Shown: positions 1 to 64,000 of the stretch, piece by piece
Layout: every line of letters starts with the position of its first letter
Position numbering within the stretch: position 1 is the stretch's first letter
Assembly (NCBI GenBank): GCA_016938175.1
Contig: JAFGVE010000039.1
Location: 1-64,000 of the forward strand
Length of the DNA stretch: 64,000 bases
Source of the DNA: Campylobacterales bacterium
GTDB lineage: Bacteria > Campylobacterota > Campylobacteria > Campylobacterales > Sulfurimonadaceae
Direction: 5' to 3'
Position numbers and translations under genes: made by a program
The notes under the pieces: model-generated
The model's input: only the letters and a program-made list of their open reading frames with translations
Database searches by the model: none
Told to the model about the DNA's origin: nothing

Positions 1-135
1 AACACTGTTGATACTGCAAACATCTCTTTTGCTAATGTTACTTTAGCTGGTACGAACACTACTGATAAGTTCACTGGTCCTTCTGCTGTATCAATAGAGT
101 CAATCTTTGACAATGGAACAGGAAATACTAAATAA
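1..135 (+). CDS. C-terminal fragment of an unidentified protein (truncated by window edge)
   Basis: Frame 1 is open from base 1 to TAA at 133-135 (NTVDTANISFANVTLAG...GNTK*). Confidence 0.5.
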   Translation, partial: NTVDTANISFANVTLAGTNTTDKFTGPSAVSIESIFDNGTGNTK

Positions 136-156
136 TCCTGTTCTCTTGATTTCTCG

Positions 157-183
157 AACTAAACAGTTATATACTGTTTAGTT
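157..183 (+). terminator. Hairpin, likely terminator of the upstream gene
   Basis: Perfect 11-bp inverted repeat AACTAAACAGT-TATAT-ACTGTTTAGTT just after the stop at 135. Confidence 0.55.
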
Positions 184-204
184 TGTAATCTTCTTATCTC
201 CATT

Positions 205-233
205 TGTAATCAAACTGTCACTTTTCTGTAACC
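205..233 (+). promoter_or_regulatory. Putative Pho box (three half-sites) upstream of the TonB operon
   Basis: TGTAATC-AAAC-TGTCACT-TTTC-TGTAACC, strict 11-bp period; matches seven other sites in the window. Confidence 0.7.
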
Positions 234-292
234 CAACTAAAACCTCTATCCGTTATTCTTCCACAAATAATCCATACTAGGACGGAGATACA

Positions 293-1069
293 ATGATTTT
301 CAATCACAAAAAGATTATCCATTCGCTTGCTTTATCGGCTCTACTATTTGGTTCGGGAGCATCAGCTGCTACAACAAACGACAAACTCGTAAACTCTATT
401 GTTGAGTTACGTGGGGAAGTTGAGAGACTCTATACAGACATCAAAGAGAACAAAGAGCGTTACAACTCTGAGATGAAATCACTCTCAATGCAAATCACTG
501 ATTCAGAAGCACAAATCAACAGAGAAACAACAGCTATGAAACTAGCGCAGACTGAACTTGAAAAAGTGAAGAAAAAAATTCAAGAGACATCTTCTGGAAA
601 TGAAGAAATCAAGCCTCTTGTACTCAATGCAATTGATCTACTTGAAGTAACTATCAAAGAAGGGATGCCTTTTATGGTTGAAGCAAGAGTTGCTGATTTA
701 GAAAAAATCAAATCAGACCTAAACGAAGGTTTAATTACAAATGAAAAAGCTCTTTCACTTGCATGGGTCTCTTATGACGACGCATTACGTGTTACAAAAG
801 AGATTGGTCTGTTTAAACAACAAATAGAGTTTAAAGGTAAAAGTGTTCTTGCTCAAGTTGCAAAACTTGGTTCAGTTGCTATGTTCTTCTCTACTCCGTC
901 TAATGAGGTAGGATTTGTGACAAAAGAGGCTGATGGATATACATATAAACACATTACAAACCCTGAAGATGTGAAAAAAATTGTTGCTCTTTTCGATGCA
1001 CTCCAAAAACAGATTCGTACAGGATACTTTGAACTTCCAAATGCTTTAGTTTTACAAGGAGCTAACTAA
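293..1069 (+). CDS. DUF3450-like periplasmic coiled-coil protein of a TonB2-type system
   Basis: Signal peptide, coiled-coil N-terminal half, first gene of ExbB/ExbD/TonB operon. Confidence 0.7.
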   Translation: MIFNHKKIIHSLALSALLFGSGASAATTNDKLVNSIVELRGEVERLYTDIKENKERYNSEMKSLSMQITDSEAQINRETTAMKLAQTELEKVKKKIQETSSGNEEIKPLVLNAIDLLEVTIKEGMPFMVEARVADLEKIKSDLNEGLITNEKALSLAWVSYDDALRVTKEIGLFKQQIEFKGKSVLAQVAKLGSVAMFFSTPSNEVGFVTKEADGYTYKHITNPEDVKKIVALFDALQKQIRTGYFELPNALVLQGAN

Positions 1070-2376
1070 TGAAACTTTTTACACTCGTACTATTTTTTGC
1101 ACTTACAACACTCGGTGCGGATGAACTCTCTGATGCTTACCAAAAAGAATACACTTTCTTAAAAGCACAAAAAAGTGAACTTACGTCTCGTCTAAAAAGT
1201 GAAGATACTTTTCACCAAAAAGAGCTTAAAAAAGCTGAAACTAAAGTACAAGAGTTACAAAACAGACTTGTTGCATTAACGCAAAAAAACCAAACACTTA
1301 ACACGCAAATTGAAAAGTCAAATCAAATGCTAAGTGATAAAACATCTAATAAAGAGATTACAGCAAACGTAATTATCCAAGCAAAATCACTTTTAGGTGA
1401 ACATGGGGTAACTGTTAATGACGCAAAAGATGCTGATTCGGTAGCTGTGATGAATAAAGCGTTCAATGACGCAGCAAGTCTTTACAAAAAGCTCTCATCA
1501 GTTCAAAAAACAGATGGAAAATTTTACCTTGTTGATGGAACAACTGCACAAGGCGAAGTAATCAAAATAGGAAATGTTGCGGCATATGGTATAGCATCAA
1601 ATGGTGCTGGTGCACTTGCTCCTGCAGGTAACGGTGAATACAAACTTTGGAATCAAGATACATCTGCTCAAGCACAAGCTTTCGCAGCAGGTAAAACTAC
1701 AAAAGATTTACAAATATTTGTATATGAAAACCTTGATAAAGATGTTGAATATGTAAAAGAGAAAACTCTTGAAGAGACTTTAGAGGGTGGTGGAACAATC
1801 GGTTACATTATCTTAGGTCTTGGTGCGCTTGGTTTATTACTTATAGCAATCAGAGTTGTACTTCTTTCACAGTCTGGTTCTAATGTAAAAGAGATTAGCT
1901 CTTTGGTTATAGGAAAAGTTGAAGCTGGTAAAGCAGAAGAGGCTTTGGAGGCTATCAAGTCTTACAAAGGTGCTACTGCTCGTGTTATCAAAGCGACACT
2001 CAGAAACATTCATAAAGACAGAGACCACATTGAGGACATCGTAACAGAGAACATTCTTAATGAAAGTTCAAATATAGACAGATTTGGAAGTTTTGTACTT
2101 GTACTTGCGGCGGTTGCACCACTTCTTGGTCTTTTAGGAACTGTAACGGGTATGATTGCTACATTTGACATCATTACAACTCACGGAACGGGTGATCCTA
2201 AACTACTTTCAGGTGGTATCTCTGAAGCACTAGTTACTACAATGCTTGGTCTTGTTGTAGCAATTCCTCTGCTTCTTTTAGGAAACCTCTTAAGTGGATG
2301 GGCACAAAACATTAAAGACTCAATGGAACAATCAGCACTCCATATTGTTAACATTTTTGAAACTAACAGAGCATAA
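1069..2376 (+). CDS. TtpC-like MotA/TolQ/ExbB proton channel protein with periplasmic N-terminal extension
   Basis: C-terminal LVLAAVAPLLGLLGTVTGMIATFDIIT...GGISEALVTTMLGLVVAIPLLL is the ExbB/TolQ signature; N-terminal coiled coil. Confidence 0.85.
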   Translation: MKLFTLVLFFALTTLGADELSDAYQKEYTFLKAQKSELTSRLKSEDTFHQKELKKAETKVQELQNRLVALTQKNQTLNTQIEKSNQMLSDKTSNKEITANVIIQAKSLLGEHGVTVNDAKDADSVAVMNKAFNDAASLYKKLSSVQKTDGKFYLVDGTTAQGEVIKIGNVAAYGIASNGAGALAPAGNGEYKLWNQDTSAQAQAFAAGKTTKDLQIFVYENLDKDVEYVKEKTLEETLEGGGTIGYIILGLGALGLLLIAIRVVLLSQSGSNVKEISSLVIGKVEAGKAEEALEAIKSYKGATARVIKATLRNIHKDRDHIEDIVTENILNESSNIDRFGSFVLVLAAVAPLLGLLGTVTGMIATFDIITTHGTGDPKLLSGGISEALVTTMLGLVVAIPLLLLGNLLSGWAQNIKDSMEQSALHIVNIFETNRA

Positions 2377-2378
2377 AC

Positions 2379-2993
2379 ATGGATGCATTACTAAACTACT
2401 GGAGTGAGTTCTTACACTTTATGAACTCTGGTGGTGTCATTATGTGGGTACTGTTTGCACTCAACCTGATGCTCTGGTATGGACTCGGGTATAGATACCT
2501 CACACTCAAACGTGGTACAAAAGGAAATATTCGCCGTCTTATAGAAAAACACGAAGAACGTGGAAATGCAAAAGTATATGTAGGTCTTCTTGACTACGCA
2601 GTTGCAGATGCACTTACAGCAGCGCAAAAAGCAGAGGCAGCAGCTCTTAAACCAAGAGAGTTTATCTATGATGCACTCTTTCCTTATGTAAGAGTTGTAA
2701 CAAAGTACTCTGTACTGGTTAAAACCATCGTTATGTTAGCTCCACTTGTTGGACTTCTTGGAACGGTTATCGGAATGATAGAGACCTTTGATGCTCTGCA
2801 GTCCAGCTCTATGTTCTCTCAAGGTGATTCAATTGCCGGTGGAATCAGTAAAGCACTATTTACAACTGAGCTTGGTTTGGTTGTAGCAGTTCCAGGTCTT
2901 TTACTTGGACGTATTTTAGATAAAAAAGAGGAGCAGTTTACTCAAGAATTTGAGCAGATTGCTGACATCATCAGTACAAAGGATGCACAATGA
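2379..2993 (+). CDS. exbB: ExbB-type biopolymer transport protein
   Basis: MLAPLVGLLGTVIGMIETFDAL...GGISKALFTTELGLVVAVPGLLLG. Confidence 0.9.
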   Translation: MDALLNYWSEFLHFMNSGGVIMWVLFALNLMLWYGLGYRYLTLKRGTKGNIRRLIEKHEERGNAKVYVGLLDYAVADALTAAQKAEAAALKPREFIYDALFPYVRVVTKYSVLVKTIVMLAPLVGLLGTVIGMIETFDALQSSSMFSQGDSIAGGISKALFTTELGLVVAVPGLLLGRILDKKEEQFTQEFEQIADIISTKDAQ

Positions 2994-3397
2994 GATTTAG
3001 ACAAAAAAGCCAAAATGTTGATACAGTAGATGTATCACCACTTATTGATATGGTCTTTATTTTACTTATATTTTTCATGGTTACAACGACCTTCGTTAAA
3101 GACATGAAGTTAGAGTTAAACCGTCCATCGGCTGCCTCTGCTTCACTTGCCTCGGCAAAAGTACTACGTGTTTATATCGATAACTCTAGTGAAATTTATG
3201 TGGACAACCAACCAATAAAACTTTGGGCACTTCAAAGTAAACTGCGTGACCTTTTAAGAAGCGCTAGCGAAAAATCTGTACTAGTCGTAACAGATAGTAA
3301 TATTCCTGTAAATGTACTTATAGATGTTGTGGACGAATGTAGACAAAGTGGTGCAAAAGATGTAGCCGTATCTACTACAAAAGAGATGGGTCAATAG
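2990..3397 (+). CDS. exbD: ExbD-type biopolymer transport protein
   Basis: VDVSPLIDMVFILLIFFMVTTTF signature; overlaps exbB stop. Confidence 0.9.
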   Translation: MRFRQKSQNVDTVDVSPLIDMVFILLIFFMVTTTFVKDMKLELNRPSAASASLASAKVLRVYIDNSSEIYVDNQPIKLWALQSKLRDLLRSASEKSVLVVTDSNIPVNVLIDVVDECRQSGAKDVAVSTTKEMGQ

Positions 3398-3401
3398 TCA
3401 A

Positions 3402-4037
3402 ATGTCACAGAAACACTACTCCACATCCGGCAGAGGCTTTTTAGCATTTTTAATAATGCTTCTTGGTGGACTGCTTATGGTTATTCTTGTTGTATCTTTT
3501 AACAAAAGTGTTCAAGAAAAAGAGCCAGTTGTCAAAAAAGAGATTCGCCAAATAAAGGCAGAAAAACAACAACAAAAGACAACAAAGCCTAAACCTAAGC
3601 CTAAGCCAAAACCTAAAGCAGCACGTCCAAAGGCACCGCTTCCAAACATGAACTCTCTGCTTGGTGGTGTGAGTATGAATATACCTGAATTTGAGACGCA
3701 AAATATTGCAGGTGATGCGAGCAGACTTCTTGAAGAGATTGCAGATGATGCAGTTATGACAGAAGATACTGTAGACGTTAAACCAAAAGTACAGTCACGT
3801 CCACCTCTTGAATACCCTGCAGAAGCAGCGAAAAATGGTATTAAAGGTTATGTAGTTATCAACATACTCATAGCGAAAGATGGAAGTGTTGAACTTGCCA
3901 AGGTACTTGAATCACAACCAGCAGGTATCTTTGATGAAGCAGCCCTAAATGCGGTAAGAGCATGGCGTTTTAGTCCTGCCCGTTACAAACAAAAGCCTGT
4001 AAAAATGTGGGCAAAACAGAAAATAAGATTTCAGTAG
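3402..4037 (+). CDS. tonB: TonB family energy transducer
   Basis: N-terminal TM, KPKPKPKPK linker, C-terminal PPLEYPAEAAKNGIKGYVVINILIAKDGSV...AWRFSPA. Confidence 0.93.
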   Translation: MSQKHYSTSGRGFLAFLIMLLGGLLMVILVVSFNKSVQEKEPVVKKEIRQIKAEKQQQKTTKPKPKPKPKPKAARPKAPLPNMNSLLGGVSMNIPEFETQNIAGDASRLLEEIADDAVMTEDTVDVKPKVQSRPPLEYPAEAAKNGIKGYVVINILIAKDGSVELAKVLESQPAGIFDEAALNAVRAWRFSPARYKQKPVKMWAKQKIRFQ

Positions 4038-4045
4038 GAGAGACT

Positions 4046-5320
4046 ATGTACAAAAAATTACTATCAACTATAGCTACAGCTTTTTTACTGCATAGTTCTG
4101 TTTTTGCTGCAGATGCAAACATTGACGACTCGGTTGATCATGTTGCACTTGCTACACTTATGATATATGACGCAAACTATAAAAAAGCACAAGAAGAGCT
4201 CTCTTTAGTAAATAGAGAAGCTTCTAATTATGATGCGGCTAACTATTTTACGGTCGTAGGTGTTTTAAACTCGAAGTTAGGAAAAACAGAAGAGGCTATT
4301 AGTGCTTACACAAAAGCGATAGAAGCAACAAAAACAAAACTTTTTGTTGCTCCTAAAACATATACAAAAGAGAAATACCTCTTCTCAATTGCGGGCAGTG
4401 AGGAGACAAAAGAGAAAGCACCACTCTTTGACCCAGAAGCAAAACGTAAAGAGAAGATAGAACAACTCTATATGTACCTTACTCAAGAGTATTACAAACT
4501 AAAAGATTATAAAAACACTGTAGAGTCTTTAGAAAAAGCTGGAGAGCAAGGAGAGAGCCGTGCAGGTCTCTATACGCTTAGAGCAGAGTGCTACTACAAG
4601 CTTAAAGAACATGAGAAGACTTTTGCAGCGCTTAACAAAGGTATAGAAAAGTTCCCAGAAGATGCAACACTTTTAAAACAGAAATTTTACTACTTTGCAG
4701 ATCTTAAACTCTATCAAGCGGCTATTGATTCAGCGAGAGTCTATATGAGCAAGGTTGGCGTTAGTGCACAAGAGTACATCGCTCTTGCACAGATGCTCAT
4801 AGGTGCAAATCAGATTGATTCTGCAATTGTACTCCTTGAAGAGTCACGTTTAAAGTTTCCAAAAGAGCCTTCAATTGGGATACTTCTTGGACATATGTAC
4901 CTCAAAAAAGAGATGAAACACGCAAGTGCTCACCTCTTTGATGAGAGTTCATACTATGACAAAAAGTATCTCAAAGATGCAGTAGAGATGAATCGTCGTG
5001 CAGGAAACAATCAGCACGCACTCTATCTCAACACACAAAACATTGACAAAATAGAGAAGCTGAAACAGAAAATTGCTATCTATTTAAATGCAGGTGAGTT
5101 TAGAAAAATCATTGGTTTGCAAAAAGCGCTTGAACGTTACAAAATGCTTGATGATGAAAACTTACGTTATGCACTAGCGTATGCTTATTACATGTCAGAT
5201 GACTTTGCAAACGCAGAAGCACAACTCAAATACATTACAGATAGCGAGCTTTTTGGTAAAGCAACGGTTATTCGTAAAAACATAGAAAAATGTACAAACA
5301 ACAGCTTGGAGTGTCTATAA
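4046..5320 (+). CDS. TPR-repeat periplasmic protein of the TonB cluster
   Basis: Signal peptide and TPR-like repeats; ATG at 4046 preceded by GTAGGAGAG, preferred over the 4007 start that overlaps tonB. Confidence 0.85.
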   Translation: MYKKLLSTIATAFLLHSSVFAADANIDDSVDHVALATLMIYDANYKKAQEELSLVNREASNYDAANYFTVVGVLNSKLGKTEEAISAYTKAIEATKTKLFVAPKTYTKEKYLFSIAGSEETKEKAPLFDPEAKRKEKIEQLYMYLTQEYYKLKDYKNTVESLEKAGEQGESRAGLYTLRAECYYKLKEHEKTFAALNKGIEKFPEDATLLKQKFYYFADLKLYQAAIDSARVYMSKVGVSAQEYIALAQMLIGANQIDSAIVLLEESRLKFPKEPSIGILLGHMYLKKEMKHASAHLFDESSYYDKKYLKDAVEMNRRAGNNQHALYLNTQNIDKIEKLKQKIAIYLNAGEFRKIIGLQKALERYKMLDDENLRYALAYAYYMSDDFANAEAQLKYITDSELFGKATVIRKNIEKCTNNSLECL

Positions 5321-5321
5321 A

Positions 5322-8300
5322 ATGAAGCATTTACTCAAAACACTAACGCTAATTACCCTATTCTTTTCATTTGCAGTTGCAGATGAAACGGGTTCAGCTT
5401 CAATCTTCTCATTTTTTAATGGTGTTGCTTTAGAGAAAAATGAAGTACTTCTTGATGGAAAATATAGTTACTATACTGACGAAGATGGTAGTGTAGAGCT
5501 TATTTTAGAGACTGGAAAGCACCAAATAGAGATATTTGCCAAAGATGAAAACGGAGCAAATGTCGGTTACGTAAAGAGAACTATAGAGGTTAAAGAGGGT
5601 CGTGATACTCAGGTTATAGCAACATTTAACGAAGGTGGAGCAACACCTCACGTTGAAATAGACACACCACTTGGAGCAGCAGCCGTTGCGACGATAGACC
5701 CACTCAATACGGGTATATTTCACGGTATAGTGCGTACATCTGATAAAGACCTCCCAATTGCTAATGCAAGAGTCTTTGTAAAAGGGACTTCTATAGATGC
5801 AAAAACAGATGAGAACGGTAACTTCTACATTGAGGTACCTGCTGATCAGACTATAAGCCTCTCTATCGTACACTCAGAGTACAGTTCACAAACACTCAAC
5901 GACATTAAAGTTGCAAAAGATGAGACAATCAATCAAGAAATAAAACTCACACCTGCGAGTATGGAACTTGAAGAGTTTGTTGTTCTTGCACCTAAGGTTG
6001 AAGGTTCAATAGCAAGTATTATGGCTGAAGAGAAACAGAGTAATGCCATTACAAACATTGTTGGTTCAGACCAGATGAGTAAAAAAGGTGACTCTACTGC
6101 TGCTGGCGCACTTAGACGTGTAACGGGTGTAACACTTATCGATGGAAAAGATGTCTATGTTCGCGGTCTTGGTGGTCGTTACTCAAATACAGAGTTAAAC
6201 TCCCTTCCACTCCCGTCTCCAGATCCACAAAGTAGAACTGTACCTCTTGATATATTTCCAGCAGCGGTTATCGGTTCAATGAAAGTACAAAAAAGTGCCA
6301 CTGCTGATATTCCAGCAAGTTTTGGTGGTGGATATGTTGATATTCGTACAAAAGACAGTGAAAAAGAGAACTACTTCAAAATCCAAACAGAGATAAAATC
6401 TAACTCATATACTGGAAAACAGGTTAATAACTATGAAGGTAGTAAATCTGACTACCTTGGTAAAGATGATGGGTATAGAGCTATTCCAGCACAAATTTTA
6501 AATGACACGCGAATCGTTGTAGGTTCTCCTGTACCAAGTTTTGATCCAGCAGATAATCAAGCCTATACTACAGCAATCACAAACAGACTCTTTACTACAA
6601 CTAAAGAGGCACTTCCATATGGTGGCAAGGTAACACTTGAAGGTGCATATAATTTAGAACTAGCAGATAAACATAACCTTTCATTCTTTGCTAACTATGC
6701 CTATGGACAAACACATACATACCGTGAAGAAGAGTATTTTAGTTATGACTATAGCCGTGTTACAGATTCACTGGATAAAGAGCCTTCACAGTGGGGAGAT
6801 TTTTATAAAACTGTTGACGAGTATACAAATGCCGGAATCCTAACTGCTCAGTATAACTATGCAGATGTATTTAAACTAAAATATACAAGACTTTACTCGA
6901 AAACATCAGAGTCTGTTACAAAAATTGCAGATGGTATTGCAGGTTCTAGTAATGACTGGAGAATTGTTTACGATTTAAACTGGGAAGAGAGAACTCTTGA
7001 TGTCGATCAGGTGAACGGTGAACTTAAATATGCTATCGCAGATGTAGAAAATCTTTTCTCATTTGCTGGAGAGTATGCCTTAGCCGAGTTAGATCAGCCA
7101 AATAACGTACGTTATACATACATTAGAAACACAACTTTTGACCTTGTTCCATATGGAGACCCTTATTTAGATCGTTACCAACCTGCAAACTTTTTAAATT
7201 TAACATCGACAGATAATATGGAAGCTTGGTACCTGAAAAATAAAACAATGCTCAACATCTTGAGTGAAGAGGATTATTTAGAGGTAGGTTTTAGCGCTAG
7301 TTCAAAAACGAGAGAGTCTCGTTATAACAGATACTTAATGAACCAATCAAGTTCATCAGGACAACTCACTGATGATTTAGACACTATTTATGACAAACAT
7401 ATCAGACAAAACTATGATGGGATTTTTAATCTCTCTATCTCATTTCAACCAGCATATTGGTATGACGCAGAAGTAGAAGAGTTTGCAGAGTATGCGAATC
7501 TACTTCTAAAACCAAGTGAAAATCTGGAAGTTATGGTTGGTGCAAGAAATGTTGATTTTCAACAGACAGTGTATCAATACACTAACAACAACAATATTTT
7601 CAATCCAATTGAAAGAGTACCGGAATCACTCTCTATGAACAATGTCTTACCAAGCCTTGGAGTAAAATATATTTTTGATAAATCAAATCAGCTAAGTTTT
7701 GCTTACTCACAAACATATATAGTTCCTGACTTGAGAGAATTCGCTAGTACAGAGTATTTTCACCCTTATGAAATTGCTACGGTAAAAGGGAATCCAAACC
7801 TTGTCAATACAGATATCTATAGTTATGATTTAAAGTATTCTCACTATTTTAGCGATACTGAAAATCTTAACCTTGGAATTTTTTACAAAAATCTTGACAA
7901 CCCTATCGAAGATACAGTCGATGAAAGAAATGCCTTGCCACTCTACTCTTATGAGAATATGGATAGTGCAACACTCTACGGTATAGAGATTGACGGACGT
8001 AAAAGTTTTGACATTATCCACAAAGATTTAGCGAACTTTTACCTAGCAGGTAACTTCTCTTATACCAAATCTGATGTTTCACTAACAGAAGAGCAGCAAA
8101 CACAGTTTACAAGTAACCATAGAGAATTACAAGGTCTCTCTCCAACCGTAGTAAACGTTTCATTAAGTTATGAGAGTAAGCATACAAACCTTACCCTCTC
8201 TTACAACAAAATGGGAGAGAGAATTCGTAAAGTTGGTATGATTGATTACCTTGATGAGCTACCGGATTACTATGAAGTACCGCCACAAATTCTTGACTTT

Positions 8301-8459
8301 GTTTGGATAGAAAAATTTGACAATGGACTTAGTGCGAGATTAAGATTACAGAACCTACTTGACGAAGAGACTATATGGTACCAAGGAAGTAAAGACAATA
8401 TTACTAACAGATTTAAAGTTGGTCAATTTTACAGCCTTTCGGTGGCTTATAAATTTTAA
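5322..8459 (+). CDS. TonB-dependent outer membrane receptor with carboxypeptidase-regulatory-like N-terminal domain
   Basis: CarboxypepD-like beta domain (GIVRTSDKDLPIANARVFVKGTSIDAKTDENGNFYIEVP), plug (GALRRVTGVTLIDGKDVYVRGLGGRYSNTELN), C-terminal aromatic barrel end (YSLSVAYKF). Confidence 0.9.
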   Translation: MKHLLKTLTLITLFFSFAVADETGSASIFSFFNGVALEKNEVLLDGKYSYYTDEDGSVELILETGKHQIEIFAKDENGANVGYVKRTIEVKEGRDTQVIATFNEGGATPHVEIDTPLGAAAVATIDPLNTGIFHGIVRTSDKDLPIANARVFVKGTSIDAKTDENGNFYIEVPADQTISLSIVHSEYSSQTLNDIKVAKDETINQEIKLTPASMELEEFVVLAPKVEGSIASIMAEEKQSNAITNIVGSDQMSKKGDSTAAGALRRVTGVTLIDGKDVYVRGLGGRYSNTELNSLPLPSPDPQSRTVPLDIFPAAVIGSMKVQKSATADIPASFGGGYVDIRTKDSEKENYFKIQTEIKSNSYTGKQVNNYEGSKSDYLGKDDGYRAIPAQILNDTRIVVGSPVPSFDPADNQAYTTAITNRLFTTTKEALPYGGKVTLEGAYNLELADKHNLSFFANYAYGQTHTYREEEYFSYDYSRVTDSLDKEPSQWGDFYKTVDEYTNAGILTAQYNYADVFKLKYTRLYSKTSESVTKIADGIAGSSNDWRIVYDLNWEERTLDVDQVNGELKYAIADVENLFSFAGEYALAELDQPNNVRYTYIRNTTFDLVPYGDPYLDRYQPANFLNLTSTDNMEAWYLKNKTMLNILSEEDYLEVGFSASSKTRESRYNRYLMNQSSSSGQLTDDLDTIYDKHIRQNYDGIFNLSISFQPAYWYDAEVEEFAEYANLLLKPSENLEVMVGARNVDFQQTVYQYTNNNNIFNPIERVPESLSMNNVLPSLGVKYIFDKSNQLSFAYSQTYIVPDLREFASTEYFHPYEIATVKGNPNLVNTDIYSYDLKYSHYFSDTENLNLGIFYKNLDNPIEDTVDERNALPLYSYENMDSATLYGIEIDGRKSFDIIHKDLANFYLAGNFSYTKSDVSLTEEQQTQFTSNHRELQGLSPTVVNVSLSYESKHTNLTLSYNKMGERIRKVGMIDYLDELPDYYEVPPQILDFVWIEKFDNGLSARLRLQNLLDEETIWYQGSKDNITNRFKVGQFYSLSVAYKF

Positions 8460-8464
8460 TGTAT

Positions 8465-8482
8465 TGTAATCAAAAGGTAATA
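8465..8482 (+). promoter_or_regulatory. Putative Pho box upstream of phoB, with -10 TATAAT at 8492-8497
   Basis: TGTAATC-AAAA-GGTAATA, 9-bp gap, TATAAT. Confidence 0.75.
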
Positions 8483-8520
8483 GTGACTATTTATAATATG
8501 CTTACCAAAAGGAGCCTTGA

Positions 8521-9201
8521 TTGAAACAGCAAATCCTCATTGTTGATGACGATAATGACATCTTAGAACTCTTAGAGTACAACCTCTCTGCTCAAGGTTA
8601 CGACGTACTTGGCTTTTTAAGCACGAAACATGTGCGTAGTGTCCTCTCTGAAGAGAAGATTGACCTCATCATTATGGATAGAAATCTTCCTGATATTGAA
8701 GGGAGTTACTATGTAGAGATGTTACGTTCTAAGAATGTAAACACTCCTGTTATCATGCTCTCTGCAAAAGATTCTCAAGAGGACATCAAAGAGGGACTGA
8801 TTAAGGGGGCTGATGATTACATCACAAAACCTTTTGATATTGAAGAGCTTATTCTTCGTGTAAAAGCAGTACTCAAACGCTCAAGTTCAGAATCCAAAGA
8901 GCTTGCAGAAGATATGGAGTACAAAGACATGAAGCTCGACTTAAATATGCATCGTGTCATTATAGATGAGAATGAAATTGCGCTTACAAATCTTGAAACA
9001 TCTCTCTTGCAAACTTTAGTAGCAAACAAAGGCAAAGTGCTTGACAGAGACTTCTTACTCAAAGCTGTTTGGAAAGATGCAGAAAATATACATCCAAAAA
9101 CAGTAAACGTGGCCATAAAACGTCTGAAAGAAAAAATTGACCCTTTCAAAGAGAAAGAGTATATTAAAACCATTCGTGGTGTTGGTTATCTAGTAGCCTA
9201 A
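8521..9201 (+). CDS. phoB: OmpR/PhoB family response regulator
   Basis: Receiver domain (VDDDNDILELLEYNL...MDRNLPD...KPF) plus winged helix (HPKTVNVAIKRLKEKI...IRGVGYLV); TTG start after AAGGAG; Pho context. Confidence 0.85.
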   Translation: MKQQILIVDDDNDILELLEYNLSAQGYDVLGFLSTKHVRSVLSEEKIDLIIMDRNLPDIEGSYYVEMLRSKNVNTPVIMLSAKDSQEDIKEGLIKGADDYITKPFDIEELILRVKAVLKRSSSESKELAEDMEYKDMKLDLNMHRVIIDENEIALTNLETSLLQTLVANKGKVLDRDFLLKAVWKDAENIHPKTVNVAIKRLKEKIDPFKEKEYIKTIRGVGYLVA

Positions 9202-9203
9202 AC

Positions 9204-9917
9204 TCATTCACAAACAAGCTCTGCGAACTTTTCTAAAATAGAAGTGGCTTCAGGTGTCTCATTTGACTCTTGAAGCAGACTCTTTTTTCTCTGCTCATCA
9301 AATGCTCCCTCTTTAAAAACTTCTTGTATATATGAATCCATAACTGCTTTGTCAAACTCTGGATGGAATTGTACACCCCATGCTCTACGCCCTACTCTAA
9401 ACGCGTGATTTACATCATGAGTGTTATATGCAAGTCTTACCGCACCAAGGGGAAGTGTTAAAACACTCTGTGAGTGGATAGTGTGCGCATTAAAGGGTGT
9501 ATTAATATCATGAAAGAGGATATCCTCTTGTGCATCTTCAGTAGGTATAACTTCTACCGTGCCTATCTCCATACCATGAGGATGATAATTAGAAACTCCA
9601 CCCAAGGCTTTAGCAAGAAGTTGGTGTCCATAACATATTGCTAAAAGTGGTATCTCTTCATTTACAACTTCCACGAGCCACTTTTGAGCTTCAAGACTCC
9701 ACTGCTCTTCATCAGTAACCATAGAGTGCGATCCAGTAACAATGATGCCATCACAAAGTTTTAACTCAGGCAATCTCTCTCCTAAAGTCACATCTACTGT
9801 AAATACTTCTAAACGATTTGTATCAAGTTTACTGCTAATCCAATCTTCAAAATCATTCAATACTGCACGTGTAGAACTAAATGTAGAACCTGTTTTTAAA
9901 ATATAGACACTCTTCAT
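9204..9917 (-). CDS. Class I glutamine amidotransferase-like protein
   Basis: LAICYGHQLLAKALGG and WGVQFHPEF motifs. Confidence 0.85.
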   Translation of the reverse strand: MKSVYILKTGSTFSSTRAVLNDFEDWISSKLDTNRLEVFTVDVTLGERLPELKLCDGIIVTGSHSMVTDEEQWSLEAQKWLVEVVNEEIPLLAICYGHQLLAKALGGVSNYHPHGMEIGTVEVIPTEDAQEDILFHDINTPFNAHTIHSQSVLTLPLGAVRLAYNTHDVNHAFRVGRRAWGVQFHPEFDKAVMDSYIQEVFKEGAFDEQRKKSLLQESNETPEATSILEKFAELVCE

Positions 9918-9974
9918 ATAGCCTCATTTTTTTGCGACATTATAACTGTCATTGGGAAAAGAAATGTTTGAAAA

Positions 9975-9995
9975 TTTGCATAAAATTTATGCAAA
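9975..9995 (-). terminator. Palindrome, possible terminator in porin-GATase intergenic region
   Basis: TTTGCATAAA-A-TTTATGCAAA followed on the minus strand by TTTTC. Confidence 0.35.
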
Positions 9996-10008
9996 AATGC
10001 GAAGGAAT

Positions 10009-10033
10009 GTATGAAGCCAAAATGGCTTCATAC
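10009..10033 (-). terminator. Stem-loop downstream of the porin
   Basis: Perfect 10-bp stem GTATGAAGCC-AAAAT-GGCTTCATAC just after the porin stop. Confidence 0.55.
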
Positions 10034-10051
10034 TGAGGAAAATATATATTT

Positions 10052-11392
10052 TTAGAAGAAGAACTGTGATGTGACTTTGATATTCTCTTGTGTGCGCTCA
10101 CCATCTTTTAAAGCACTACCGTATTTATCTTGTTGAAATGTAAGACCAGCTTTAATCGTATTTCCTTTTAAGTACCAATTCACACCGGCAATAGCAGAGG
10201 TAAAGTCATACCCATCTTGTCCCTCAAATTTGTTCCAAGACTCATAACGAACATATGGTGCTATAAAAGCAAGCTCTTCTATAACATACTCACTTGTTGC
10301 ATACCATCCTTGTGAATGTCCTGTTTCAACTGCTACTGTAGATGCATCTTTAACTACACCACCAAAATCAAAGTATTCAGCTTGTACAAAAAGCCCTTTA
10401 TAATGAGCAGAGAGTTCCAAGTTCATTAAAGTATGGTCAATAGTTGTATTTTGCGTACCATTTTCATAGCTAATTTCAGGACTTACCCAGTAAGATGCTC
10501 CAAGGCTAAAGTGCTGTCCTTGTCCAAAGTACGTCTCTGTAACTTCTGTCTCTTCCCAACCATCAAAAGGAGAGAGTTTCACTTTACCACCGTAAAAGAA
10601 TGTCTTCTGTGTCGCCGAATCTGCCAAAGAAGCACCAGTAGCATCTTTCATCTTTCCAGAGTTCACACCATCACCAAAAGCGAGTTGATAGTGTATTTTT
10701 TTCTCCCAGTCACCATACACCTGTGCATTTGTTCCACGACGATTGTGTGTGATGTACTGTGCAGCTTCATCTGCGACTTGCGGTCTGTCATAGTGAATAG
10801 TTCTTGCAGACTTCACTGTCTCAGTACGGGAGACATCTATCTTTGCACGAAAGAGTTTAAAATTTACAAGTGAAGTCTTAAAAGGCTTTTTTATCTGTAC
10901 ATACGCATCTCCAACGTTAAACTGCTCTTCACCCTTATCTTCATAGTTTGCTTTGTCATTACGAACGTCCATTACAAATGAAGTCCATTTGTTAAACCCT
11001 GCTGCAACTTCAAAACGTACACGTCTTAAGTACGCTTCGCTAATACTTTCACTTGGACTTCCATCTGCATAAGAAGTAGCTCTGTTTTCAAACGTTCCTT
11101 GAATACGTACACCTGCTTTTAACCACATATCTGGATTATCTTGTGGTACAAACTTCATGTTGATATGTGTCTCTTTTCCTAAAAGAAATTCAGGAGAGTC
11201 ATCACGCATAATTGTAATACCATTACTTGGTGTCTCCGGCGTAATACCCTTAATCTCACCACTTATCAGAGTACGTCCTTGACCTGCAGATGTAAACACT
11301 TGCCCGTTTGCATCTTGATACAACTCTATAGCACTTACACTACTTGTTATTAGTGTAAATACAGTGGCAACTGAAAGTACATTTTTTTTCAT
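10052..11392 (-). CDS. Outer membrane porin, phosphate-selective porin O/P-like
   Basis: Signal peptide, LKAGVRIQGTFENRA, barrel-like repeats, C-terminal QFFF; shares a Pho-box region with pstS. Confidence 0.75.
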   Translation of the reverse strand: MKKNVLSVATVFTLITSSVSAIELYQDANGQVFTSAGQGRTLISGEIKGITPETPSNGITIMRDDSPEFLLGKETHINMKFVPQDNPDMWLKAGVRIQGTFENRATSYADGSPSESISEAYLRRVRFEVAAGFNKWTSFVMDVRNDKANYEDKGEEQFNVGDAYVQIKKPFKTSLVNFKLFRAKIDVSRTETVKSARTIHYDRPQVADEAAQYITHNRRGTNAQVYGDWEKKIHYQLAFGDGVNSGKMKDATGASLADSATQKTFFYGGKVKLSPFDGWEETEVTETYFGQGQHFSLGASYWVSPEISYENGTQNTTIDHTLMNLELSAHYKGLFVQAEYFDFGGVVKDASTVAVETGHSQGWYATSEYVIEELAFIAPYVRYESWNKFEGQDGYDFTSAIAGVNWYLKGNTIKAGLTFQQDKYGSALKDGERTQENIKVTSQFFF

Positions 11393-11437
11393 TTTTTTTC
11401 CTCATTTTTTTAATTCGGTGACATTTTAGTGTCACTT

Positions 11438-11455
11438 GATTACAAAATGATTACA
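11438..11455 (-). promoter_or_regulatory. Putative Pho box for the porin, with -10 TAAAAT at 11428-11423
   Basis: Minus strand TGTAATC-ATTT-TGTAATC, 9-bp gap, TAAAAT. Confidence 0.75.
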
Positions 11456-11473
11456 ATATTTTCTCTTCATATA

Positions 11474-11491
11474 TGTAATCATTTTGTAATA
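11474..11491 (+). promoter_or_regulatory. Putative Pho box for pstS, with -10 TATACT at 11501-11506
   Basis: TGTAATC-ATTT-TGTAATA, 9-bp gap, TATACT. Confidence 0.78.
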
Positions 11492-11536
11492 TTGCTCTTT
11501 TATACTTCTTCATCAAAATCATATAAAGGTTTACAA

Positions 11537-12541
11537 ATGACAAGAGTTATAAAGCTAGCATTAGCGGCATCAGTGCTATTTAGCGGACTAAGTGCAAACG
11601 AGGTAATTAAAGGAAGCGGTGCTTCTTTTCCTTACAGTGTATATCAAAAATGGATAAAAGCATATAATAAAGAGACCGGCATTAAGATTGACTACATCAA
11701 AAAAGGTTCATCAAAAGGTATTAAAGATGCCCAAGCTCGTGCAGTTGACTTTGCAGGAACAGACAAACCACTTTCTCCAAAAGTTTTAAAACAAAATGGT
11801 CTTTACCAATTTCCTGGTGTTGTTGGTGCAATTACAATGGGTTACAATCTTCCAGGAGTTGATTCACTCAAACTGAGTCGTGCAGCAATTGTTGCTATTG
11901 CTGAGGGAAAAGTATCTTACTGGGATGACGCACTGATTACAAAAGAGAACCAAAATGTAAAACTCCCACATAAAAAACTCACGTTTGTACACCGTGCTGA
12001 TGGAAGTGGAACAACATATAACTTTACATACTATCTTTCTAAAGTATCTAAGGAGTGGAGAACAACATACGGTGCGAAAAAAGCACTTACATGGCCAGGT
12101 GACCACCATATTGGCGGAAAAACAAACTCTGGTGTGGCAGCACTTTTAAAACAAACTCCTTACTCTGTTGGTTACATTGACTACGCAGATGCGGCAAATA
12201 ATGAAATCGCAATGGCAGCCGTTGAGAACCGTGATGGCAAATACATAATACCAACACTCAAATCATTTCAAGCGGCTGCGGCAAAAGCCTCTTTAGATGC
12301 TGCTAAAGATTTTTACTCAATTATTGCAGACCCTAAAGGTGCTGACTCTTACCCAATGGTAGCGGCAACTTTCATACTTTTACCGTCTGAAAAACCTGCA
12401 CAAAACAAAGAGGTTGTGAAATTTTACGACTGGTGTTTTAAAGATGGACAAGAGATTGCAAAAAGTCTTGGTTTCGTTCCGCTTCCAGACACACTTACAG
12501 ATAAAATCAGAGCTTACTGGAGCGCTAAAGGCATTCAGTAA
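11537..12541 (+). CDS. pstS: Phosphate ABC transporter substrate-binding protein
   Basis: IKGSGASFPYSVYQKWIKAY, GSSKGIKDAQARAVDFAGTDKPL, HRADGSGTTYNFTYYLS; ATG at 11537 gives a clean signal peptide. Confidence 0.95.
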   Translation: MTRVIKLALAASVLFSGLSANEVIKGSGASFPYSVYQKWIKAYNKETGIKIDYIKKGSSKGIKDAQARAVDFAGTDKPLSPKVLKQNGLYQFPGVVGAITMGYNLPGVDSLKLSRAAIVAIAEGKVSYWDDALITKENQNVKLPHKKLTFVHRADGSGTTYNFTYYLSKVSKEWRTTYGAKKALTWPGDHHIGGKTNSGVAALLKQTPYSVGYIDYADAANNEIAMAAVENRDGKYIIPTLKSFQAAAAKASLDAAKDFYSIIADPKGADSYPMVAATFILLPSEKPAQNKEVVKFYDWCFKDGQEIAKSLGFVPLPDTLTDKIRAYWSAKGIQ

Positions 12542-12590
12542 GTTTATTTTACTCTCTTAAATAACTTTTATCTTCTCCTTCTCAAAGCCT

Positions 12591-12614
12591 TGCACGTTAT
12601 ACCCTAGACGTGCA
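12591..12614. repeat. Inverted repeat between pstS and the second porin
   Basis: TGCACGT-N10-ACGTGCA. Confidence 0.45.
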
Positions 12615-12697
12615 TCGCAAACTTTCTATATAATCTCCTTTACACTTTTTTTTCACTCTTATTTTAGACTACGGCTAACTTTCCATGGGAGGAAAAA

Positions 12698-14071
12698 ATG
12701 AAAACAGCTTCAAAAATCAAGCTTATTGGTTTAGCCTTACTTGCCTCAAGTTCACAACTGAGTGGCGCAGACTGGTTAACTATACAAGGCTCAGAGCCAG
12801 AATTTGCAGCACCAGAAGGAATCATAGTTCCTAATAGAACGAAACAACCAAAGATATGGGGATTTATTCAAGCAAACTATAGAGCCGACTTCGGAACAGT
12901 AAAAGTCAATCCAGCCGGAATAAATCAAACACCCTTCTCTGTACTCAATCCAAACAATGAGAGTCAATCAGGTTTTAATGTATTTCGTGCTCGTCTTGCG
13001 GCGCGTGGTATGCTTGACGATGAAAATAAAGTCAACTACTTTGTTATGACAGAGTTTGGGAATAATGGTGTGAACAACCTTGGAGGTCACAGCAACGTAG
13101 CTACATACCTAACAGATGCATCCATCACTTTAAAACATGTTCCTTACGCAAATATTCGTCTAGGAAGATTTAAATATCCTGGAAGTGAAGAGGGACTACA
13201 AGCCGTTTTCGTCTCACCGTATGTCTCTTTTACGACAATGACAAATCAGCAGATGCTTGAACGCTCCATTAAACATGTTGGTGCAGCTCAGACAGGAAGT
13301 GCAGCCGGTGGCGCTGCGACTACTCACTACACAAGTACAAGTGTAGACAACCCAATCGGTGCATTTAGAGATACAGGGGTAGAGCTTTTTGACACCTTTA
13401 AATTTGGGGACGACTGGAGTACATCTTATGCCTATATGTACGGAAATGGAACTGGACTTTCAAATGAACTCTCAGGTGAACAGGCAACTCACTATGGGTA
13501 TTTAGCATTAGAACAGACATATGGAGGTAAAGGCTATTTTACCGAAGCAATGAAGTTTTACATCTGGGGACAAACGGGTAAACGCCAGTTACTTTCAAAC
13601 GTTGATGGAGTCATAAACGCAGATAGACTTCGTTATGGACTCGGTATGACCTACTATAACTATGGTCTTCGTTTTGAACTTGAATACATGAAAGCCAAAG
13701 GTATGATTTTTACAGGTCCTAAAGATGTTGATACAGACCCAAATATCAATGATTGGCAATTCCAATATGCAATCGGCGATGAAAATGAAGCCGATGGTGG
13801 TTATGTAAATCTTCAATACGAAATAGTTCCAAAAAAAGTAGAAGTTTTTGGAAGATTTGACTTTCAAAACCGTTTAACTAATGACGAAAAAGCACAACGT
13901 AATTTTACAACAACAACGATTGGAACTTCATACAGATTTAAAGGGGCAACACGTCTTGATGTGAATTACTTGTTTAGAGATGTACAAGCTCCTGGAAACG
14001 TTGCAGCGCAAACAAATGTACTAGACAATATGGGTGACCGCCTTGAAATACAAGTCACAGCACACTTTTAA
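12698..14071 (+). CDS. Outer membrane porin (OprP/OprO-like fold)
   Basis: Signal peptide, GFIQANYRADFG, NVFRARLAARGML, C-terminal IQVTAHF. Confidence 0.7.
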   Translation: MKTASKIKLIGLALLASSSQLSGADWLTIQGSEPEFAAPEGIIVPNRTKQPKIWGFIQANYRADFGTVKVNPAGINQTPFSVLNPNNESQSGFNVFRARLAARGMLDDENKVNYFVMTEFGNNGVNNLGGHSNVATYLTDASITLKHVPYANIRLGRFKYPGSEEGLQAVFVSPYVSFTTMTNQQMLERSIKHVGAAQTGSAAGGAATTHYTSTSVDNPIGAFRDTGVELFDTFKFGDDWSTSYAYMYGNGTGLSNELSGEQATHYGYLALEQTYGGKGYFTEAMKFYIWGQTGKRQLLSNVDGVINADRLRYGLGMTYYNYGLRFELEYMKAKGMIFTGPKDVDTDPNINDWQFQYAIGDENEADGGYVNLQYEIVPKKVEVFGRFDFQNRLTNDEKAQRNFTTTTIGTSYRFKGATRLDVNYLFRDVQAPGNVAAQTNVLDNMGDRLEIQVTAHF

Positions 14072-14083
14072 AAGGAAACAAAG

Positions 14084-14584
14084 ATGAACTGTACAAAATT
14101 AACATCCATACTATTATTAGTTGCTATAATGATAACTCCATCATTGGCACAAAAAGATGCAGATGATACTGTAACGATTGTTTATCAATGTGACTTCGCT
14201 GATCCTAAACGTGTGCATTTATTGCTAAACACTTTAAACAATGTTGTAAAGCATTATCAAACGAACTTCGTCGACTTTGAAGTTAACCTAGTAGCTCTTG
14301 GACCATGTTTACAGTACGTTATGAAAGATTTTAAAGATACCCGTTTTATGAAAAAACCATATATTGACAAAGGAGGGCCTACTGGAGCAGGAACCGCTTC
14401 AAGGCTTAAAATTTTGCAACAACAAGCTGGAGACTCTTTGGAAATATACGCCTGTGGAAACACTATGCAAAACAACAATGTAAAGCCTGAACAAATTGCA
14501 GACAACGTTAAGATTACTCCTTCGGGAATCATTAAAATAGTTGAGCGCCAAAAAGAAGGCTATGCTTACATCAAAATAAAATAG
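14084..14584 (+). CDS. Exported DsrE/DsrF-like family protein
   Basis: Signal peptide; TIVYQCDFADPKRVHLLLNTLNNVVKHYQ...LEIYACGNTMQ resembles DsrE-like folds. Confidence 0.55.
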   Translation: MNCTKLTSILLLVAIMITPSLAQKDADDTVTIVYQCDFADPKRVHLLLNTLNNVVKHYQTNFVDFEVNLVALGPCLQYVMKDFKDTRFMKKPYIDKGGPTGAGTASRLKILQQQAGDSLEIYACGNTMQNNNVKPEQIADNVKITPSGIIKIVERQKEGYAYIKIK

Positions 14585-14601
14585 TGAAACTGAAATAGCA
14601 C

Positions 14602-15585
14602 ATGCAAACTTACCAAAAGTATTTATCTTTTATATTAATAGCCCTGATTCTAATCATTGGCTATTTTTATCTACAAAATAAACAAAATTATGTAGATAAG
14701 GTACATACTGTTTTGGTAAATATTCTCAATAAACAGATAGAAAATGAAAAACTTCAGGCTTTTAACTTTGCCTTTGCTCTCTCCCAAAATGAAACCCTCC
14801 AAGAGTCTCTTTATAATAATGATGCTGCAAAGGGGTATGAAATCTTAAAAGAGCATATGTACGCTTTAGAGATTTTCAGTAATTCAAAAATAAACGCTCA
14901 AATAGTCAAAAAAGACTTTTCAATTTTTGCAAGAAGCTGGGACAATCGTGATGCAGGGCTTAATGTTAAAACCTATAGACCGGATTTGTACGAAATTCTT
15001 AAAAACAAAAGACCACATGTCTCTTTCGAAGCAGCAAGAAAACTAGTCTTAATCGCTTCGATTCCAATTATAAGAGAACATGAGGTAATTGGTTTTATGG
15101 AAGTGATTAAAAGATTTGACTCTCTCAAAGAGAACTTGGCAAATTACGATATGGATTTACTGGTTTTACTCAACTCCAAATATAAAAGACAAGCCGTTTT
15201 ACTCAAAAAACACCCAAAAATAGAAAATATGATAGTGGCAAACGATGGAGCAAACATCGAGCATATAGCTAATTTGCAAAAAATTGGTATATCCAAGCTC
15301 TTAAATCAGGGAAAGATCGAAGATGAACGATACTTCTATTTTTTAAGAGCCATTGTAAACAACAATGGGGATAACATCGGCTCCTTTGTATTAATTATCT
15401 CAAAGAAAAAACTTGCTCTTTTTAGCGCTTTTGAATCACAACTTGACAGTTTGTTTACTTACGCACGAAAAGACTTGTACTATTCAATCCTAAAAAATAA
15501 CGACAGAATGGATAACTTCTCTTCTCTAAATGATAATAACACTTCATCGGACAACTCCAGTATCTCCAGAGGAAAAATAAAATGA
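14602..15585 (+). CDS. Cache-type periplasmic sensor protein lacking a kinase domain
   Basis: Single N-terminal TM followed by Cache-like region (FARSWDNRDAGLNVKTYRPDL...IPIIREHEVIGFMEVIKRFDSL). Confidence 0.65.
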   Translation: MQTYQKYLSFILIALILIIGYFYLQNKQNYVDKVHTVLVNILNKQIENEKLQAFNFAFALSQNETLQESLYNNDAAKGYEILKEHMYALEIFSNSKINAQIVKKDFSIFARSWDNRDAGLNVKTYRPDLYEILKNKRPHVSFEAARKLVLIASIPIIREHEVIGFMEVIKRFDSLKENLANYDMDLLVLLNSKYKRQAVLLKKHPKIENMIVANDGANIEHIANLQKIGISKLLNQGKIEDERYFYFLRAIVNNNGDNIGSFVLIISKKKLALFSAFESQLDSLFTYARKDLYYSILKNNDRMDNFSSLNDNNTSSDNSSISRGKIK

Positions 15586-16244
15586 AAATACTACTACTTG
15601 AAGATGACGCGATTTTACGCGAAAGCATGACAGAATTTTTAGAAACAAAAAATTTCACTGTAGATTGCTACGATACAAGCGATACGGCATTTGACGCAAT
15701 TTTTTCAGATGAATACGACCTTTTACTCCTTGATGTAAACGTGCCTGGAACTTGGAATGGATTTTCTCTAAGAGAGAATCTCTCTTTAGAAGAGAAGCAC
15801 ATTCCCACGATTTTTGTGACCTCTATGTCAAGTGCTGATGCAATGATTCAAGGTTACGCACATGGTTGTTGCGACTATATTAAAAAACCTTTTGACCTCA
15901 CAGAGCTCTATCTTCGGGTCCAACACGCGCTCAAAGCAAACTGTTTTCAAACAAACGACAACTTTTTAAATCTCTCCAGCGAGTGTAAATTTAACCTCTC
16001 TACTTACGAGTTTATAAATAACAACGAAACAATTCCACTCAGTAAGACCGAGAGTAAAATTTTTATTTTGTTTTTAAAAAATAGAAATAAAGTAGTCACC
16101 TTTGAGATGCTTTATGAGCAAATATGGAATAACAATATAGAAGCCACAAATGCAAGAGTACAGGTAAACAACCTTAGAAGAAAACTCCCAAAAGACGTTA
16201 TTAAAAACGTGTATGGACTTGGATATCGCCTTGATTGTCAATGA
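15582..16244 (+). CDS. OmpR-family response regulator
   Basis: Receiver (LLEDDAILRESM...LLLDVNVPG...KKPFD) and wHTH (TNARVQVNNLRRKL...GLGYRL). Confidence 0.88.
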   Translation: MKILLLEDDAILRESMTEFLETKNFTVDCYDTSDTAFDAIFSDEYDLLLLDVNVPGTWNGFSLRENLSLEEKHIPTIFVTSMSSADAMIQGYAHGCCDYIKKPFDLTELYLRVQHALKANCFQTNDNFLNLSSECKFNLSTYEFINNNETIPLSKTESKIFILFLKNRNKVVTFEMLYEQIWNNNIEATNARVQVNNLRRKLPKDVIKNVYGLGYRLDCQ

Positions 16245-17414
16245 GCAAGAGTTTGTAAAAAAGTACAGTCTGATTTATACCTTTATCGTCTCTATCATAC
16301 TGCTTGCCCCCTTATACATCTATGTAAATCACAACATAAAGTTACATGAGACACGAATGCAAATGGAGCTTAACTCCATACAGTAAACATCATAAATCAG
16401 ATGAAAAACTTTGGCAATCATCCAGATGAAACTTTTATATTTCCCCAGCTTCCTCAGAGCCAATCGGGACTTTACAAAAAAGATTTTTCAATCATCCATA
16501 CACAGCTTACAGACACACTTCCATCTTTTATGACAGGCTATCATGCTCTCAAGAGTTCTCGATACCTTATAACGAAACTCCCTTCTAAAAAGTACTTTTT
16601 TGCCGAGTACCTTGTTACAAAAAAAGAGATTTCCTTTTCGTTTATATTTTTTGAAGCCAGTCTCATAGCATTTGGAATTATCACTCTTATTCTCTTACTA
16701 TCATTTTATTTTTTAAAAAATTTTTCTCGTCCTTTTAAACGTATCAATGAAAAACTAGACGACTTCATCAAAGAGTCCATGCATGAGATAAATACACCTC
16801 TAAGCATCATAAACGTAAACGTTGATCTCTTTGATAGTATTCATGGCAACAATAAATATCTCAAACGTATCAAGTCTGCTACAAAGTCACTGGCCACTAT
16901 ATACAACGATATGGATTACCTTATTAAACAAAACCGTATAGAGTATAAAAGTGAAGTTTTATCTTTAAATGCGTTTTTACAAGAGAGGATAAGCTACTTT
17001 GAACATATTTGCCAACTCAAAGAGATAACCATATCTTTTGACTGTAACATCCTTGTAGAGCTCTACTTCAACCCAACAAAACTACAAAGAATAGTCGATA
17101 ATACCCTATCAAACGCCATCAAGTTCTCAAATAATAACTCTAGTATTCATATAACCTTAGGACACAATGGTGATGATGTGGTTCTGAGTATAAAAGATTT
17201 TGGTCAGGGAATGCAAGATCCTCAAAAAATATTTGATAAATACTACAGAGAGGATGACCAAAAACATGGTTTTGGAATTGGCATGAGCATAGTCAAATCC
17301 ATTGTGAACGAATCAGACATTTCGCTTGAAATAAAATCAAAACATTTAGAGGGAAGTGAATTCATCTATACATTTCATAGTTCTATAGTTCCAAAAATAA
17401 GTAACAAGGTGTAA
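16213..17414 (+). pseudogene. Histidine kinase split by an apparent single-base frameshift near 16374-16386
   Basis: Fragment 16213-16386 (M..VNEQEFVKKYSLIYTFIVSIILLAPLYIYVNHNIKLHETRMQMELNSIQ*) in one frame; remainder with MHEINTPL H-box and HATPase motifs in the next frame, open from 16374. Confidence 0.65.
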
Positions 17415-17464
17415 ATAAATTGTTCTCATAACAGCTACAAAACCTCCTTCTCCAAATCATGTTA

Positions 17465-17482
17465 TGTAACCATTAAGTAATC
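17465..17482 (+). promoter_or_regulatory. Putative Pho box upstream of pstC, with -10 TATAAT at 17492-17497
   Basis: TGTAACC-ATTA-AGTAATC, 9-bp gap, TATAAT. Confidence 0.75.
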
Positions 17483-17527
17483 AAATATAAATATAATTTT
17501 CCAGAATTTTTACACGGACGCAAATAT

Positions 17528-18487
17528 ATGGAAAAAATTTTTCAAAAACTAGCCCTTAGTAGTGCAACCTTGGTTTTTGTAATCTTAATTGGTATTTTCC
17601 TTACACTCTTCAGTGCTGCAAAACCGGCAATAGACGAGTTTGGATTTGACTTTATTACAAACCCTGCATGGAACCAAGAAGTAGAGCTAACGACTGAGAC
17701 AACAATTACAGCTCCCATAAACGATGAAATTGTTGATGAAGATGAGATGATAGAAGATGAAGACGGTGTTCTTTTTGAAGATGAAGAGAGCTCACTTACT
17801 AAGACTGTATATGGTGGACTTGTACCAATAGTTGGAACACTTCTGACAACACTTATAGCACTTGTATTTGCCTTACCGATTGCAATGGGAATTGCAGTCT
17901 TTTTAGCAGAGATGGCACCAAAAAATATCTCTTATATAGTTGGTATAGCAATTGAGCTTTTAGCTGCAATTCCTTCTATCATTTTTGGTATGTGGGGACT
18001 TTACTATTTTGCTCCGATAGTTGCGGATTTAGTTGGTGGGTACCAAGTATCTCTTCTGACAGCGGGACTTGTTCTTGGAGTTATGATTCTTCCCTTTATG
18101 GCAGCGATTACAAGAGATAGTATGAACACAACACCAGGTGTTTTAAAAGAGTCTGCCTATGCACTAGGAGCTACTAAATTTGAAGTTATCAAAGATATTA
18201 TCTTCCCATACTCTAAAACAGGTATTATCGGTTCCATTATTTTAGCACTCGGGCGTGCACTTGGTGAGACTATGGCAGTAGCCTTTCTCATTGGTTCTAT
18301 TTTTGCACTTCCAGAAGCGATTAATGACCCTACTATCTCTATTCCAGTTGCAATGGCAAACAACTTTGGTGAAGCAAGCGGTCTTGGAGAGAGTGCACTC
18401 TTTTACTTAGCACTTATTCTATTTGTGATTAGCTTTGGAGTTATCTCTATAGCGAAGTTTTACTTTTTAAAAAGAGGAGCGAAATAG
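17528..18487 (+). CDS. pstC: Phosphate ABC transporter permease PstC
   Basis: ALGATKFEVIKDIIFPYSKTGIIGSIILALGRALGETMAV; precedes pstA/pstB. Confidence 0.93.
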   Translation: MEKIFQKLALSSATLVFVILIGIFLTLFSAAKPAIDEFGFDFITNPAWNQEVELTTETTITAPINDEIVDEDEMIEDEDGVLFEDEESSLTKTVYGGLVPIVGTLLTTLIALVFALPIAMGIAVFLAEMAPKNISYIVGIAIELLAAIPSIIFGMWGLYYFAPIVADLVGGYQVSLLTAGLVLGVMILPFMAAITRDSMNTTPGVLKESAYALGATKFEVIKDIIFPYSKTGIIGSIILALGRALGETMAVAFLIGSIFALPEAINDPTISIPVAMANNFGEASGLGESALFYLALILFVISFGVISIAKFYFLKRGAK

Positions 18488-19291
18488 ATGAGACTTTTAG
18501 TAAATAAAATATTTTTAGCACTCTCTGCTCTTTCTGCGTTTATAGGATTGGCATTTTTGGCATGGATACTTATAACTCTCTTTTTAAAGGGTCTAGGTTC
18601 ATTTCACTTTTCGCTCTTTTTAAATGACCTCATTAACGGAGGACTAAGAAACCTCATTATCGGGCAGTTTATAATGGCTGGACTTGCTGCACTTATGGGA
18701 ATTCCTATAGGAATGATTGCAGGGATTTATCTTCAAGAGTATGGACGCGGAAAGTACGCATCTTTCATTCGTGATTTAAGCGATATTATGATGTCTGCAC
18801 CCTCTATTGTTATTGGTGCTTTCGTTTATGCAGTTATAGTTGTACCAAGTGGTGGGACAAGCGGCTATGCTGGTGCAATCTCTCTCGCTATCATGATGAT
18901 TCCTGTTGTTATAAATACAACAGACAATATGCTCTCTCTCGTACCTCGCGAGCTTAGAGAAGCAGGTATTGCTCTTGGTGCTTCAAAATACAGAGTTATT
19001 TTAGATATTGTAATAAAAGCGGCAAAAGTAGGAATTATGACTGGTATTTTACTCGCCTTTGCACGTATTATAGGTGAGACAGCACCTCTGCTTTTCACCT
19101 CAGAGACTTCTAACTACTTTACACTCGACTTAACACAGAGTTTTCCATCTCTGACCGTAAGTATTTACGATTTGGCAAATGAACCTGAAGAGCGCAGCCG
19201 TGATTTGGCATGGGCAGCTTCATTCATACTGACAGTTCTGGTTTTACTCATAAACCTCGCTGGTAGATTTATAACAAGACATAAAGATTAA
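18488..19291 (+). CDS. pstA: Phosphate ABC transporter permease PstA
   Basis: [48 protein letters not shown]. Confidence 0.93.
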
Positions 19292-19302
19292 GGAATAAGA
19301 TT

Positions 19303-20085
19303 ATGGCAATTATGGATATTAAAAAATTCTCTTTTACATACCCGGGTGTAGAACATGCTTCACTAAGAAACATTACACTTCCTATTGAGCAAAACAAGAT
19401 TACTGCTCTTATAGGTCCAAGTGGTTGTGGAAAATCAACACTGCTTCGTAGTATGAATCGTATTCACGATGTATATCCTGGAAATAAGTATGATGGAAGA
19501 ATAGAGCTTTTAGACCTTGAAACAGGTAAGATGAACAATATTCTTGAAATATATAAAGAGAATGACCTCATACGCTTACGTCAACAAGTGGGAATGATTT
19601 TTCAAAAACCTACACCATTTCCAATGAGCATTTTTGACAACGTAGCATATGGACTTAAAATTGCCGGTATGAAAAACAAAACAGAGATAGCTGACAGAGT
19701 TGAGCAAGCATTAAAGGATGGTGCTCTCTGGAAAGAGGTACACGACAGACTAAACAAATCTGCCATGGGACTCTCAGGTGGGCAGCAGCAACGTTTATGT
19801 ATCGCACGCGCCGTTGCGGTCAAACCAGAAGTTTTACTTTTTGATGAACCAACTTCAGCACTTGACCCAATCTCTACGGGAGCTATTGAAGAGCTTTTAG
19901 TTGAACTCAAAAAAGATGTCTCAATCGCCATTGTTACACATAATATGCAACAGGCTTCACGTATAAGCGACTACACTGCGTTTATGTATTTGGGTGATTT
20001 AATTGAGTATGATAAAACAGAGAACATCTTCTTAAATCCTGCAGAGAAGCAGACAGAAGACTACATTACAGGCCGTTTTGGTTAA
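19303..20085 (+). CDS. pstB: Phosphate ABC transporter ATP-binding protein PstB
   Basis: [70 protein letters not shown]. Confidence 0.96.
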
Positions 20086-20100
20086 TAAGAGGAGAGAAAT

Positions 20101-20781
20101 ATGATATCGAACTTTCAAACAAGTCTTGAAGAGATAAAAACAAAGGTAATAGATATAGCAAAAGGTTTAGAGGCTGCAAACCAACTCATTCTCTCAGCAC
20201 TTTCAGACTGTGAAACAGAGAAGTTTATTGAAGCCAGAGGCTACATCAAAAACATTAATGCTAAAACGGATGAGATAGACAACCTCATTATCAAAGTACT
20301 TGCACTCTATACACCTGAAGCAAGAGACTTACGCCGTGTAATTGCTTACTTTAAAATCACAAATGAACTTGCTCGTGCCTGTTCAAATACTCGTAGCTTT
20401 ATTCGCGGTTTTACCGATGTATGTAAAGATGTAGATGTAGCAACAATTAGTGAGTATGCGGTTCCTATGCAGACATCTACTGTTGCAGCAATTACTCTGT
20501 GTATCAACATGATTAATTGCGAAGATGAAGATGAGATTCAAGAGATTTATAATGATGTGCTCATTGAAGAGAGTAAGACAGATGATCTTTATGAAATGGT
20601 TGAAAGAAGCCTCTTCTTACAAGCAGATGATTCATTAAATACTGATGCAGGTATTAGAAGTTTTGAAAAGTTTCATAAAATGCTCAGAGCACTTAGAAAA
20701 AGCGGTAAGATAGCTTCACGTGCCATTGCTATGGCTAACCTTCTTGTATATGCAAGAGTGGGCGGAAACTTCCGAACATAA
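20101..20781 (+). CDS. phoU: PhoU-like phosphate signalling protein
   Basis: Position after pstB; helical PhoU-like sequence (DLRRVIAYFKITNELAR). Confidence 0.85.
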   Translation: MISNFQTSLEEIKTKVIDIAKGLEAANQLILSALSDCETEKFIEARGYIKNINAKTDEIDNLIIKVLALYTPEARDLRRVIAYFKITNELARACSNTRSFIRGFTDVCKDVDVATISEYAVPMQTSTVAAITLCINMINCEDEDEIQEIYNDVLIEESKTDDLYEMVERSLFLQADDSLNTDAGIRSFEKFHKMLRALRKSGKIASRAIAMANLLVYARVGGNFRT

Positions 20782-20789
20782 AAGCAAAA

Positions 20790-20811
20790 GGGATTATTTT
20801 GTTATAATCCC
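20790..20811 (+). promoter_or_regulatory. Hairpin/promoter-like element between phoU and phoR
   Basis: GGGATTAT-TTTGTT-ATAATCCC, 8-bp perfect stem embedding TATAAT at 20803-20808. Confidence 0.4.
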
Positions 20812-20843
20812 TACTAAAAGACAGACTCAAGAGGTAGCCTCAG

Positions 20844-22226
20844 ATGCTCAACTTCCAACAGATAATACTCAAAAAATTTTTCTCTCTCTTTCTTGTGCTC
20901 TTTATTATTGTAGGCTCTATAGTCTACTACTGGATGAAAGCTTTTTATATTGAACAGACCAAAAGTTCTTTAGTAAACTCTGTTGAACTTATATCTTTAG
21001 AGCTTGCCCACAGCCCTTACAAACTTGATGACTTTGCACGTAAAGTACACGATAAACTTGGAATTCGCGTCACCTTAATAGATGTAGATGGCAATGTTCT
21101 TGCCGAATCAGACAAAGATAAATCAACTATGGATAATCATAAGTACCGTGATGAAATTGTCGCATCAAATAGAGAGTCGTATGGCTATAAAATACGTTAC
21201 TCAAAAACAATTGAGCAATACTTTTTGTATGTTGCAAAACGCTATGAGGTACAAGGTGAGATACTCTATATTCGCCTCGCCGTACAACTCAAAAGCATAA
21301 ATGAGCAGATTTTCTCACTTGGGCTCAAAGTATTTGGTGTACTTGTACTCTTCTTTATACTCGTTCTCTTCATCACTTATAAGATCAATAAACAGATTCA
21401 AGTTGAAATGCAAAAAATTGTACGTTTCTTAAAAGAGCTTACTAAAAAGAAAAAACCGACATACTTAACCTCAAACTTTTCGCAAGAGTTTTATACAATT
21501 ACCTCTCTGCTCTCAAAAGTTTCACAGATTCTTATCAAAAAAGAGAAACAAAAATCGAAATACACAGCAAAACTTGAAATTTCAAACCAACAAAAAGATG
21601 ACATTATCTCTGCAATCTCACACGAGTTTAAAAACCCTATTGCAGTTATCAACGGCTATTCACAGACACTTCTGGATGATGTAAATATTAACCCAAATAT
21701 TCGTAACAAGTTCTTAGAAAAAATCTTTAAAAATGGCGTGAAGTTAAGTGAACTTATAGACACTCTTCGTCTCTCAATAAAACTTGATAGTGGACAGCAG
21801 TCACTTAACTTTACAACTATAAACCTTTACGAACTTGTCCAAGACAGTGTTGAGAGTGTCAAGATTAATCACCCACATAGAGAAGCAATTATTCAAGGAG
21901 AGCAAAATATAACTATCGAGGCAGATGGAGCACTCTTTGGTGTGGTTATTTCAAACCTCATCGAAAATGCTTTTAAATACTCCGAAGATGAAGTTATTAT
22001 TACTTTTGATAAAAATGGACTAAGCGTTACAGATAGTGGAATCGGAATAAATGCGAAAGATTTGGAAAATATTACAAACAAGTTTTATAGAGTACACACT
22101 AACAGTTGGAATAACTCTTTAGGTCTTGGACTCTTTATCGTTAATAACATTATTCGTTTACACAAGTTTAAGCTCTCTATTAAGAGCGAGGAGAATGAGG
22201 GGTCTACTTTTTCAATCTCTTTCTAA
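20844..22226 (+). CDS. phoR: PhoR-type sensor histidine kinase
   Basis: Two TMs, ISHEFKNPIAVINGYSQTL, N-box NLIENAFKYSED, GLGLFIVNNIIRLH; follows pstCAB-phoU. Confidence 0.85.
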   Translation: MLNFQQIILKKFFSLFLVLFIIVGSIVYYWMKAFYIEQTKSSLVNSVELISLELAHSPYKLDDFARKVHDKLGIRVTLIDVDGNVLAESDKDKSTMDNHKYRDEIVASNRESYGYKIRYSKTIEQYFLYVAKRYEVQGEILYIRLAVQLKSINEQIFSLGLKVFGVLVLFFILVLFITYKINKQIQVEMQKIVRFLKELTKKKKPTYLTSNFSQEFYTITSLLSKVSQILIKKEKQKSKYTAKLEISNQQKDDIISAISHEFKNPIAVINGYSQTLLDDVNINPNIRNKFLEKIFKNGVKLSELIDTLRLSIKLDSGQQSLNFTTINLYELVQDSVESVKINHPHREAIIQGEQNITIEADGALFGVVISNLIENAFKYSEDEVIITFDKNGLSVTDSGIGINAKDLENITNKFYRVHTNSWNNSLGLGLFIVNNIIRLHKFKLSIKSEENEGSTFSISF

Positions 22227-22608
22227 AGAGGTGGTAGTTCTCTTTTTCACAGATATTTTCTATATACTCTATAGGACACTTCGCCACATTAGCCCATGCA
22301 CCTGATGGAAGTCGTACTTCAAGCTTCCCTTTTTCACGTAGTTTTATAATCTTTTTATGAGAGAGTTTTTTCTCTGCAACTGAAAAGTCAACCTTTGTTA
22401 AGTCCACATCCTTTCTATAGTAACAAGTCTGCTTTTTGAAGTTACCCCAACCAGGAATACCATCTTGTGTATATGGAATTTCATCTCCATTTTTAAACTC
22501 TACCATTATTGTATAGTGTGAATCGGGATAGACTGCCACAATTTTTCCCTTACCGAAAATAAGACCATAGACCTTATCACCAACTTTTGCTTCATCAAAA
22601 TATGCCAT
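22204..22608 (-). CDS. Uncharacterised protein with SH3-like N-terminus
   Basis: MAYFDEAKVGDKVYGLIFGKGKIVAVYPDSHYTIMVEFKNGDEI; ATG 22608 after AAGGAG; 3' end overlaps the phoR 3' end. Confidence 0.75.
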   Translation of the reverse strand: MAYFDEAKVGDKVYGLIFGKGKIVAVYPDSHYTIMVEFKNGDEIPYTQDGIPGWGNFKKQTCYYRKDVDLTKVDFSVAEKKLSHKKIIKLREKGKLEVRLPSGAWANVAKCPIEYIENICEKENYHLFRKRLKK

Positions 22609-22648
22609 TAGCACTCCTTATAATATTTATAAAATGCTACTCCCCAAT

Positions 22649-22666
22649 GATTACACGAACATTACA
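22649..22666 (-). promoter_or_regulatory. Putative Pho box for the 22608 gene, with weak -10 TAGCAT at 22639-22634
   Basis: Minus strand TGTAATG-TTCG-TGTAATC, 9-bp gap, TAGCAT. Confidence 0.65.
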
Positions 22667-22691
22667 TAAATGACTGTTTTTTAAGCACTTT

Positions 22692-22709
22692 TGTAATGAG
22701 CGTGTAACA
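22692..22709 (+). promoter_or_regulatory. Putative Pho box for the small ORF at 22752, with -10 TACAAT at 22719-22724
   Basis: TGTAATG-AGCG-TGTAACA, 9-bp gap, TACAAT. Confidence 0.7.
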
Positions 22710-22751
22710 TTTTCGTATTACAATTTTTAAACTTAATTATTGAGTAGGAAA

Positions 22752-22985
22752 ATGAGAAACACAAAAAGCCGTGAATTTGTTATTTCAACTGAGACGCTCT
22801 CTGTAGAGTATGACTATCTGCTTGATGCAAACATGCTGGAGGAGTATGTTTTTGAAGAGCTGGAAATTCCAAAAGAGTGTATAAAATCACTTAACATCTC
22901 TGAAGAGAGCCTTAACATTAAGCTTCTTCCGACGCGAACCTATTTCAACGATGACTGGTATGTAAACCTTCTTCGAGTCTCTTAG
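22752..22985 (+). CDS. Small acidic protein (77 aa) of unknown function
   Basis: ATG 22752 after AGGAAA; MRNTKSREFVISTETLSVEYDYLLDANMLEEYVFEELEIPKE...; own promoter-like region. Confidence 0.65.
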   Translation: MRNTKSREFVISTETLSVEYDYLLDANMLEEYVFEELEIPKECIKSLNISEESLNIKLLPTRTYFNDDWYVNLLRVS

Positions 22986-23008
22986 ACTGACACCAAAAAG
23001 ACCCCAAT

Positions 23009-23026
23009 TGTAATCTTCGGGTAACC
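23009..23026 (+). promoter_or_regulatory. Putative Pho box for the acyltransferase gene, with -10 TATACT at 23036-23041
   Basis: TGTAATC-TTCG-GGTAACC, 9-bp gap, TATACT. Confidence 0.75.
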
Positions 23027-23070
23027 TCTCTAAACTATACTTTTTTTCATTTTTATTTCGAGGTTTGATA

Positions 23071-24783
23071 ATGATCGACGTTCAAAAGATGATTGCAAAA
23101 AAGTATCCAAAACTTAAGAACAATCCAATTATAAAAAAAGCTATTGATAAATTTGCTGACTCCATCGTACACCAAGAGCAGATAAACAGTTTTTTAAACG
23201 AAAACTCGCATCTTGGGAGCTTTGAGTTTATAGAAAATGCCCTTGAAGAGATAGACTTCACATACTCTGTATCTAACAAGGATATAGAAAATATTCCATC
23301 GAGCGGTAGAGTTGTCATCATAGCGAACCATCCACTTGGAGGACTTGATGCCTTGGCACTTATTAAAGCAATCTCGCAAGTTAGAAAGGACATCAAAATT
23401 ATCGCTAACGACTTTTTAAAAGTTTTTACACCTCTTCATCCAATTCTTTTAGACATTAACAACTTTAAAAGCAGACAGTCAAAAGAGTCTATAGCAAAAA
23501 TATACGATGCTCTTAACAATGAAGAGGCACTCATTATATTCCCTGCAGGAGAAGTGAGTCGTGCTACACCAAAAGGTGTTAGAGATGGTCACTGGTACAA
23601 AAGTTTCCTAAACTTCGCATCACGTACCTCATCACCTATACTACCTGTTTTCATTGGTGGAAAAAACTCTAAAACCTTCTACTCTGTCTCTGCAATAAAT
23701 AAAAAACTCTCAACTCTTCTCTTAGCGAATGAAATGTTCAAACAAGAGCACAAAGAGATAGAACTACTCATTGGAGAACTCATTCCAAACACAAACATTA
23801 AACCAAAAGGGATAGAGACAGAAGAGCTTATCGCTCTTTATAAAAAACATCTCTACGGTTTAAAAAGTAAAAAATCTTATTTTGAAACACAAAAAGCAAT
23901 CGCCCTGCCCGAAGAGCGTCGTGAAATAAAAAAAGAGCTCAAAAATGCACAACTTTTAGGTGCAACAAAAGATGGTAAAAGTATCTACCTTTATGAATGG
24001 TCAACGGACAACGCCAGCGTTTTAAACGAAATTGGTCGTCTCAGAGAGATATCATTTCGCCAAGTCGGTGAAGGAGTCAACAAAAAACGTGATATTGATA
24101 AATATGACAGATACTATAAGCACATCGTACTTTGGGACAATGAAGACTTGGAAATTGTAGGTGCATATAGAATTGGAGTTACCTCAGAGATTATTGCCCA
24201 TCACTCTAAAGAGGCTTTATATACTTACTCCCTTTTTAGCTATGAAGATGCTTTTGACAAATACCTGCAAAGCTCTATAGAACTTGGACGTAGTTTTGTA
24301 CAACCAAAATACTGGGGAAGTCGCGCACTTGACTATCTCTGGCAAGGAATAGGCGCTTACTTAAAAAACAATCCTCAAATAGAGTACCTCTATGGTGGTG
24401 TCAGTCTCTCACAGAGTTATCCTAGAGTTGCAAAAGATATGATTTTACACTTTTATGAGAGTTACTTTGCTTCTAAAGAGATTTTAGTCGAGGCAAAGCT
24501 TCCTTACAAGTTTGACTTGCAAGATGAGTATATGCAAAGTTTTGTCAAAGAGTTACGTTACGATGACTATAAAGAGGACTTTAAAACTCTCAAACAGGCA
24601 CTCTCCTATCTAGAGCTAAGTGTACCAACTCTCTACAAACAGTATGCAGAACTGTGTGAAGATGATGGCATAAAGTTCTGTGCTTATAACGTAGACAAAG
24701 ATTTTGCCGAATGTGTTGATAGTTTTATAATCCTTAGTGTCGATAAGATAAAAGCTAAACAAAGAGCGAGATACTTTCAATAA
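23071..24783 (+). CDS. olsF: Bifunctional acyltransferase: N-terminal PlsC-like + C-terminal OlsB/hemolysin-like GNAT domain (OlsF-type ornithine lipid synthase candidate)
   Basis: VVIIANHPLGGLDALALI and IIFPAGEVSR (PlsC-like); C-terminal REISFRQVGEG...YDRYYKHIVLWDNEDLEIVGAYRIG...ELGRSFVQPKYW...LYGGVSLSQSY (OlsB-like). Confidence 0.75.
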   Translation: MIDVQKMIAKKYPKLKNNPIIKKAIDKFADSIVHQEQINSFLNENSHLGSFEFIENALEEIDFTYSVSNKDIENIPSSGRVVIIANHPLGGLDALALIKAISQVRKDIKIIANDFLKVFTPLHPILLDINNFKSRQSKESIAKIYDALNNEEALIIFPAGEVSRATPKGVRDGHWYKSFLNFASRTSSPILPVFIGGKNSKTFYSVSAINKKLSTLLLANEMFKQEHKEIELLIGELIPNTNIKPKGIETEELIALYKKHLYGLKSKKSYFETQKAIALPEERREIKKELKNAQLLGATKDGKSIYLYEWSTDNASVLNEIGRLREISFRQVGEGVNKKRDIDKYDRYYKHIVLWDNEDLEIVGAYRIGVTSEIIAHHSKEALYTYSLFSYEDAFDKYLQSSIELGRSFVQPKYWGSRALDYLWQGIGAYLKNNPQIEYLYGGVSLSQSYPRVAKDMILHFYESYFASKEILVEAKLPYKFDLQDEYMQSFVKELRYDDYKEDFKTLKQALSYLELSVPTLYKQYAELCEDDGIKFCAYNVDKDFAECVDSFIILSVDKIKAKQRARYFQ

Positions 24784-26537
24784 TGTCTCCAATACTTCCA
24801 GAAATATGGGAGAGGGTTTTAGAGCTTCTCGATATAGCCTTTCAACCAATACTAAATATCCACACCGGTAAAACATATGCTGTAGAGGCACTTTTACGAA
24901 ACTATGAAAACGCAGGATTTAGTTCTATCTTTGCACTTTTTGATGAAGTGTATGAGAACAACCTGCTTTACGCTTTTGACCTAGCTTTACGTGAAAAGAC
25001 ACTTAAAAAATTCACTCAGATTCCAGAATATGAAAATATAAAACTCTTTTACAACTTAGATAACCGTCTCTTTTTAATGCCGGATTTTTCTAGTGGTAAT
25101 ACAAAAGCAATTTTAAAAAAACTCAAAATTAAAAAAGAGAATATCTGCTTTGAAATCTCAGAACGTCATGAAATTGGTTCAACTATAAATCTTGAAAAGA
25201 TTGTGACGCACTACCAAGATGAAAACTTCTGTATAGCCATAGATGACTTTGGAATCGGATACTCAGGATATAAACTCCTCTACGATTCTACTCCAGATGT
25301 GATAAAAGTCGACAGATTTTTCTTGCAAAATATAGAAAAAGATGCGAAAAAACAACTTATGCTCCGCAGTATAGTCAACCTTGCAATCCAACTAGGAATT
25401 CAAGTTATTGCTGAGGGTGTAGAGACAAAAGCAGAACTTCTCATGTCTAAAGATATAGGGTGCCATTTAGTACAAGGCTATCTTATACAAAGACCAACAC
25501 AAAAATCAGATGAGATACTCCAAGAGTATTCAAACGTCATAGAAGTACTTAAATCTTCCAAACGTAATCAAAATCATGCTGCAAAAATAGAACACCAACT
25601 TGAAAAGATAGAACCTCTACATAAAAGTGCAACAATGAAAGAGGTTATACGTTACTTTAAAGAGCACAAAAATATAGAGGTCGTTCCTGTACTCAACTCG
25701 AAAGATGAGCCAATGGGCATACTTTATGAAAAAGATATAAAAGAGTACCTCTATTCGCCTTTTGGTATCTCTATTTTACAAAACGACACCACTGGTAAAT
25801 CAAAATTAAAAAACTTCATTATCGAAGCACCGCAAATAGATGTCCATAGTGATATTACACGTATTATTGAACTCTATGCAAACAATCCACAATCGGCAGG
25901 AATCATAGTTACAAGCAACTCTCTGTATGTCGGTTTTCTCTCGGCTCGCGCCATTATTAACATCATGAATGAAGAGAATCTCATAGTTGCACGTGATCAA
26001 AATCCGCTTACAAAACTACCTGGAAACAGACTTATAGAAAACTATCTAAGTGACGTTTCACACGCTGATGAATCCTATATGCTCTGCTATTTCGACCTTG
26101 ATAACTTCAAAGCCTATAATGACATTTACGGTTTTAGAAATGGTGATAGAGTGATTCAACTCTTTGCAGATACACTCCGTACAACGCTTCCAGCAGTTTT
26201 TTTTAAAGCGCATATTGGAGGAGATGATTTTTTTGTAGCGAATAAAGTCCATAAAGAGAGTGGTGTTTGCCAGGAGTATATTCGAGATGTCATAGACGCA
26301 TTTTGTGCAAATGTCAGAGAGTTTTACTCAAAGGAGGATCAAATTCGCGGACACATTATCTCCAAGGATAGAGAAAACCAAACTAAAGAGTTTCCACTCC
26401 TGAGTGTAAGTGCTTCAATAATCATTACAAATCCCCAAAGCTTTTACAACACAAATATGCTCAACGAAATCCTCTCAATACAAAAAAAAGTTGCCAAGAG
26501 TGAGGCTCAGCATATAGCTATGAGTTCCATTATCTAG
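24783..26537 (+). CDS. EAL-CBS-GGDEF domain cyclic-di-GMP protein
   Basis: FQPILNIHTGKTYAVEALLRN, AIDDFGIGYSG, IKVDRFF, IAEGVETKAELL, VQGYLIQRP (EAL); CBS-like middle; HIGGDDFF (GGDEF variant); TAATG overlap with the upstream gene. Confidence 0.88.
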   Translation: MSPILPEIWERVLELLDIAFQPILNIHTGKTYAVEALLRNYENAGFSSIFALFDEVYENNLLYAFDLALREKTLKKFTQIPEYENIKLFYNLDNRLFLMPDFSSGNTKAILKKLKIKKENICFEISERHEIGSTINLEKIVTHYQDENFCIAIDDFGIGYSGYKLLYDSTPDVIKVDRFFLQNIEKDAKKQLMLRSIVNLAIQLGIQVIAEGVETKAELLMSKDIGCHLVQGYLIQRPTQKSDEILQEYSNVIEVLKSSKRNQNHAAKIEHQLEKIEPLHKSATMKEVIRYFKEHKNIEVVPVLNSKDEPMGILYEKDIKEYLYSPFGISILQNDTTGKSKLKNFIIEAPQIDVHSDITRIIELYANNPQSAGIIVTSNSLYVGFLSARAIINIMNEENLIVARDQNPLTKLPGNRLIENYLSDVSHADESYMLCYFDLDNFKAYNDIYGFRNGDRVIQLFADTLRTTLPAVFFKAHIGGDDFFVANKVHKESGVCQEYIRDVIDAFCANVREFYSKEDQIRGHIISKDRENQTKEFPLLSVSASIIITNPQSFYNTNMLNEILSIQKKVAKSEAQHIAMSSII

Positions 26538-26561
26538 AAGAGGCTACTTTTTTACCTCTTC
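26537..26561. terminator. Possible bidirectional terminator between convergent genes
   Basis: GAAGAGG-N11-CCTCTTC with T-rich loop. Confidence 0.4.
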
Positions 26562-27278
26562 ATCGATAAAATGTGCAATTGCTTCTTTAATATTTGCCAG
26601 TTTATTAGGATTACCCTGTAGGTTTTGAAAGTGTATGGATGGATCTTGACCCTCCTCTATACGTAAGTCAGCTATCTTAGAGCAGACTTGTAAAAAGACC
26701 TCATAAGGAACATCATCACCACGCTTTAAAAAATATATAGCCCTTTGTAGAGAAACAAAAGGATTTTTACTCACTTGACTTAAGTGGTTTATCCGTGTAT
26801 TAATGTAATTGACAAACTCTAAACGCATATCACAAGCGACAATCGTAAAGAGTCTTTTTTTCGTATTGTAGTTACACTCAAAAGCTATTTTCGTAGAGTC
26901 AAAGTCAAAACCATCTACAAGTTCTTTAAGGGTTGCATCTTGAAAACGTTCTCTATACACAAGCTGATAGAGGTCATTTTTATAGCGGTATGTGTAAGAG
27001 TTATTTTCATACTCGAAGTAGTCTTGATTCATCGCATTATTTATCATTTCTCTGTCTTCGCTTTTAGGAAAAAACATATCTAAATCTCTAAAAGTATCTG
27101 CCTTGAGACATGAACCTGCCAGATAAAATTTTATATCTGTTTTGGGAATATGCTTAATAATAAGCCTTTGAAAAAAGATATTTATTTTAATAGCGATACT
27201 ATCTAAACGATAGTCCAAAAGTGAAGCTTGATCGTATGAAAGCCACTCTTCATACTCTTTAAAAAAATCGTAAATCAT
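26544..27278 (-). CDS. Nucleotidyltransferase-like protein
   Basis: FYLAGSCLKADTFRDLDMFFPKSED resembles an NTP-transferase GS..D.D core. Confidence 0.6.
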   Translation of the reverse strand: MIYDFFKEYEEWLSYDQASLLDYRLDSIAIKINIFFQRLIIKHIPKTDIKFYLAGSCLKADTFRDLDMFFPKSEDREMINNAMNQDYFEYENNSYTYRYKNDLYQLVYRERFQDATLKELVDGFDFDSTKIAFECNYNTKKRLFTIVACDMRLEFVNYINTRINHLSQVSKNPFVSLQRAIYFLKRGDDVPYEVFLQVCSKIADLRIEEGQDPSIHFQNLQGNPNKLANIKEAIAHFIDEEVKK

Positions 27279-27449
27279 CCTCTACTCCAGATGTCAAACT
27301 AAGGTAAAAAAGACATTATACACCAACAATGTGACGAAATATCCCAAAAGGAACAGAGAATAAAAATGATTAATTTTTAATCAATCATTTTAAGCAATGA
27401 TAGGGTGAAATCAGCTATACTTGTACAAATTATATTTCAGGAGAATTAG

Positions 27450-28880
27450 ATGGGAAAATTTGTAAACAGTGTTGAAGAATTTTTTACATTTTGTGAAGAA
27501 AATGACGTTCAGTTTGTAGACTTTAGATTTACAGACATTAAAGGTGCATGGCACCACATTAGCTATAGAATGAGTGCAGTTACAACAGCACAACTTGAAA
27601 ATGGTCTTCCGTTTGACGGTTCTTCTATTGAAGCTTGGCAGCCAATTAACAAGTCAGACATGTTACTTAAAGTAGATATTGGTACTGCATTCCTTGATCC
27701 ATTTACTGCAGATCCAACTGCCGTAGTATTCTGTGATGTTTATGACATTTACAAAGGTCAAGCATATGAAAGATGTCCACGTTCAATTGCAAAAGCTGCT
27801 CTTAAACACGCTGAATCTTTAGGTATTGCAGATGCTGCATACTTTGGTCCTGAAAATGAATTTTTTATGTTCGACTCAGTAACTTTCACAGACAGCATTA
27901 ACGAAGCTGGTTACAAAGTTGATACTGAAGAGGGTGAGTGGAATTCAGGTAATCCATACCCAGAATCTTACAATACTGCTCACAGACCAGGTACTAAGGG
28001 TGGTTATTTCCCAGTAGCTCCAACTGACAGTGCTGTTGACATTCGTGCTGAGATGATGCAAGTTTTAGAGCAAGTTGGTCTTGAAGTTGTTCTTGGACAC
28101 CACGAAGTTGCACAAGGTCAACACGAAATCGGTATCGTTTTCTCTGACATCATCGGTGCAGCAGATAACGTACAAAAATACAAATATGTTGTAAAAATGG
28201 TTGCTCACCTTAACGGTAAAACAGCTACATTTATGCCAAAACCACTTTTTGGAGACAACGGAAACGGTATGCACGTTCACCAATCTTTATGGAAAGACGG
28301 TAAAAACCTTTTCTACAAAGAGGGAGCATACGGTAACCTTTCAGAAATGGCTCTTAACTACATTGGTGGTATCTTTAAACACGCTCGTGCAGTTGCTGCG
28401 TTTACTAACCCAACAACTAACTCGTACAAAAGATTACTTCCAGGCTTTGAGGCTCCAAGTATTTTAACTTTCTCATCTCAAAACCGTTCGGCTTCATGTC
28501 GTATTCCTTATGGTGCAGGTGAAAAAGCTACTCGTATTGAGATGCGTTTCCCGGACTCAACTGCTTGTCCATACCTTGCATTTGCAGTTATGATGATGGC
28601 TGGACTTGACGGTATCCAAAACAAAGAAGTACCAATCGGTCCAATGGATGAAGATTTATTTGAACTTTCTCTTGATGAAATTCGTGCAAAAAAAATCCCT
28701 CAAATGCCACACACTCTTCGTGGTTCTCTTGAGGCACTTATTCGCGACAATGAGTTCTTACAACCAGTATTTACTCAAGAGTTCATTGAAGCATACCAAC
28801 ACTACAGATTTGAGCGTGATGTATGGCCAGATGAAGGTCGTCCAACTGCTTACGAGTTTAAAACAACTTACCAGTGTTAA
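27450..28880 (+). CDS. glnA: Glutamine synthetase type I
   Basis: [52 protein letters not shown]; canonical length. Confidence 0.97.
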
Positions 28881-28886
28881 GCCTTG

Positions 28887-28907
28887 GTGGGAGAGACTCT
28901 CTCCCAC
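28887..28907 (+). terminator. Rho-independent terminator of glnA
   Basis: GTGGGAGAG-ACT-CTCTCCCAC followed by a T-rich tract. Confidence 0.85.
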
Positions 28908-28988
28908 ATCTTTTCCTTTCTTCTTTTTTCTTTTTAACTTTTCTCTAAAACCGCTCAAAATATCAAAATTTTGTTATAATAATTCATT

Positions 28989-29942
28989 ATGAATGTGAAT
29001 CCTTTTGGTAAGCCTACCGTAAAAATCAAACGTCGTAAGAATCCTATGGGTGAGTATGCACACCTCTCTACACCTGAACTTTTAGAAGCTGTAAAAAAGA
29101 GTGCACACTCTCCTCATAGAGCAGACTTAGATATGCTTTTAAGCGTTTTCTTAGAGCGTTATGATGCCCGTCAAAAAGAACTTGACACACTCAACAAAGA
29201 ACTCGAAGAACGTATTGCACAAGAAGTACGTGCCGCAAAAGCAAATCATAAACGTTATGAACAGCAGGCAAAAATGGCTGCCATGGGTGAGATGATGGAT
29301 GCAGTAGCCCATCAATGGAAACAACCACTTAATGCCATTTCCATGATGTCAGACATACTTGTTAGCGACTTTTCAAGTGGCATAGTTGATGAAGCCTACA
29401 TAGAAGAACTCTCACAAGACACTCAAGCACAAATAGAACATATGGTCACAACACTAAGTGAATTTAGAAACTTTTTTAGACCTAAAGAGACAAGAGAGAG
29501 TTTTGGTATTAAACGTTCCCTCTCTTCTGTGCTGATTCTCATTAATGATGAGTTTATAAAAAACAACATCAACATCCACATAGAGAGTGATAAAGAGGTT
29601 CTTATTTACGGAATAGAGAATGAATTTAAACATCTTGTTCTCAATATTTTAAACAATGCAAAAGATGCTTTTAACGAAAGAGAGATTAAAGAGCGTGATA
29701 TTTTCATTAACTTCGAACAAGCAAACGAGTGTATAAAACTACAGATTAGAGATAATGCAGGTGGTATACCCACAAGTGTAATTGACCGGATTTTTCAACC
29801 AGAAGTAACCACTAAGACCAATGGGCAAGGAACTGGAATCGGTCTCTATATGAGTACACAAATTGCCAATAAACTCGGCGGTGAACTCAGTGTTAAAAAT
29901 GTTCAAAACGGTGCTGCCTTTACTCTCAAAGTTCCTCTCTAA
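28989..29942 (+). CDS. Sensor histidine kinase (soluble, HisKA+HATPase)
   Basis: MGEMMDAVAHQWKQPLNAISMMSDIL, NILNNAKDAF, GQGTGIGLYMSTQIANKLGG. Confidence 0.88.
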   Translation: MNVNPFGKPTVKIKRRKNPMGEYAHLSTPELLEAVKKSAHSPHRADLDMLLSVFLERYDARQKELDTLNKELEERIAQEVRAAKANHKRYEQQAKMAAMGEMMDAVAHQWKQPLNAISMMSDILVSDFSSGIVDEAYIEELSQDTQAQIEHMVTTLSEFRNFFRPKETRESFGIKRSLSSVLILINDEFIKNNINIHIESDKEVLIYGIENEFKHLVLNILNNAKDAFNEREIKERDIFINFEQANECIKLQIRDNAGGIPTSVIDRIFQPEVTTKTNGQGTGIGLYMSTQIANKLGGELSVKNVQNGAAFTLKVPL

Positions 29943-30033
29943 CAAAAACATAACAACAAATTCGATATAATCGCGAAATTAATAACAGATGTAAGAGTGT
30001 GTTATTAAAAATTTCAAGTTAAAAGGATTCATT

Positions 30034-31692
30034 ATGAATCACATTCCTACAGGTAAGTATAAACCTTATCCTACAATAGAGTTGCCAGATCGTACTTGGC
30101 CAAACAATACTATTACACACGCTCCAAAATGGTGTAGTGTTGATTTAAGAGATGGAAATCAAGCGCTTATCAACCCTATGTCAATGGAGAAAAAACTTGA
30201 ATTTTTTGCACTCTTACTCAAACTCGGTTTCAAAGAGATAGAGGTTGGTTTTCCATCAGCTTCCAAAGTTGAATTTGACTTTTTACGCCGTTTAGTTGAT
30301 GATAAACTCATTCCTGATGATGTAACAATTCAAGTACTTGTACAAGCAAGAGAGCACTTAATTGAACGTACATTTGAGGCACTAAAAGGTGTTAAAAAAG
30401 CAACTGTTCACCTTTATAATTCAACTTCTGTAGCACAAAGAAAAATTGTCTTTGCTAAAACGCAAGATGAGATTATAGAGCTTGCATTAGAGGGTGTTGA
30501 ACTTGTCAAAAAGTATGAAGCACAACATGATGGAGAGATATTTTTAGAGTATTCTCCTGAGAGTTTTACTGGTACAGAGTTAGAGTTTGCAGCACGCATC
30601 TCAAACGCAGTTACAAAAGCATGGGGAGTCTCGGCGACAAGAAAGGTAATTATTAACCTTCCTGCAACAGTTGAGATGGCAACACCAAATATCTATGCAG
30701 ACCAAATTGAGTGGATGTCTCGTCACTTAGACAATAGAGAAAATGTCATTATCTCTACGCATACACACAATGACAGAGGAACATCTGTAGCGGCAACTGA
30801 ACTTGCACTTCTTGCAGGAGCGGACAGAGTTGAGGGAACACTTTTGAGTAATGGAGAGAGAACAGGAAATGTAGACATTATCACTCTTGCACTTAACATG
30901 ACAACACAGGGTGTAGACTCAAAACTTGACTTTAAAGATATTGCAGAAGTTTTAGATGTTGTTGAACGTTGTACAGAGATGGAGACGCATGCACGCCACC
31001 CTTATGTCGGAGAGCTTGTTTACACTGCATTTTCAGGTTCACACCAAGACGCGATTAATAAAGGACTTGCATATCAAAAAGCAAAAGAGGACAACTTCTG
31101 GGAAGTACCTTATTTACCAATTGATCCAAGTGATGTTGGTAGAAGCTATGAGAGTATTATTCGTATTAATTCCCAATCTGGGAAAGGTGGTGTAGCCTAT
31201 ATTTTAGAAAAAAACTATGGCTATCAACTACCAAAGACAATGCACCCAGAAGTTGGACAAATAGTACAGGCACAAACTGACATAGAAGGAAGAGAACTGA
31301 GTGCAGCTGAGATTTATGCGATTTTTGAAAAAACCTATTTTTATCCTCAAGAGCATATCAGTTTTGTACATGTTAAACTCTCTTCAAAAGATGGTCTCTC
31401 AAAGTGCACGCTTACATATAAGTATAATGGCAAAGAGATAACTGCGACAGGCAATGGCAATGGTCCTATAGATGCATGCAAACATGCACTTATGAAGGAC
31501 TATAAAAACGAGTTTTCTATAAAATCGTACGCAGAACACTCTTGCGGTGACTCAAGTGAAGCAAAAGCAGTAGCGTATATAGAAATACATACAAAAGAGG
31601 TTTACTCACGCTTTGGTGTGGGTGAGGACAATAACATTGCCACAGCATCCATAAAGGCAATGTTTTGTGCGCTTAATAGAACATTTTCATAA
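30034..31692 (+). CDS. leuA: 2-isopropylmalate synthase
   Basis: WCSVDLRDGNQALINPM, THTHNDRGTSVAATELALLAGADRVEGTLLSNGERTGN. Confidence 0.95.
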   Translation: MNHIPTGKYKPYPTIELPDRTWPNNTITHAPKWCSVDLRDGNQALINPMSMEKKLEFFALLLKLGFKEIEVGFPSASKVEFDFLRRLVDDKLIPDDVTIQVLVQAREHLIERTFEALKGVKKATVHLYNSTSVAQRKIVFAKTQDEIIELALEGVELVKKYEAQHDGEIFLEYSPESFTGTELEFAARISNAVTKAWGVSATRKVIINLPATVEMATPNIYADQIEWMSRHLDNRENVIISTHTHNDRGTSVAATELALLAGADRVEGTLLSNGERTGNVDIITLALNMTTQGVDSKLDFKDIAEVLDVVERCTEMETHARHPYVGELVYTAFSGSHQDAINKGLAYQKAKEDNFWEVPYLPIDPSDVGRSYESIIRINSQSGKGGVAYILEKNYGYQLPKTMHPEVGQIVQAQTDIEGRELSAAEIYAIFEKTYFYPQEHISFVHVKLSSKDGLSKCTLTYKYNGKEITATGNGNGPIDACKHALMKDYKNEFSIKSYAEHSCGDSSEAKAVAYIEIHTKEVYSRFGVGEDNNIATASIKAMFCALNRTFS

Positions 31693-31704
31693 GGTAGACC
31701 GTAG

Positions 31705-32280
31705 ATGTCACAATACACACTTAGTATAAAAGCGAATAACCACCGTATTTATCAGTGCCCTTTTTCAAAAAAAGAGGCACTGCTTCAAGAGCTTATAAAA
31801 GAGTACCCTGCAACGAACATCATAGTTTTTGCAGGGGAACACACAGAATCGATTGCAAAAAAGATTACAGACCCATATGTAAAAGTTCTAGAAGATAGAG
31901 CACTTGTAGATGAAAAAGAGCTAAGCACAGAGATAGTTATAAGCTATTCCTTACCACAAAAAGCTATAGTCTATACTGCCCGTGCTTCAAAAGCGACACA
32001 CAAAGCCTTTCTTTTACTAGATGAGAGCGAGCAAAAAGAGCTACATGCAGTAGAGATGCTTTTAGGTCGCGCCATAAAACAAGATACTAAAGCTGGGTAT
32101 GAGTATGAAGTAAAAGAGAAGCCAGTTACAAAACAGGAGCGTCAAGAGAAACGTACTGCCTTTGCAAACAAGGCAAAAGCTTCTAAAAATGAAAAGTACT
32201 CTAAAGGAAAAAATTCTAAAAGAGAGAAGGCACCAAAAAAAGAGCCTCGTAAAATACAAATAAAAGCTAAAAAGAGTTAA
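31705..32280 (+). CDS. Hypothetical protein with highly basic C-terminal tail
   Basis: Intact ORF adjacent to leuA; K/R-rich last ~50 residues. Confidence 0.6.
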   Translation: MSQYTLSIKANNHRIYQCPFSKKEALLQELIKEYPATNIIVFAGEHTESIAKKITDPYVKVLEDRALVDEKELSTEIVISYSLPQKAIVYTARASKATHKAFLLLDESEQKELHAVEMLLGRAIKQDTKAGYEYEVKEKPVTKQERQEKRTAFANKAKASKNEKYSKGKNSKREKAPKKEPRKIQIKAKKS

Positions 32281-32283
32281 CTT

Positions 32284-34302
32284 TTACCAAAGTAGTTCTT
32301 CTTGAGGATCTTCTATAGCCTCAGCTCTTGGTGGTTTTGATATATCACTAAAATACTCTTTTTTACCACCAATATCTACCTCTATTACCCCTTCAGGGAT
32401 AGAAAACTCTCTTTGAATTTGCGGGTAAAGCTTTAAAAGATTTGCGTAATACATCGAAAATGCAGGTCCAGCTATACGTCCACCGGTCTCTTTTTTGTAC
32501 ATTGGCGTATTATCATCATTTCCAAACCATACAACAGTCTCCACGGTCGGTGAATAACCTGCAAACCAACCATCTATATTTTTATTTGTAGTCCCTGTTT
32601 TACCTGCTATATCTATTCCCCTAACACGTGCACGTCTACCAGTTCCATTCTCTACAACATCTTTTAAAATTGATGTCATTATAAAAGCTTGTGTAGGAAG
32701 ACTTGTCTCTACTCTATGGTCTTCTTTCTCATAAACTGTTTTACTTCCCTGCTCTATACTCAAAATAAGGTGCGGTTCAACTTGAACACCACCATTTGCA
32801 AAAGAAGTATAGTATTTTGCAAGCTCTAAAGGTGAAAGTGACATTGTTCCAAGAGAAATAGAGAGGTCATTTGGAATATTTTGTATAGTAAATTTTTTGA
32901 GTTCATTAATGAGCTGTGCAAGGCCTATGTCGTTCACTAAATTAATTGTTGCAAGATTTCTAGAGTGAACAAGTGACTCACGCAAAGTAATAAGCCCTTT
33001 ATAATTCTTTTCATAATTCTTCGGACGCCATTTCATCTCTTCGCCATCTTTTTCATACTCATAGGTTTTAGCAATATCTACAAGCGGTGTAGCACCTGAA
33101 AAGCCAAGGTCAATTGCCACTTGATAAATAAAAGGCTTAAATGCAGAACCTGGTTGGCGTTTTCCTTGTGTCGCTCTATTATAAGAGCTAACGCTATAAT
33201 CAACACTTCCAACAAGCGCTAAAATATTTCCAGTGCTAGACTCAAGTGATACAAGTGCACCATTTAATTTACTTGTGTTTACATCTACTGCTCTAAGAGT
33301 ATCATCATCTTCAGCAGGAGGATTCTTCGCAAACTTCTCTTCTTCATCTTTTTTATACTGTTCTAAACGCTCCAAAGAGAGGTTATAGGCATACTTTAAA
33401 GATTCACGTGCTACGTTTTGGAGTCTGATATCTATAGTTGTGTAAACCTCATATCCACCTGTTTTAAAGTCATCAATACCCATATTGCTAAACTCTCGCA
33501 TAACTTCATCAACAATAAACGGTGCTTGATTTTGTGTAAGCGTGTCATCATATACTTTTGGTGTCTCTTTGAGTGCAGCTTCATAGGTTGCATTATCAAT
33601 CCAACCAAGAACGTACATTCTTTTTATAACCCTGTTTGCTCTACCCATAGAAATTTCATAATTTTTTGTCGGAGCATAAGTACTTGGAGCTTTTGGAAGT
33701 CCAACTAAAACTGCCATCTCTTTGAGTGTAAGGTCTGCAAGTTTTTTATGGAAATAACCATCTGCAGCAGTCTTTATACCGTAATATCCATGCCCATAAT
33801 ATATTTCGTTCAAATAGCGTTCTAAAATCTGCTCTTTTGTAAGTTCCTGCTCAAGTTTTAGAGCATATATAGCCTCTTTAATTTTTCTAGAGATTTTTTT
33901 CTCACGAGTAAGTAGTACATTCTTCACAAGTTGCTGTGTGATAGTACTTGCACCTTCAACTGCCTTACCAGCACGTAAAACTTTAATTGCCGCACGAAAA
34001 ATGGCATCCACGTTTATTCCAGGATGCTCAAAAAACGTGGTGTCTTCAATGGCAACGAGTGCTTCAATGACACGAGGAGGTATCTCTTCAAAAGGAGCAT
34101 AATATCTATGTTTTTTATCAAAAATATTTGCTATTTTTTTTCCGTCTTTATCATAGATTCGTGTTGTTACAGAGGGCTTATAATCTACAAGTTCACTTAA
34201 ATCATAATCTACTTTAAAATAGTAATATGTAAAAAGTACAAAAGGAGATAAAAATCCTAAAAGTAAAACTATCAATAAAGTTTTTTTTACAACTTGTTTC
34301 AT
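32284..34302 (-). CDS. Penicillin-binding protein 1A (transglycosylase/transpeptidase)
   Basis: EDTTFFEHPGINVDAIFRA, GASTITQQLVKN, RQPGSAFKPFIY, AGKTGTTNKNIDGWFAG. Confidence 0.95.
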   Translation of the reverse strand: MKQVVKKTLLIVLLLGFLSPFVLFTYYYFKVDYDLSELVDYKPSVTTRIYDKDGKKIANIFDKKHRYYAPFEEIPPRVIEALVAIEDTTFFEHPGINVDAIFRAAIKVLRAGKAVEGASTITQQLVKNVLLTREKKISRKIKEAIYALKLEQELTKEQILERYLNEIYYGHGYYGIKTAADGYFHKKLADLTLKEMAVLVGLPKAPSTYAPTKNYEISMGRANRVIKRMYVLGWIDNATYEAALKETPKVYDDTLTQNQAPFIVDEVMREFSNMGIDDFKTGGYEVYTTIDIRLQNVARESLKYAYNLSLERLEQYKKDEEEKFAKNPPAEDDDTLRAVDVNTSKLNGALVSLESSTGNILALVGSVDYSVSSYNRATQGKRQPGSAFKPFIYQVAIDLGFSGATPLVDIAKTYEYEKDGEEMKWRPKNYEKNYKGLITLRESLVHSRNLATINLVNDIGLAQLINELKKFTIQNIPNDLSISLGTMSLSPLELAKYYTSFANGGVQVEPHLILSIEQGSKTVYEKEDHRVETSLPTQAFIMTSILKDVVENGTGRRARVRGIDIAGKTGTTNKNIDGWFAGYSPTVETVVWFGNDDNTPMYKKETGGRIAGPAFSMYYANLLKLYPQIQREFSIPEGVIEVDIGGKKEYFSDISKPPRAEAIEDPQEELLW

Positions 34303-34991
34303 TTTCTAAACTCCCTATTTGAAAAACTTGCCTCTATTAACGTTTGCGTGTAACTCTCTTGTGGTGCTTTTAAGACAGCATCCATTTTACCAAATTCAAC
34401 AACTTTTCCATAACGTATAACACAAATGTTTTCACACAACTCTTTAGCCGAAACTATGTCATGCGTTACAAAAAGCATAGAAAAACCTTCAATAAGCTGT
34501 AACTTTTTTAATAATTCTATAATACTTACTCTAGTTTGTGGGTCCAGCGCTGTTGTAGGTTCATCAAGCAAGAGAAGTTTTGGTTTTTTACTCAAAGCCA
34601 TTGCAATGACTACTCTTTGTAACTGTCCACCTGAGAGTTCAGGAGCAAAACGTTCTAAAAGCCTTGTATCTAGTCCAAGCTCTTCAAAAAGCTCTTTAAC
34701 ACGAGACTCTTCAACAAAAAACTGTTTTTTAATTTTTGTAAGTGGAGAAAGTGCTGTAAAAGGGTTTTGTGGTACAAAAGCAACACTCTCTCCCGCAATA
34801 AGTTCAAACTTACTCTCCAACTCCAAATTTACTTTCATTCCTGATGGAAGCATCCCCAGTAAAGCTTTGAGAGTAAGACTTTTTCCACTTCCGCTCTGAC
34901 CTACCAATGCTAAAGAGTTCTCTACATCAAAAGCGATATCGACCAACTCTTTTTCTTTATGAGCTATGGAGAGTTTTTTAACACGTATCAT
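34299..34991 (-). CDS. ABC transporter ATP-binding protein (oligopeptide/nickel family-like)
   Basis: VGQSGSGKSLTLKALLG, LSGGQLQRVVIAMALSKKPKLLLLDEPTTALD. Confidence 0.9.
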   Translation of the reverse strand: MIRVKKLSIAHKEKELVDIAFDVENSLALVGQSGSGKSLTLKALLGMLPSGMKVNLELESKFELIAGESVAFVPQNPFTALSPLTKIKKQFFVEESRVKELFEELGLDTRLLERFAPELSGGQLQRVVIAMALSKKPKLLLLDEPTTALDPQTRVSIIELLKKLQLIEGFSMLFVTHDIVSAKELCENICVIRYGKVVEFGKMDAVLKAPQESYTQTLIEASFSNREFRK

Positions 34992-36082
34992 CGTAACTTC
35001 TCCAACTCTTTACAAAGATTTTCCAAAGAATCAGGCTCTTCACCCAAACGGGCAATAAGACGAATAATAGCATGCTTGACTGTGGGTTGACGAATGGCAC
35101 CGACACTATATCCAAGTTCTAAAAGAGTTTTTTGTATCTCTAAAACTTTTGTATTACTGCCAATAATAACCGGAGCTATAAGCCCTGCCATTTTTATGCC
35201 TAAAATATCTTCTACAATCTTTTGACGTAGTTGAATCTGCTCTTTTAAAAGAGCAGTATTTGCAATCATAAACTCCAAAGCTTTATGTGCCAAGAGGGTA
35301 TCATATAAAGAGAGAGAAGTTGCATAAATGAGTGGCTTAGCTCGATTAAGCAGATACTCTACAATATGCTCAGAAGCTAAAATAAAGGCACCAAAACTCC
35401 CATACGCCTTTCCAAGCGTACCCATTTTGATATAGTTTGACTTTATAGGTATGTTGTAAAAATCAAAGACACCCATAAGATGCTTCCCGACAACTCCACT
35501 GCTATGTGCTTCATCTACAACCAAGAGTGCATTGTATTTATCCGCTATCTCAAAAACTTCCCTCTCACACAGATCGCCATCCATAGAGTAAATTCCCTCA
35601 ACAGCAATTATCTTACGTTTTGCCTGTGAATTTTGCACAAGAGTCTCTAACTCCTGCATGTCATTATGTTTAAAAAAGATTACATCCATATTACCTATCT
35701 GAGAAGCAAGCACTCCAGATGCATGGTAAAGCTCATCCATAAATAGAGTATCACCTTTTCTTACAAGCGACTCAATCAGTGCTATATTTGCATTAAATCC
35801 ACTTCCGAGTACAACACCAGCCTCAAACCCATTTACTCTGCATAGAGCCTCTTCAAAGTTTTTATGTATTTGATGATAACCGCTTACAAGCATAGAAGCT
35901 TTTGTACTGTGATAAGGCATGCAAGAGAGCTTTTGAACTGTTTGTTCATGTAACGCTTTATTATGTGCGAGACCAAGATAGTCGTTTGAAGAGAAGTCTT
36001 TTAGGGAATCACTCCATACTTCTCTGTGTCTATGACGCCCTGATTTTTTCAGTGCTTTGAGTTCGTTTTCGTAAAAACTCAT
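34988..36082 (-). CDS. bioF: 8-amino-7-oxononanoate synthase-like aminotransferase
   Basis: FSSNDYLGLAHNKAL, VVDEAHSSGVVGKHLMG, MGTLGKAYGSFGAFIL. Confidence 0.85.
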   Translation of the reverse strand: MSFYENELKALKKSGRHRHREVWSDSLKDFSSNDYLGLAHNKALHEQTVQKLSCMPYHSTKASMLVSGYHQIHKNFEEALCRVNGFEAGVVLGSGFNANIALIESLVRKGDTLFMDELYHASGVLASQIGNMDVIFFKHNDMQELETLVQNSQAKRKIIAVEGIYSMDGDLCEREVFEIADKYNALLVVDEAHSSGVVGKHLMGVFDFYNIPIKSNYIKMGTLGKAYGSFGAFILASEHIVEYLLNRAKPLIYATSLSLYDTLLAHKALEFMIANTALLKEQIQLRQKIVEDILGIKMAGLIAPVIIGSNTKVLEIQKTLLELGYSVGAIRQPTVKHAIIRLIARLGEEPDSLENLCKELEKLR

Positions 36083-37032
36083 CCAAGAACAACCTTATTA
36101 CGTCCACCCTCTTTAGCTTTATATAAAACTGCATCTGCACGTTTGAAAATGAGTTTTTCATCATCTCCTTTTTCATACTGTACTAAACCTGCACTCATTG
36201 TAATAGGAGCAATACCTTTACTATCTTGCACAACTTCCCTTAGTTTTTGAGCAAGAACATATGCCTTATCCTTTGTCGTAAGTGGAAGCAAAATTGCAAA
36301 CTCTTCACCGCCAACTCTTGCAAACACATCTCCCTCTCTCAAAGACGAACGAATCAAGGTACTAAACTCTATAAGCACTTTATCGCCAACATCATGTCCA
36401 TATCGATCATTTATCTTTTTAAAATAGTCTATATCTACAACAAGTAAAGAAAAGGGTGTGTTATAACGCTCACTCAGTACTATATGCTCTTTTAATTTCT
36501 GATCAAAATAGCGACGATTTCCAACATTTGTTAGTGTGTCATTAAGTGTTAAAAGCATAAGTGCTTTTTTTGTCTTTACTTGTTCAGAAATATCTGTCAG
36601 GATTATGGCATTGATTGAACGTTTCTTATCTATACTCGAAGCAGAAGCTAAAAAGTAGTAAATTTCTCCATCTATATTTATCTTTGCCTTATGTTTTGTT
36701 CCTTGATGTGTTACAAGAAAGTCAACCCACATCTGTCCATCATACATCATGTCTAGACAGCCATCTTCTTTTTCAAAAAATTCACATACACACTGGTGCT
36801 CTTGCGAAAAGTGATTGATATCACGAAAAGATTTAAAGTACTTAAAAAAAGTTTTATTTACTTCGATAATGCCTGAAGGATTACTCAACATAACAATGTT
36901 CGTCGAGTTATCTATGATTTTTTTGTAATAGTGTTTTTGAAAGCTAAATTCTCTGTAAAGCAGGTAAAGAAGTATAGGTAAAATAGCTAATGCCATTAGA
37001 AGATAATAGTCTAATTCCAAACTTATCTGCAT
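36079..37032 (-). CDS. PAS-like/GGDEF diguanylate cyclase
   Basis: LTNVGNRRYFDQ, DIDYFKKINDRYGHDVGD, RVGGEEFAILLP. Confidence 0.92.
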   Translation of the reverse strand: MQISLELDYYLLMALAILPILLYLLYREFSFQKHYYKKIIDNSTNIVMLSNPSGIIEVNKTFFKYFKSFRDINHFSQEHQCVCEFFEKEDGCLDMMYDGQMWVDFLVTHQGTKHKAKINIDGEIYYFLASASSIDKKRSINAIILTDISEQVKTKKALMLLTLNDTLTNVGNRRYFDQKLKEHIVLSERYNTPFSLLVVDIDYFKKINDRYGHDVGDKVLIEFSTLIRSSLREGDVFARVGGEEFAILLPLTTKDKAYVLAQKLREVVQDSKGIAPITMSAGLVQYEKGDDEKLIFKRADAVLYKAKEGGRNKVVLG

Positions 37033-37586
37033 TATTCTTCTCCCATAAAATCCAAAAGTACCTCTACACTCAGACCCATTGCCGTACTTTCATATCCACG
37101 GACTTCTTTAATATAGGTTTTACAAAACCCTTCAACCATGCAGGCACCAGCTTTGCCTCTCCACTCTCCAGATGCTAAATACGCCTCTAAATCATCGTTA
37201 TTAAAAGTCTCAAAAAGATAATCAGTTTGTGAAATATCTATAATTTTTTTACTTTTAGAGTGATAAATCAAGCATGTAATAATACTCGTAATACTTCCAC
37301 TTTGAGTCATTAAAATATTACGAGCATCATCAACGCATTTTGCTTTACGAAGGATTTGATTTTGACTTGTTACAACTGTGTCTGCGACCAATAGCGGCAT
37401 ATCTTCACAACCAAAGTGCGAAAAGTTTGCATGGTACTTACCAAGTGTTGCTTGGTATACAAAATTTTTAGGAGAGCTGGCGACTATACGCTCTTCATCA
37501 AACTCGATACTTTCTTGAATAAATGCTATACCAGCATTTTCTAAAAGCATAGCACGAGTTTGAGATGAAGAGGCAAGACGTATCAC
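37032..37586 (-). CDS. maf: Maf-like nucleotide pyrophosphatase
   Basis: IRLASSSQTRAMLLENAGIAF, LLVADTVV, GWRGKAGA-like EWRGKAGACMVEGFC; GTG at 37586 follows the upstream stop. Confidence 0.88.
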   Translation of the reverse strand: MIRLASSSQTRAMLLENAGIAFIQESIEFDEERIVASSPKNFVYQATLGKYHANFSHFGCEDMPLLVADTVVTSQNQILRKAKCVDDARNILMTQSGSITSIITCLIYHSKSKKIIDISQTDYLFETFNNDDLEAYLASGEWRGKAGACMVEGFCKTYIKEVRGYESTAMGLSVEVLLDFMGEE

Positions 37587-37587
37587 A

Positions 37588-38070
37588 TTAGAGTCCGCTT
37601 GAGAGAGATGCTCCGAGGAATATTGCAATAATTCCCAAAATAATATTAAGAGGAACCATATATTTTCCTATCATTTCAAGTGCACTTTTTGCACCAACCA
37701 TATCACCCTCTTCTAAAAGTTTCTCTGCACGAGAACGTCTGCGTATCATCAAAAAAAGGTTTACAGCCATAATAGTCCAAATCCCTTCTTTTGCATGTGC
37801 AAGAGGTGCAAACTCACTCTGTGAAAGAGAGTAACCTTTTATCATGAGTACAGCAGTAATTAAAAGAATAATTACAAAGGGAACAACAATTGTAAAAAGT
37901 CCTTTAAGAGCAAGGGCTATATGCTCTAAACGTTTTGCAGGAGACTCTATACGAATGAAAGATGGATGTGCCGCAAAACGCATTGCAATCATTCCCCCTA
38001 CCCATACAACTGCACTTATAACGTGTAAAAATACTATAATCGTCTTATACTCTGAGAAAAATTCAGCCAT
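37588..38070 (-). CDS. CopD-like integral membrane protein
   Basis: Multiple TMs, LHVISAVVWVGGMIAMRFAAHP. Confidence 0.65.
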   Translation of the reverse strand: MAEFFSEYKTIIVFLHVISAVVWVGGMIAMRFAAHPSFIRIESPAKRLEHIALALKGLFTIVVPFVIILLITAVLMIKGYSLSQSEFAPLAHAKEGIWTIMAVNLFLMIRRRSRAEKLLEEGDMVGAKSALEMIGKYMVPLNIILGIIAIFLGASLSSGL

Positions 38071-40622
38071 TATGCAAGTACCTCTTTTATATAATTTAAT
38101 GATGCTTCTTTTGCTTCTGGAAGTTTTGAAGCATCTTTTCCACCTGCTTGTGCAAAGTCTGGACGACCACCACCGCCTCCACCTAAGATAGGAGCGATGT
38201 TTTTAATCCAGTCACCGGCCTTTGCATCTGCGCCTTTTACACCACAAGCGATAAGAACCTTATCCCCTTTTACCTGAAAAAGCATAGCACAAAGTTTTTC
38301 ATTCTCATTTTTTAGTGCATCGATTTTTTCTTTAATATCACCTGCTGGATACTCTTCAACAATAACACTCACACCATTTACATTCAGCGCTGTTATTTCC
38401 ACTTTTGCAGACTCTTGAGCCTCTTTAAGTTCAGCTTTGAGTTCTGTTATATTTGTTTTAAGTCTATTAATCCCTGCAAGTACATCAAGGTTTTTCACCT
38501 CATTTTCAACCTCTTTTAAGAGGGCTCTTTGTTCTGCAAAATATTTATACGCAGCATTTCCACATACTGCTTCAATACGACGTACACCTGCTGAAACACC
38601 TGACTCTTTTGTAATAATAAAAGAACCAATATTTGCAGTATTGTTAACGTGAACTCCACCACAAAACTCTATTGAAGCATCTTCAAAGCTAACAACTCTT
38701 ACTTCATCACCGTATTTTTCACCAAATTGTGCTTTAGCACCACTATTCTTTGCTTCATCAATACTCATTACACGAGTTGTTGCAGGAATAGCACGCATAA
38801 TTTCATTATTTACTCTGTTTTCAATTTCAGCTAACTCTTCAGCAGTAACCGCTTTTGGGTGTGAAAAGTCAAAACGTAAACGATTTGCCTCGTTAAGTGA
38901 ACCCGCTTGAGCAATGTGTTCACCGAGAACATCAAAAAGTACTGCATGCAAAAGGTGAGTTGCCGAGTGATGTTTAATAATTTCGCTTCTTGAACTATCT
39001 ACCTTTGCATCTACCACGATTCCAGGTTGCAGTGCTTTACTTACCTTTACCTGACATAATGAAAGACCAAAGAATTTTTTTGTATCTAGAACTTCCGCAA
39101 AACCTTCAAGCTCTCCACAATCTCCAGTCTGTCCACCACTTTCTGCGTAAAAAGGTGTCGTATCTAAAAGAACCCAACCACTTTCTCCTACATTAAGAGT
39201 TTGTGTAGCTTTGAACTCTTCATCTAAAAGTGCTAAAACTTCTCCTGAGTGTTCTGTAAAGTCATAACCAACAAATGTGTTTTCACCGAATTTTTCTAAA
39301 AGTTCTTTAAAATCTCCATGGTTTTGCTCATCCCCACTGCCTTTCCAAGCCGCTTTCGCAGACTTTCTCTGCTGCTGCATCAACTCTTCAAACTTCGCAC
39401 TGTCAAGTTTCATATTATGACTTTTAAGCATATCTTCTGTTAAATCAAGCGGGAAACCAAAAGTATCATAAAGTTTAAATGCCACTTCTCCGCTAAAAGT
39501 CTCTTTTGTACGTGCAAGCTCCTCTTCAAAAAGAGCTATCCCACGTTCAATAGTTTTGAAAAAACGTGCTTCTTCAAGTTCTATCTGCTCTGCAACCACA
39601 GCAGCTTTTTCTTCCAAATAAGCATACTCTTTACCCATAATAATTACAAGAGTATCTACAATTTTAAACATAAAAGGTTCTCTAAAACCTAAAAGATAAC
39701 CATGGCGTACTGCACGGCGTAAAATACGACGGAGCACATAACCACGCCCTTCATTTGAGAAGTTTGTTCCCTGTGCTAAAAGAAAAACAGCAGTACGGAT
39801 ATGATCGGCAATAACACGGTAAGACGCACCACTTTCATACAGATACTCTTTTCCTATCATCTCTTCTACTTTTCTAATGAGTGGCATAAAAAGTGAAGAA
39901 CCGTAGTTAGAAAGAGCTCCCTCTTTAATCGCCACAACACGCTCTAGCCCCATACCTGTATCAATAGAAGGTTTTGCAAGAGGAATTCTCTCTCCACCTG
40001 CTACTTTTACTTCATACTGCATAAATACAAGATTCCAAATCTCTAAGAATCTGTCGCCATCGCCACCCATTTTGTCTTCTGGGCCATTAAAGTGCTCTGC
40101 ACCCTGGTCATAAAAAATTTCAGAACATGGTCCACATGGTCCAGTATCTCCCATAGACCAGAAATTATCATCATCACCAAGACGCATAATTCTCTCAGGA
40201 GCAACATGTTTTTTCCACAGTTCTTCTGCTTCATCATCACTCTCATGTACAGTAACCCATAGTTTATCTACTGGTAGTTTGATAACCTCAGTAATGAACT
40301 CCCAAGCATACGCAATAGCCTCTTCTTTAAAGTAATTTCCAAAAGAGAAGTTTCCAAGCATTTCAAAAAATGTATGGTGACGTGCCGTATGTCCAACGTT
40401 TTCAAGGTCATTGTGCTTTCCACCAGCACGTAAACAAGTTTGACAAGAAGTCGCTCTAGGGTTAGCAGGTGTTGGTACCTCGCCCGTAAAAATCGACTTA
40501 AAAGGCACCATACCTGCATTGTTAAACAGCAATGTCGCATCCTCTGGAACTAAAGGCGCAGAAGCCACTCTTGCATGATTTTTTGATTCGAAAAATTTTA
40601 AATATTCTTCTCTAATATCCAT
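38070..40622 (-). CDS. alaS: Alanyl-tRNA synthetase
   Basis: [42 protein letters not shown]; full length 850 aa. Confidence 0.97.
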
Positions 40623-40680
40623 ATGTAATACTCTTTAATAAAATGACGCGATTATACCCAAAAAAGGCTTCAATATAACG

Positions 40681-42192
40681 TTAGCCTCTGACAACTTGAT
40701 TTCTGCCCTGCTCTTTTGCTCTGTAAAGTGCTTTATCTGCTCGAGATATAAGTTCTTCCATATTCACTTCCTCTTCTAGTGTATACTCTGTTAAACCAAA
40801 AGAACCGGTTATACTAATTTCATCTTCTCCAAAAAGAGTGTTTTCAATTTTTTTACGAATTGTTTCTACAATCAATGAAGCATTTTCTATATCTGTTCTG
40901 AGTAAAATGAGGAACTCTTCTCCACCATATCGTGCTACTATATCTTCATGTCTCACAGAACTTTTTAAAATAGCCGCGAACTCTTTAAGAACTTCGTCTC
41001 CATATTGATGACCAAATGTATCATTGACATTTTTAAAGTGATCTATATCTGCCATAACCATACAAAAAGGTCTCTCTGTATTTTTAAGGAAATCTCTTTT
41101 CTCACTTATATAATCCATAAAATATTTTCTACTTACAACTGTCGTTAAAGCATCATATTTAAGCTCTTTTAGAGTTCGTTCTTTTTGCAACAATAACTGC
41201 TTGAGCACAATAAAAGCAACAAGGAGTATTAAAAAAATGATTACCTTTAAAAAACCTATAGTTTGAAGCAAATCATAAAGTTTTGGCACACTTACATACG
41301 ACACTAAATAAGCAACTGTCTTTGCATCAACAAAATGTTTCACAGCAAAAAAAACAAGTACTTTTGCTTCACTACCGACTACTTGATAGAGTGCAAATGT
41401 CTCTCCCTTTGTAAAACCTGCATCTATCTCTTTTCTCAGAGGTTTTATAAGTACACGACTACTCTCTTCTAAAACGTCATGGAGCATATGGGAATTCAAG
41501 CTAAAAAGATAATCTTTATGCTCAATACTCTGTCTATAAGGCTCTTGCGAATTACTCTTCCACTCATTTGTTTTAAAAACATTTTTATCAACAATAAAAT
41601 GAGTATGTATACTAGAGGCTCTCATAGTATAATCTTGTAATCGTGTAGAAGAGAAGAGAACTTCTATAACACCTATATATTCACGTTCGTAATAAAGAGG
41701 GAATGCTTCTCTAAATGCGTGACTTGTTTTTCCCTCTTCAAAGCCATGAATATGGACTCTTTTTTCATTTACACTTTTAATCATAGGACGACTCTGTGTT
41801 AAGTCATCTCCAAAATGCTCTTTTTCATGCATCCTTACAATACTAATACCATCAGGTGTTGCGATTTGAATTCCCATAACATCGGACGTTTTGAGTTTTT
41901 CAAACTCTGGAGCAAGATGATTATATATTTTCTTATGCAAAAGCTCTAGGTTGGAACTGTTAACCTCTTTTACAAGTGAAGTAAGTACTCTGTCACTTTG
42001 CATTGAAAGAGCTACATTATGTGAGATAGATTCAAATCTGTCAATTCCTTGATTGTAGCTAAGGGTAAGATAATTTTTTTGCTCACTTAAAATCTCATCA
42101 ACTCTTATACTTTTATAGAGTTCTAAAAAAAAATAAGAGAGTGTATAAAGAACTACAAACGTAAGAGGCAGTAAAAAATTTTTTGGCACCAT
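40681..42192 (-). CDS. Membrane dCache-like/GGDEF diguanylate cyclase
   Basis: N-terminal periplasmic sensor, second TM, DIDHFKNVNDTFGHQYGD, RYGGEEFLILL. Confidence 0.9.
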   Translation of the reverse strand: MVPKNFLLPLTFVVLYTLSYFFLELYKSIRVDEILSEQKNYLTLSYNQGIDRFESISHNVALSMQSDRVLTSLVKEVNSSNLELLHKKIYNHLAPEFEKLKTSDVMGIQIATPDGISIVRMHEKEHFGDDLTQSRPMIKSVNEKRVHIHGFEEGKTSHAFREAFPLYYEREYIGVIEVLFSSTRLQDYTMRASSIHTHFIVDKNVFKTNEWKSNSQEPYRQSIEHKDYLFSLNSHMLHDVLEESSRVLIKPLRKEIDAGFTKGETFALYQVVGSEAKVLVFFAVKHFVDAKTVAYLVSYVSVPKLYDLLQTIGFLKVIIFLILLVAFIVLKQLLLQKERTLKELKYDALTTVVSRKYFMDYISEKRDFLKNTERPFCMVMADIDHFKNVNDTFGHQYGDEVLKEFAAILKSSVRHEDIVARYGGEEFLILLRTDIENASLIVETIRKKIENTLFGEDEISITGSFGLTEYTLEEEVNMEELISRADKALYRAKEQGRNQVVRG

Positions 42193-42208
42193 GTACCTCC
42201 TAACTAGC

Positions 42209-43624
42209 TTAGCAGATGACTATACTTTTAATTTCCGTCATCTCTTCAATGGCGAATTTCGGTCCTTCACGTCCTACACCGCTAAGTTTTACACCACCAT
42301 AAGGCTGAATATCAAAACGTAGTGTCGGCATATCATTAATAACAATTCCACCTGCATCAAGCTCATCAATAGCTCTTTGTGTCAGTTTTAAATCATTTGT
42401 AAATACTGAAAACTGTAATCCATATGGTGAGTTATTCATTCTTGGAAGTGCATCATCAAAAGAATCCACTTTTACAAGTGATACAATAGGAGCAAAAACT
42501 TCTTCACACACAATTGCCATGTCATCTGTTACATTGGCCATAACACAAGGGTGAAACATTCTTCCTTCTCTATGTGGTGGCAATAAGGGAATTGCACCCT
42601 GCTCTATTGCCGATTCTACCCAACCCATTGCACGCGTTGCGGCATCATCATCAATCAAAGGTCCCATAAACGTAGTATCATCATAAGGAGAACCCACTAC
42701 AAGTTTTTGTGTCTCCTCAGCCATCTTCTGTGCAAACTCGTCATAAATCTCTGCATTGACATAAATTCTCTGTAATGAAATACAAACCTGTCCAGAGTTT
42801 ACAAAGGCACCGATAGCACAACGAGAGGCTGCAAGTGATATATCTGCACTTTTATCAATATATGTTGCCGCGTTTCCTCCAAGTTCAAGTCCCACTTTTT
42901 TTATTCCAGCACTCTTTGCGATGATATTGCCAACAGGTACACTTCCAGTAAAAGAGATCACACGTGGGATATCTGAAGTAACTAAAGCACTTCCAACCTC
43001 TGCATCTCCGTACACAACACTCAAAGCATTCTCTACGGCATAATCACTCTCGACAAAAAGTTTTGCAAACTTATAAGCTGTCAGCGGGGCTTCTGGAGTA
43101 GGTTTTAAAACAACAGAATTTCCAGCTACAAGTGCAGGTGCAAGTTTATGTGCAACTAAATTTAAAGGAAAGTTAAAAGGAGTAATGGCAACAACAACCC
43201 CAACAGGTTCACGTTTAAAAAAAGCTGTTGTTTTTTTCCCACTTGCCATTGCATCTGTATTAATTGTCTCACCATGCATTGTTCTCATTGTTTCAGCAGA
43301 GAGTGTTAAGGTTTCTATGCAACGTTCCACCTCAACGCGTGCAAAAGTAATCGGTTTTCCAACCTCATCTGTAAGCGTCTTAGCAATTTCTTCTTTGTTT
43401 TCACGAAGCTTCTGTGCTACATCCAAAATCCAGGCACATCGCTGTGCAAGTGTCGATGCTTTTGCAGCTTTTGCAGCCTCTTGTGCAATTATGAGTGCTT
43501 TTTTGGCATCCTCAGCACTACATACTGGTGCCATTGAGACCACCTCTCCAGAGTATGGACTTCTTCTTTCATTAAATATTTCACCATTAACCGCAGATGA
43601 ACCGAAAAATATTTTTGCTTGCAT
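42209..43624 (-). CDS. NAD(P)-dependent aldehyde dehydrogenase
   Basis: ITPFNFPLNLVAHKLAPALVAGN, FTGSVPVGNII, LELGGNAA, NSGQVCISLQRIYV. Confidence 0.93.
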   Translation of the reverse strand: MQAKIFFGSSAVNGEIFNERRSPYSGEVVSMAPVCSAEDAKKALIIAQEAAKAAKASTLAQRCAWILDVAQKLRENKEEIAKTLTDEVGKPITFARVEVERCIETLTLSAETMRTMHGETINTDAMASGKKTTAFFKREPVGVVVAITPFNFPLNLVAHKLAPALVAGNSVVLKPTPEAPLTAYKFAKLFVESDYAVENALSVVYGDAEVGSALVTSDIPRVISFTGSVPVGNIIAKSAGIKKVGLELGGNAATYIDKSADISLAASRCAIGAFVNSGQVCISLQRIYVNAEIYDEFAQKMAEETQKLVVGSPYDDTTFMGPLIDDDAATRAMGWVESAIEQGAIPLLPPHREGRMFHPCVMANVTDDMAIVCEEVFAPIVSLVKVDSFDDALPRMNNSPYGLQFSVFTNDLKLTQRAIDELDAGGIVINDMPTLRFDIQPYGGVKLSGVGREGPKFAIEEMTEIKSIVIC

Positions 43625-43739
43625 AAACATCTCCTAGATAAGTATACAAATTATAACACTTCTACTCTAAGACACATCTTTGAAGTCTTTATCCCTTTTA
43701 GAAATTATTGTATATACAACTCTTAGCGATAAAACTGTT

Positions 43740-44069
43740 TTAAAGGGTAATATTTTCAAGTAGTTCTATATGGTTTGGAGTAACAACAACAGCATCAAAA
43801 CTCAGTTCTCCATCATATGCATTTTTACTCATATATATTTGGGCAGTTTTAATTAAACGTGAGAGTTTTTTCGGTGTTATATTTTCTATGGCACTCTCAT
43901 AATCTACTCCGCTCTTCACTTCAACAAAATGGAGTACACTCTCTTTGGACGCTATAATATCCAACTCTCCAAAACGTGAGTAAAAATTACGTTCAACAAT
44001 AAGAAATCCAAGACTGGACAAAAACGCCACCGCTCTATCCTCTGCTAAATTTCCTTTCTCTCTGCTCAT
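43740..44069 (-). CDS. YraN/UPF0102 family endonuclease-like protein
   Basis: KGNLAEDRAVAFLSSLGFLIVERNFYSRFGELDIIA. Confidence 0.88.
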   Translation of the reverse strand: MSREKGNLAEDRAVAFLSSLGFLIVERNFYSRFGELDIIASKESVLHFVEVKSGVDYESAIENITPKKLSRLIKTAQIYMSKNAYDGELSFDAVVVTPNHIELLENITL

Positions 44070-44178
44070 ACTCTCATTCCCTATATATACGTAAATTATA
44101 CTCCATTGTATCACAAAAAATTAAGAGTAGTTTTATAAGTAATTGATATACTTAACACAAATCATATAGGAGAAAAAC

Positions 44179-44487
44179 ATGTTCTTTAGAGTTACATTAT
44201 CAGTGTTTCTTGGCACACTGCTACTTACTCCTGCTCTGCAGGCTGATATGCCAGAAGGAAAAGAGATGTTGGACGAAGCAAAATGTATGGAGTGCCATGT
44301 TCCATCACATTTTAAGCATAGAGACAACAAAGTAAATAGCTACAAAAAACTCTCAGATAGTGTGAGAGCTTGTGCTACCAGTAGTGGCGCAGAGTGGTTT
44401 GATGAAGATTCTGACATTGTTACAGAGTACCTTAACAAAAAACACTATCATTACAAAACGCCTCCTAAAAAAGAGGACGATGAGTAA
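44179..44487 (+). CDS. Small periplasmic c-type cytochrome
   Basis: Signal peptide and single CMECH heme motif. Confidence 0.75.
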   Translation: MFFRVTLSVFLGTLLLTPALQADMPEGKEMLDEAKCMECHVPSHFKHRDNKVNSYKKLSDSVRACATSSGAEWFDEDSDIVTEYLNKKHYHYKTPPKKEDDE

Positions 44488-44488
44488 A

Positions 44489-46561
44489 CTAGCAGTTTAC
44501 CACTTCAACCTCTAAAGATTTAAAAGCGGCAGTCATAATCAACTCGTCGCTTTTATCCCCAAAAATAAAATTTAAATTCGAATCTGCATGGTGAAAAGTT
44601 GTATAAAGTGTTTTAGGACGCACCGTGTCTGTAAATTTTACTCTTAATGGGTTAGTCTCTCCATACTGTGTACGTAAAATCACTTTCTCACTTTTAAAGT
44701 CATCTGCATCATCCTCATGCACCAAAAGTACATCCTCAGTATGACGCTTCATAAGTTTTTCTGTATATTTCGTTTGTGCAGAGTTATTATAGTGTGCCAT
44801 GATGCGACCAGTTGTCAGATGATAACCACGCTTTTTCTTGTTTACTATCTCTTCAATCATTCCTGAGAGTCTGTAACCGTGATAACGAAATGCACCGATG
44901 CCATCTTTTGTTCTAAAGTCTTCTCTATGCAGGACTGGTGTGCCACCATCCTCAGTTATAGGCCATGAGATACCCGCTTTTTCATTCTTACGCAACATCT
45001 CATAAGAGGCACCGCTAAATCTATTTGGTGCATACTTACGTACATCTTCCCAAATATCCTCTGAAGTCTCAAAGCCATAATTGCCACCCATCTTATCATC
45101 AAGAAGTTTTATAACCTCCCAATCATCAGGCAAGTCTGAATGAACAAGAGGTGTGGAGAGGTGTACTTTCCTCATTGCGTTAATGTAGATTCCAGTCTTC
45201 TCATATGCAGACTTCACACCAACTACAATGTCGGCTCTTTGTGCAATATCTGTCATAAAAAGCTCTTGCACAAAAATAAGCTCTAAGTTATCAAAAGCCT
45301 TAAGAAGTTTGTTAATATTTGGATGAATATGTGTAATGTCTTCTCCAATATTCAGTACACCTCTTATGCTGCCATCTATCATGCCATCAACAAGTTGTGG
45401 TGTCATAAGACCTACCTCTTTTGGTGCAGTATAGTCAGGTGCATAGTATGGAAGCATTCCCATATCACAAGCGCCTTGTACATTAGTTTGACCTCGAAGT
45501 GGCATTACACCGGCACCATCTTTTCCGATGTTGCCTGTCATGAGTGCTAAGTGAACAATTGCCATAACAGCATAAGAGCCATCCACGTGTTCTGTAATGC
45601 CCAGTCCCCAAAGTATAAGTGACTTTTTAGTCGCATACTCACGAGCAATCTCTGGAAGCATATCTGCTAGATACTCATACCCTGCAACTTCACGGAAGAA
45701 CTCAGGATTTGCGTAGGGGTCATTTAAGATGTTCTCTTTAAAGTGTTCAAAGTTTTTTGTTCTGTTTTTTATGAAGTCTTTGTGATACAGTTCTTCTGTG
45801 ATGATAGTATATGCAAGCATATTAAGCACTAAAAGATTTGCTTCATGGGGAGTAACCGCTTTGTACTTTGAAAATTTATGTAGTTTTATCTCACGTACAT
45901 CAAAACAGGCAATAGGTGTTCCTTGTTGCGCTGCTTTAATCATACGGTTTCCAACAATTGGATGTGCCTCTGTTGTATTTGAGCCCATAACTATCATAAA
46001 CTCTGTTTTGTAAATATCGTCAAATGGGTTTGAAGCGGCACCCTCACCAATAGTTAAACGCATACCTTTTAGAGATGGAGAGTGACAAACACGTGCACAG
46101 TTGTCAACGTGTGGAGAGTTTAAAGTGTGGCGGGTAAATTTTTGAAAATAATAAGCAGACTCACAAGAGGTTCTAGCTCCACCAAGTGAACAGACAGACT
46201 TCTCTCCATATTTAGATTGAATGTCTTTGAGTTTCATTGCTCCCGCAGTTGTTGCCGAATCTAAATCTGTCTCATACCACGTAGCATCAAGTTCAGTCAG
46301 TGACGGAGCTATCTGCTCTTTAATATGTGGATTTTTTTCTAAAAAGCTTTTACGAATACGCGGTGTTTGTATACGCTCTTTAGAATCAACAAAGTCAAAA
46401 CCATATTTACCTTTGACACATAAATTTCCCTCAGAAGTAGCTCCATCAGGGTGTGCAAAAATTTTTTTTATCTTATTCTCTTTGACATCAACATGAGCTG
46501 CAATATCACAACCAACTCCACAATAGGCGCAAACACTGTCTATAGTCTTTATATTTTCCAT
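44489..46561 (-). CDS. Molybdopterin oxidoreductase, formate dehydrogenase alpha subunit-like
   Basis: CAYCGVGCDIAAHV...CVKGKYG Fe-S motif; ARVCHSPSLKGMRLTIGEGAASNPFDDI with Cys at the Sec/Cys ligand position. Confidence 0.88.
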   Translation of the reverse strand: MENIKTIDSVCAYCGVGCDIAAHVDVKENKIKKIFAHPDGATSEGNLCVKGKYGFDFVDSKERIQTPRIRKSFLEKNPHIKEQIAPSLTELDATWYETDLDSATTAGAMKLKDIQSKYGEKSVCSLGGARTSCESAYYFQKFTRHTLNSPHVDNCARVCHSPSLKGMRLTIGEGAASNPFDDIYKTEFMIVMGSNTTEAHPIVGNRMIKAAQQGTPIACFDVREIKLHKFSKYKAVTPHEANLLVLNMLAYTIITEELYHKDFIKNRTKNFEHFKENILNDPYANPEFFREVAGYEYLADMLPEIAREYATKKSLILWGLGITEHVDGSYAVMAIVHLALMTGNIGKDGAGVMPLRGQTNVQGACDMGMLPYYAPDYTAPKEVGLMTPQLVDGMIDGSIRGVLNIGEDITHIHPNINKLLKAFDNLELIFVQELFMTDIAQRADIVVGVKSAYEKTGIYINAMRKVHLSTPLVHSDLPDDWEVIKLLDDKMGGNYGFETSEDIWEDVRKYAPNRFSGASYEMLRKNEKAGISWPITEDGGTPVLHREDFRTKDGIGAFRYHGYRLSGMIEEIVNKKKRGYHLTTGRIMAHYNNSAQTKYTEKLMKRHTEDVLLVHEDDADDFKSEKVILRTQYGETNPLRVKFTDTVRPKTLYTTFHHADSNLNFIFGDKSDELIMTAAFKSLEVEVVNC

Positions 46562-46651
46562 CTCTTTTTCTCACTCTTTTTAGTAATGGTATTTTACAAT
46601 TTTCTCTCTTAAAAGAGTGTAGAAATATATAACAATTTTTGATAGAGCTTA

Positions 46652-47389
46652 CTATTTAAAAGAGAACTTTTCTACTATTTGATGACGTATAAAAGAGGGA
46701 AGAAGATTTAAAAAACGGATAGTGTAGTAAAATCTTTTAGGAAAAGCATAAAACTCTTTTTCTTTTTTAATTGCCTGAATCATTCTTCTCACACCAACTT
46801 CAGTCTCTAAGAAAAAAGGCATGGAAAACTCATTTTTATCTGTTAATTCGCTTCTTATAAAACCCGGAAGTATATTTAGGACTTTAATGTTGTCTTTTTT
46901 GTATTTATAACGAAGTCCCTCTGCATAGGCATTGAGTGCACGCTTTGAAGAGGAGTAAACTTTTGAGCTTGGCATGGAAAAAAGTGATGCTAAAGAAGAT
47001 ATAAAAACGATAGTACCACGTTTACGTTTTTGTAGTTTAGGCAAAAGTACTTCCAAGATAGCATGATTTGCTAAAACATTGACATCATAAAGACGTTTAA
47101 ACTCCTCAATTGAAGCCATTTCTCCTGAATGTCCAAGTGAAACACCCGCATTTAAAATAATTACATCCAAATCCTCTAAATGTGCTATTTTCGTTTGTAA
47201 AGGTATAAACTCTCTAAGGTCTGTAACTATTATTTCTATGGATTTTACTTTTTCAAAAAGTTCATGACGGAGGGAGTAGAGTTTATCTTCTCTACGAGCT
47301 AGCAAGATGAGTTCATTCTCGTCATTTGCATATTGACGGGCGAACTCAGCTCCAAGTCCAGAGCTTGCACCCGTTATAAGTATTTTCAT
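46652..47389 (-). CDS. Short-chain dehydrogenase/reductase
   Basis: TGASSGLGAEFARQYA, LNAGVSLGH, SSKVYSSSKRALNAYAEGLR. Confidence 0.9.
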   Translation of the reverse strand: MKILITGASSGLGAEFARQYANDENELILLARREDKLYSLRHELFEKVKSIEIIVTDLREFIPLQTKIAHLEDLDVIILNAGVSLGHSGEMASIEEFKRLYDVNVLANHAILEVLLPKLQKRKRGTIVFISSLASLFSMPSSKVYSSSKRALNAYAEGLRYKYKKDNIKVLNILPGFIRSELTDKNEFSMPFFLETEVGVRRMIQAIKKEKEFYAFPKRFYYTIRFLNLLPSFIRHQIVEKFSFK

Positions 47390-47395
47390 ACCTCT

Positions 47396-48658
47396 TTACA
47401 CTATCCTAATCATAACAGGACGTGCATTCACAAAATCAAGCGCTTCAAGCTCATTTATCATCGCTTGAATATTCTTTTCTAAAGACTCATGAGTAGAAAT
47501 AAGCAAGTTTGCATTTTCCTTATCTGTAGGTCTTTGTAAAATTGTCTCTATTGAAATATTATGATTTTCAAAAATCTTTGTCAGTTTTGCTAAAACACCA
47601 GCTTTATCAGAAACATTAATGCGTAGATAATATTTTGACTCTATATTTGCTGTAGGTTTAAGAGTAAGTGTTTTACCCTCCATAGGCTTGTTAAATCCAA
47701 GCATCGGTTTAGATTTACCGCTTCTTGCAATGTCAATGATATTAGCTACGACAGCAGATGCAGTAGCATTACCACCTGCTCCAGGTCCATAGTAAAGAGT
47801 TTCACCAACCTTATCACCTACGACGGAGATAGCATTCATTACACCATCGATTTTTGCAATCATCTCATCTTCTGGAATTAAACAAGCGTGAACACGCAGC
47901 TCTAACTCATCTGCATCTTTTTTAGCAATTCCTAGAAGCTTGATAACATAGCCAAACTCCTTTGCAAATGCGATATCTTCACTTCTTACATTATCAATTC
48001 CCTCAATGAGGATATCTTCTGGTTTTGCATCAATGCCATAAGCAATTGAAGCTAGAATGAGAAGCTTGTGAGCAGCATCAAAACCACCCACATCAAAAGT
48101 TGGATCAGCCTCAGCGTATCCAAGTTCTTGTGCCTCTTGTAAAATAGCATCATAACTTACACCCTCTTGACTCATCTTCGTCATCATGTAGTTACACGTA
48201 CCGTTCATTATTCCCATAATAGACTCTATATGGTTTGCAGAGAGTCCATCACGAAGCGCATTAATAATAGGAATTCCACCGGCAACAGAAGCTTCATACT
48301 CAAAAGCGAGATCTTGAGCGATATCTTGTAACTCATAACGGTGATATGCGAGCAGTGCTTTGTTGGCTGTAACAACCGCTTTTCCATTTTCAAGTGCACG
48401 TTTTACAACTTCAAAAGGCTCTTCAACCCCACCCATGAGTTCAACAACAATATCTATCTCTTCATCGTTTAAGACATCATCTACATTATCCGTCAGAATA
48501 ATATCAAGACCTCTATCTTTTGCAAGATTTTTTACAACCCCGCTTTTTACTACAATATCTGTCCCAGCACGAGCAGAAATAACGTCCGCGTTATCTTTTA
48601 AAATTTGAGCTACGCTCGTACCTACAGTTCCAACGCCTATTATTCCTACTTTTATCAT
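47396..48658 (-). CDS. hom: Homoserine dehydrogenase
   Basis: VGIIGVGTVGTSVAQIL, MNGTCNYMMTKM, AEADPTFDVGGFDAAHKLLILA, C-terminal ACT domain. Confidence 0.95.
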   Translation of the reverse strand: MIKVGIIGVGTVGTSVAQILKDNADVISARAGTDIVVKSGVVKNLAKDRGLDIILTDNVDDVLNDEEIDIVVELMGGVEEPFEVVKRALENGKAVVTANKALLAYHRYELQDIAQDLAFEYEASVAGGIPIINALRDGLSANHIESIMGIMNGTCNYMMTKMSQEGVSYDAILQEAQELGYAEADPTFDVGGFDAAHKLLILASIAYGIDAKPEDILIEGIDNVRSEDIAFAKEFGYVIKLLGIAKKDADELELRVHACLIPEDEMIAKIDGVMNAISVVGDKVGETLYYGPGAGGNATASAVVANIIDIARSGKSKPMLGFNKPMEGKTLTLKPTANIESKYYLRINVSDKAGVLAKLTKIFENHNISIETILQRPTDKENANLLISTHESLEKNIQAMINELEALDFVNARPVMIRIV

Positions 48659-48665
48659 CTTCTCT

Positions 48666-49886
48666 CTATTTCCCTTCTTCTTGAAACTGTCTTAAAAACT
48701 CTTTTATATTTCTTGCTGCTTGGCGGATTCTATTATCGTTTTCAATAAGTGCTATACGAACATACCCTTCACCATATGCACCAAAACCGATACCAGGAGC
48801 AACTGCAACACCAGCTTCAACAAGTAGACGTTTTGAGAACTCTAAAGAACCAAGGTGTGCCGCACACTCTGGAATCTTTGCCCAACAAAACATACTCGCT
48901 TCATTTTTTTCAATATGCCAACCAGCTCTATCAAAAGCCTCAATTAAAATCTCTTGACGGTGGTTATACTTCTCAACAATATCCGCAACACACTGCTGGT
49001 CACCATTAAGTGCGATTGTTGCCGCAACTTGAATTGGTGTAAACATACCATAATCAAGCCATGACTTAATTTTTTGAAGTGCACCAATGAGTTTTTTGTT
49101 ACCAACAAAGAAACCTACACGCCATCCAGCCATATTGTAAGACTTTGAAAGTGTAAATGACTCAACAGCTACATCTTTCGCACCTGGAACAGACATAATC
49201 GAAGGTGTTTTATATCCATCAAACGTAATGTCTCCATAAGCAATATCACTTATGACATAAAAACGCATCTCTTTTGCCATCGCAACCAAACGTTCATAAA
49301 ACTCTGGTGTAACCGTTGCAGTTGATGGGTTGTGAGGAAAGTTTACAAGTACATATTTTGGTTTTGGAGAAGTCTCTGCAAAAACTTTACGTAAGTCAGT
49401 AAAAAATTTATCTTCATCAATTCTGTACTTTTCATCAAACGCAATACCAAACTTAGCAACATTACCACCTGCTAGAATAAATGCATATTCATGAATCGGG
49501 TACGTTGGGTCTGGAACAACTGCAACATCACCAGGATTTGTAATTGCATACGCTAAGTGTGCATAACCCTCTTTTGAACCCATAGTTGCGACACACTCAG
49601 TTTGCGGGTCGAGTTTACAGTCATAACGGCGCTCATACCAATCAGCAATAGCTTGAAGCAGTTTTGGAATACCCTTACTTGTAGAGTAACCATGTGTTTT
49701 TGTTTTTTGGGCAGATTCAACGAGCTTGGCTCTAATGTGTTCAGGAGTGTCACCATCAGGGTTTCCCATAGAAAAATCTATGACATCTTTACCAGCACGA
49801 CGCTCTTGCATTTTTATCTCATTTACTTCGGCAAACACATACTTAGGGAGTCTTTCAACTCTGTTAAATCTTATCTCATCAAACAT
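48666..49886 (-). CDS. Class I/II aminotransferase (AlaC-like)
   Basis: DFSMGNPDGDTPEHI, SDIAYGDITFDGY, SFTLSKSYNMAGWRVGFFVG. Confidence 0.92.
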   Translation of the reverse strand: MFDEIRFNRVERLPKYVFAEVNEIKMQERRAGKDVIDFSMGNPDGDTPEHIRAKLVESAQKTKTHGYSTSKGIPKLLQAIADWYERRYDCKLDPQTECVATMGSKEGYAHLAYAITNPGDVAVVPDPTYPIHEYAFILAGGNVAKFGIAFDEKYRIDEDKFFTDLRKVFAETSPKPKYVLVNFPHNPSTATVTPEFYERLVAMAKEMRFYVISDIAYGDITFDGYKTPSIMSVPGAKDVAVESFTLSKSYNMAGWRVGFFVGNKKLIGALQKIKSWLDYGMFTPIQVAATIALNGDQQCVADIVEKYNHRQEILIEAFDRAGWHIEKNEASMFCWAKIPECAAHLGSLEFSKRLLVEAGVAVAPGIGFGAYGEGYVRIALIENDNRIRQAARNIKEFLRQFQEEGK

Positions 49887-49948
49887 TTTTTATCCTGTAA
49901 AATTATTGATGACATTTTAGCAAAAGTTTTTGATAAATTACTAAAGAT

Positions 49949-50806
49949 TTACTTCGAACCTTTAGGGAAAATACGAAGCTCATCTTTTACATTTTTAAGG
50001 GTATAGAGATCTGCAATTTTTACATATTTTGCATTTTTAGGAATCTCTAAAGAGATAACTCTATGAATCTGATTTTCTTTAATAATTTTGAGAAGGTGTA
50101 ATGAGGCATCATAATAGGCAATATATGGATACCACTGATTACGTAATGAACTCTTAATTTCAAGTTCTTGGACCTGTGAGACATCAAGCCAGTGTGCATA
50201 CAAAGAACGTTTTAGTTCAATTATTTTACCATTTTGTAAAAGAGGTACATTTAAGTATCCTCCTGTCATATCAATAGTATATGTCCACTCCTCGGCAGAA
50301 ACTCTTTGAATATCAACAATACTACAGCCACTTTTTTGTAACTCCTGTTGTAGAATAAGTGGATCGGTTGCATATTCAGATTGAAGATTTATACTCCATC
50401 CAAATTCCGAAGCATCCATATGTGAAGCTACAGTTACATAACGATAATAACCTATATTTCTAAAAGTATCACTCATGATTTTTACGAAAAAAAGTGGTGA
50501 ACCACTTGTTGTAAAGTTAAGGCGAAATTCACGAGGAGAATCAAAAAAGAGGTTTAAAAGCCCATTCTCTTTAAGTGTCTCAACCACTTTAATTGTATTG
50601 AGTCTTTCATTTTTATAATAATCACTTTTAGGATCAAAAATAATATTTATAAACTCTCTATTTTCATAAAAACTCTTCTCATCTAAAAAGCTTTTTATCT
50701 TTTCAGTAAGAGGGTCTACGTTTACAATTTCTTGAGAAGTTTCTGATTCACTTGCATGTAAAAAAAGTGTCGTAACAAATAAAAAAGCAAAAAAAGCTTT
50801 TACCAT
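49949..50806 (-). CDS. Exported hypothetical protein
   Basis: Signal peptide and intact 285-aa ORF. Confidence 0.65.
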   Translation of the reverse strand: MVKAFFAFLFVTTLFLHASESETSQEIVNVDPLTEKIKSFLDEKSFYENREFINIIFDPKSDYYKNERLNTIKVVETLKENGLLNLFFDSPREFRLNFTTSGSPLFFVKIMSDTFRNIGYYRYVTVASHMDASEFGWSINLQSEYATDPLILQQELQKSGCSIVDIQRVSAEEWTYTIDMTGGYLNVPLLQNGKIIELKRSLYAHWLDVSQVQELEIKSSLRNQWYPYIAYYDASLHLLKIIKENQIHRVISLEIPKNAKYVKIADLYTLKNVKDELRIFPKGSK

Positions 50807-51600
50807 GCACGCCCTCTATTGTACTGTTTAAACTCATATAAACTTATAGCACGTACTTCACCATTTTTATATAAAAATCGTACATTCTCTTTCGTATCAA
50901 ATGTAACAATTTTATTATCTACAAGAATGTCCACATAACTATGCCCAAATACTAAAAGCCACTCTTTGTTTGCATCAATAGAAAACTCACCTGTAAAAAT
51001 CTTATTGTAGTGCTTATTAGTAGCGACATCAATATAACCGAGCCAGATTTTAGTTTTAGTATAAAACTTTAAAGATTCTGGCATCTTTGCTTCTTCAACT
51101 TGTACCATAGAAAGCTCTTGCGTTTCATTCAAATCTTCCACAGAAGCATTTAATTCTTCTATATCTTCTACGCTTGCATTAATCTCAGGTAAATCAATGT
51201 TATTTTTAACATCTTCTATTAGAGTGTGATCGACCGTTGTCGTCACTAAATCCTCTTGAGAATTATTCACTGTTTTATAGGCGACAAGAATAAAAATCAC
51301 AAAAGCGAGTAGAATATATAAAAAAGTAAATTTACGCTTTTTTTGAGGCACTATAAATACACCCTGAGGTTCTTCAAGAGAAGTTTCAGAAGAGAAATGT
51401 TGAAGTCCATATGCACGTAATTCACTTAAATCAACACCATATTCACGCTCTAAAATAGAGACAAATCCTAGGAACTGAACTTTTGAAAAGCCATCAAAAC
51501 TCTGATGTAAGATAGCTTGTACATGCTCTACAGGAATATGTGTTTTTTCATAAATTTTTTGTGCTCCAATCTCCTGGAGTCTCTCTAAAGCTTCACTCAT
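50800..51600 (-). CDS. Membrane protein with N-terminal HTH-like region and periplasmic C-terminus (RodZ-like architecture)
   Basis: TM segment FTFLYILLAFVIFILVAY after helical N-terminus; overlaps the downstream gene by 7 bp. Confidence 0.55.
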   Translation of the reverse strand: MSEALERLQEIGAQKIYEKTHIPVEHVQAILHQSFDGFSKVQFLGFVSILEREYGVDLSELRAYGLQHFSSETSLEEPQGVFIVPQKKRKFTFLYILLAFVIFILVAYKTVNNSQEDLVTTTVDHTLIEDVKNNIDLPEINASVEDIEELNASVEDLNETQELSMVQVEEAKMPESLKFYTKTKIWLGYIDVATNKHYNKIFTGEFSIDANKEWLLVFGHSYVDILVDNKIVTFDTKENVRFLYKNGEVRAISLYEFKQYNRGRAW

Positions 51601-52277
51601 TACCTCATCCTATCCATTAAAATTGCACCTGCTACACTAACGTTTAACGAATCAAACTCATGTTTCATAGAGATACTTACTGCACAGTCAAGTTTAGAGA
51701 GTATACGAGAGCTAATTCCCTCACCCTCACTGCCTAGTACAAGTACTTTTTTCCTCTCTATATGTGTTTCACGTATATCTAAGCCGCTCATATCTGCACC
51801 ATAAAGAGTAAAGCCTGACATCTTAAGGTCATTTAAAATTGTATGTATATTTTGCTCTATCGCAAAAGGCATATCATAGAGTGCACCAGTGCTTGTTCTT
51901 AATATTGTCTCTAATGGAAGTTGCTTCACACCACTGGCAATTATTGCATCCACACCCAAAGCGTAGGCACTACGAACAAGTGCTCCGATATTACCAACAT
52001 CGGTAAGTCCTGCTAAAACAAGGACAAATTTCTTCTCAAAAAAGAAATCATAAGGCTGTAATTGTACATCATCAACCTCAGCTAAAAAGCCTTGATGTGA
52101 TGCATTTTTGCACATCTTTTGTGCAGCCTCGTTAGGAATACGTTTTATTTCAAAACCCATTTTCATAAGACGAGAGTACTCTTTTTTCTCTATCTCTTTT
52201 GCTAAATAGAGCGTCTTAATTTTATTTGGGTGCTTGTTGATTAGGTGATATATTGGTTGTTTAGCGTAAATTAACAT
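51600..52277 (-). CDS. rlmB: TrmH/RlmB family rRNA 2'-O-methyltransferase
   Basis: VLAGLTDVGNIGALVRSAYALGVDAII, VLGSEGEGIS, SLNVSVAGAI. Confidence 0.92.
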   Translation of the reverse strand: MLIYAKQPIYHLINKHPNKIKTLYLAKEIEKKEYSRLMKMGFEIKRIPNEAAQKMCKNASHQGFLAEVDDVQLQPYDFFFEKKFVLVLAGLTDVGNIGALVRSAYALGVDAIIASGVKQLPLETILRTSTGALYDMPFAIEQNIHTILNDLKMSGFTLYGADMSGLDIRETHIERKKVLVLGSEGEGISSRILSKLDCAVSISMKHEFDSLNVSVAGAILMDRMR

Positions 52278-52325
52278 GGAAGTATTCTAGCGAAAAAAAA
52301 TCACTATATCAATCTAAAAAGCATC

Positions 52326-53141
52326 TTAGAGTGAAAGAAGTCTCTGATAGCACGCTTTTGGATTCTCACCCGTTATCTTACTGATTAGTTTGGCTTGAAC
52401 TTTTTTCGGTAAATCAAGGCTTAAAATATCATTTTGTGTTATCGCACTCTCTGGCTGTGACTCGCCTGCACTCAGTACAACAACCCACTCACCTTTAAAA
52501 TTACCATTAAGCAGCGTTAAAATTTCATTTGCACTACCTTTAAGATACCTTTGATATTTTTTACTCAACTCTTTGGCAACAAACAGTTGACGTTCAGGTG
52601 CCTCTTGTGCAATTTCTAAGAGCAGTTTTTCTAAACGGTGTGGAGATTCATATAAAACAGTCGTATAACCGCTGTAAAGAGCTTTATTTAAACCTGCTAA
52701 ACGCGATGAGCCTTTATGATCTAAAAAACCCATGAAAAGAAGTTGTGTCTCTTCAAAACCGCTTGCAACAAAAGCAGTTAAAAGTGCATTCGCACCGGGA
52801 AGGACATCATACTCTATAGAGTTTTGCAGACAGTAGGCCACAAGTCCCTGACCAGGATCACTAATACCTGGCATTCCAGCATCACTAACATAGACAATCT
52901 CTTTTTCAAAAAATGAAGGTTCTAATTTCTCGATGAATTCACGTTCATTGTGTGAATGGAGTGATATAAATTCTTGGTGCTCTTTAAAAGAGGTTTCATA
53001 ACGTTCTTTTAGGATGTGCAGAAGTTTTTTTGTTACGCGAGTGTCTTCGCAGAGGAGTATATCAGCTTGACTTAGAAGCTCGATGCTTCTAAGTGAAATA
53101 TCGCCTATATTTCCAATAGGGGTTGGAACTAGGGATAACAT
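52326..53141 (-). CDS. rsmI: 16S rRNA (cytidine-2'-O)-methyltransferase RsmI
   Basis: MLSLVPTPIGNIGDISLRSIELLSQADILLCEDTRVT; start moved to 53141 to exclude the extension overlapping rpmE. Confidence 0.93.
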   Translation of the reverse strand: MLSLVPTPIGNIGDISLRSIELLSQADILLCEDTRVTKKLLHILKERYETSFKEHQEFISLHSHNEREFIEKLEPSFFEKEIVYVSDAGMPGISDPGQGLVAYCLQNSIEYDVLPGANALLTAFVASGFEETQLLFMGFLDHKGSSRLAGLNKALYSGYTTVLYESPHRLEKLLLEIAQEAPERQLFVAKELSKKYQRYLKGSANEILTLLNGNFKGEWVVVLSAGESQPESAITQNDILSLDLPKKVQAKLISKITGENPKACYQRLLSL

Positions 53142-53154
53142 AAAAGTCTTTTGA

Positions 53155-53355
53155 CTATTTTTTACCGTAACGTGCGTTGAATTTTTCAATTCTACCCGCA
53201 GTATCCACCATTCTCTCAGAACCTGTAAAGAATGGGTGACACTCATTACAAATATCAATTCTAAGTTCAGCTTGTGCAGCTTTGTTTTGGAAAGTATTTC
53301 CACAAGCACATGTTACAGTACAGTCTACAAAGTTAGGGTGTAAATCTTTTTTCAT
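53155..53355 (-). CDS. rpmE: 50S ribosomal protein L31
   Basis: [26 protein letters not shown]...[10 protein letters not shown]. Confidence 0.96.
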
Positions 53356-53466
53356 TTTTTTGCCTTTTGATACACGTCGAAGTACGTATATCTATATATT
53401 TTTTAAATCCGTATGGGTGCGGATTTTTAAGCTGAAATTATATCTAAAAATTTCTTAAATATAAAG

Positions 53467-54153
53467 TTAAAGTAAAACTTTTGCAGCTATCCCAAGAGCT
53501 GCAGACTCTGAGCGTAATACATTTGTACTCTCAAAACGAAAAACATTTTCAGATTTAAACAAAGCACGCTCTTTTTCTGAAAAACCACCTTCACAACCGA
53601 TTAACACACGTTGTATATTTTCACTGTTAGAGAGAGTCTGTTCACAAAAATCAAATATCTGTGTATCTGGAAACTCTTGTAAAAATACCTCTATACTCTT
53701 ATAAGTATCAAAGCTCATAAGTGTACTTCTGCCGCTCTGTTGCATAGATGCCTCAACAATTCTCTCTAAGCGCTTCATATCTGGTTTAAAATTACTTTGA
53801 CTTCTCTCACAATCTACAAATGAGATACGAGAAACACCAATTTCACACAATGAAGCGAGTACCTTTTCAACAGATTTTGGATCTATTACACACCATGCTA
53901 TATGCAACTCTTTTTTCGGTTTTTGTAGACTCTCTTCAACTTTAACTAGTGCAAAACTTACACTTCGCGGCTCTATATCTACAATCTCATAAGTATATAG
54001 CTGTTCTAAACTCTCTTTATTTCTAAAAAAAAGTTTATCTCCAACTTGATGTCTACGTACTTTGACTAAATATTTATGTTGTTCTCCTTTAAGTGTAAAA
54101 CGCTCTTTACCAGTATTTTCATCAAAGATGTATATCACAACAGCCACATCCAA
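53467..54153 (-). CDS. rsmE: 16S rRNA m3U1498 methyltransferase RsmE
   Basis: GCEGGFSEKERALF, LRSESAALGIAAKVLL. Confidence 0.9.
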   Translation of the reverse strand: MDVAVVIYIFDENTGKERFTLKGEQHKYLVKVRRHQVGDKLFFRNKESLEQLYTYEIVDIEPRSVSFALVKVEESLQKPKKELHIAWCVIDPKSVEKVLASLCEIGVSRISFVDCERSQSNFKPDMKRLERIVEASMQQSGRSTLMSFDTYKSIEVFLQEFPDTQIFDFCEQTLSNSENIQRVLIGCEGGFSEKERALFKSENVFRFESTNVLRSESAALGIAAKVLL

Positions 54154-54575
54154 ATCGAGATTATTAAGACAAGGGCAAACTCAATTTGTAGCATTGTTCT
54201 TGCAATAGGTTTATATGCTGAAAAAGCGTGCTCTTTTTCTTCACTTAAATATTTCAAAGTTTTTATACGTTTTGCTTCGATAACAATGAGTATAAAACTA
54301 ACAATTATCATAGCAATATTAGCAACACTAAACTCTAAATGTTTTGCGGCCATCATAATAACACCTGTAAATATAACTGCACTCAAAATGGTGAATGTGA
54401 GTGGCCAATAAATAATGCTGTTATGACGTTTATATTTTTTGAGTTCTGTATAACTGATAAGAACAAAGAGATTAACAAAAATTGCTACTAAAATTCCAAT
54501 AGCTCCAAAGCTGTGTAGGGACAAGCCCATAGTGTACATTTCATTCATAACGAAATTATAGTAGAATATGCCCAA
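54135..54575 (-). CDS. Hypothetical integral membrane protein
   Basis: Four predicted TM segments, overlaps the rsmE start. Confidence 0.65.
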   Translation of the reverse strand: MGIFYYNFVMNEMYTMGLSLHSFGAIGILVAIFVNLFVLISYTELKKYKRHNSIIYWPLTFTILSAVIFTGVIMMAAKHLEFSVANIAMIIVSFILIVIEAKRIKTLKYLSEEKEHAFSAYKPIARTMLQIEFALVLIISIWMWLL

Positions 54576-54602
54576 TGAAACAAAGAGATAAAGGCAAAAA
54601 AT

Positions 54603-55820
54603 ATGACTGTTACAGTAGAAGAAGCGCTTGATTTAATATATGCAAATGTAAAACAGAGCTCACTCAAGATAGTCCCTATTGAAAATGCCCTTGGCTCTAT
54701 ACTTGCCGAAGATATAGTTGCAACACATAATCTTCCTCCATATGATAACTCAGCAATGGATGGCTATGCCGTTAAACTATCTGATGCGGGAGAGACAGTT
54801 AGAGTCGCTGAAACTATTTTTGCAGGCGATGCGAAAACTGTTACACTACAAAAAAATCAAGCTATCAAAATCATGACAGGTGCTAAAATTCCAGAAGGAA
54901 CAGAGTGTATTGTCCCTGTTGAAGACACTCAACAAGGAGTAGAAGGGGTCTCTTTACCAGAGAAACTCACTCTACATAAACACATACGTTTTGCAGGAGA
55001 AGATATACAAAAAGAGACTCTGCTTCTGCAACGTGGTGAACTCTTAAATGCTCACCAAATAACCCTTTTAGCCTCACAAGGGATTAGCCACGTTCGAATA
55101 TACAAACGTCCAAAAGTAGCCCTCTTCGCTTCTGGAAATGAGCTTAAAATGCACTATGAACAGCTTGAATCGCATCAACTCTACAATACAAACACCCCGA
55201 CTCTTTTAGCACGTGGAAAAGAATTAGGGTGTGAGGTTGAGTTCATTGGTACGGCAAAAGACTCCTTAGAAGATCTGCACAAACATATACAAAGTGCTCT
55301 TGAATGTGACCTTGTCATCACAAGCGGCGGTGTGAGTGTTGGTGATGCGGATTTTACAAAAGAGGCCTTTGAGCATTTTGGGTATGAGATATTTTTTGAA
55401 AAAGTAGAAATAAAACCAGGTAAACCTACTACCTTTGGAAAAGTAGGCGATACTTTTATTTTAAACCTGCCTGGAAACCCTTTGGCTGCAGCCTTAAACT
55501 TTGAACTTTTTGGACAACCGATTATCTTAGCCCTCAGTGGGACAACCAATAAATTTGTAAACGCTATTAATGCAAAAATGAAAGATGATTACAAACTTCG
55601 TGGAGGGCGACGTACACTTGTACCTGGCTATTTTGACGGTGAATTTTTTACTCCTTGTGAGCACTTCTCACCGGGAATGATCTCTCCTCTTGCTTTTGCA
55701 AATAGTTTTATTATGATAGATGAAGGCTGTTCATCAATTGCAAAAAATGCAGAAGTAAAAACAATAAGTACAAAATTTCTCTTTACAACCAAAGAGTCAA
55801 AAAGTTTGGTAAGCTCTTAA
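54603..55820 (+). CDS. moeA: Molybdopterin molybdenumtransferase MoeA
   Basis: LPPYDNSAMDGYAVKLSDAG, IMTGAKIPEGTECIVPVED, TSGGVSVGDADF, LPGNPLAAALNFELF. Confidence 0.95.
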   Translation: MTVTVEEALDLIYANVKQSSLKIVPIENALGSILAEDIVATHNLPPYDNSAMDGYAVKLSDAGETVRVAETIFAGDAKTVTLQKNQAIKIMTGAKIPEGTECIVPVEDTQQGVEGVSLPEKLTLHKHIRFAGEDIQKETLLLQRGELLNAHQITLLASQGISHVRIYKRPKVALFASGNELKMHYEQLESHQLYNTNTPTLLARGKELGCEVEFIGTAKDSLEDLHKHIQSALECDLVITSGGVSVGDADFTKEAFEHFGYEIFFEKVEIKPGKPTTFGKVGDTFILNLPGNPLAAALNFELFGQPIILALSGTTNKFVNAINAKMKDDYKLRGGRRTLVPGYFDGEFFTPCEHFSPGMISPLAFANSFIMIDEGCSSIAKNAEVKTISTKFLFTTKESKSLVSS

Positions 55821-57541
55821 GACTCTTTAAGTTTTACAATATAAAAATCTCTCTGAATTGTTTTAATATCTCCATTGTTCCAGTACTTTAAGAACATGCT
55901 CTCACCGTTTGGTCCCTTACCATGTGTAAGCCAACGCTTCCAGATGTAAATGTCAAAATCTTTTATAGTATAGAGTGGAGCTATATTTTTTTCAAATTCA
56001 TTGAAACGTCCCTCTCCTTCTACTATAACAGAACCGCCCTCTTGTAAAAATGCTATTAGCTTCTCTTTTGTATGCAGTCCTACAACATCATGCTCTAGCC
56101 ATACGTTTAAAGAACCATACTCATTCCAAAAATTTTGATATAAATTATAATCCCCTAAAGGCTCTACTATTTTCTCTTTTTCTATGTACTCTTTGGCACC
56201 TATAAGCTCTGCTTTTCCTACTGCGGAAAAAACAAACCCTATAAGAACCAGTAAGGGTACAAAAGAGAGACTTAAGAGTAGTGGTCCATGAGTTATACTT
56301 CTCCGGCTCTCGATAAACACAAAAATAGGTGTAAATAAAAGTGTAAAAATAGCAAAGCCTAAAAGATAGGGTGGCCACCAGATTGGTAGCTCATCAAAAT
56401 GCAAGGCAATGGCTATAATGCCAGCAGGTACTGCTGAGAGGACAAGTGCACTTAAACGCATCATCCAAACAAAAGTATTTGCAAATCGCTGAGCATAAGC
56501 ACGCCAAAAAATGTACGCAATCAATAGCGTTGCACTTACTACTGGCAGTGCGTATATATCTCCTCGATATGGATGTATAGTAAAAAAGAGGAGTGTCGGT
56601 GTTATAATCGCAACCGCTAGTTTTACAACCTTCTCTTCAGCTGCTCCAAGATGACGAAAATTTTTGTTAAAGAGTGCATAAAGCGCCAAGATGTATGCAA
56701 AAACAGATGCAAACATCCAAGGTGCTAAAAAGTAAGTAAAAATTGGAAAAAAAGCTGTAGTCCACCCCACACCATTCGCACCTTTACTCAAAGACTCACG
56801 AATAATATACGTATCTATAAAAGCATTTCCATCATATATAAGTATGGGGATATATCCTGCAAGCCCGACCAATATACCAAACAGCAGTCCTATCCAAGTC
56901 ATAGATTCTTTTACTCTACGTTTTAACTGAAGTGTTAAAAACCAATAAATAAGCACGCTAAAGCTTAAAAAAACGCTATAAATAGGAGACTTTAGCCAAC
57001 CGCTCAGTCCTATCACACCCCAAAGCAAAAGTGTCAAAATCGCTCTATTGTCGTAGTCTATTTTGTTAAGTAAATAAAGAGCAAAAGCATACATGACAAC
57101 GAGTTCTGTCTCCATTTGAGAGGCAAAAGAGTGTGAATAAACACCAATACTAAGCGCAAAACTCAAGGCATAAAAAAATGCCCATGCTCTATCTCCAAGC
57201 TCTCCTTCAAAGAACTTAAACAGCAATATACTTGCAATAACTAAGCCAATAAAGTTCATATACACAGTAGCAAAAATACTATGTGTTCCAAAAAGAAAAA
57301 AACCAATTTTTACAAAGATAAAATGCAGAGGTCCCTTGTAGTAATCCGGCTCATCAAAGAGTGTCTGCATAAACCAGTGCCCATCTCTTTGCATCTCTAA
57401 AGCTTGTGCTATATATGTTTTTTGATCACCAGTAGTCGGTAAAAACATATCTTGCATAAAATACAGATACACAAGCGATATAAAAAACAGAAGTGCAGTC
57501 TTTGGATAATTCCCAATAAAATTTTCTAAAGCTTTAAACAT
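55817..57541 (-). CDS. ArnT/PMT-family membrane glycosyltransferase
   Basis: Multi-TM protein with DQKTYIAQALEMQRDGHWFMQTLFDEPDYYKGPLHF N-terminal PMT-like motif. Confidence 0.8.
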   Translation of the reverse strand: MFKALENFIGNYPKTALLFFISLVYLYFMQDMFLPTTGDQKTYIAQALEMQRDGHWFMQTLFDEPDYYKGPLHFIFVKIGFFLFGTHSIFATVYMNFIGLVIASILLFKFFEGELGDRAWAFFYALSFALSIGVYSHSFASQMETELVVMYAFALYLLNKIDYDNRAILTLLLWGVIGLSGWLKSPIYSVFLSFSVLIYWFLTLQLKRRVKESMTWIGLLFGILVGLAGYIPILIYDGNAFIDTYIIRESLSKGANGVGWTTAFFPIFTYFLAPWMFASVFAYILALYALFNKNFRHLGAAEEKVVKLAVAIITPTLLFFTIHPYRGDIYALPVVSATLLIAYIFWRAYAQRFANTFVWMMRLSALVLSAVPAGIIAIALHFDELPIWWPPYLLGFAIFTLLFTPIFVFIESRRSITHGPLLLSLSFVPLLVLIGFVFSAVGKAELIGAKEYIEKEKIVEPLGDYNLYQNFWNEYGSLNVWLEHDVVGLHTKEKLIAFLQEGGSVIVEGEGRFNEFEKNIAPLYTIKDFDIYIWKRWLTHGKGPNGESMFLKYWNNGDIKTIQRDFYIVKLKES

Positions 57542-57547
57542 TCTCTC

Positions 57548-58129
57548 TTATACACTTTTCGGGTTTACAAAAGTTGCTTCAGAGAGCATTTTTTCTATAA
57601 GCTTTGCGTCATTAAAATCATTCAAGACTGCTTGTGAAAACTTAATCGCTTTAAAAGAGATACTCCCCATGAGTTCAGAATGTGCATCATAGGCAAAGCA
57701 TTGTGCATACCCCGTATCAGTTTCATGTACGATTACAGAGTTCAGCCTTACTTCTCGCTCACCATTTTGTACTGATGTTAAATTGAGCAGCCTCTCAATC
57801 ATGATAAAAATGACTCTTGAAAACTGTTCAGCTGAAGGTGAAACTGGAAGTTCAACCCATCGCTCAGAGTGTTTTTTCATATCTTCAAGATAAGAAGTAT
57901 CATCTCCACTCCAAAGTGTAATTGCATGATCAAAACTCTCTATCAAGTCTTTCATGTTTTGCTTCATCAGTCCAAAATCGTAAACCATTTGTCCATTATC
58001 CAAAAAGTTTGATTCAAAAAGAAGCTCTACTTTGTAAGAGTGCCCATGAATTGAACTTCTGCACTTAACACTTGAACAGCCACGCACAATATGTGCATTT
58101 TCAAATTTAAACAGCTTTCTGATTATCAT
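57548..58129 (-). CDS. queD: 6-carboxytetrahydropterin synthase (QueD-like)
   Basis: FENAHIVRGCSSVKCRSSIHGHSYKVELLFE, FDHAITLW. Confidence 0.88.
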   Translation of the reverse strand: MIIRKLFKFENAHIVRGCSSVKCRSSIHGHSYKVELLFESNFLDNGQMVYDFGLMKQNMKDLIESFDHAITLWSGDDTSYLEDMKKHSERWVELPVSPSAEQFSRVIFIMIERLLNLTSVQNGEREVRLNSVIVHETDTGYAQCFAYDAHSELMGSISFKAIKFSQAVLNDFNDAKLIEKMLSEATFVNPKSV

Positions 58130-58145
58130 GGCTCAAACTCCTTTG

Positions 58146-58904
58146 CTACACACCTTTGTTACTATCCCAAATACGAATATGTAGCCTATCTGAGAAATTA
58201 TACCCTTTTGCTTTGCAAAACTCTATTAGTGGTTCAGTATTGAGCTCAACCTCTTTTTTTTCACCACCCACTGGCATGCAGTATACCTTTGTATAAGGTG
58301 CAAGAGAGAGTATCTTGTGCAACTCCTCTTCAAGGTCTTTATTTATCGAGGCAGCATCTATACTAAATTTAAAAAATGCATCGTATGCATTGCTCGCAAG
58401 ATTTTGTATAATCTCGGGGCGAACACGTTTGGAGAGTGATTCCGCCGAATTTGAAAGTTTAACAGAGAGAGCAAACACACACTCTTTATAAACACTGTAC
58501 TTTTCAAAGTCTACATTCAAAGAACCATTAGTCTCAAACGTAATTCTATGCCCCTCTTTTACTAAAGCCTCTAAAAACTCAACAAACAAAGTGTCATTTG
58601 CATAAATAAGCGGCTCACCACCCGTAAGCACAACATCTACACCCTTTGGAAGTTCATAAGAGTCCACAATATCCAAAAACTCTTGAAGCGTATTTATCTG
58701 TTTCCATGTCGATGCAAAGTGCTCTTTATTGACTGCATATACAGTATCACACCCAAGTACTTCAACACCATCTGGTGCACGTTCTGTACATCCAAAACCC
58801 TCACACTTCATATTACATCCGCCAAAGCGAAAAAAGAGTGAAGGTGTTCCTACATACTTCCCTTCACCCTGTATAGAGTAAAAGTGTTCAACAAGATATA
58901 TCAT
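58146..58904 (-). CDS. queE: 7-carboxy-7-deazaguanine synthase (QueE-like radical SAM)
   Basis: [44 protein letters not shown]. Confidence 0.92.
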
Positions 58905-59866
58905 CCACCAGTCTCATAAAATGCACGTGCAGAGACCTCATCATCTTCTCCACCCCAGCGATTTTTTTCAGGCTTTGTTCGTACAACCTCTTTAAGTACT
59001 GCTGCAGCACCTTTAATGTCACCACGTTTCACAGACTCAGCGATGCTCATCGCCTCATCAAAATAGAGACATGGAATAAGATGTCCCTCGGCTGTCAAAC
59101 GAATACGATTGCACTTCGTACAAAAGTCATCTGCATACGGTTCAATGATTCCAAATCTGTACCCATCATCCATTTTGTAATAGTGTGAAGGAGAAGTACC
59201 GTCAAAACCCTCATCCACAAAACTGTAGTGCTTACCTAAGAGTGCTAAAAGCTCAGGGGACTTCAATCCAGCTATTCCCTCTTTTGCATGTTTATTCTCC
59301 ATGTACTCTATAAAACGTATAGACATGCCACGTTCTTTACAGTACTCTAAAACATCTACGATTTCATCAGCATTGACTGTCTTCATAGGCACCATGTTAA
59401 CCTTAACTTTCAGTCCCACTTTAAGAGCTTCTTCAACACCTTCTAGTACATTTTTCAGTACATCTTTTCCAGCTATTTCCTGAGCGACACTCGGAATAAG
59501 TGTGTCAATACTCACGTTTATACGACGAAGTCCCGCATCTTTTAATCTTTGTGCGGCACCCTTTAAAAGATACGCATTTGTAGTCATAGCAAGGTCGATC
59601 GTTGGAGCATAGTCATATATCATCTTAATAAACTTGTCCAAATCTTCACGCAGTAGAGGCTCACCTCCAGTGATACGGATTTTTTTAATTCCCTCATCAA
59701 CAGCTACTTTAATAAACTCAAAAAGCTCTTCAAATGTTAAAAGATTCTCTTTTGGTACCCAAGAGAAAGGTTTTTCAGGCATACAGTATGTACATCTAAA
59801 GTTACAGCGTTCCGTTACTGAAATGCGTAAGTAATCAACAACCCTGTCATAGCTATCTATAAGCAT
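58901..59866 (-). CDS. moaA: GTP 3',8-cyclase MoaA
   Basis: [35 protein letters not shown]-terminal C..C...C..F cluster ([21 protein letters not shown]). Confidence 0.96.
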
Positions 59867-59954
59867 ATCTGTCCCTAAAATTAATTTTGCGTCATTATAT
59901 CTTTAACTATTTAATGTAGCTTAAAAAAAATGAGTTATTTCGTTATAATTATCT

Positions 59955-60428
59955 ATGCGATTTAGAAAACTCAAACAGAACATGCAAAGAGCCTCACAAC
60001 TGGAAAAAAAAGAGAAAATGAGGCACTTTTACGCCCCTTATAGCATGAAAATAAAAGCCCTTATTATCGACCTTTTTATGATATATGCTCCCATTTTATA
60101 CATTTTTACTTATGCTGTTTTAGGCGGTAAAGATGCTTTTCAAAATTCACAAGTTGCTCCACTTATTGCTGTAGGAATTTATGGGATTATCTATGCAATT
60201 TTCCTTGCATATTCAGGTCAAACTCCTGGAAAAAAAGCTTATGATTTAAAAGTACTTGATGCAATCAGTGGTACTAAAATCTCTTTTTTACGTGCAGTTT
60301 TTCGCTTTATTGCTTTTCTTATATCAGCAACAACACTCTTTGGCATTTTACTACCTCTTTTTCGAAGAGACAAAAAAGCTCTACATGACCTTCTTAGTAG
60401 AACTGTAGAAGTGAAAGAGAAGCTATAA
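59955..60428 (+). CDS. RDD family membrane protein
   Basis: RKLKQNMQRASQ...KIKALIIDLFMIYAPI, GQTPGKKAYDLKVLD...FLRAVFRF. Confidence 0.85.
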   Translation: MRFRKLKQNMQRASQLEKKEKMRHFYAPYSMKIKALIIDLFMIYAPILYIFTYAVLGGKDAFQNSQVAPLIAVGIYGIIYAIFLAYSGQTPGKKAYDLKVLDAISGTKISFLRAVFRFIAFLISATTLFGILLPLFRRDKKALHDLLSRTVEVKEKL

Positions 60429-60430
60429 CT

Positions 60431-61072
60431 CTACTCTAAAGCTTTTACAGCCGCAAGTGCATCTTCATAAACGCTCTTCGTATATTGTGTTAAGACCTCT
60501 TTTTTATCATAGCCACTTGTAACTCCTATAGAGTTCACGCCTGCATTTTTTGCAGACTCTAAATCCAACTTTGTATCACCAATCATCCAGACATCTTTAT
60601 CATCTAAATTTAACGCTTCTAACGCTTTTAAAATAGGCTCTGCGGCCGGCTTTGGTTCTTCAACATCTTCACGTCCAATTAATACTTGAAAATGATGCAT
60701 CACCCCAAAATACTCCAAAAGTATTCGAGAATACTTTCCTGTTTTTGTGGTAACTACTCCAAGTGTAGCTATTTTACTTGCACGTTCTATTGCTTCTTGT
60801 GCAAAAGGAAGCAGTATAGTTTTTTGTGTAGATATCTTTTGGTAATGCTCTTTATATGTAGCAACAAAATCCCACACGAGGCTTTCATCTACACCCACTT
60901 CCAAAAACATAATGTCAAGCGGATACCCAATGAGTGCTTCAATAGTTTCATCATTTGGATGTGCAAAACCATGTTCTTCTAAGGAGTGATGAAAACTCTC
61001 TAAAATAGCTTCGGTAGAATCTATCAATGTTCCATCTAAGTCAAACAGTATAATCAATCCTCTTTCTCCCAC
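60431..61072 (-). CDS. HAD-family hydrolase (phosphoglycolate phosphatase-like)
   Basis: FDLDGTLIDSTEAI, VVTTKTGKYSRILLEYFG, MIGDTKLDLESAKNAGVNSIGVTSGY. Confidence 0.9.
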   Translation of the reverse strand: MGERGLIILFDLDGTLIDSTEAILESFHHSLEEHGFAHPNDETIEALIGYPLDIMFLEVGVDESLVWDFVATYKEHYQKISTQKTILLPFAQEAIERASKIATLGVVTTKTGKYSRILLEYFGVMHHFQVLIGREDVEEPKPAAEPILKALEALNLDDKDVWMIGDTKLDLESAKNAGVNSIGVTSGYDKKEVLTQYTKSVYEDALAAVKALE

Positions 61073-62559
61073 TCTATATAATTATGCCAAATACCACTCA
61101 GAGCTGGCTCTATATTTTGTATACGTTTATCTACAGCAGATATCTCATTTGGGATATATAAAAAAAGATACGGATTATCTTCTACAATCATCGCAAACAT
61201 CTTTTGCCATATTAAAGCCAACTCATCCCTATCTACAATACTTTGTGACTCTTCTATAAGTTTGTCCAGCTCTTCATTGTGATAACCGACTAAATTAAAA
61301 CCACCCTTTCTATCACTCTCGCTATGCCACAAGAGATACGGATCAGGAGTCGGTGCCAATCCCCATCCTAAGAGTATACTTTCAAACTTATGCGGCATTA
61401 CGACCATATTTAGAAATGCCTGCCACTCCATTACACGAAGCGTAACATACACTCCTACTGCTTTGAGTTGATGCTGTAAAATCTCTGCTGCATAAGGACG
61501 TATGGGAGAAGAGTTTGAGGTGGCAATTTCAAATCGTAGTGGATTTTCTTCTGTATATCCAGCCGCTTGAAGTAACTCTTTTGCCTTTTGTATATTTTGC
61601 TTTGGCGTCTTGACACTATTGTTATAAGCCTTTGTTCCGGGTAAAAAAGGCCCCGTGCATACTCTGGCATGTTTAAAAAAAAGAATGTCAACTATCTCAT
61701 CTCTGTTTATAGCCAAAGAGAGTGCCTCACGTACTCTAGGGTCTTTAAACTTATCTAAGCGTAAATTAAATCCAAGATAGGAGTAAGAAGGAGATATTTT
61801 TTCATATATAGCAAACTGCTCAAAAAAAGATGCACCTAGCTGTTTTTCATATGCCATAGGCTCTAAAGCACCTACATCAAGTTCTCCTGACTTTAACATC
61901 ATAAACCGTGTCATAGGATCTGCAATAACATGAAAAGATAGCTTCTCTATCTTAGGCTCTCCCTCATAGTACTTTTCAAAAGCTTTAAGGACTATATTTT
62001 TTGAAAATTCTAATTGCTCTAGTCTGTAAGGACCTGTTCCGATTGGATTTTTATTAAAACTTGCACTCATTAAATTTGTTTCATTCTCTAAAAGATGCTT
62101 TGGTAAAATACCCATCATCCACGTTTCTAAAGCTTTAAAATAGGGTTTTGTATAAGTCACCTCAAGAGTATACTCATCCAAAATACGTACACTCTTTACA
62201 AAACGAAAACCAGAACTATATGGTGAGACAACTTTATCTGAAAGCAGGGTATCATATGTAAAAAGGACATCTTTCGCACTAAACTTCTCTCCATCATGCC
62301 AATAGACATCTTCTCTCAATTCAAAAATCAAAGTAGTACTGTCTTTAAAATAAAACTTTTTAGCTAAGTCTGCCACTATCTCTTTTGAGTCTTTATCAAA
62401 CTTTACCAAACCACTAAATATAAAAGAGGCTATCTCTGAAGAACTGGAGTCTGTTGCAAGAATCGGATTTAACCTTGCCGGATTTGTCGATGTTGCTAGA
62501 TGTAAAGTAGAAGCTTCTAAGCACAGAGTCAAAAAAAGTACAAGTATGTAACGAAGCAC
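61054..62559 (-). CDS. ABC transporter periplasmic peptide-binding protein (family 5)
   Basis: LHLATSTNPARLNPILATDSSSSEIASFIFSGLVKFD, FSAKDVLFTYD, NPIGTGPYRLE. Confidence 0.92.
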   Translation of the reverse strand: MLRYILVLFLTLCLEASTLHLATSTNPARLNPILATDSSSSEIASFIFSGLVKFDKDSKEIVADLAKKFYFKDSTTLIFELREDVYWHDGEKFSAKDVLFTYDTLLSDKVVSPYSSGFRFVKSVRILDEYTLEVTYTKPYFKALETWMMGILPKHLLENETNLMSASFNKNPIGTGPYRLEQLEFSKNIVLKAFEKYYEGEPKIEKLSFHVIADPMTRFMMLKSGELDVGALEPMAYEKQLGASFFEQFAIYEKISPSYSYLGFNLRLDKFKDPRVREALSLAINRDEIVDILFFKHARVCTGPFLPGTKAYNNSVKTPKQNIQKAKELLQAAGYTEENPLRFEIATSNSSPIRPYAAEILQHQLKAVGVYVTLRVMEWQAFLNMVVMPHKFESILLGWGLAPTPDPYLLWHSESDRKGGFNLVGYHNEELDKLIEESQSIVDRDELALIWQKMFAMIVEDNPYLFLYIPNEISAVDKRIQNIEPALSGIWHNYIEWEKED

Positions 62560-63935
62560 TAACGCACTACCTTAGAGTTAATGCTCACTTGTCCATTTTT
62601 GTATTCAACATCAAAAATATAGTCACTTCCATCTCTTTTTATATAAGTTTGAAACTGTACTGGTAGCGGCTTCATATTTGTAATTTTTGTAAACATCTCT
62701 TCAGAGAGTCTTAAATTTGTTAGCATGCTTACGTTTGACGCTAAAAGGAGAGGTGTCATCTGCATTTTTTGGGCAAAGTCTTTATCTTCTATAAGTGTAA
62801 TCTGGCTTTTTAGTTCAGAGTGTTTAAGATGCTCACCACCCTGTAGAGATACATCAGAAACAGAAAGATCGGCGATGTTAAACAGAAAACCTTTTGATAA
62901 AAGAGCTATAAAACTCTCTTCAAACTCTTTTGCCAGTTGTGGATCTTGCATATTTTTCATCTTTGAAAAAATATCAAGTGTCTCTAAAAAACTCTTTTTA
63001 TCCAACTTATCAACGCCTATGTCCATATTGAAATCACTCACACTAAAGTCTATCTGCTTTGATGCTACAAAGAGTTTTTGTATACTACTTTTAGAAGCAA
63101 GTTGTGCGAAATCATTTTGTGTATTTGAAGATGCATTGAGTTTTAACTCATTCATTACAAATTCTGCATCACTGGCAGTTCCTTGAACTTTTAAAACTGC
63201 ATTAGCACATTCCATACTACTCACATAGGTACTTTTTGAGTCGTAGTTACTTGCACTCTTCAAACCTGTAATATCAAAAAGTAGCTTTTCACTCTGTTGT
63301 ATCAGCTCTATAGTTATCATTTTTAAGTCTGTAGAGAGACGTTTAGGGGCTACAAGCTCTCCATTTCCGCTAAACGTGGCACCTTCAAGATTGACCTTTA
63401 ATTCAGAACCATCCTTTAATGTATATGCCTCTTTAATGTCTTGTATATATCCATTAAAATCCTCACTGAGTACATTATATTCAATATGGTAAAGTACCCC
63501 TTTTGCCTGTAAAACTTTTTGAATGTAATTATAAAAGTCTAGATCCTCTTTTTGCAGATTCTGACTCATCTCTTCAGAGAGACTCATCGGATAGATATCT
63601 ATAATCACAGCCTTTGCAAAAGGAAAGTTACTATATTCTATGTCCGCACCTATAAGTACACCTTCAAACATAGCATTTACATAAGGTGGGAGTTGACTAT
63701 CAGCGTATTTGTTAAGATAGGCAACAAACTTATCAGCATCTTCTAAAAGAAATTCAAAGTGTCTTTGCGTATTTAAGTACTGACTCTGACTCTGCTCTTT
63801 ACTTACCGTAACGCCATAAGAGTTTAACTGCTCCAAACGAGCATCTATAGCATTTTTCATAAAACTATTACCAATTAATGGCAGTACAGCTACAGCGACA
63901 ACAACGATCAAGAGACTTAAGAGCATTTTTTTCAT
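62559..63935 (-). CDS. DUF945/YdgA-like exported protein
   Basis: N-terminal TM/signal, GVTVSKEQSQSQYLNTQRHFEF, C-terminal conserved-looking repeats. Confidence 0.65.
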   Translation of the reverse strand: MKKMLLSLLIVVVAVAVLPLIGNSFMKNAIDARLEQLNSYGVTVSKEQSQSQYLNTQRHFEFLLEDADKFVAYLNKYADSQLPPYVNAMFEGVLIGADIEYSNFPFAKAVIIDIYPMSLSEEMSQNLQKEDLDFYNYIQKVLQAKGVLYHIEYNVLSEDFNGYIQDIKEAYTLKDGSELKVNLEGATFSGNGELVAPKRLSTDLKMITIELIQQSEKLLFDITGLKSASNYDSKSTYVSSMECANAVLKVQGTASDAEFVMNELKLNASSNTQNDFAQLASKSSIQKLFVASKQIDFSVSDFNMDIGVDKLDKKSFLETLDIFSKMKNMQDPQLAKEFEESFIALLSKGFLFNIADLSVSDVSLQGGEHLKHSELKSQITLIEDKDFAQKMQMTPLLLASNVSMLTNLRLSEEMFTKITNMKPLPVQFQTYIKRDGSDYIFDVEYKNGQVSINSKVVR

Positions 63936-64000
63936 ATATTTTCCTTGTGTAATGAGAAAAATATTATATAAAAATAGAATTAAATAGAGATGATTATTAT

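What the first reader, a model, noticed from the sequence alone, without database searches (positions are those of the whole stretch)
205..23041. Eight copies of a 7-4-7 direct-repeat motif (TGTAAYC-N4-TGTAAYn), seven with an invariant 9-bp gap to a -10-like hexamer: a readable Pho regulon
Seen directly: 205-233 (three half-sites), 8465-8482, 11438-11455 (minus), 11474-11491, 17465-17482, 22649-22666 (minus), 22692-22709, 23009-23026. The -10-like hexamers exactly 9 bp downstream are TATAAT (8492), TAAAAT (11428-11423), TATACT (11501), TATAAT (17492), TAGCAT (22639-22634), TACAAT (22719) and TATACT (23036). The 11-bp-period repeat replacing the -35 is the known PhoB promoter geometry. The half-site here differs from the E. 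coli CTGTCAT consensus, so this may define a Campylobacterota-specific Pho box. Members would be the TonB operon, phoB, the porin, pstS, pstCAB-phoU, two unknown genes and an OlsF-type gene.
Basis: partly seen in the sequence, partly recalled or inferred. Interest (0 to 1): 0.82.

Follow-up and report, generated by a model that had tools for sequence, protein, structure and literature searches.

The report
Phosphate-starvation promoters in a Sulfurimonas-like genome
Eight DNA switches that most likely turn genes on when phosphate runs out can be read directly in a sulfur bacterium's genome; they use E. coli's layout with slightly different lettering, and they tie a phosphorus-free membrane lipid enzyme and a conserved unknown gene to phosphate starvation.

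Summary
Seven boxes TGTAAYN-N4-NGTAAYN, each exactly 9 bp from TANNNT, stand at the stated places; dinucleotide shuffles give none. The eighth (TonB operon) also fits once a degenerate fourth half-site at 238-244 is read, giving 9 bp to TATTCT (254-259). In 60 genomes of the genus the box plus -10 occurs 176 times against 7 for the reversed pattern. Half-site period (11 bp: 112 of 116) and gap (9 bp: 111 of 131) are nearly fixed. In 60 related loci boxes precede pstS (37/37), pstC (36/44) and the porin (19/21), not pstA/pstB/phoU/phoR (3/150). Loci picked by protein alone also carry it: olsF 24/27, a 134-aa unknown protein 19/30 (reversed 0). This is a PhoB-type Pho regulon with the geometry of E. 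coli phoA, phoB and pstS. "Campylobacterota-specific" is too strong: E. coli PhoB binds some TGTAAY sites, WalR uses TGTWAH, and within the order the box is at background in two large families; Campylobacter-like genomes carry TGTWTCC half-sites in the same geometry. New: an almost obligate TGTAAYC box across several families, matching recognition-helix changes, and predicted Pho control of OlsF and a conserved unknown protein. Binding and Pi response are untested.

The parts
205..259 (+). Pho-box array of the DUF3450-ExbB/ExbD-TonB-TPR-TonB-dependent receptor operon (293-8459): half-sites at 205, 216, 227 and a degenerate 238-244, 11-bp period; 9 bp; -10 TATTCT 254-259
   Evidence: orthologous promoters L171, L173, L174, L177 keep the degenerate last half-site and the 9-bp gap
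8465..8497 (+). Pho box 8465-8482 and -10 TATAAT 8492-8497, upstream of phoB (autoregulation)
   Evidence: phoB orthologs in L051, L053 and L059 also score 18-21
8521..9201 (+). phoB: OmpR/PhoB-family response regulator, TonB-operon-linked type
   Evidence: Response_reg + Trans_reg_C; best model TIGR02154 PhoB 182.8 bits (cut-off 296.2)
11423..11455 (-). Pho box 11455-11438 and -10 TAAAAT 11428-11423, upstream of the porin gene 11392-10052
   Evidence: 19 of 21 relatives' porin genes have a box
11474..11506 (+). Pho box 11474-11491 and -10 TATACT 11501-11506, upstream of pstS (likely ATG 11537)
   Evidence: 37 of 37 relatives
11537..12541 (+). pstS, periplasmic phosphate-binding protein
   Evidence: PF12849; start read from the sequence
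17465..17497 (+). Pho box 17465-17482 and -10 TATAAT 17492-17497, upstream of pstCAB-phoU-phoR
   Evidence: 36 of 44 relatives
17528..22226 (+). pstC, pstA, pstB, phoU, phoR
   Evidence: pstC, pstA and pstB above NCBIfam cut-offs; phoU and phoR best-matching but below; PF01895 for phoU
22634..22666 (-). Pho box 22666-22649 and -10 TAGCAT 22639-22634, upstream of a conserved 134-aa unknown gene (22608-22204)
   Evidence: 19 of 30 orthologs chosen by protein have a box at 51-79 bp
22204..22608 (-). 134-aa conserved protein of unknown function, in 39 of 60 genomes of the genus, mostly 58-78% identical
   Evidence: no Pfam or NCBIfam match
22692..22724 (+). Pho box 22692-22709 and -10 TACAAT 22719-22724, upstream of a small gene
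   Evidence: boxes also precede its relatives in L053, L078 and L186
22752..22985 (+). 77-aa small protein of unknown function linked to olsF
   Evidence: no family match
23009..23041 (+). Pho box 23009-23026 and -10 TATACT 23036-23041, upstream of olsF
   Evidence: 24 of 27 olsF loci chosen by protein
23071..24783 (+). olsF, bifunctional ornithine lipid synthase
   Evidence: NF052615 802.9 bits, cut-off 620

Best explanation
The eight sites are activator boxes of a PhoB-type phosphate-starvation regulon. When phosphate is low, PhoR (20844-22226) phosphorylates the PhoB at 8521-9201. Two PhoB DNA-binding domains bind head-to-tail to the 11-bp-spaced TGTAAYC repeats, which occupy the place of the -35 element, and recruit sigma70 RNA polymerase to the -10 that starts exactly 9 bp downstream. 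This switches on pstS, pstCAB-phoU-phoR, a porin, a TonB-dependent uptake operon, phoB itself, olsF (phosphorus-free ornithine lipids) and two unknown genes. Shown here: the motif, its geometry, its gene specificity and its conservation. Inferred from the PhoB family: phosphorylation, binding, activation and the phosphate signal.
For: Seven exact 33-base sites, 0 in shuffles. 176 against 7 reversed-control hits in 60 genomes of the genus. 112 of 116 at the 11-bp period, 111 of 131 at a 9-bp gap. Boxes before pstS 37/37, pstC 36/44, porin 19/21, but pstA, pstB, phoU and phoR 3/150. olsF 24/27 and the 134-aa gene 19/30 when loci were chosen by protein, 0 reversed. E. coli phoA, phoB and pstS show the same 9-bp gap. 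No sigma70 -35/-10 pair of the consensus scan ends at any of these -10s. PhoB, PhoR, PhoU and Pst genes are in one cluster. The E. coli-type TGTCAY pattern is at background in the genus, 7 against 4.
Against: No binding or expression data. PhoB, PhoR and PhoU are the best name matches but lie below the NCBIfam equivalog cut-offs. A second PhoB paralog (55% identical, contig C28) with a nearly identical recognition helix could bind the same box. The loci behind the per-gene table were found through the pattern, which inflates it; the olsF and 134-aa sets were not. About a third of the 134-aa orthologs and three olsF loci lack a good box.
Confidence: 0.92

Rival explanations
1. The boxes are real OmpR/PhoB-family operators, but the main user in this genome is another response regulator: the PhoB paralog on contig C28 (55% identical) or the two-component pair at 14602-17414.
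For: The C28 paralog has the helix YKTVNVAINRLKEKIDP, close to PhoB's PKTVNVAIKRLKEKIDP. WalR-type regulators use the same half-site (PMC4168254).
Against: The C28 gene lies beside VWA-domain and surface-protein genes, without phosphate genes or a box of its own in the fetched stretch. In relatives the phosphate genes sit with a PhoB and PhoR. The regulator at 15582 is only 26% identical with a different helix.
Confidence: 0.06
2. The sites are ordinary AT-rich sigma70 promoters whose repeats are chance.
For: The window is 63% AT, and the -10s by themselves look like sigma70 promoters.
Against: 0 matches in shuffles, 176 against 7 controls, near-fixed spacing, and no -35 at the right distance.
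Confidence: 0.01
3. Some of the eight boxes (the 77-aa gene, the 134-aa gene, the TonB operon) are bound but are not functional promoters, like the intragenic PhoB sites of E. coli.
For: E. coli has many inert PhoB sites (PMC10294691). The TonB box has a degenerate last half-site, and the 134-aa box is not conserved in about a third of orthologs.
Against: All are intergenic, 58-66 bp before a start codon, with a -10 at the right distance. In L186 olsF, the 77-aa and the 134-aa gene each keep a box-like sequence in a different order.
Confidence: 0.2

Closest known systems
E. coli PhoB / Pho box (CTGTCAT-N4-CTGTCAT)
   Same: Two 7-base direct repeats, 11-bp period, replacing the -35; 9 bp to the -10 in phoA, phoB and pstS; same core genes; TGTAAY also occurs among E. 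coli PhoB sites.
   Different: Fourth half-site base is A, not C, almost without exception (TGTCAY version 7 hits against 4 controls in 60 genomes); seventh base C in 86% and 65% of the two half-sites; recognition helix KTVNVAIKRLKEK instead of RTVDVHIRRLRKA; regulon predicted to include olsF and two unknown genes.
Campylobacter jejuni PhosR Pho box (GTTTCNAAAANGTTTC, from memory of Wosten et al. 2006)
   Same: Same phylum, same 11-bp period. In Campylobacter-like genomes the box TGTATCCAAAATGTTTCC is also 9 bp from TAAATT (L121-L123).
   Different: Half-site TGTWTCC rather than TGTAAYC; helix KTINTAILRLKQK.
WalR/VicR box of Firmicutes (TGTWAH-N5-TGTWAH)
   Same: Practically the same half-site and period (PMC4168254).
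   Different: Different regulon (cell wall) and lineage; no fixed -10 distance is part of that definition.
PhoB-controlled olsF of Vibrio cholerae (VC0489)
   Same: OlsF made under phosphate limitation under PhoB control (PMC12186959).
   Different: Here the box has the TGTAAY type; Psychromonas olsF has TGTCAT repeats upstream (L192).

Membership tests
PhoB Pho box | Two 7-base direct repeats spaced by 4 (11-bp period) | tested here: met
   (112 of 116 at this period when spacers of 0-16 were allowed)
PhoB Pho box | Box replaces the -35 at a fixed distance from the -10 | tested here: met
PhoB Pho box | E. coli consensus half-site CTGTCAT | tested here: not met
   A instead of C at the variable position; C version at background. 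This lowers 'it is an E. coli-type Pho box', not 'it is a Pho box': the consensus is known to vary between species (PMC4415409), and E. coli PhoB also binds TGTAAY sites
Pho regulon | Boxes upstream of pst and other phosphate genes rather than genes at large | tested here: met
Pho regulon | Induction by phosphate starvation through PhoR-PhoB | not testable with these tools
   needs expression data and mutants
PhoB (TIGR02154 equivalog) | Score above the curated cut-off | tested here: not met
   182.8 against 296.2 bits, though PhoB is the best model; named here as PhoB-type by context and box
PhoB | Receiver plus winged-helix DNA-binding domain | tested here: met
PhoB | Binds the box | not testable with these tools
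   EMSA or DAP-seq needed
OlsF (NF052615) | Score above the curated cut-off | tested here: met
   802.9 against 620 bits
C. jejuni-type PhosR box | GTTTC half-sites | tested here: not met
   window half-sites are TGTAAY; TGTWTCC seen only in Campylobacter-like loci L121-L123

The most novel reading that the evidence does not exclude
Within one bacterial order the PhoB-type regulator and its box changed together while the promoter geometry stayed fixed: TGTAAYC with helix KTVNVAIKRLK in Sulfurimonas-like and related lineages, TGTWTCC with helix KTINTAILRLK in Campylobacter-like genomes, against TGTCAT with RTVDVHIRRLR in E. coli. This would give a natural series for reading the DNA-recognition code of OmpR/PhoB regulators, and ornithine-lipid synthesis in Sulfurimonas would be a phosphate-starvation response.
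Probability: 0.4. Interest if true: 0.62.

Novelty: new variant of a known kind. Interest (0 to 1): 0.5.

Why it matters
It gives a usable, almost degeneracy-free Pho box for a large, ecologically important group of sulfur oxidisers, for which no Pho-box description turned up in the open papers searched. It makes a concrete prediction: ornithine lipids, reported at 40% of the lipids of nitrate-grown Sulfurimonas gotlandica (PMC9789136), are under phosphate control through OlsF. It also gives a conserved unknown 134-aa protein a likely physiological context, and offers paired regulator and box variants to test how OmpR/PhoB helices choose bases.

Tried and rejected
An order-wide box was tested and rejected (two large families at background). 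The half-site at 184 was rejected as part of the TonB array because it is 21, not 22, bp from 205. The place at 35695 (-) was rejected as intragenic. Structure prediction of the 134-aa and 77-aa proteins gave mean pLDDT 55.5 and 58.7, too low for a fold search. Pfam and NCBIfam gave nothing significant for either. The Wosten 2006 paper is not in the held library, so its consensus is from memory; the Campylobacter-type box was read independently from L121-L123. The upstream region of PhoR-linked PhoB genes carries no box, as expected inside an operon.
Full report
**Check of the observation.** The eight sites were read from the sequence. Seven match TGTAAYN-N4-NGTAAYN followed by exactly 9 bp and TANNNT. 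The 33-base pattern finds these seven and nothing else in 64 kb; 100 dinucleotide-preserving shuffles give none. The bare box gives the same seven against a mean of 0.22. In the whole genome (2.26 Mb, 44 contigs) the bare box has 12 matches, 7 in this 15-kb stretch, against 4 for the reversed pattern; with the -10 it has 9 against 0. A weight matrix trained on the seven scores them 22.8-26.0, leave-one-out 17.8-24.5; the next window place is 17.1 and lies inside a gene at 35695.

**The eighth site.** Continuing the 11-bp period gives a degenerate fourth half-site TAAAACC at 238-244, then TCTATCCGT (9 bp), then TATTCT at 254-259. Orthologous operons show the same degenerate last half-site: TGTAACCATACTAAAACC+9+TATTCT (L171), TGTAACTCTTTTAAAACC+9+TATCAT (L173), TGTAATCCTTCTAAAACC+9+TATCAT (L174). 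So all eight have the geometry. Nine of the 15 other DUF3450 loci, chosen by protein, score at least 13; the reversed sequence never exceeds 8.3.

**Genes.** TonB operon: DUF3450, ExbB-type, ExbB, ExbD, TonB, TPR and TonB-dependent receptor. phoB 8521-9201; porin 10052-11392 (-), which only weakly matches porin_ExtI; pstS from ATG 11537; pstC, pstA and pstB above their curated cut-offs; phoU and phoR best-named but below cut-offs; olsF NF052615 at 802.9 bits. The 134-aa and 77-aa proteins match no Pfam or NCBIfam family. The nearest named relatives of the olsF gene are Sulfurimonas.

**Conservation and specificity.** In 60 genomes of the genus the 33-base pattern has 176 matches against 7 for the reversed pattern, and 57 genomes have at least one (sums by hand from the table). 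When the gap to TATAMT was left free (2-17 bp counted from the end of the 18-base box), 111 of 131 matches have 9 bp and 9 have 10 bp. When the half-site spacer may be 0-16, 112 of 116 have the 11-bp period. Sixty loci were annotated against the window proteins. Boxes scoring at least 15 precede pstS in 37 of 37, pstC in 36 of 44 and the porin in 19 of 21, but pstA, pstB, phoU and phoR together in only 3 of 150. These loci had been found through the pattern, so sets chosen by protein search were made as well. olsF: 24 of 27 loci with at least 47% identity (the window among them) score at least 13 within 300 bp, reversed sequence 0 of 27, while three distant paralogs (40-42%) have none. The 134-aa protein, scored with its own window site left out of the matrix: 19 of 30, reversed 0 of 30. 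In L186 (Sulfurimonas sp. S011_35) olsF, the 77-aa gene and the 134-aa gene occur in a new order, each behind its own box-like sequence.

**Mechanism.** E. coli phoA, phoB and pstS, read from MG1655, show box + 9 bp + TATAGT, CATAAT and TATAAC, so the geometry is the canonical one. The consensus scan finds no -35/-10 pair ending at any of these -10s. The likely chain, from the PhoB family (PMC4415409), is PhoR to PhoB~P, head-to-tail binding to the repeats, contact with sigma70 and activation. None of these steps was tested here.

**How far it differs from known boxes.** The E. coli-type TGTCAY pattern is at background in the genus, 7 against 4. But 7 of 39 E. coli ChIP sites that could be read have A in both half-sites, such as mglB TGTAACCCGTATGTAACA and yibT TGTAATAGTTCTGTAACG (PMC10294691), and WalR/VicR uses TGTWAH-N5-TGTWAH (PMC4168254). 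The half-site is therefore a fixed preference within the family's range, not a new word. In the phylum scan, which returned only the window's own order (298 genomes), families f1, f7 and f10 show 94 against 4, 72 against 5 and 49 against 3; f3 and f2 show 4 against 5 and 14 against 17 (sums by hand). Three Campylobacter-like genomes have TGTATCCAAAATGTTTCC, 9 bp, TAAATT between a phosphate-binding-protein-like gene and a PhoB-like gene (L121-L123), which fits the GTTTC box remembered for C. jejuni PhosR. The recognition helices differ in step: RTVDVHIRRLRKA in E. coli, KTVNVAIKRLKEK here, KTINTAILRLKQK in the Campylobacter-like genomes. That is correlation only.

**Which regulator.** The window's PhoB is linked to the TonB operon; in many relatives a different PhoB type sits between phoU and phoR. 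This genome has one further close PhoB paralog, 55% identical, on contig C28 beside VWA-domain and surface-protein genes. The window PhoB, with a box of its own and inside the cluster, is the best candidate.

**Literature.** No paper found in the held open library describes a Pho box in non-Campylobacter Campylobacterota; subscription papers were not searchable. Sulfurimonas gotlandica grown on nitrate had 40% ornithine lipids, and two relatives almost none (PMC9789136). PhoB control of olsF is known in Vibrio cholerae (PMC12186959).

**Verdict.** A real, well-conserved PhoB-type regulon with a lineage-specific half-site preference. The likely new content is the near-obligate box, OlsF and the 134-aa gene as members, and the regulator-box series within the order.

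Noticed in passing
relatives L044-L100; window 22649-22709 and 11438-11491: Divergent back-to-back boxes look phased: spacer 13-15 bp in 12 of 19 pairs, and most others differ by about multiples of 11 (4, 24, 25, 37, 38). Window pair 22666/22692 (25) fits, 11455/11474 (18) does not. Homologous promoters are counted more than once.
   Followed up: partly
window 22752-22985; loci L143-L166: Two apparently unrelated small proteins sit directly upstream of olsF in different clades, in relatives overlapping or abutting its start: ~76 aa ending RYFNEDWYVNxQRIA and ~60 aa with DEWDYIEE...IYMVA. Neither has a family match.
   Followed up: partly
window 12698-17414: About 5 kb (outer-membrane-like protein, DsrE-like protein, sensor, response regulator, histidine kinase) lies between pstS and pstC, which are neighbours in most close relatives.
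   Followed up: no
G000 contig C22:44782-44814 (L003, L139): A further full box + 9 bp + TATAAT outside the window, 41 bp before a thioredoxin-fold-like gene followed by an RND/MMPL-like permease gene (named by eye); a regulon candidate.
   Followed up: partly
G000 contig C28 (L133, L138): Second PhoB paralog, 55% identical, with a nearly identical recognition helix, beside VWA and large repeat surface proteins.
   Followed up: partly
L049, L071, L084: Boxes before genes that by eye look like a chemotaxis receptor, a pyruvate kinase, a polyamine-type binding protein and an LTA-synthase-like sulfatase; possible extra regulon members in relatives.
   Followed up: no
loci L167-L169: A more distant OlsF paralog (40-42%) in some genomes has no Pho box, which recalls V. 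cholerae, where only one of two OlsF proteins serves at low phosphate.
   Followed up: no
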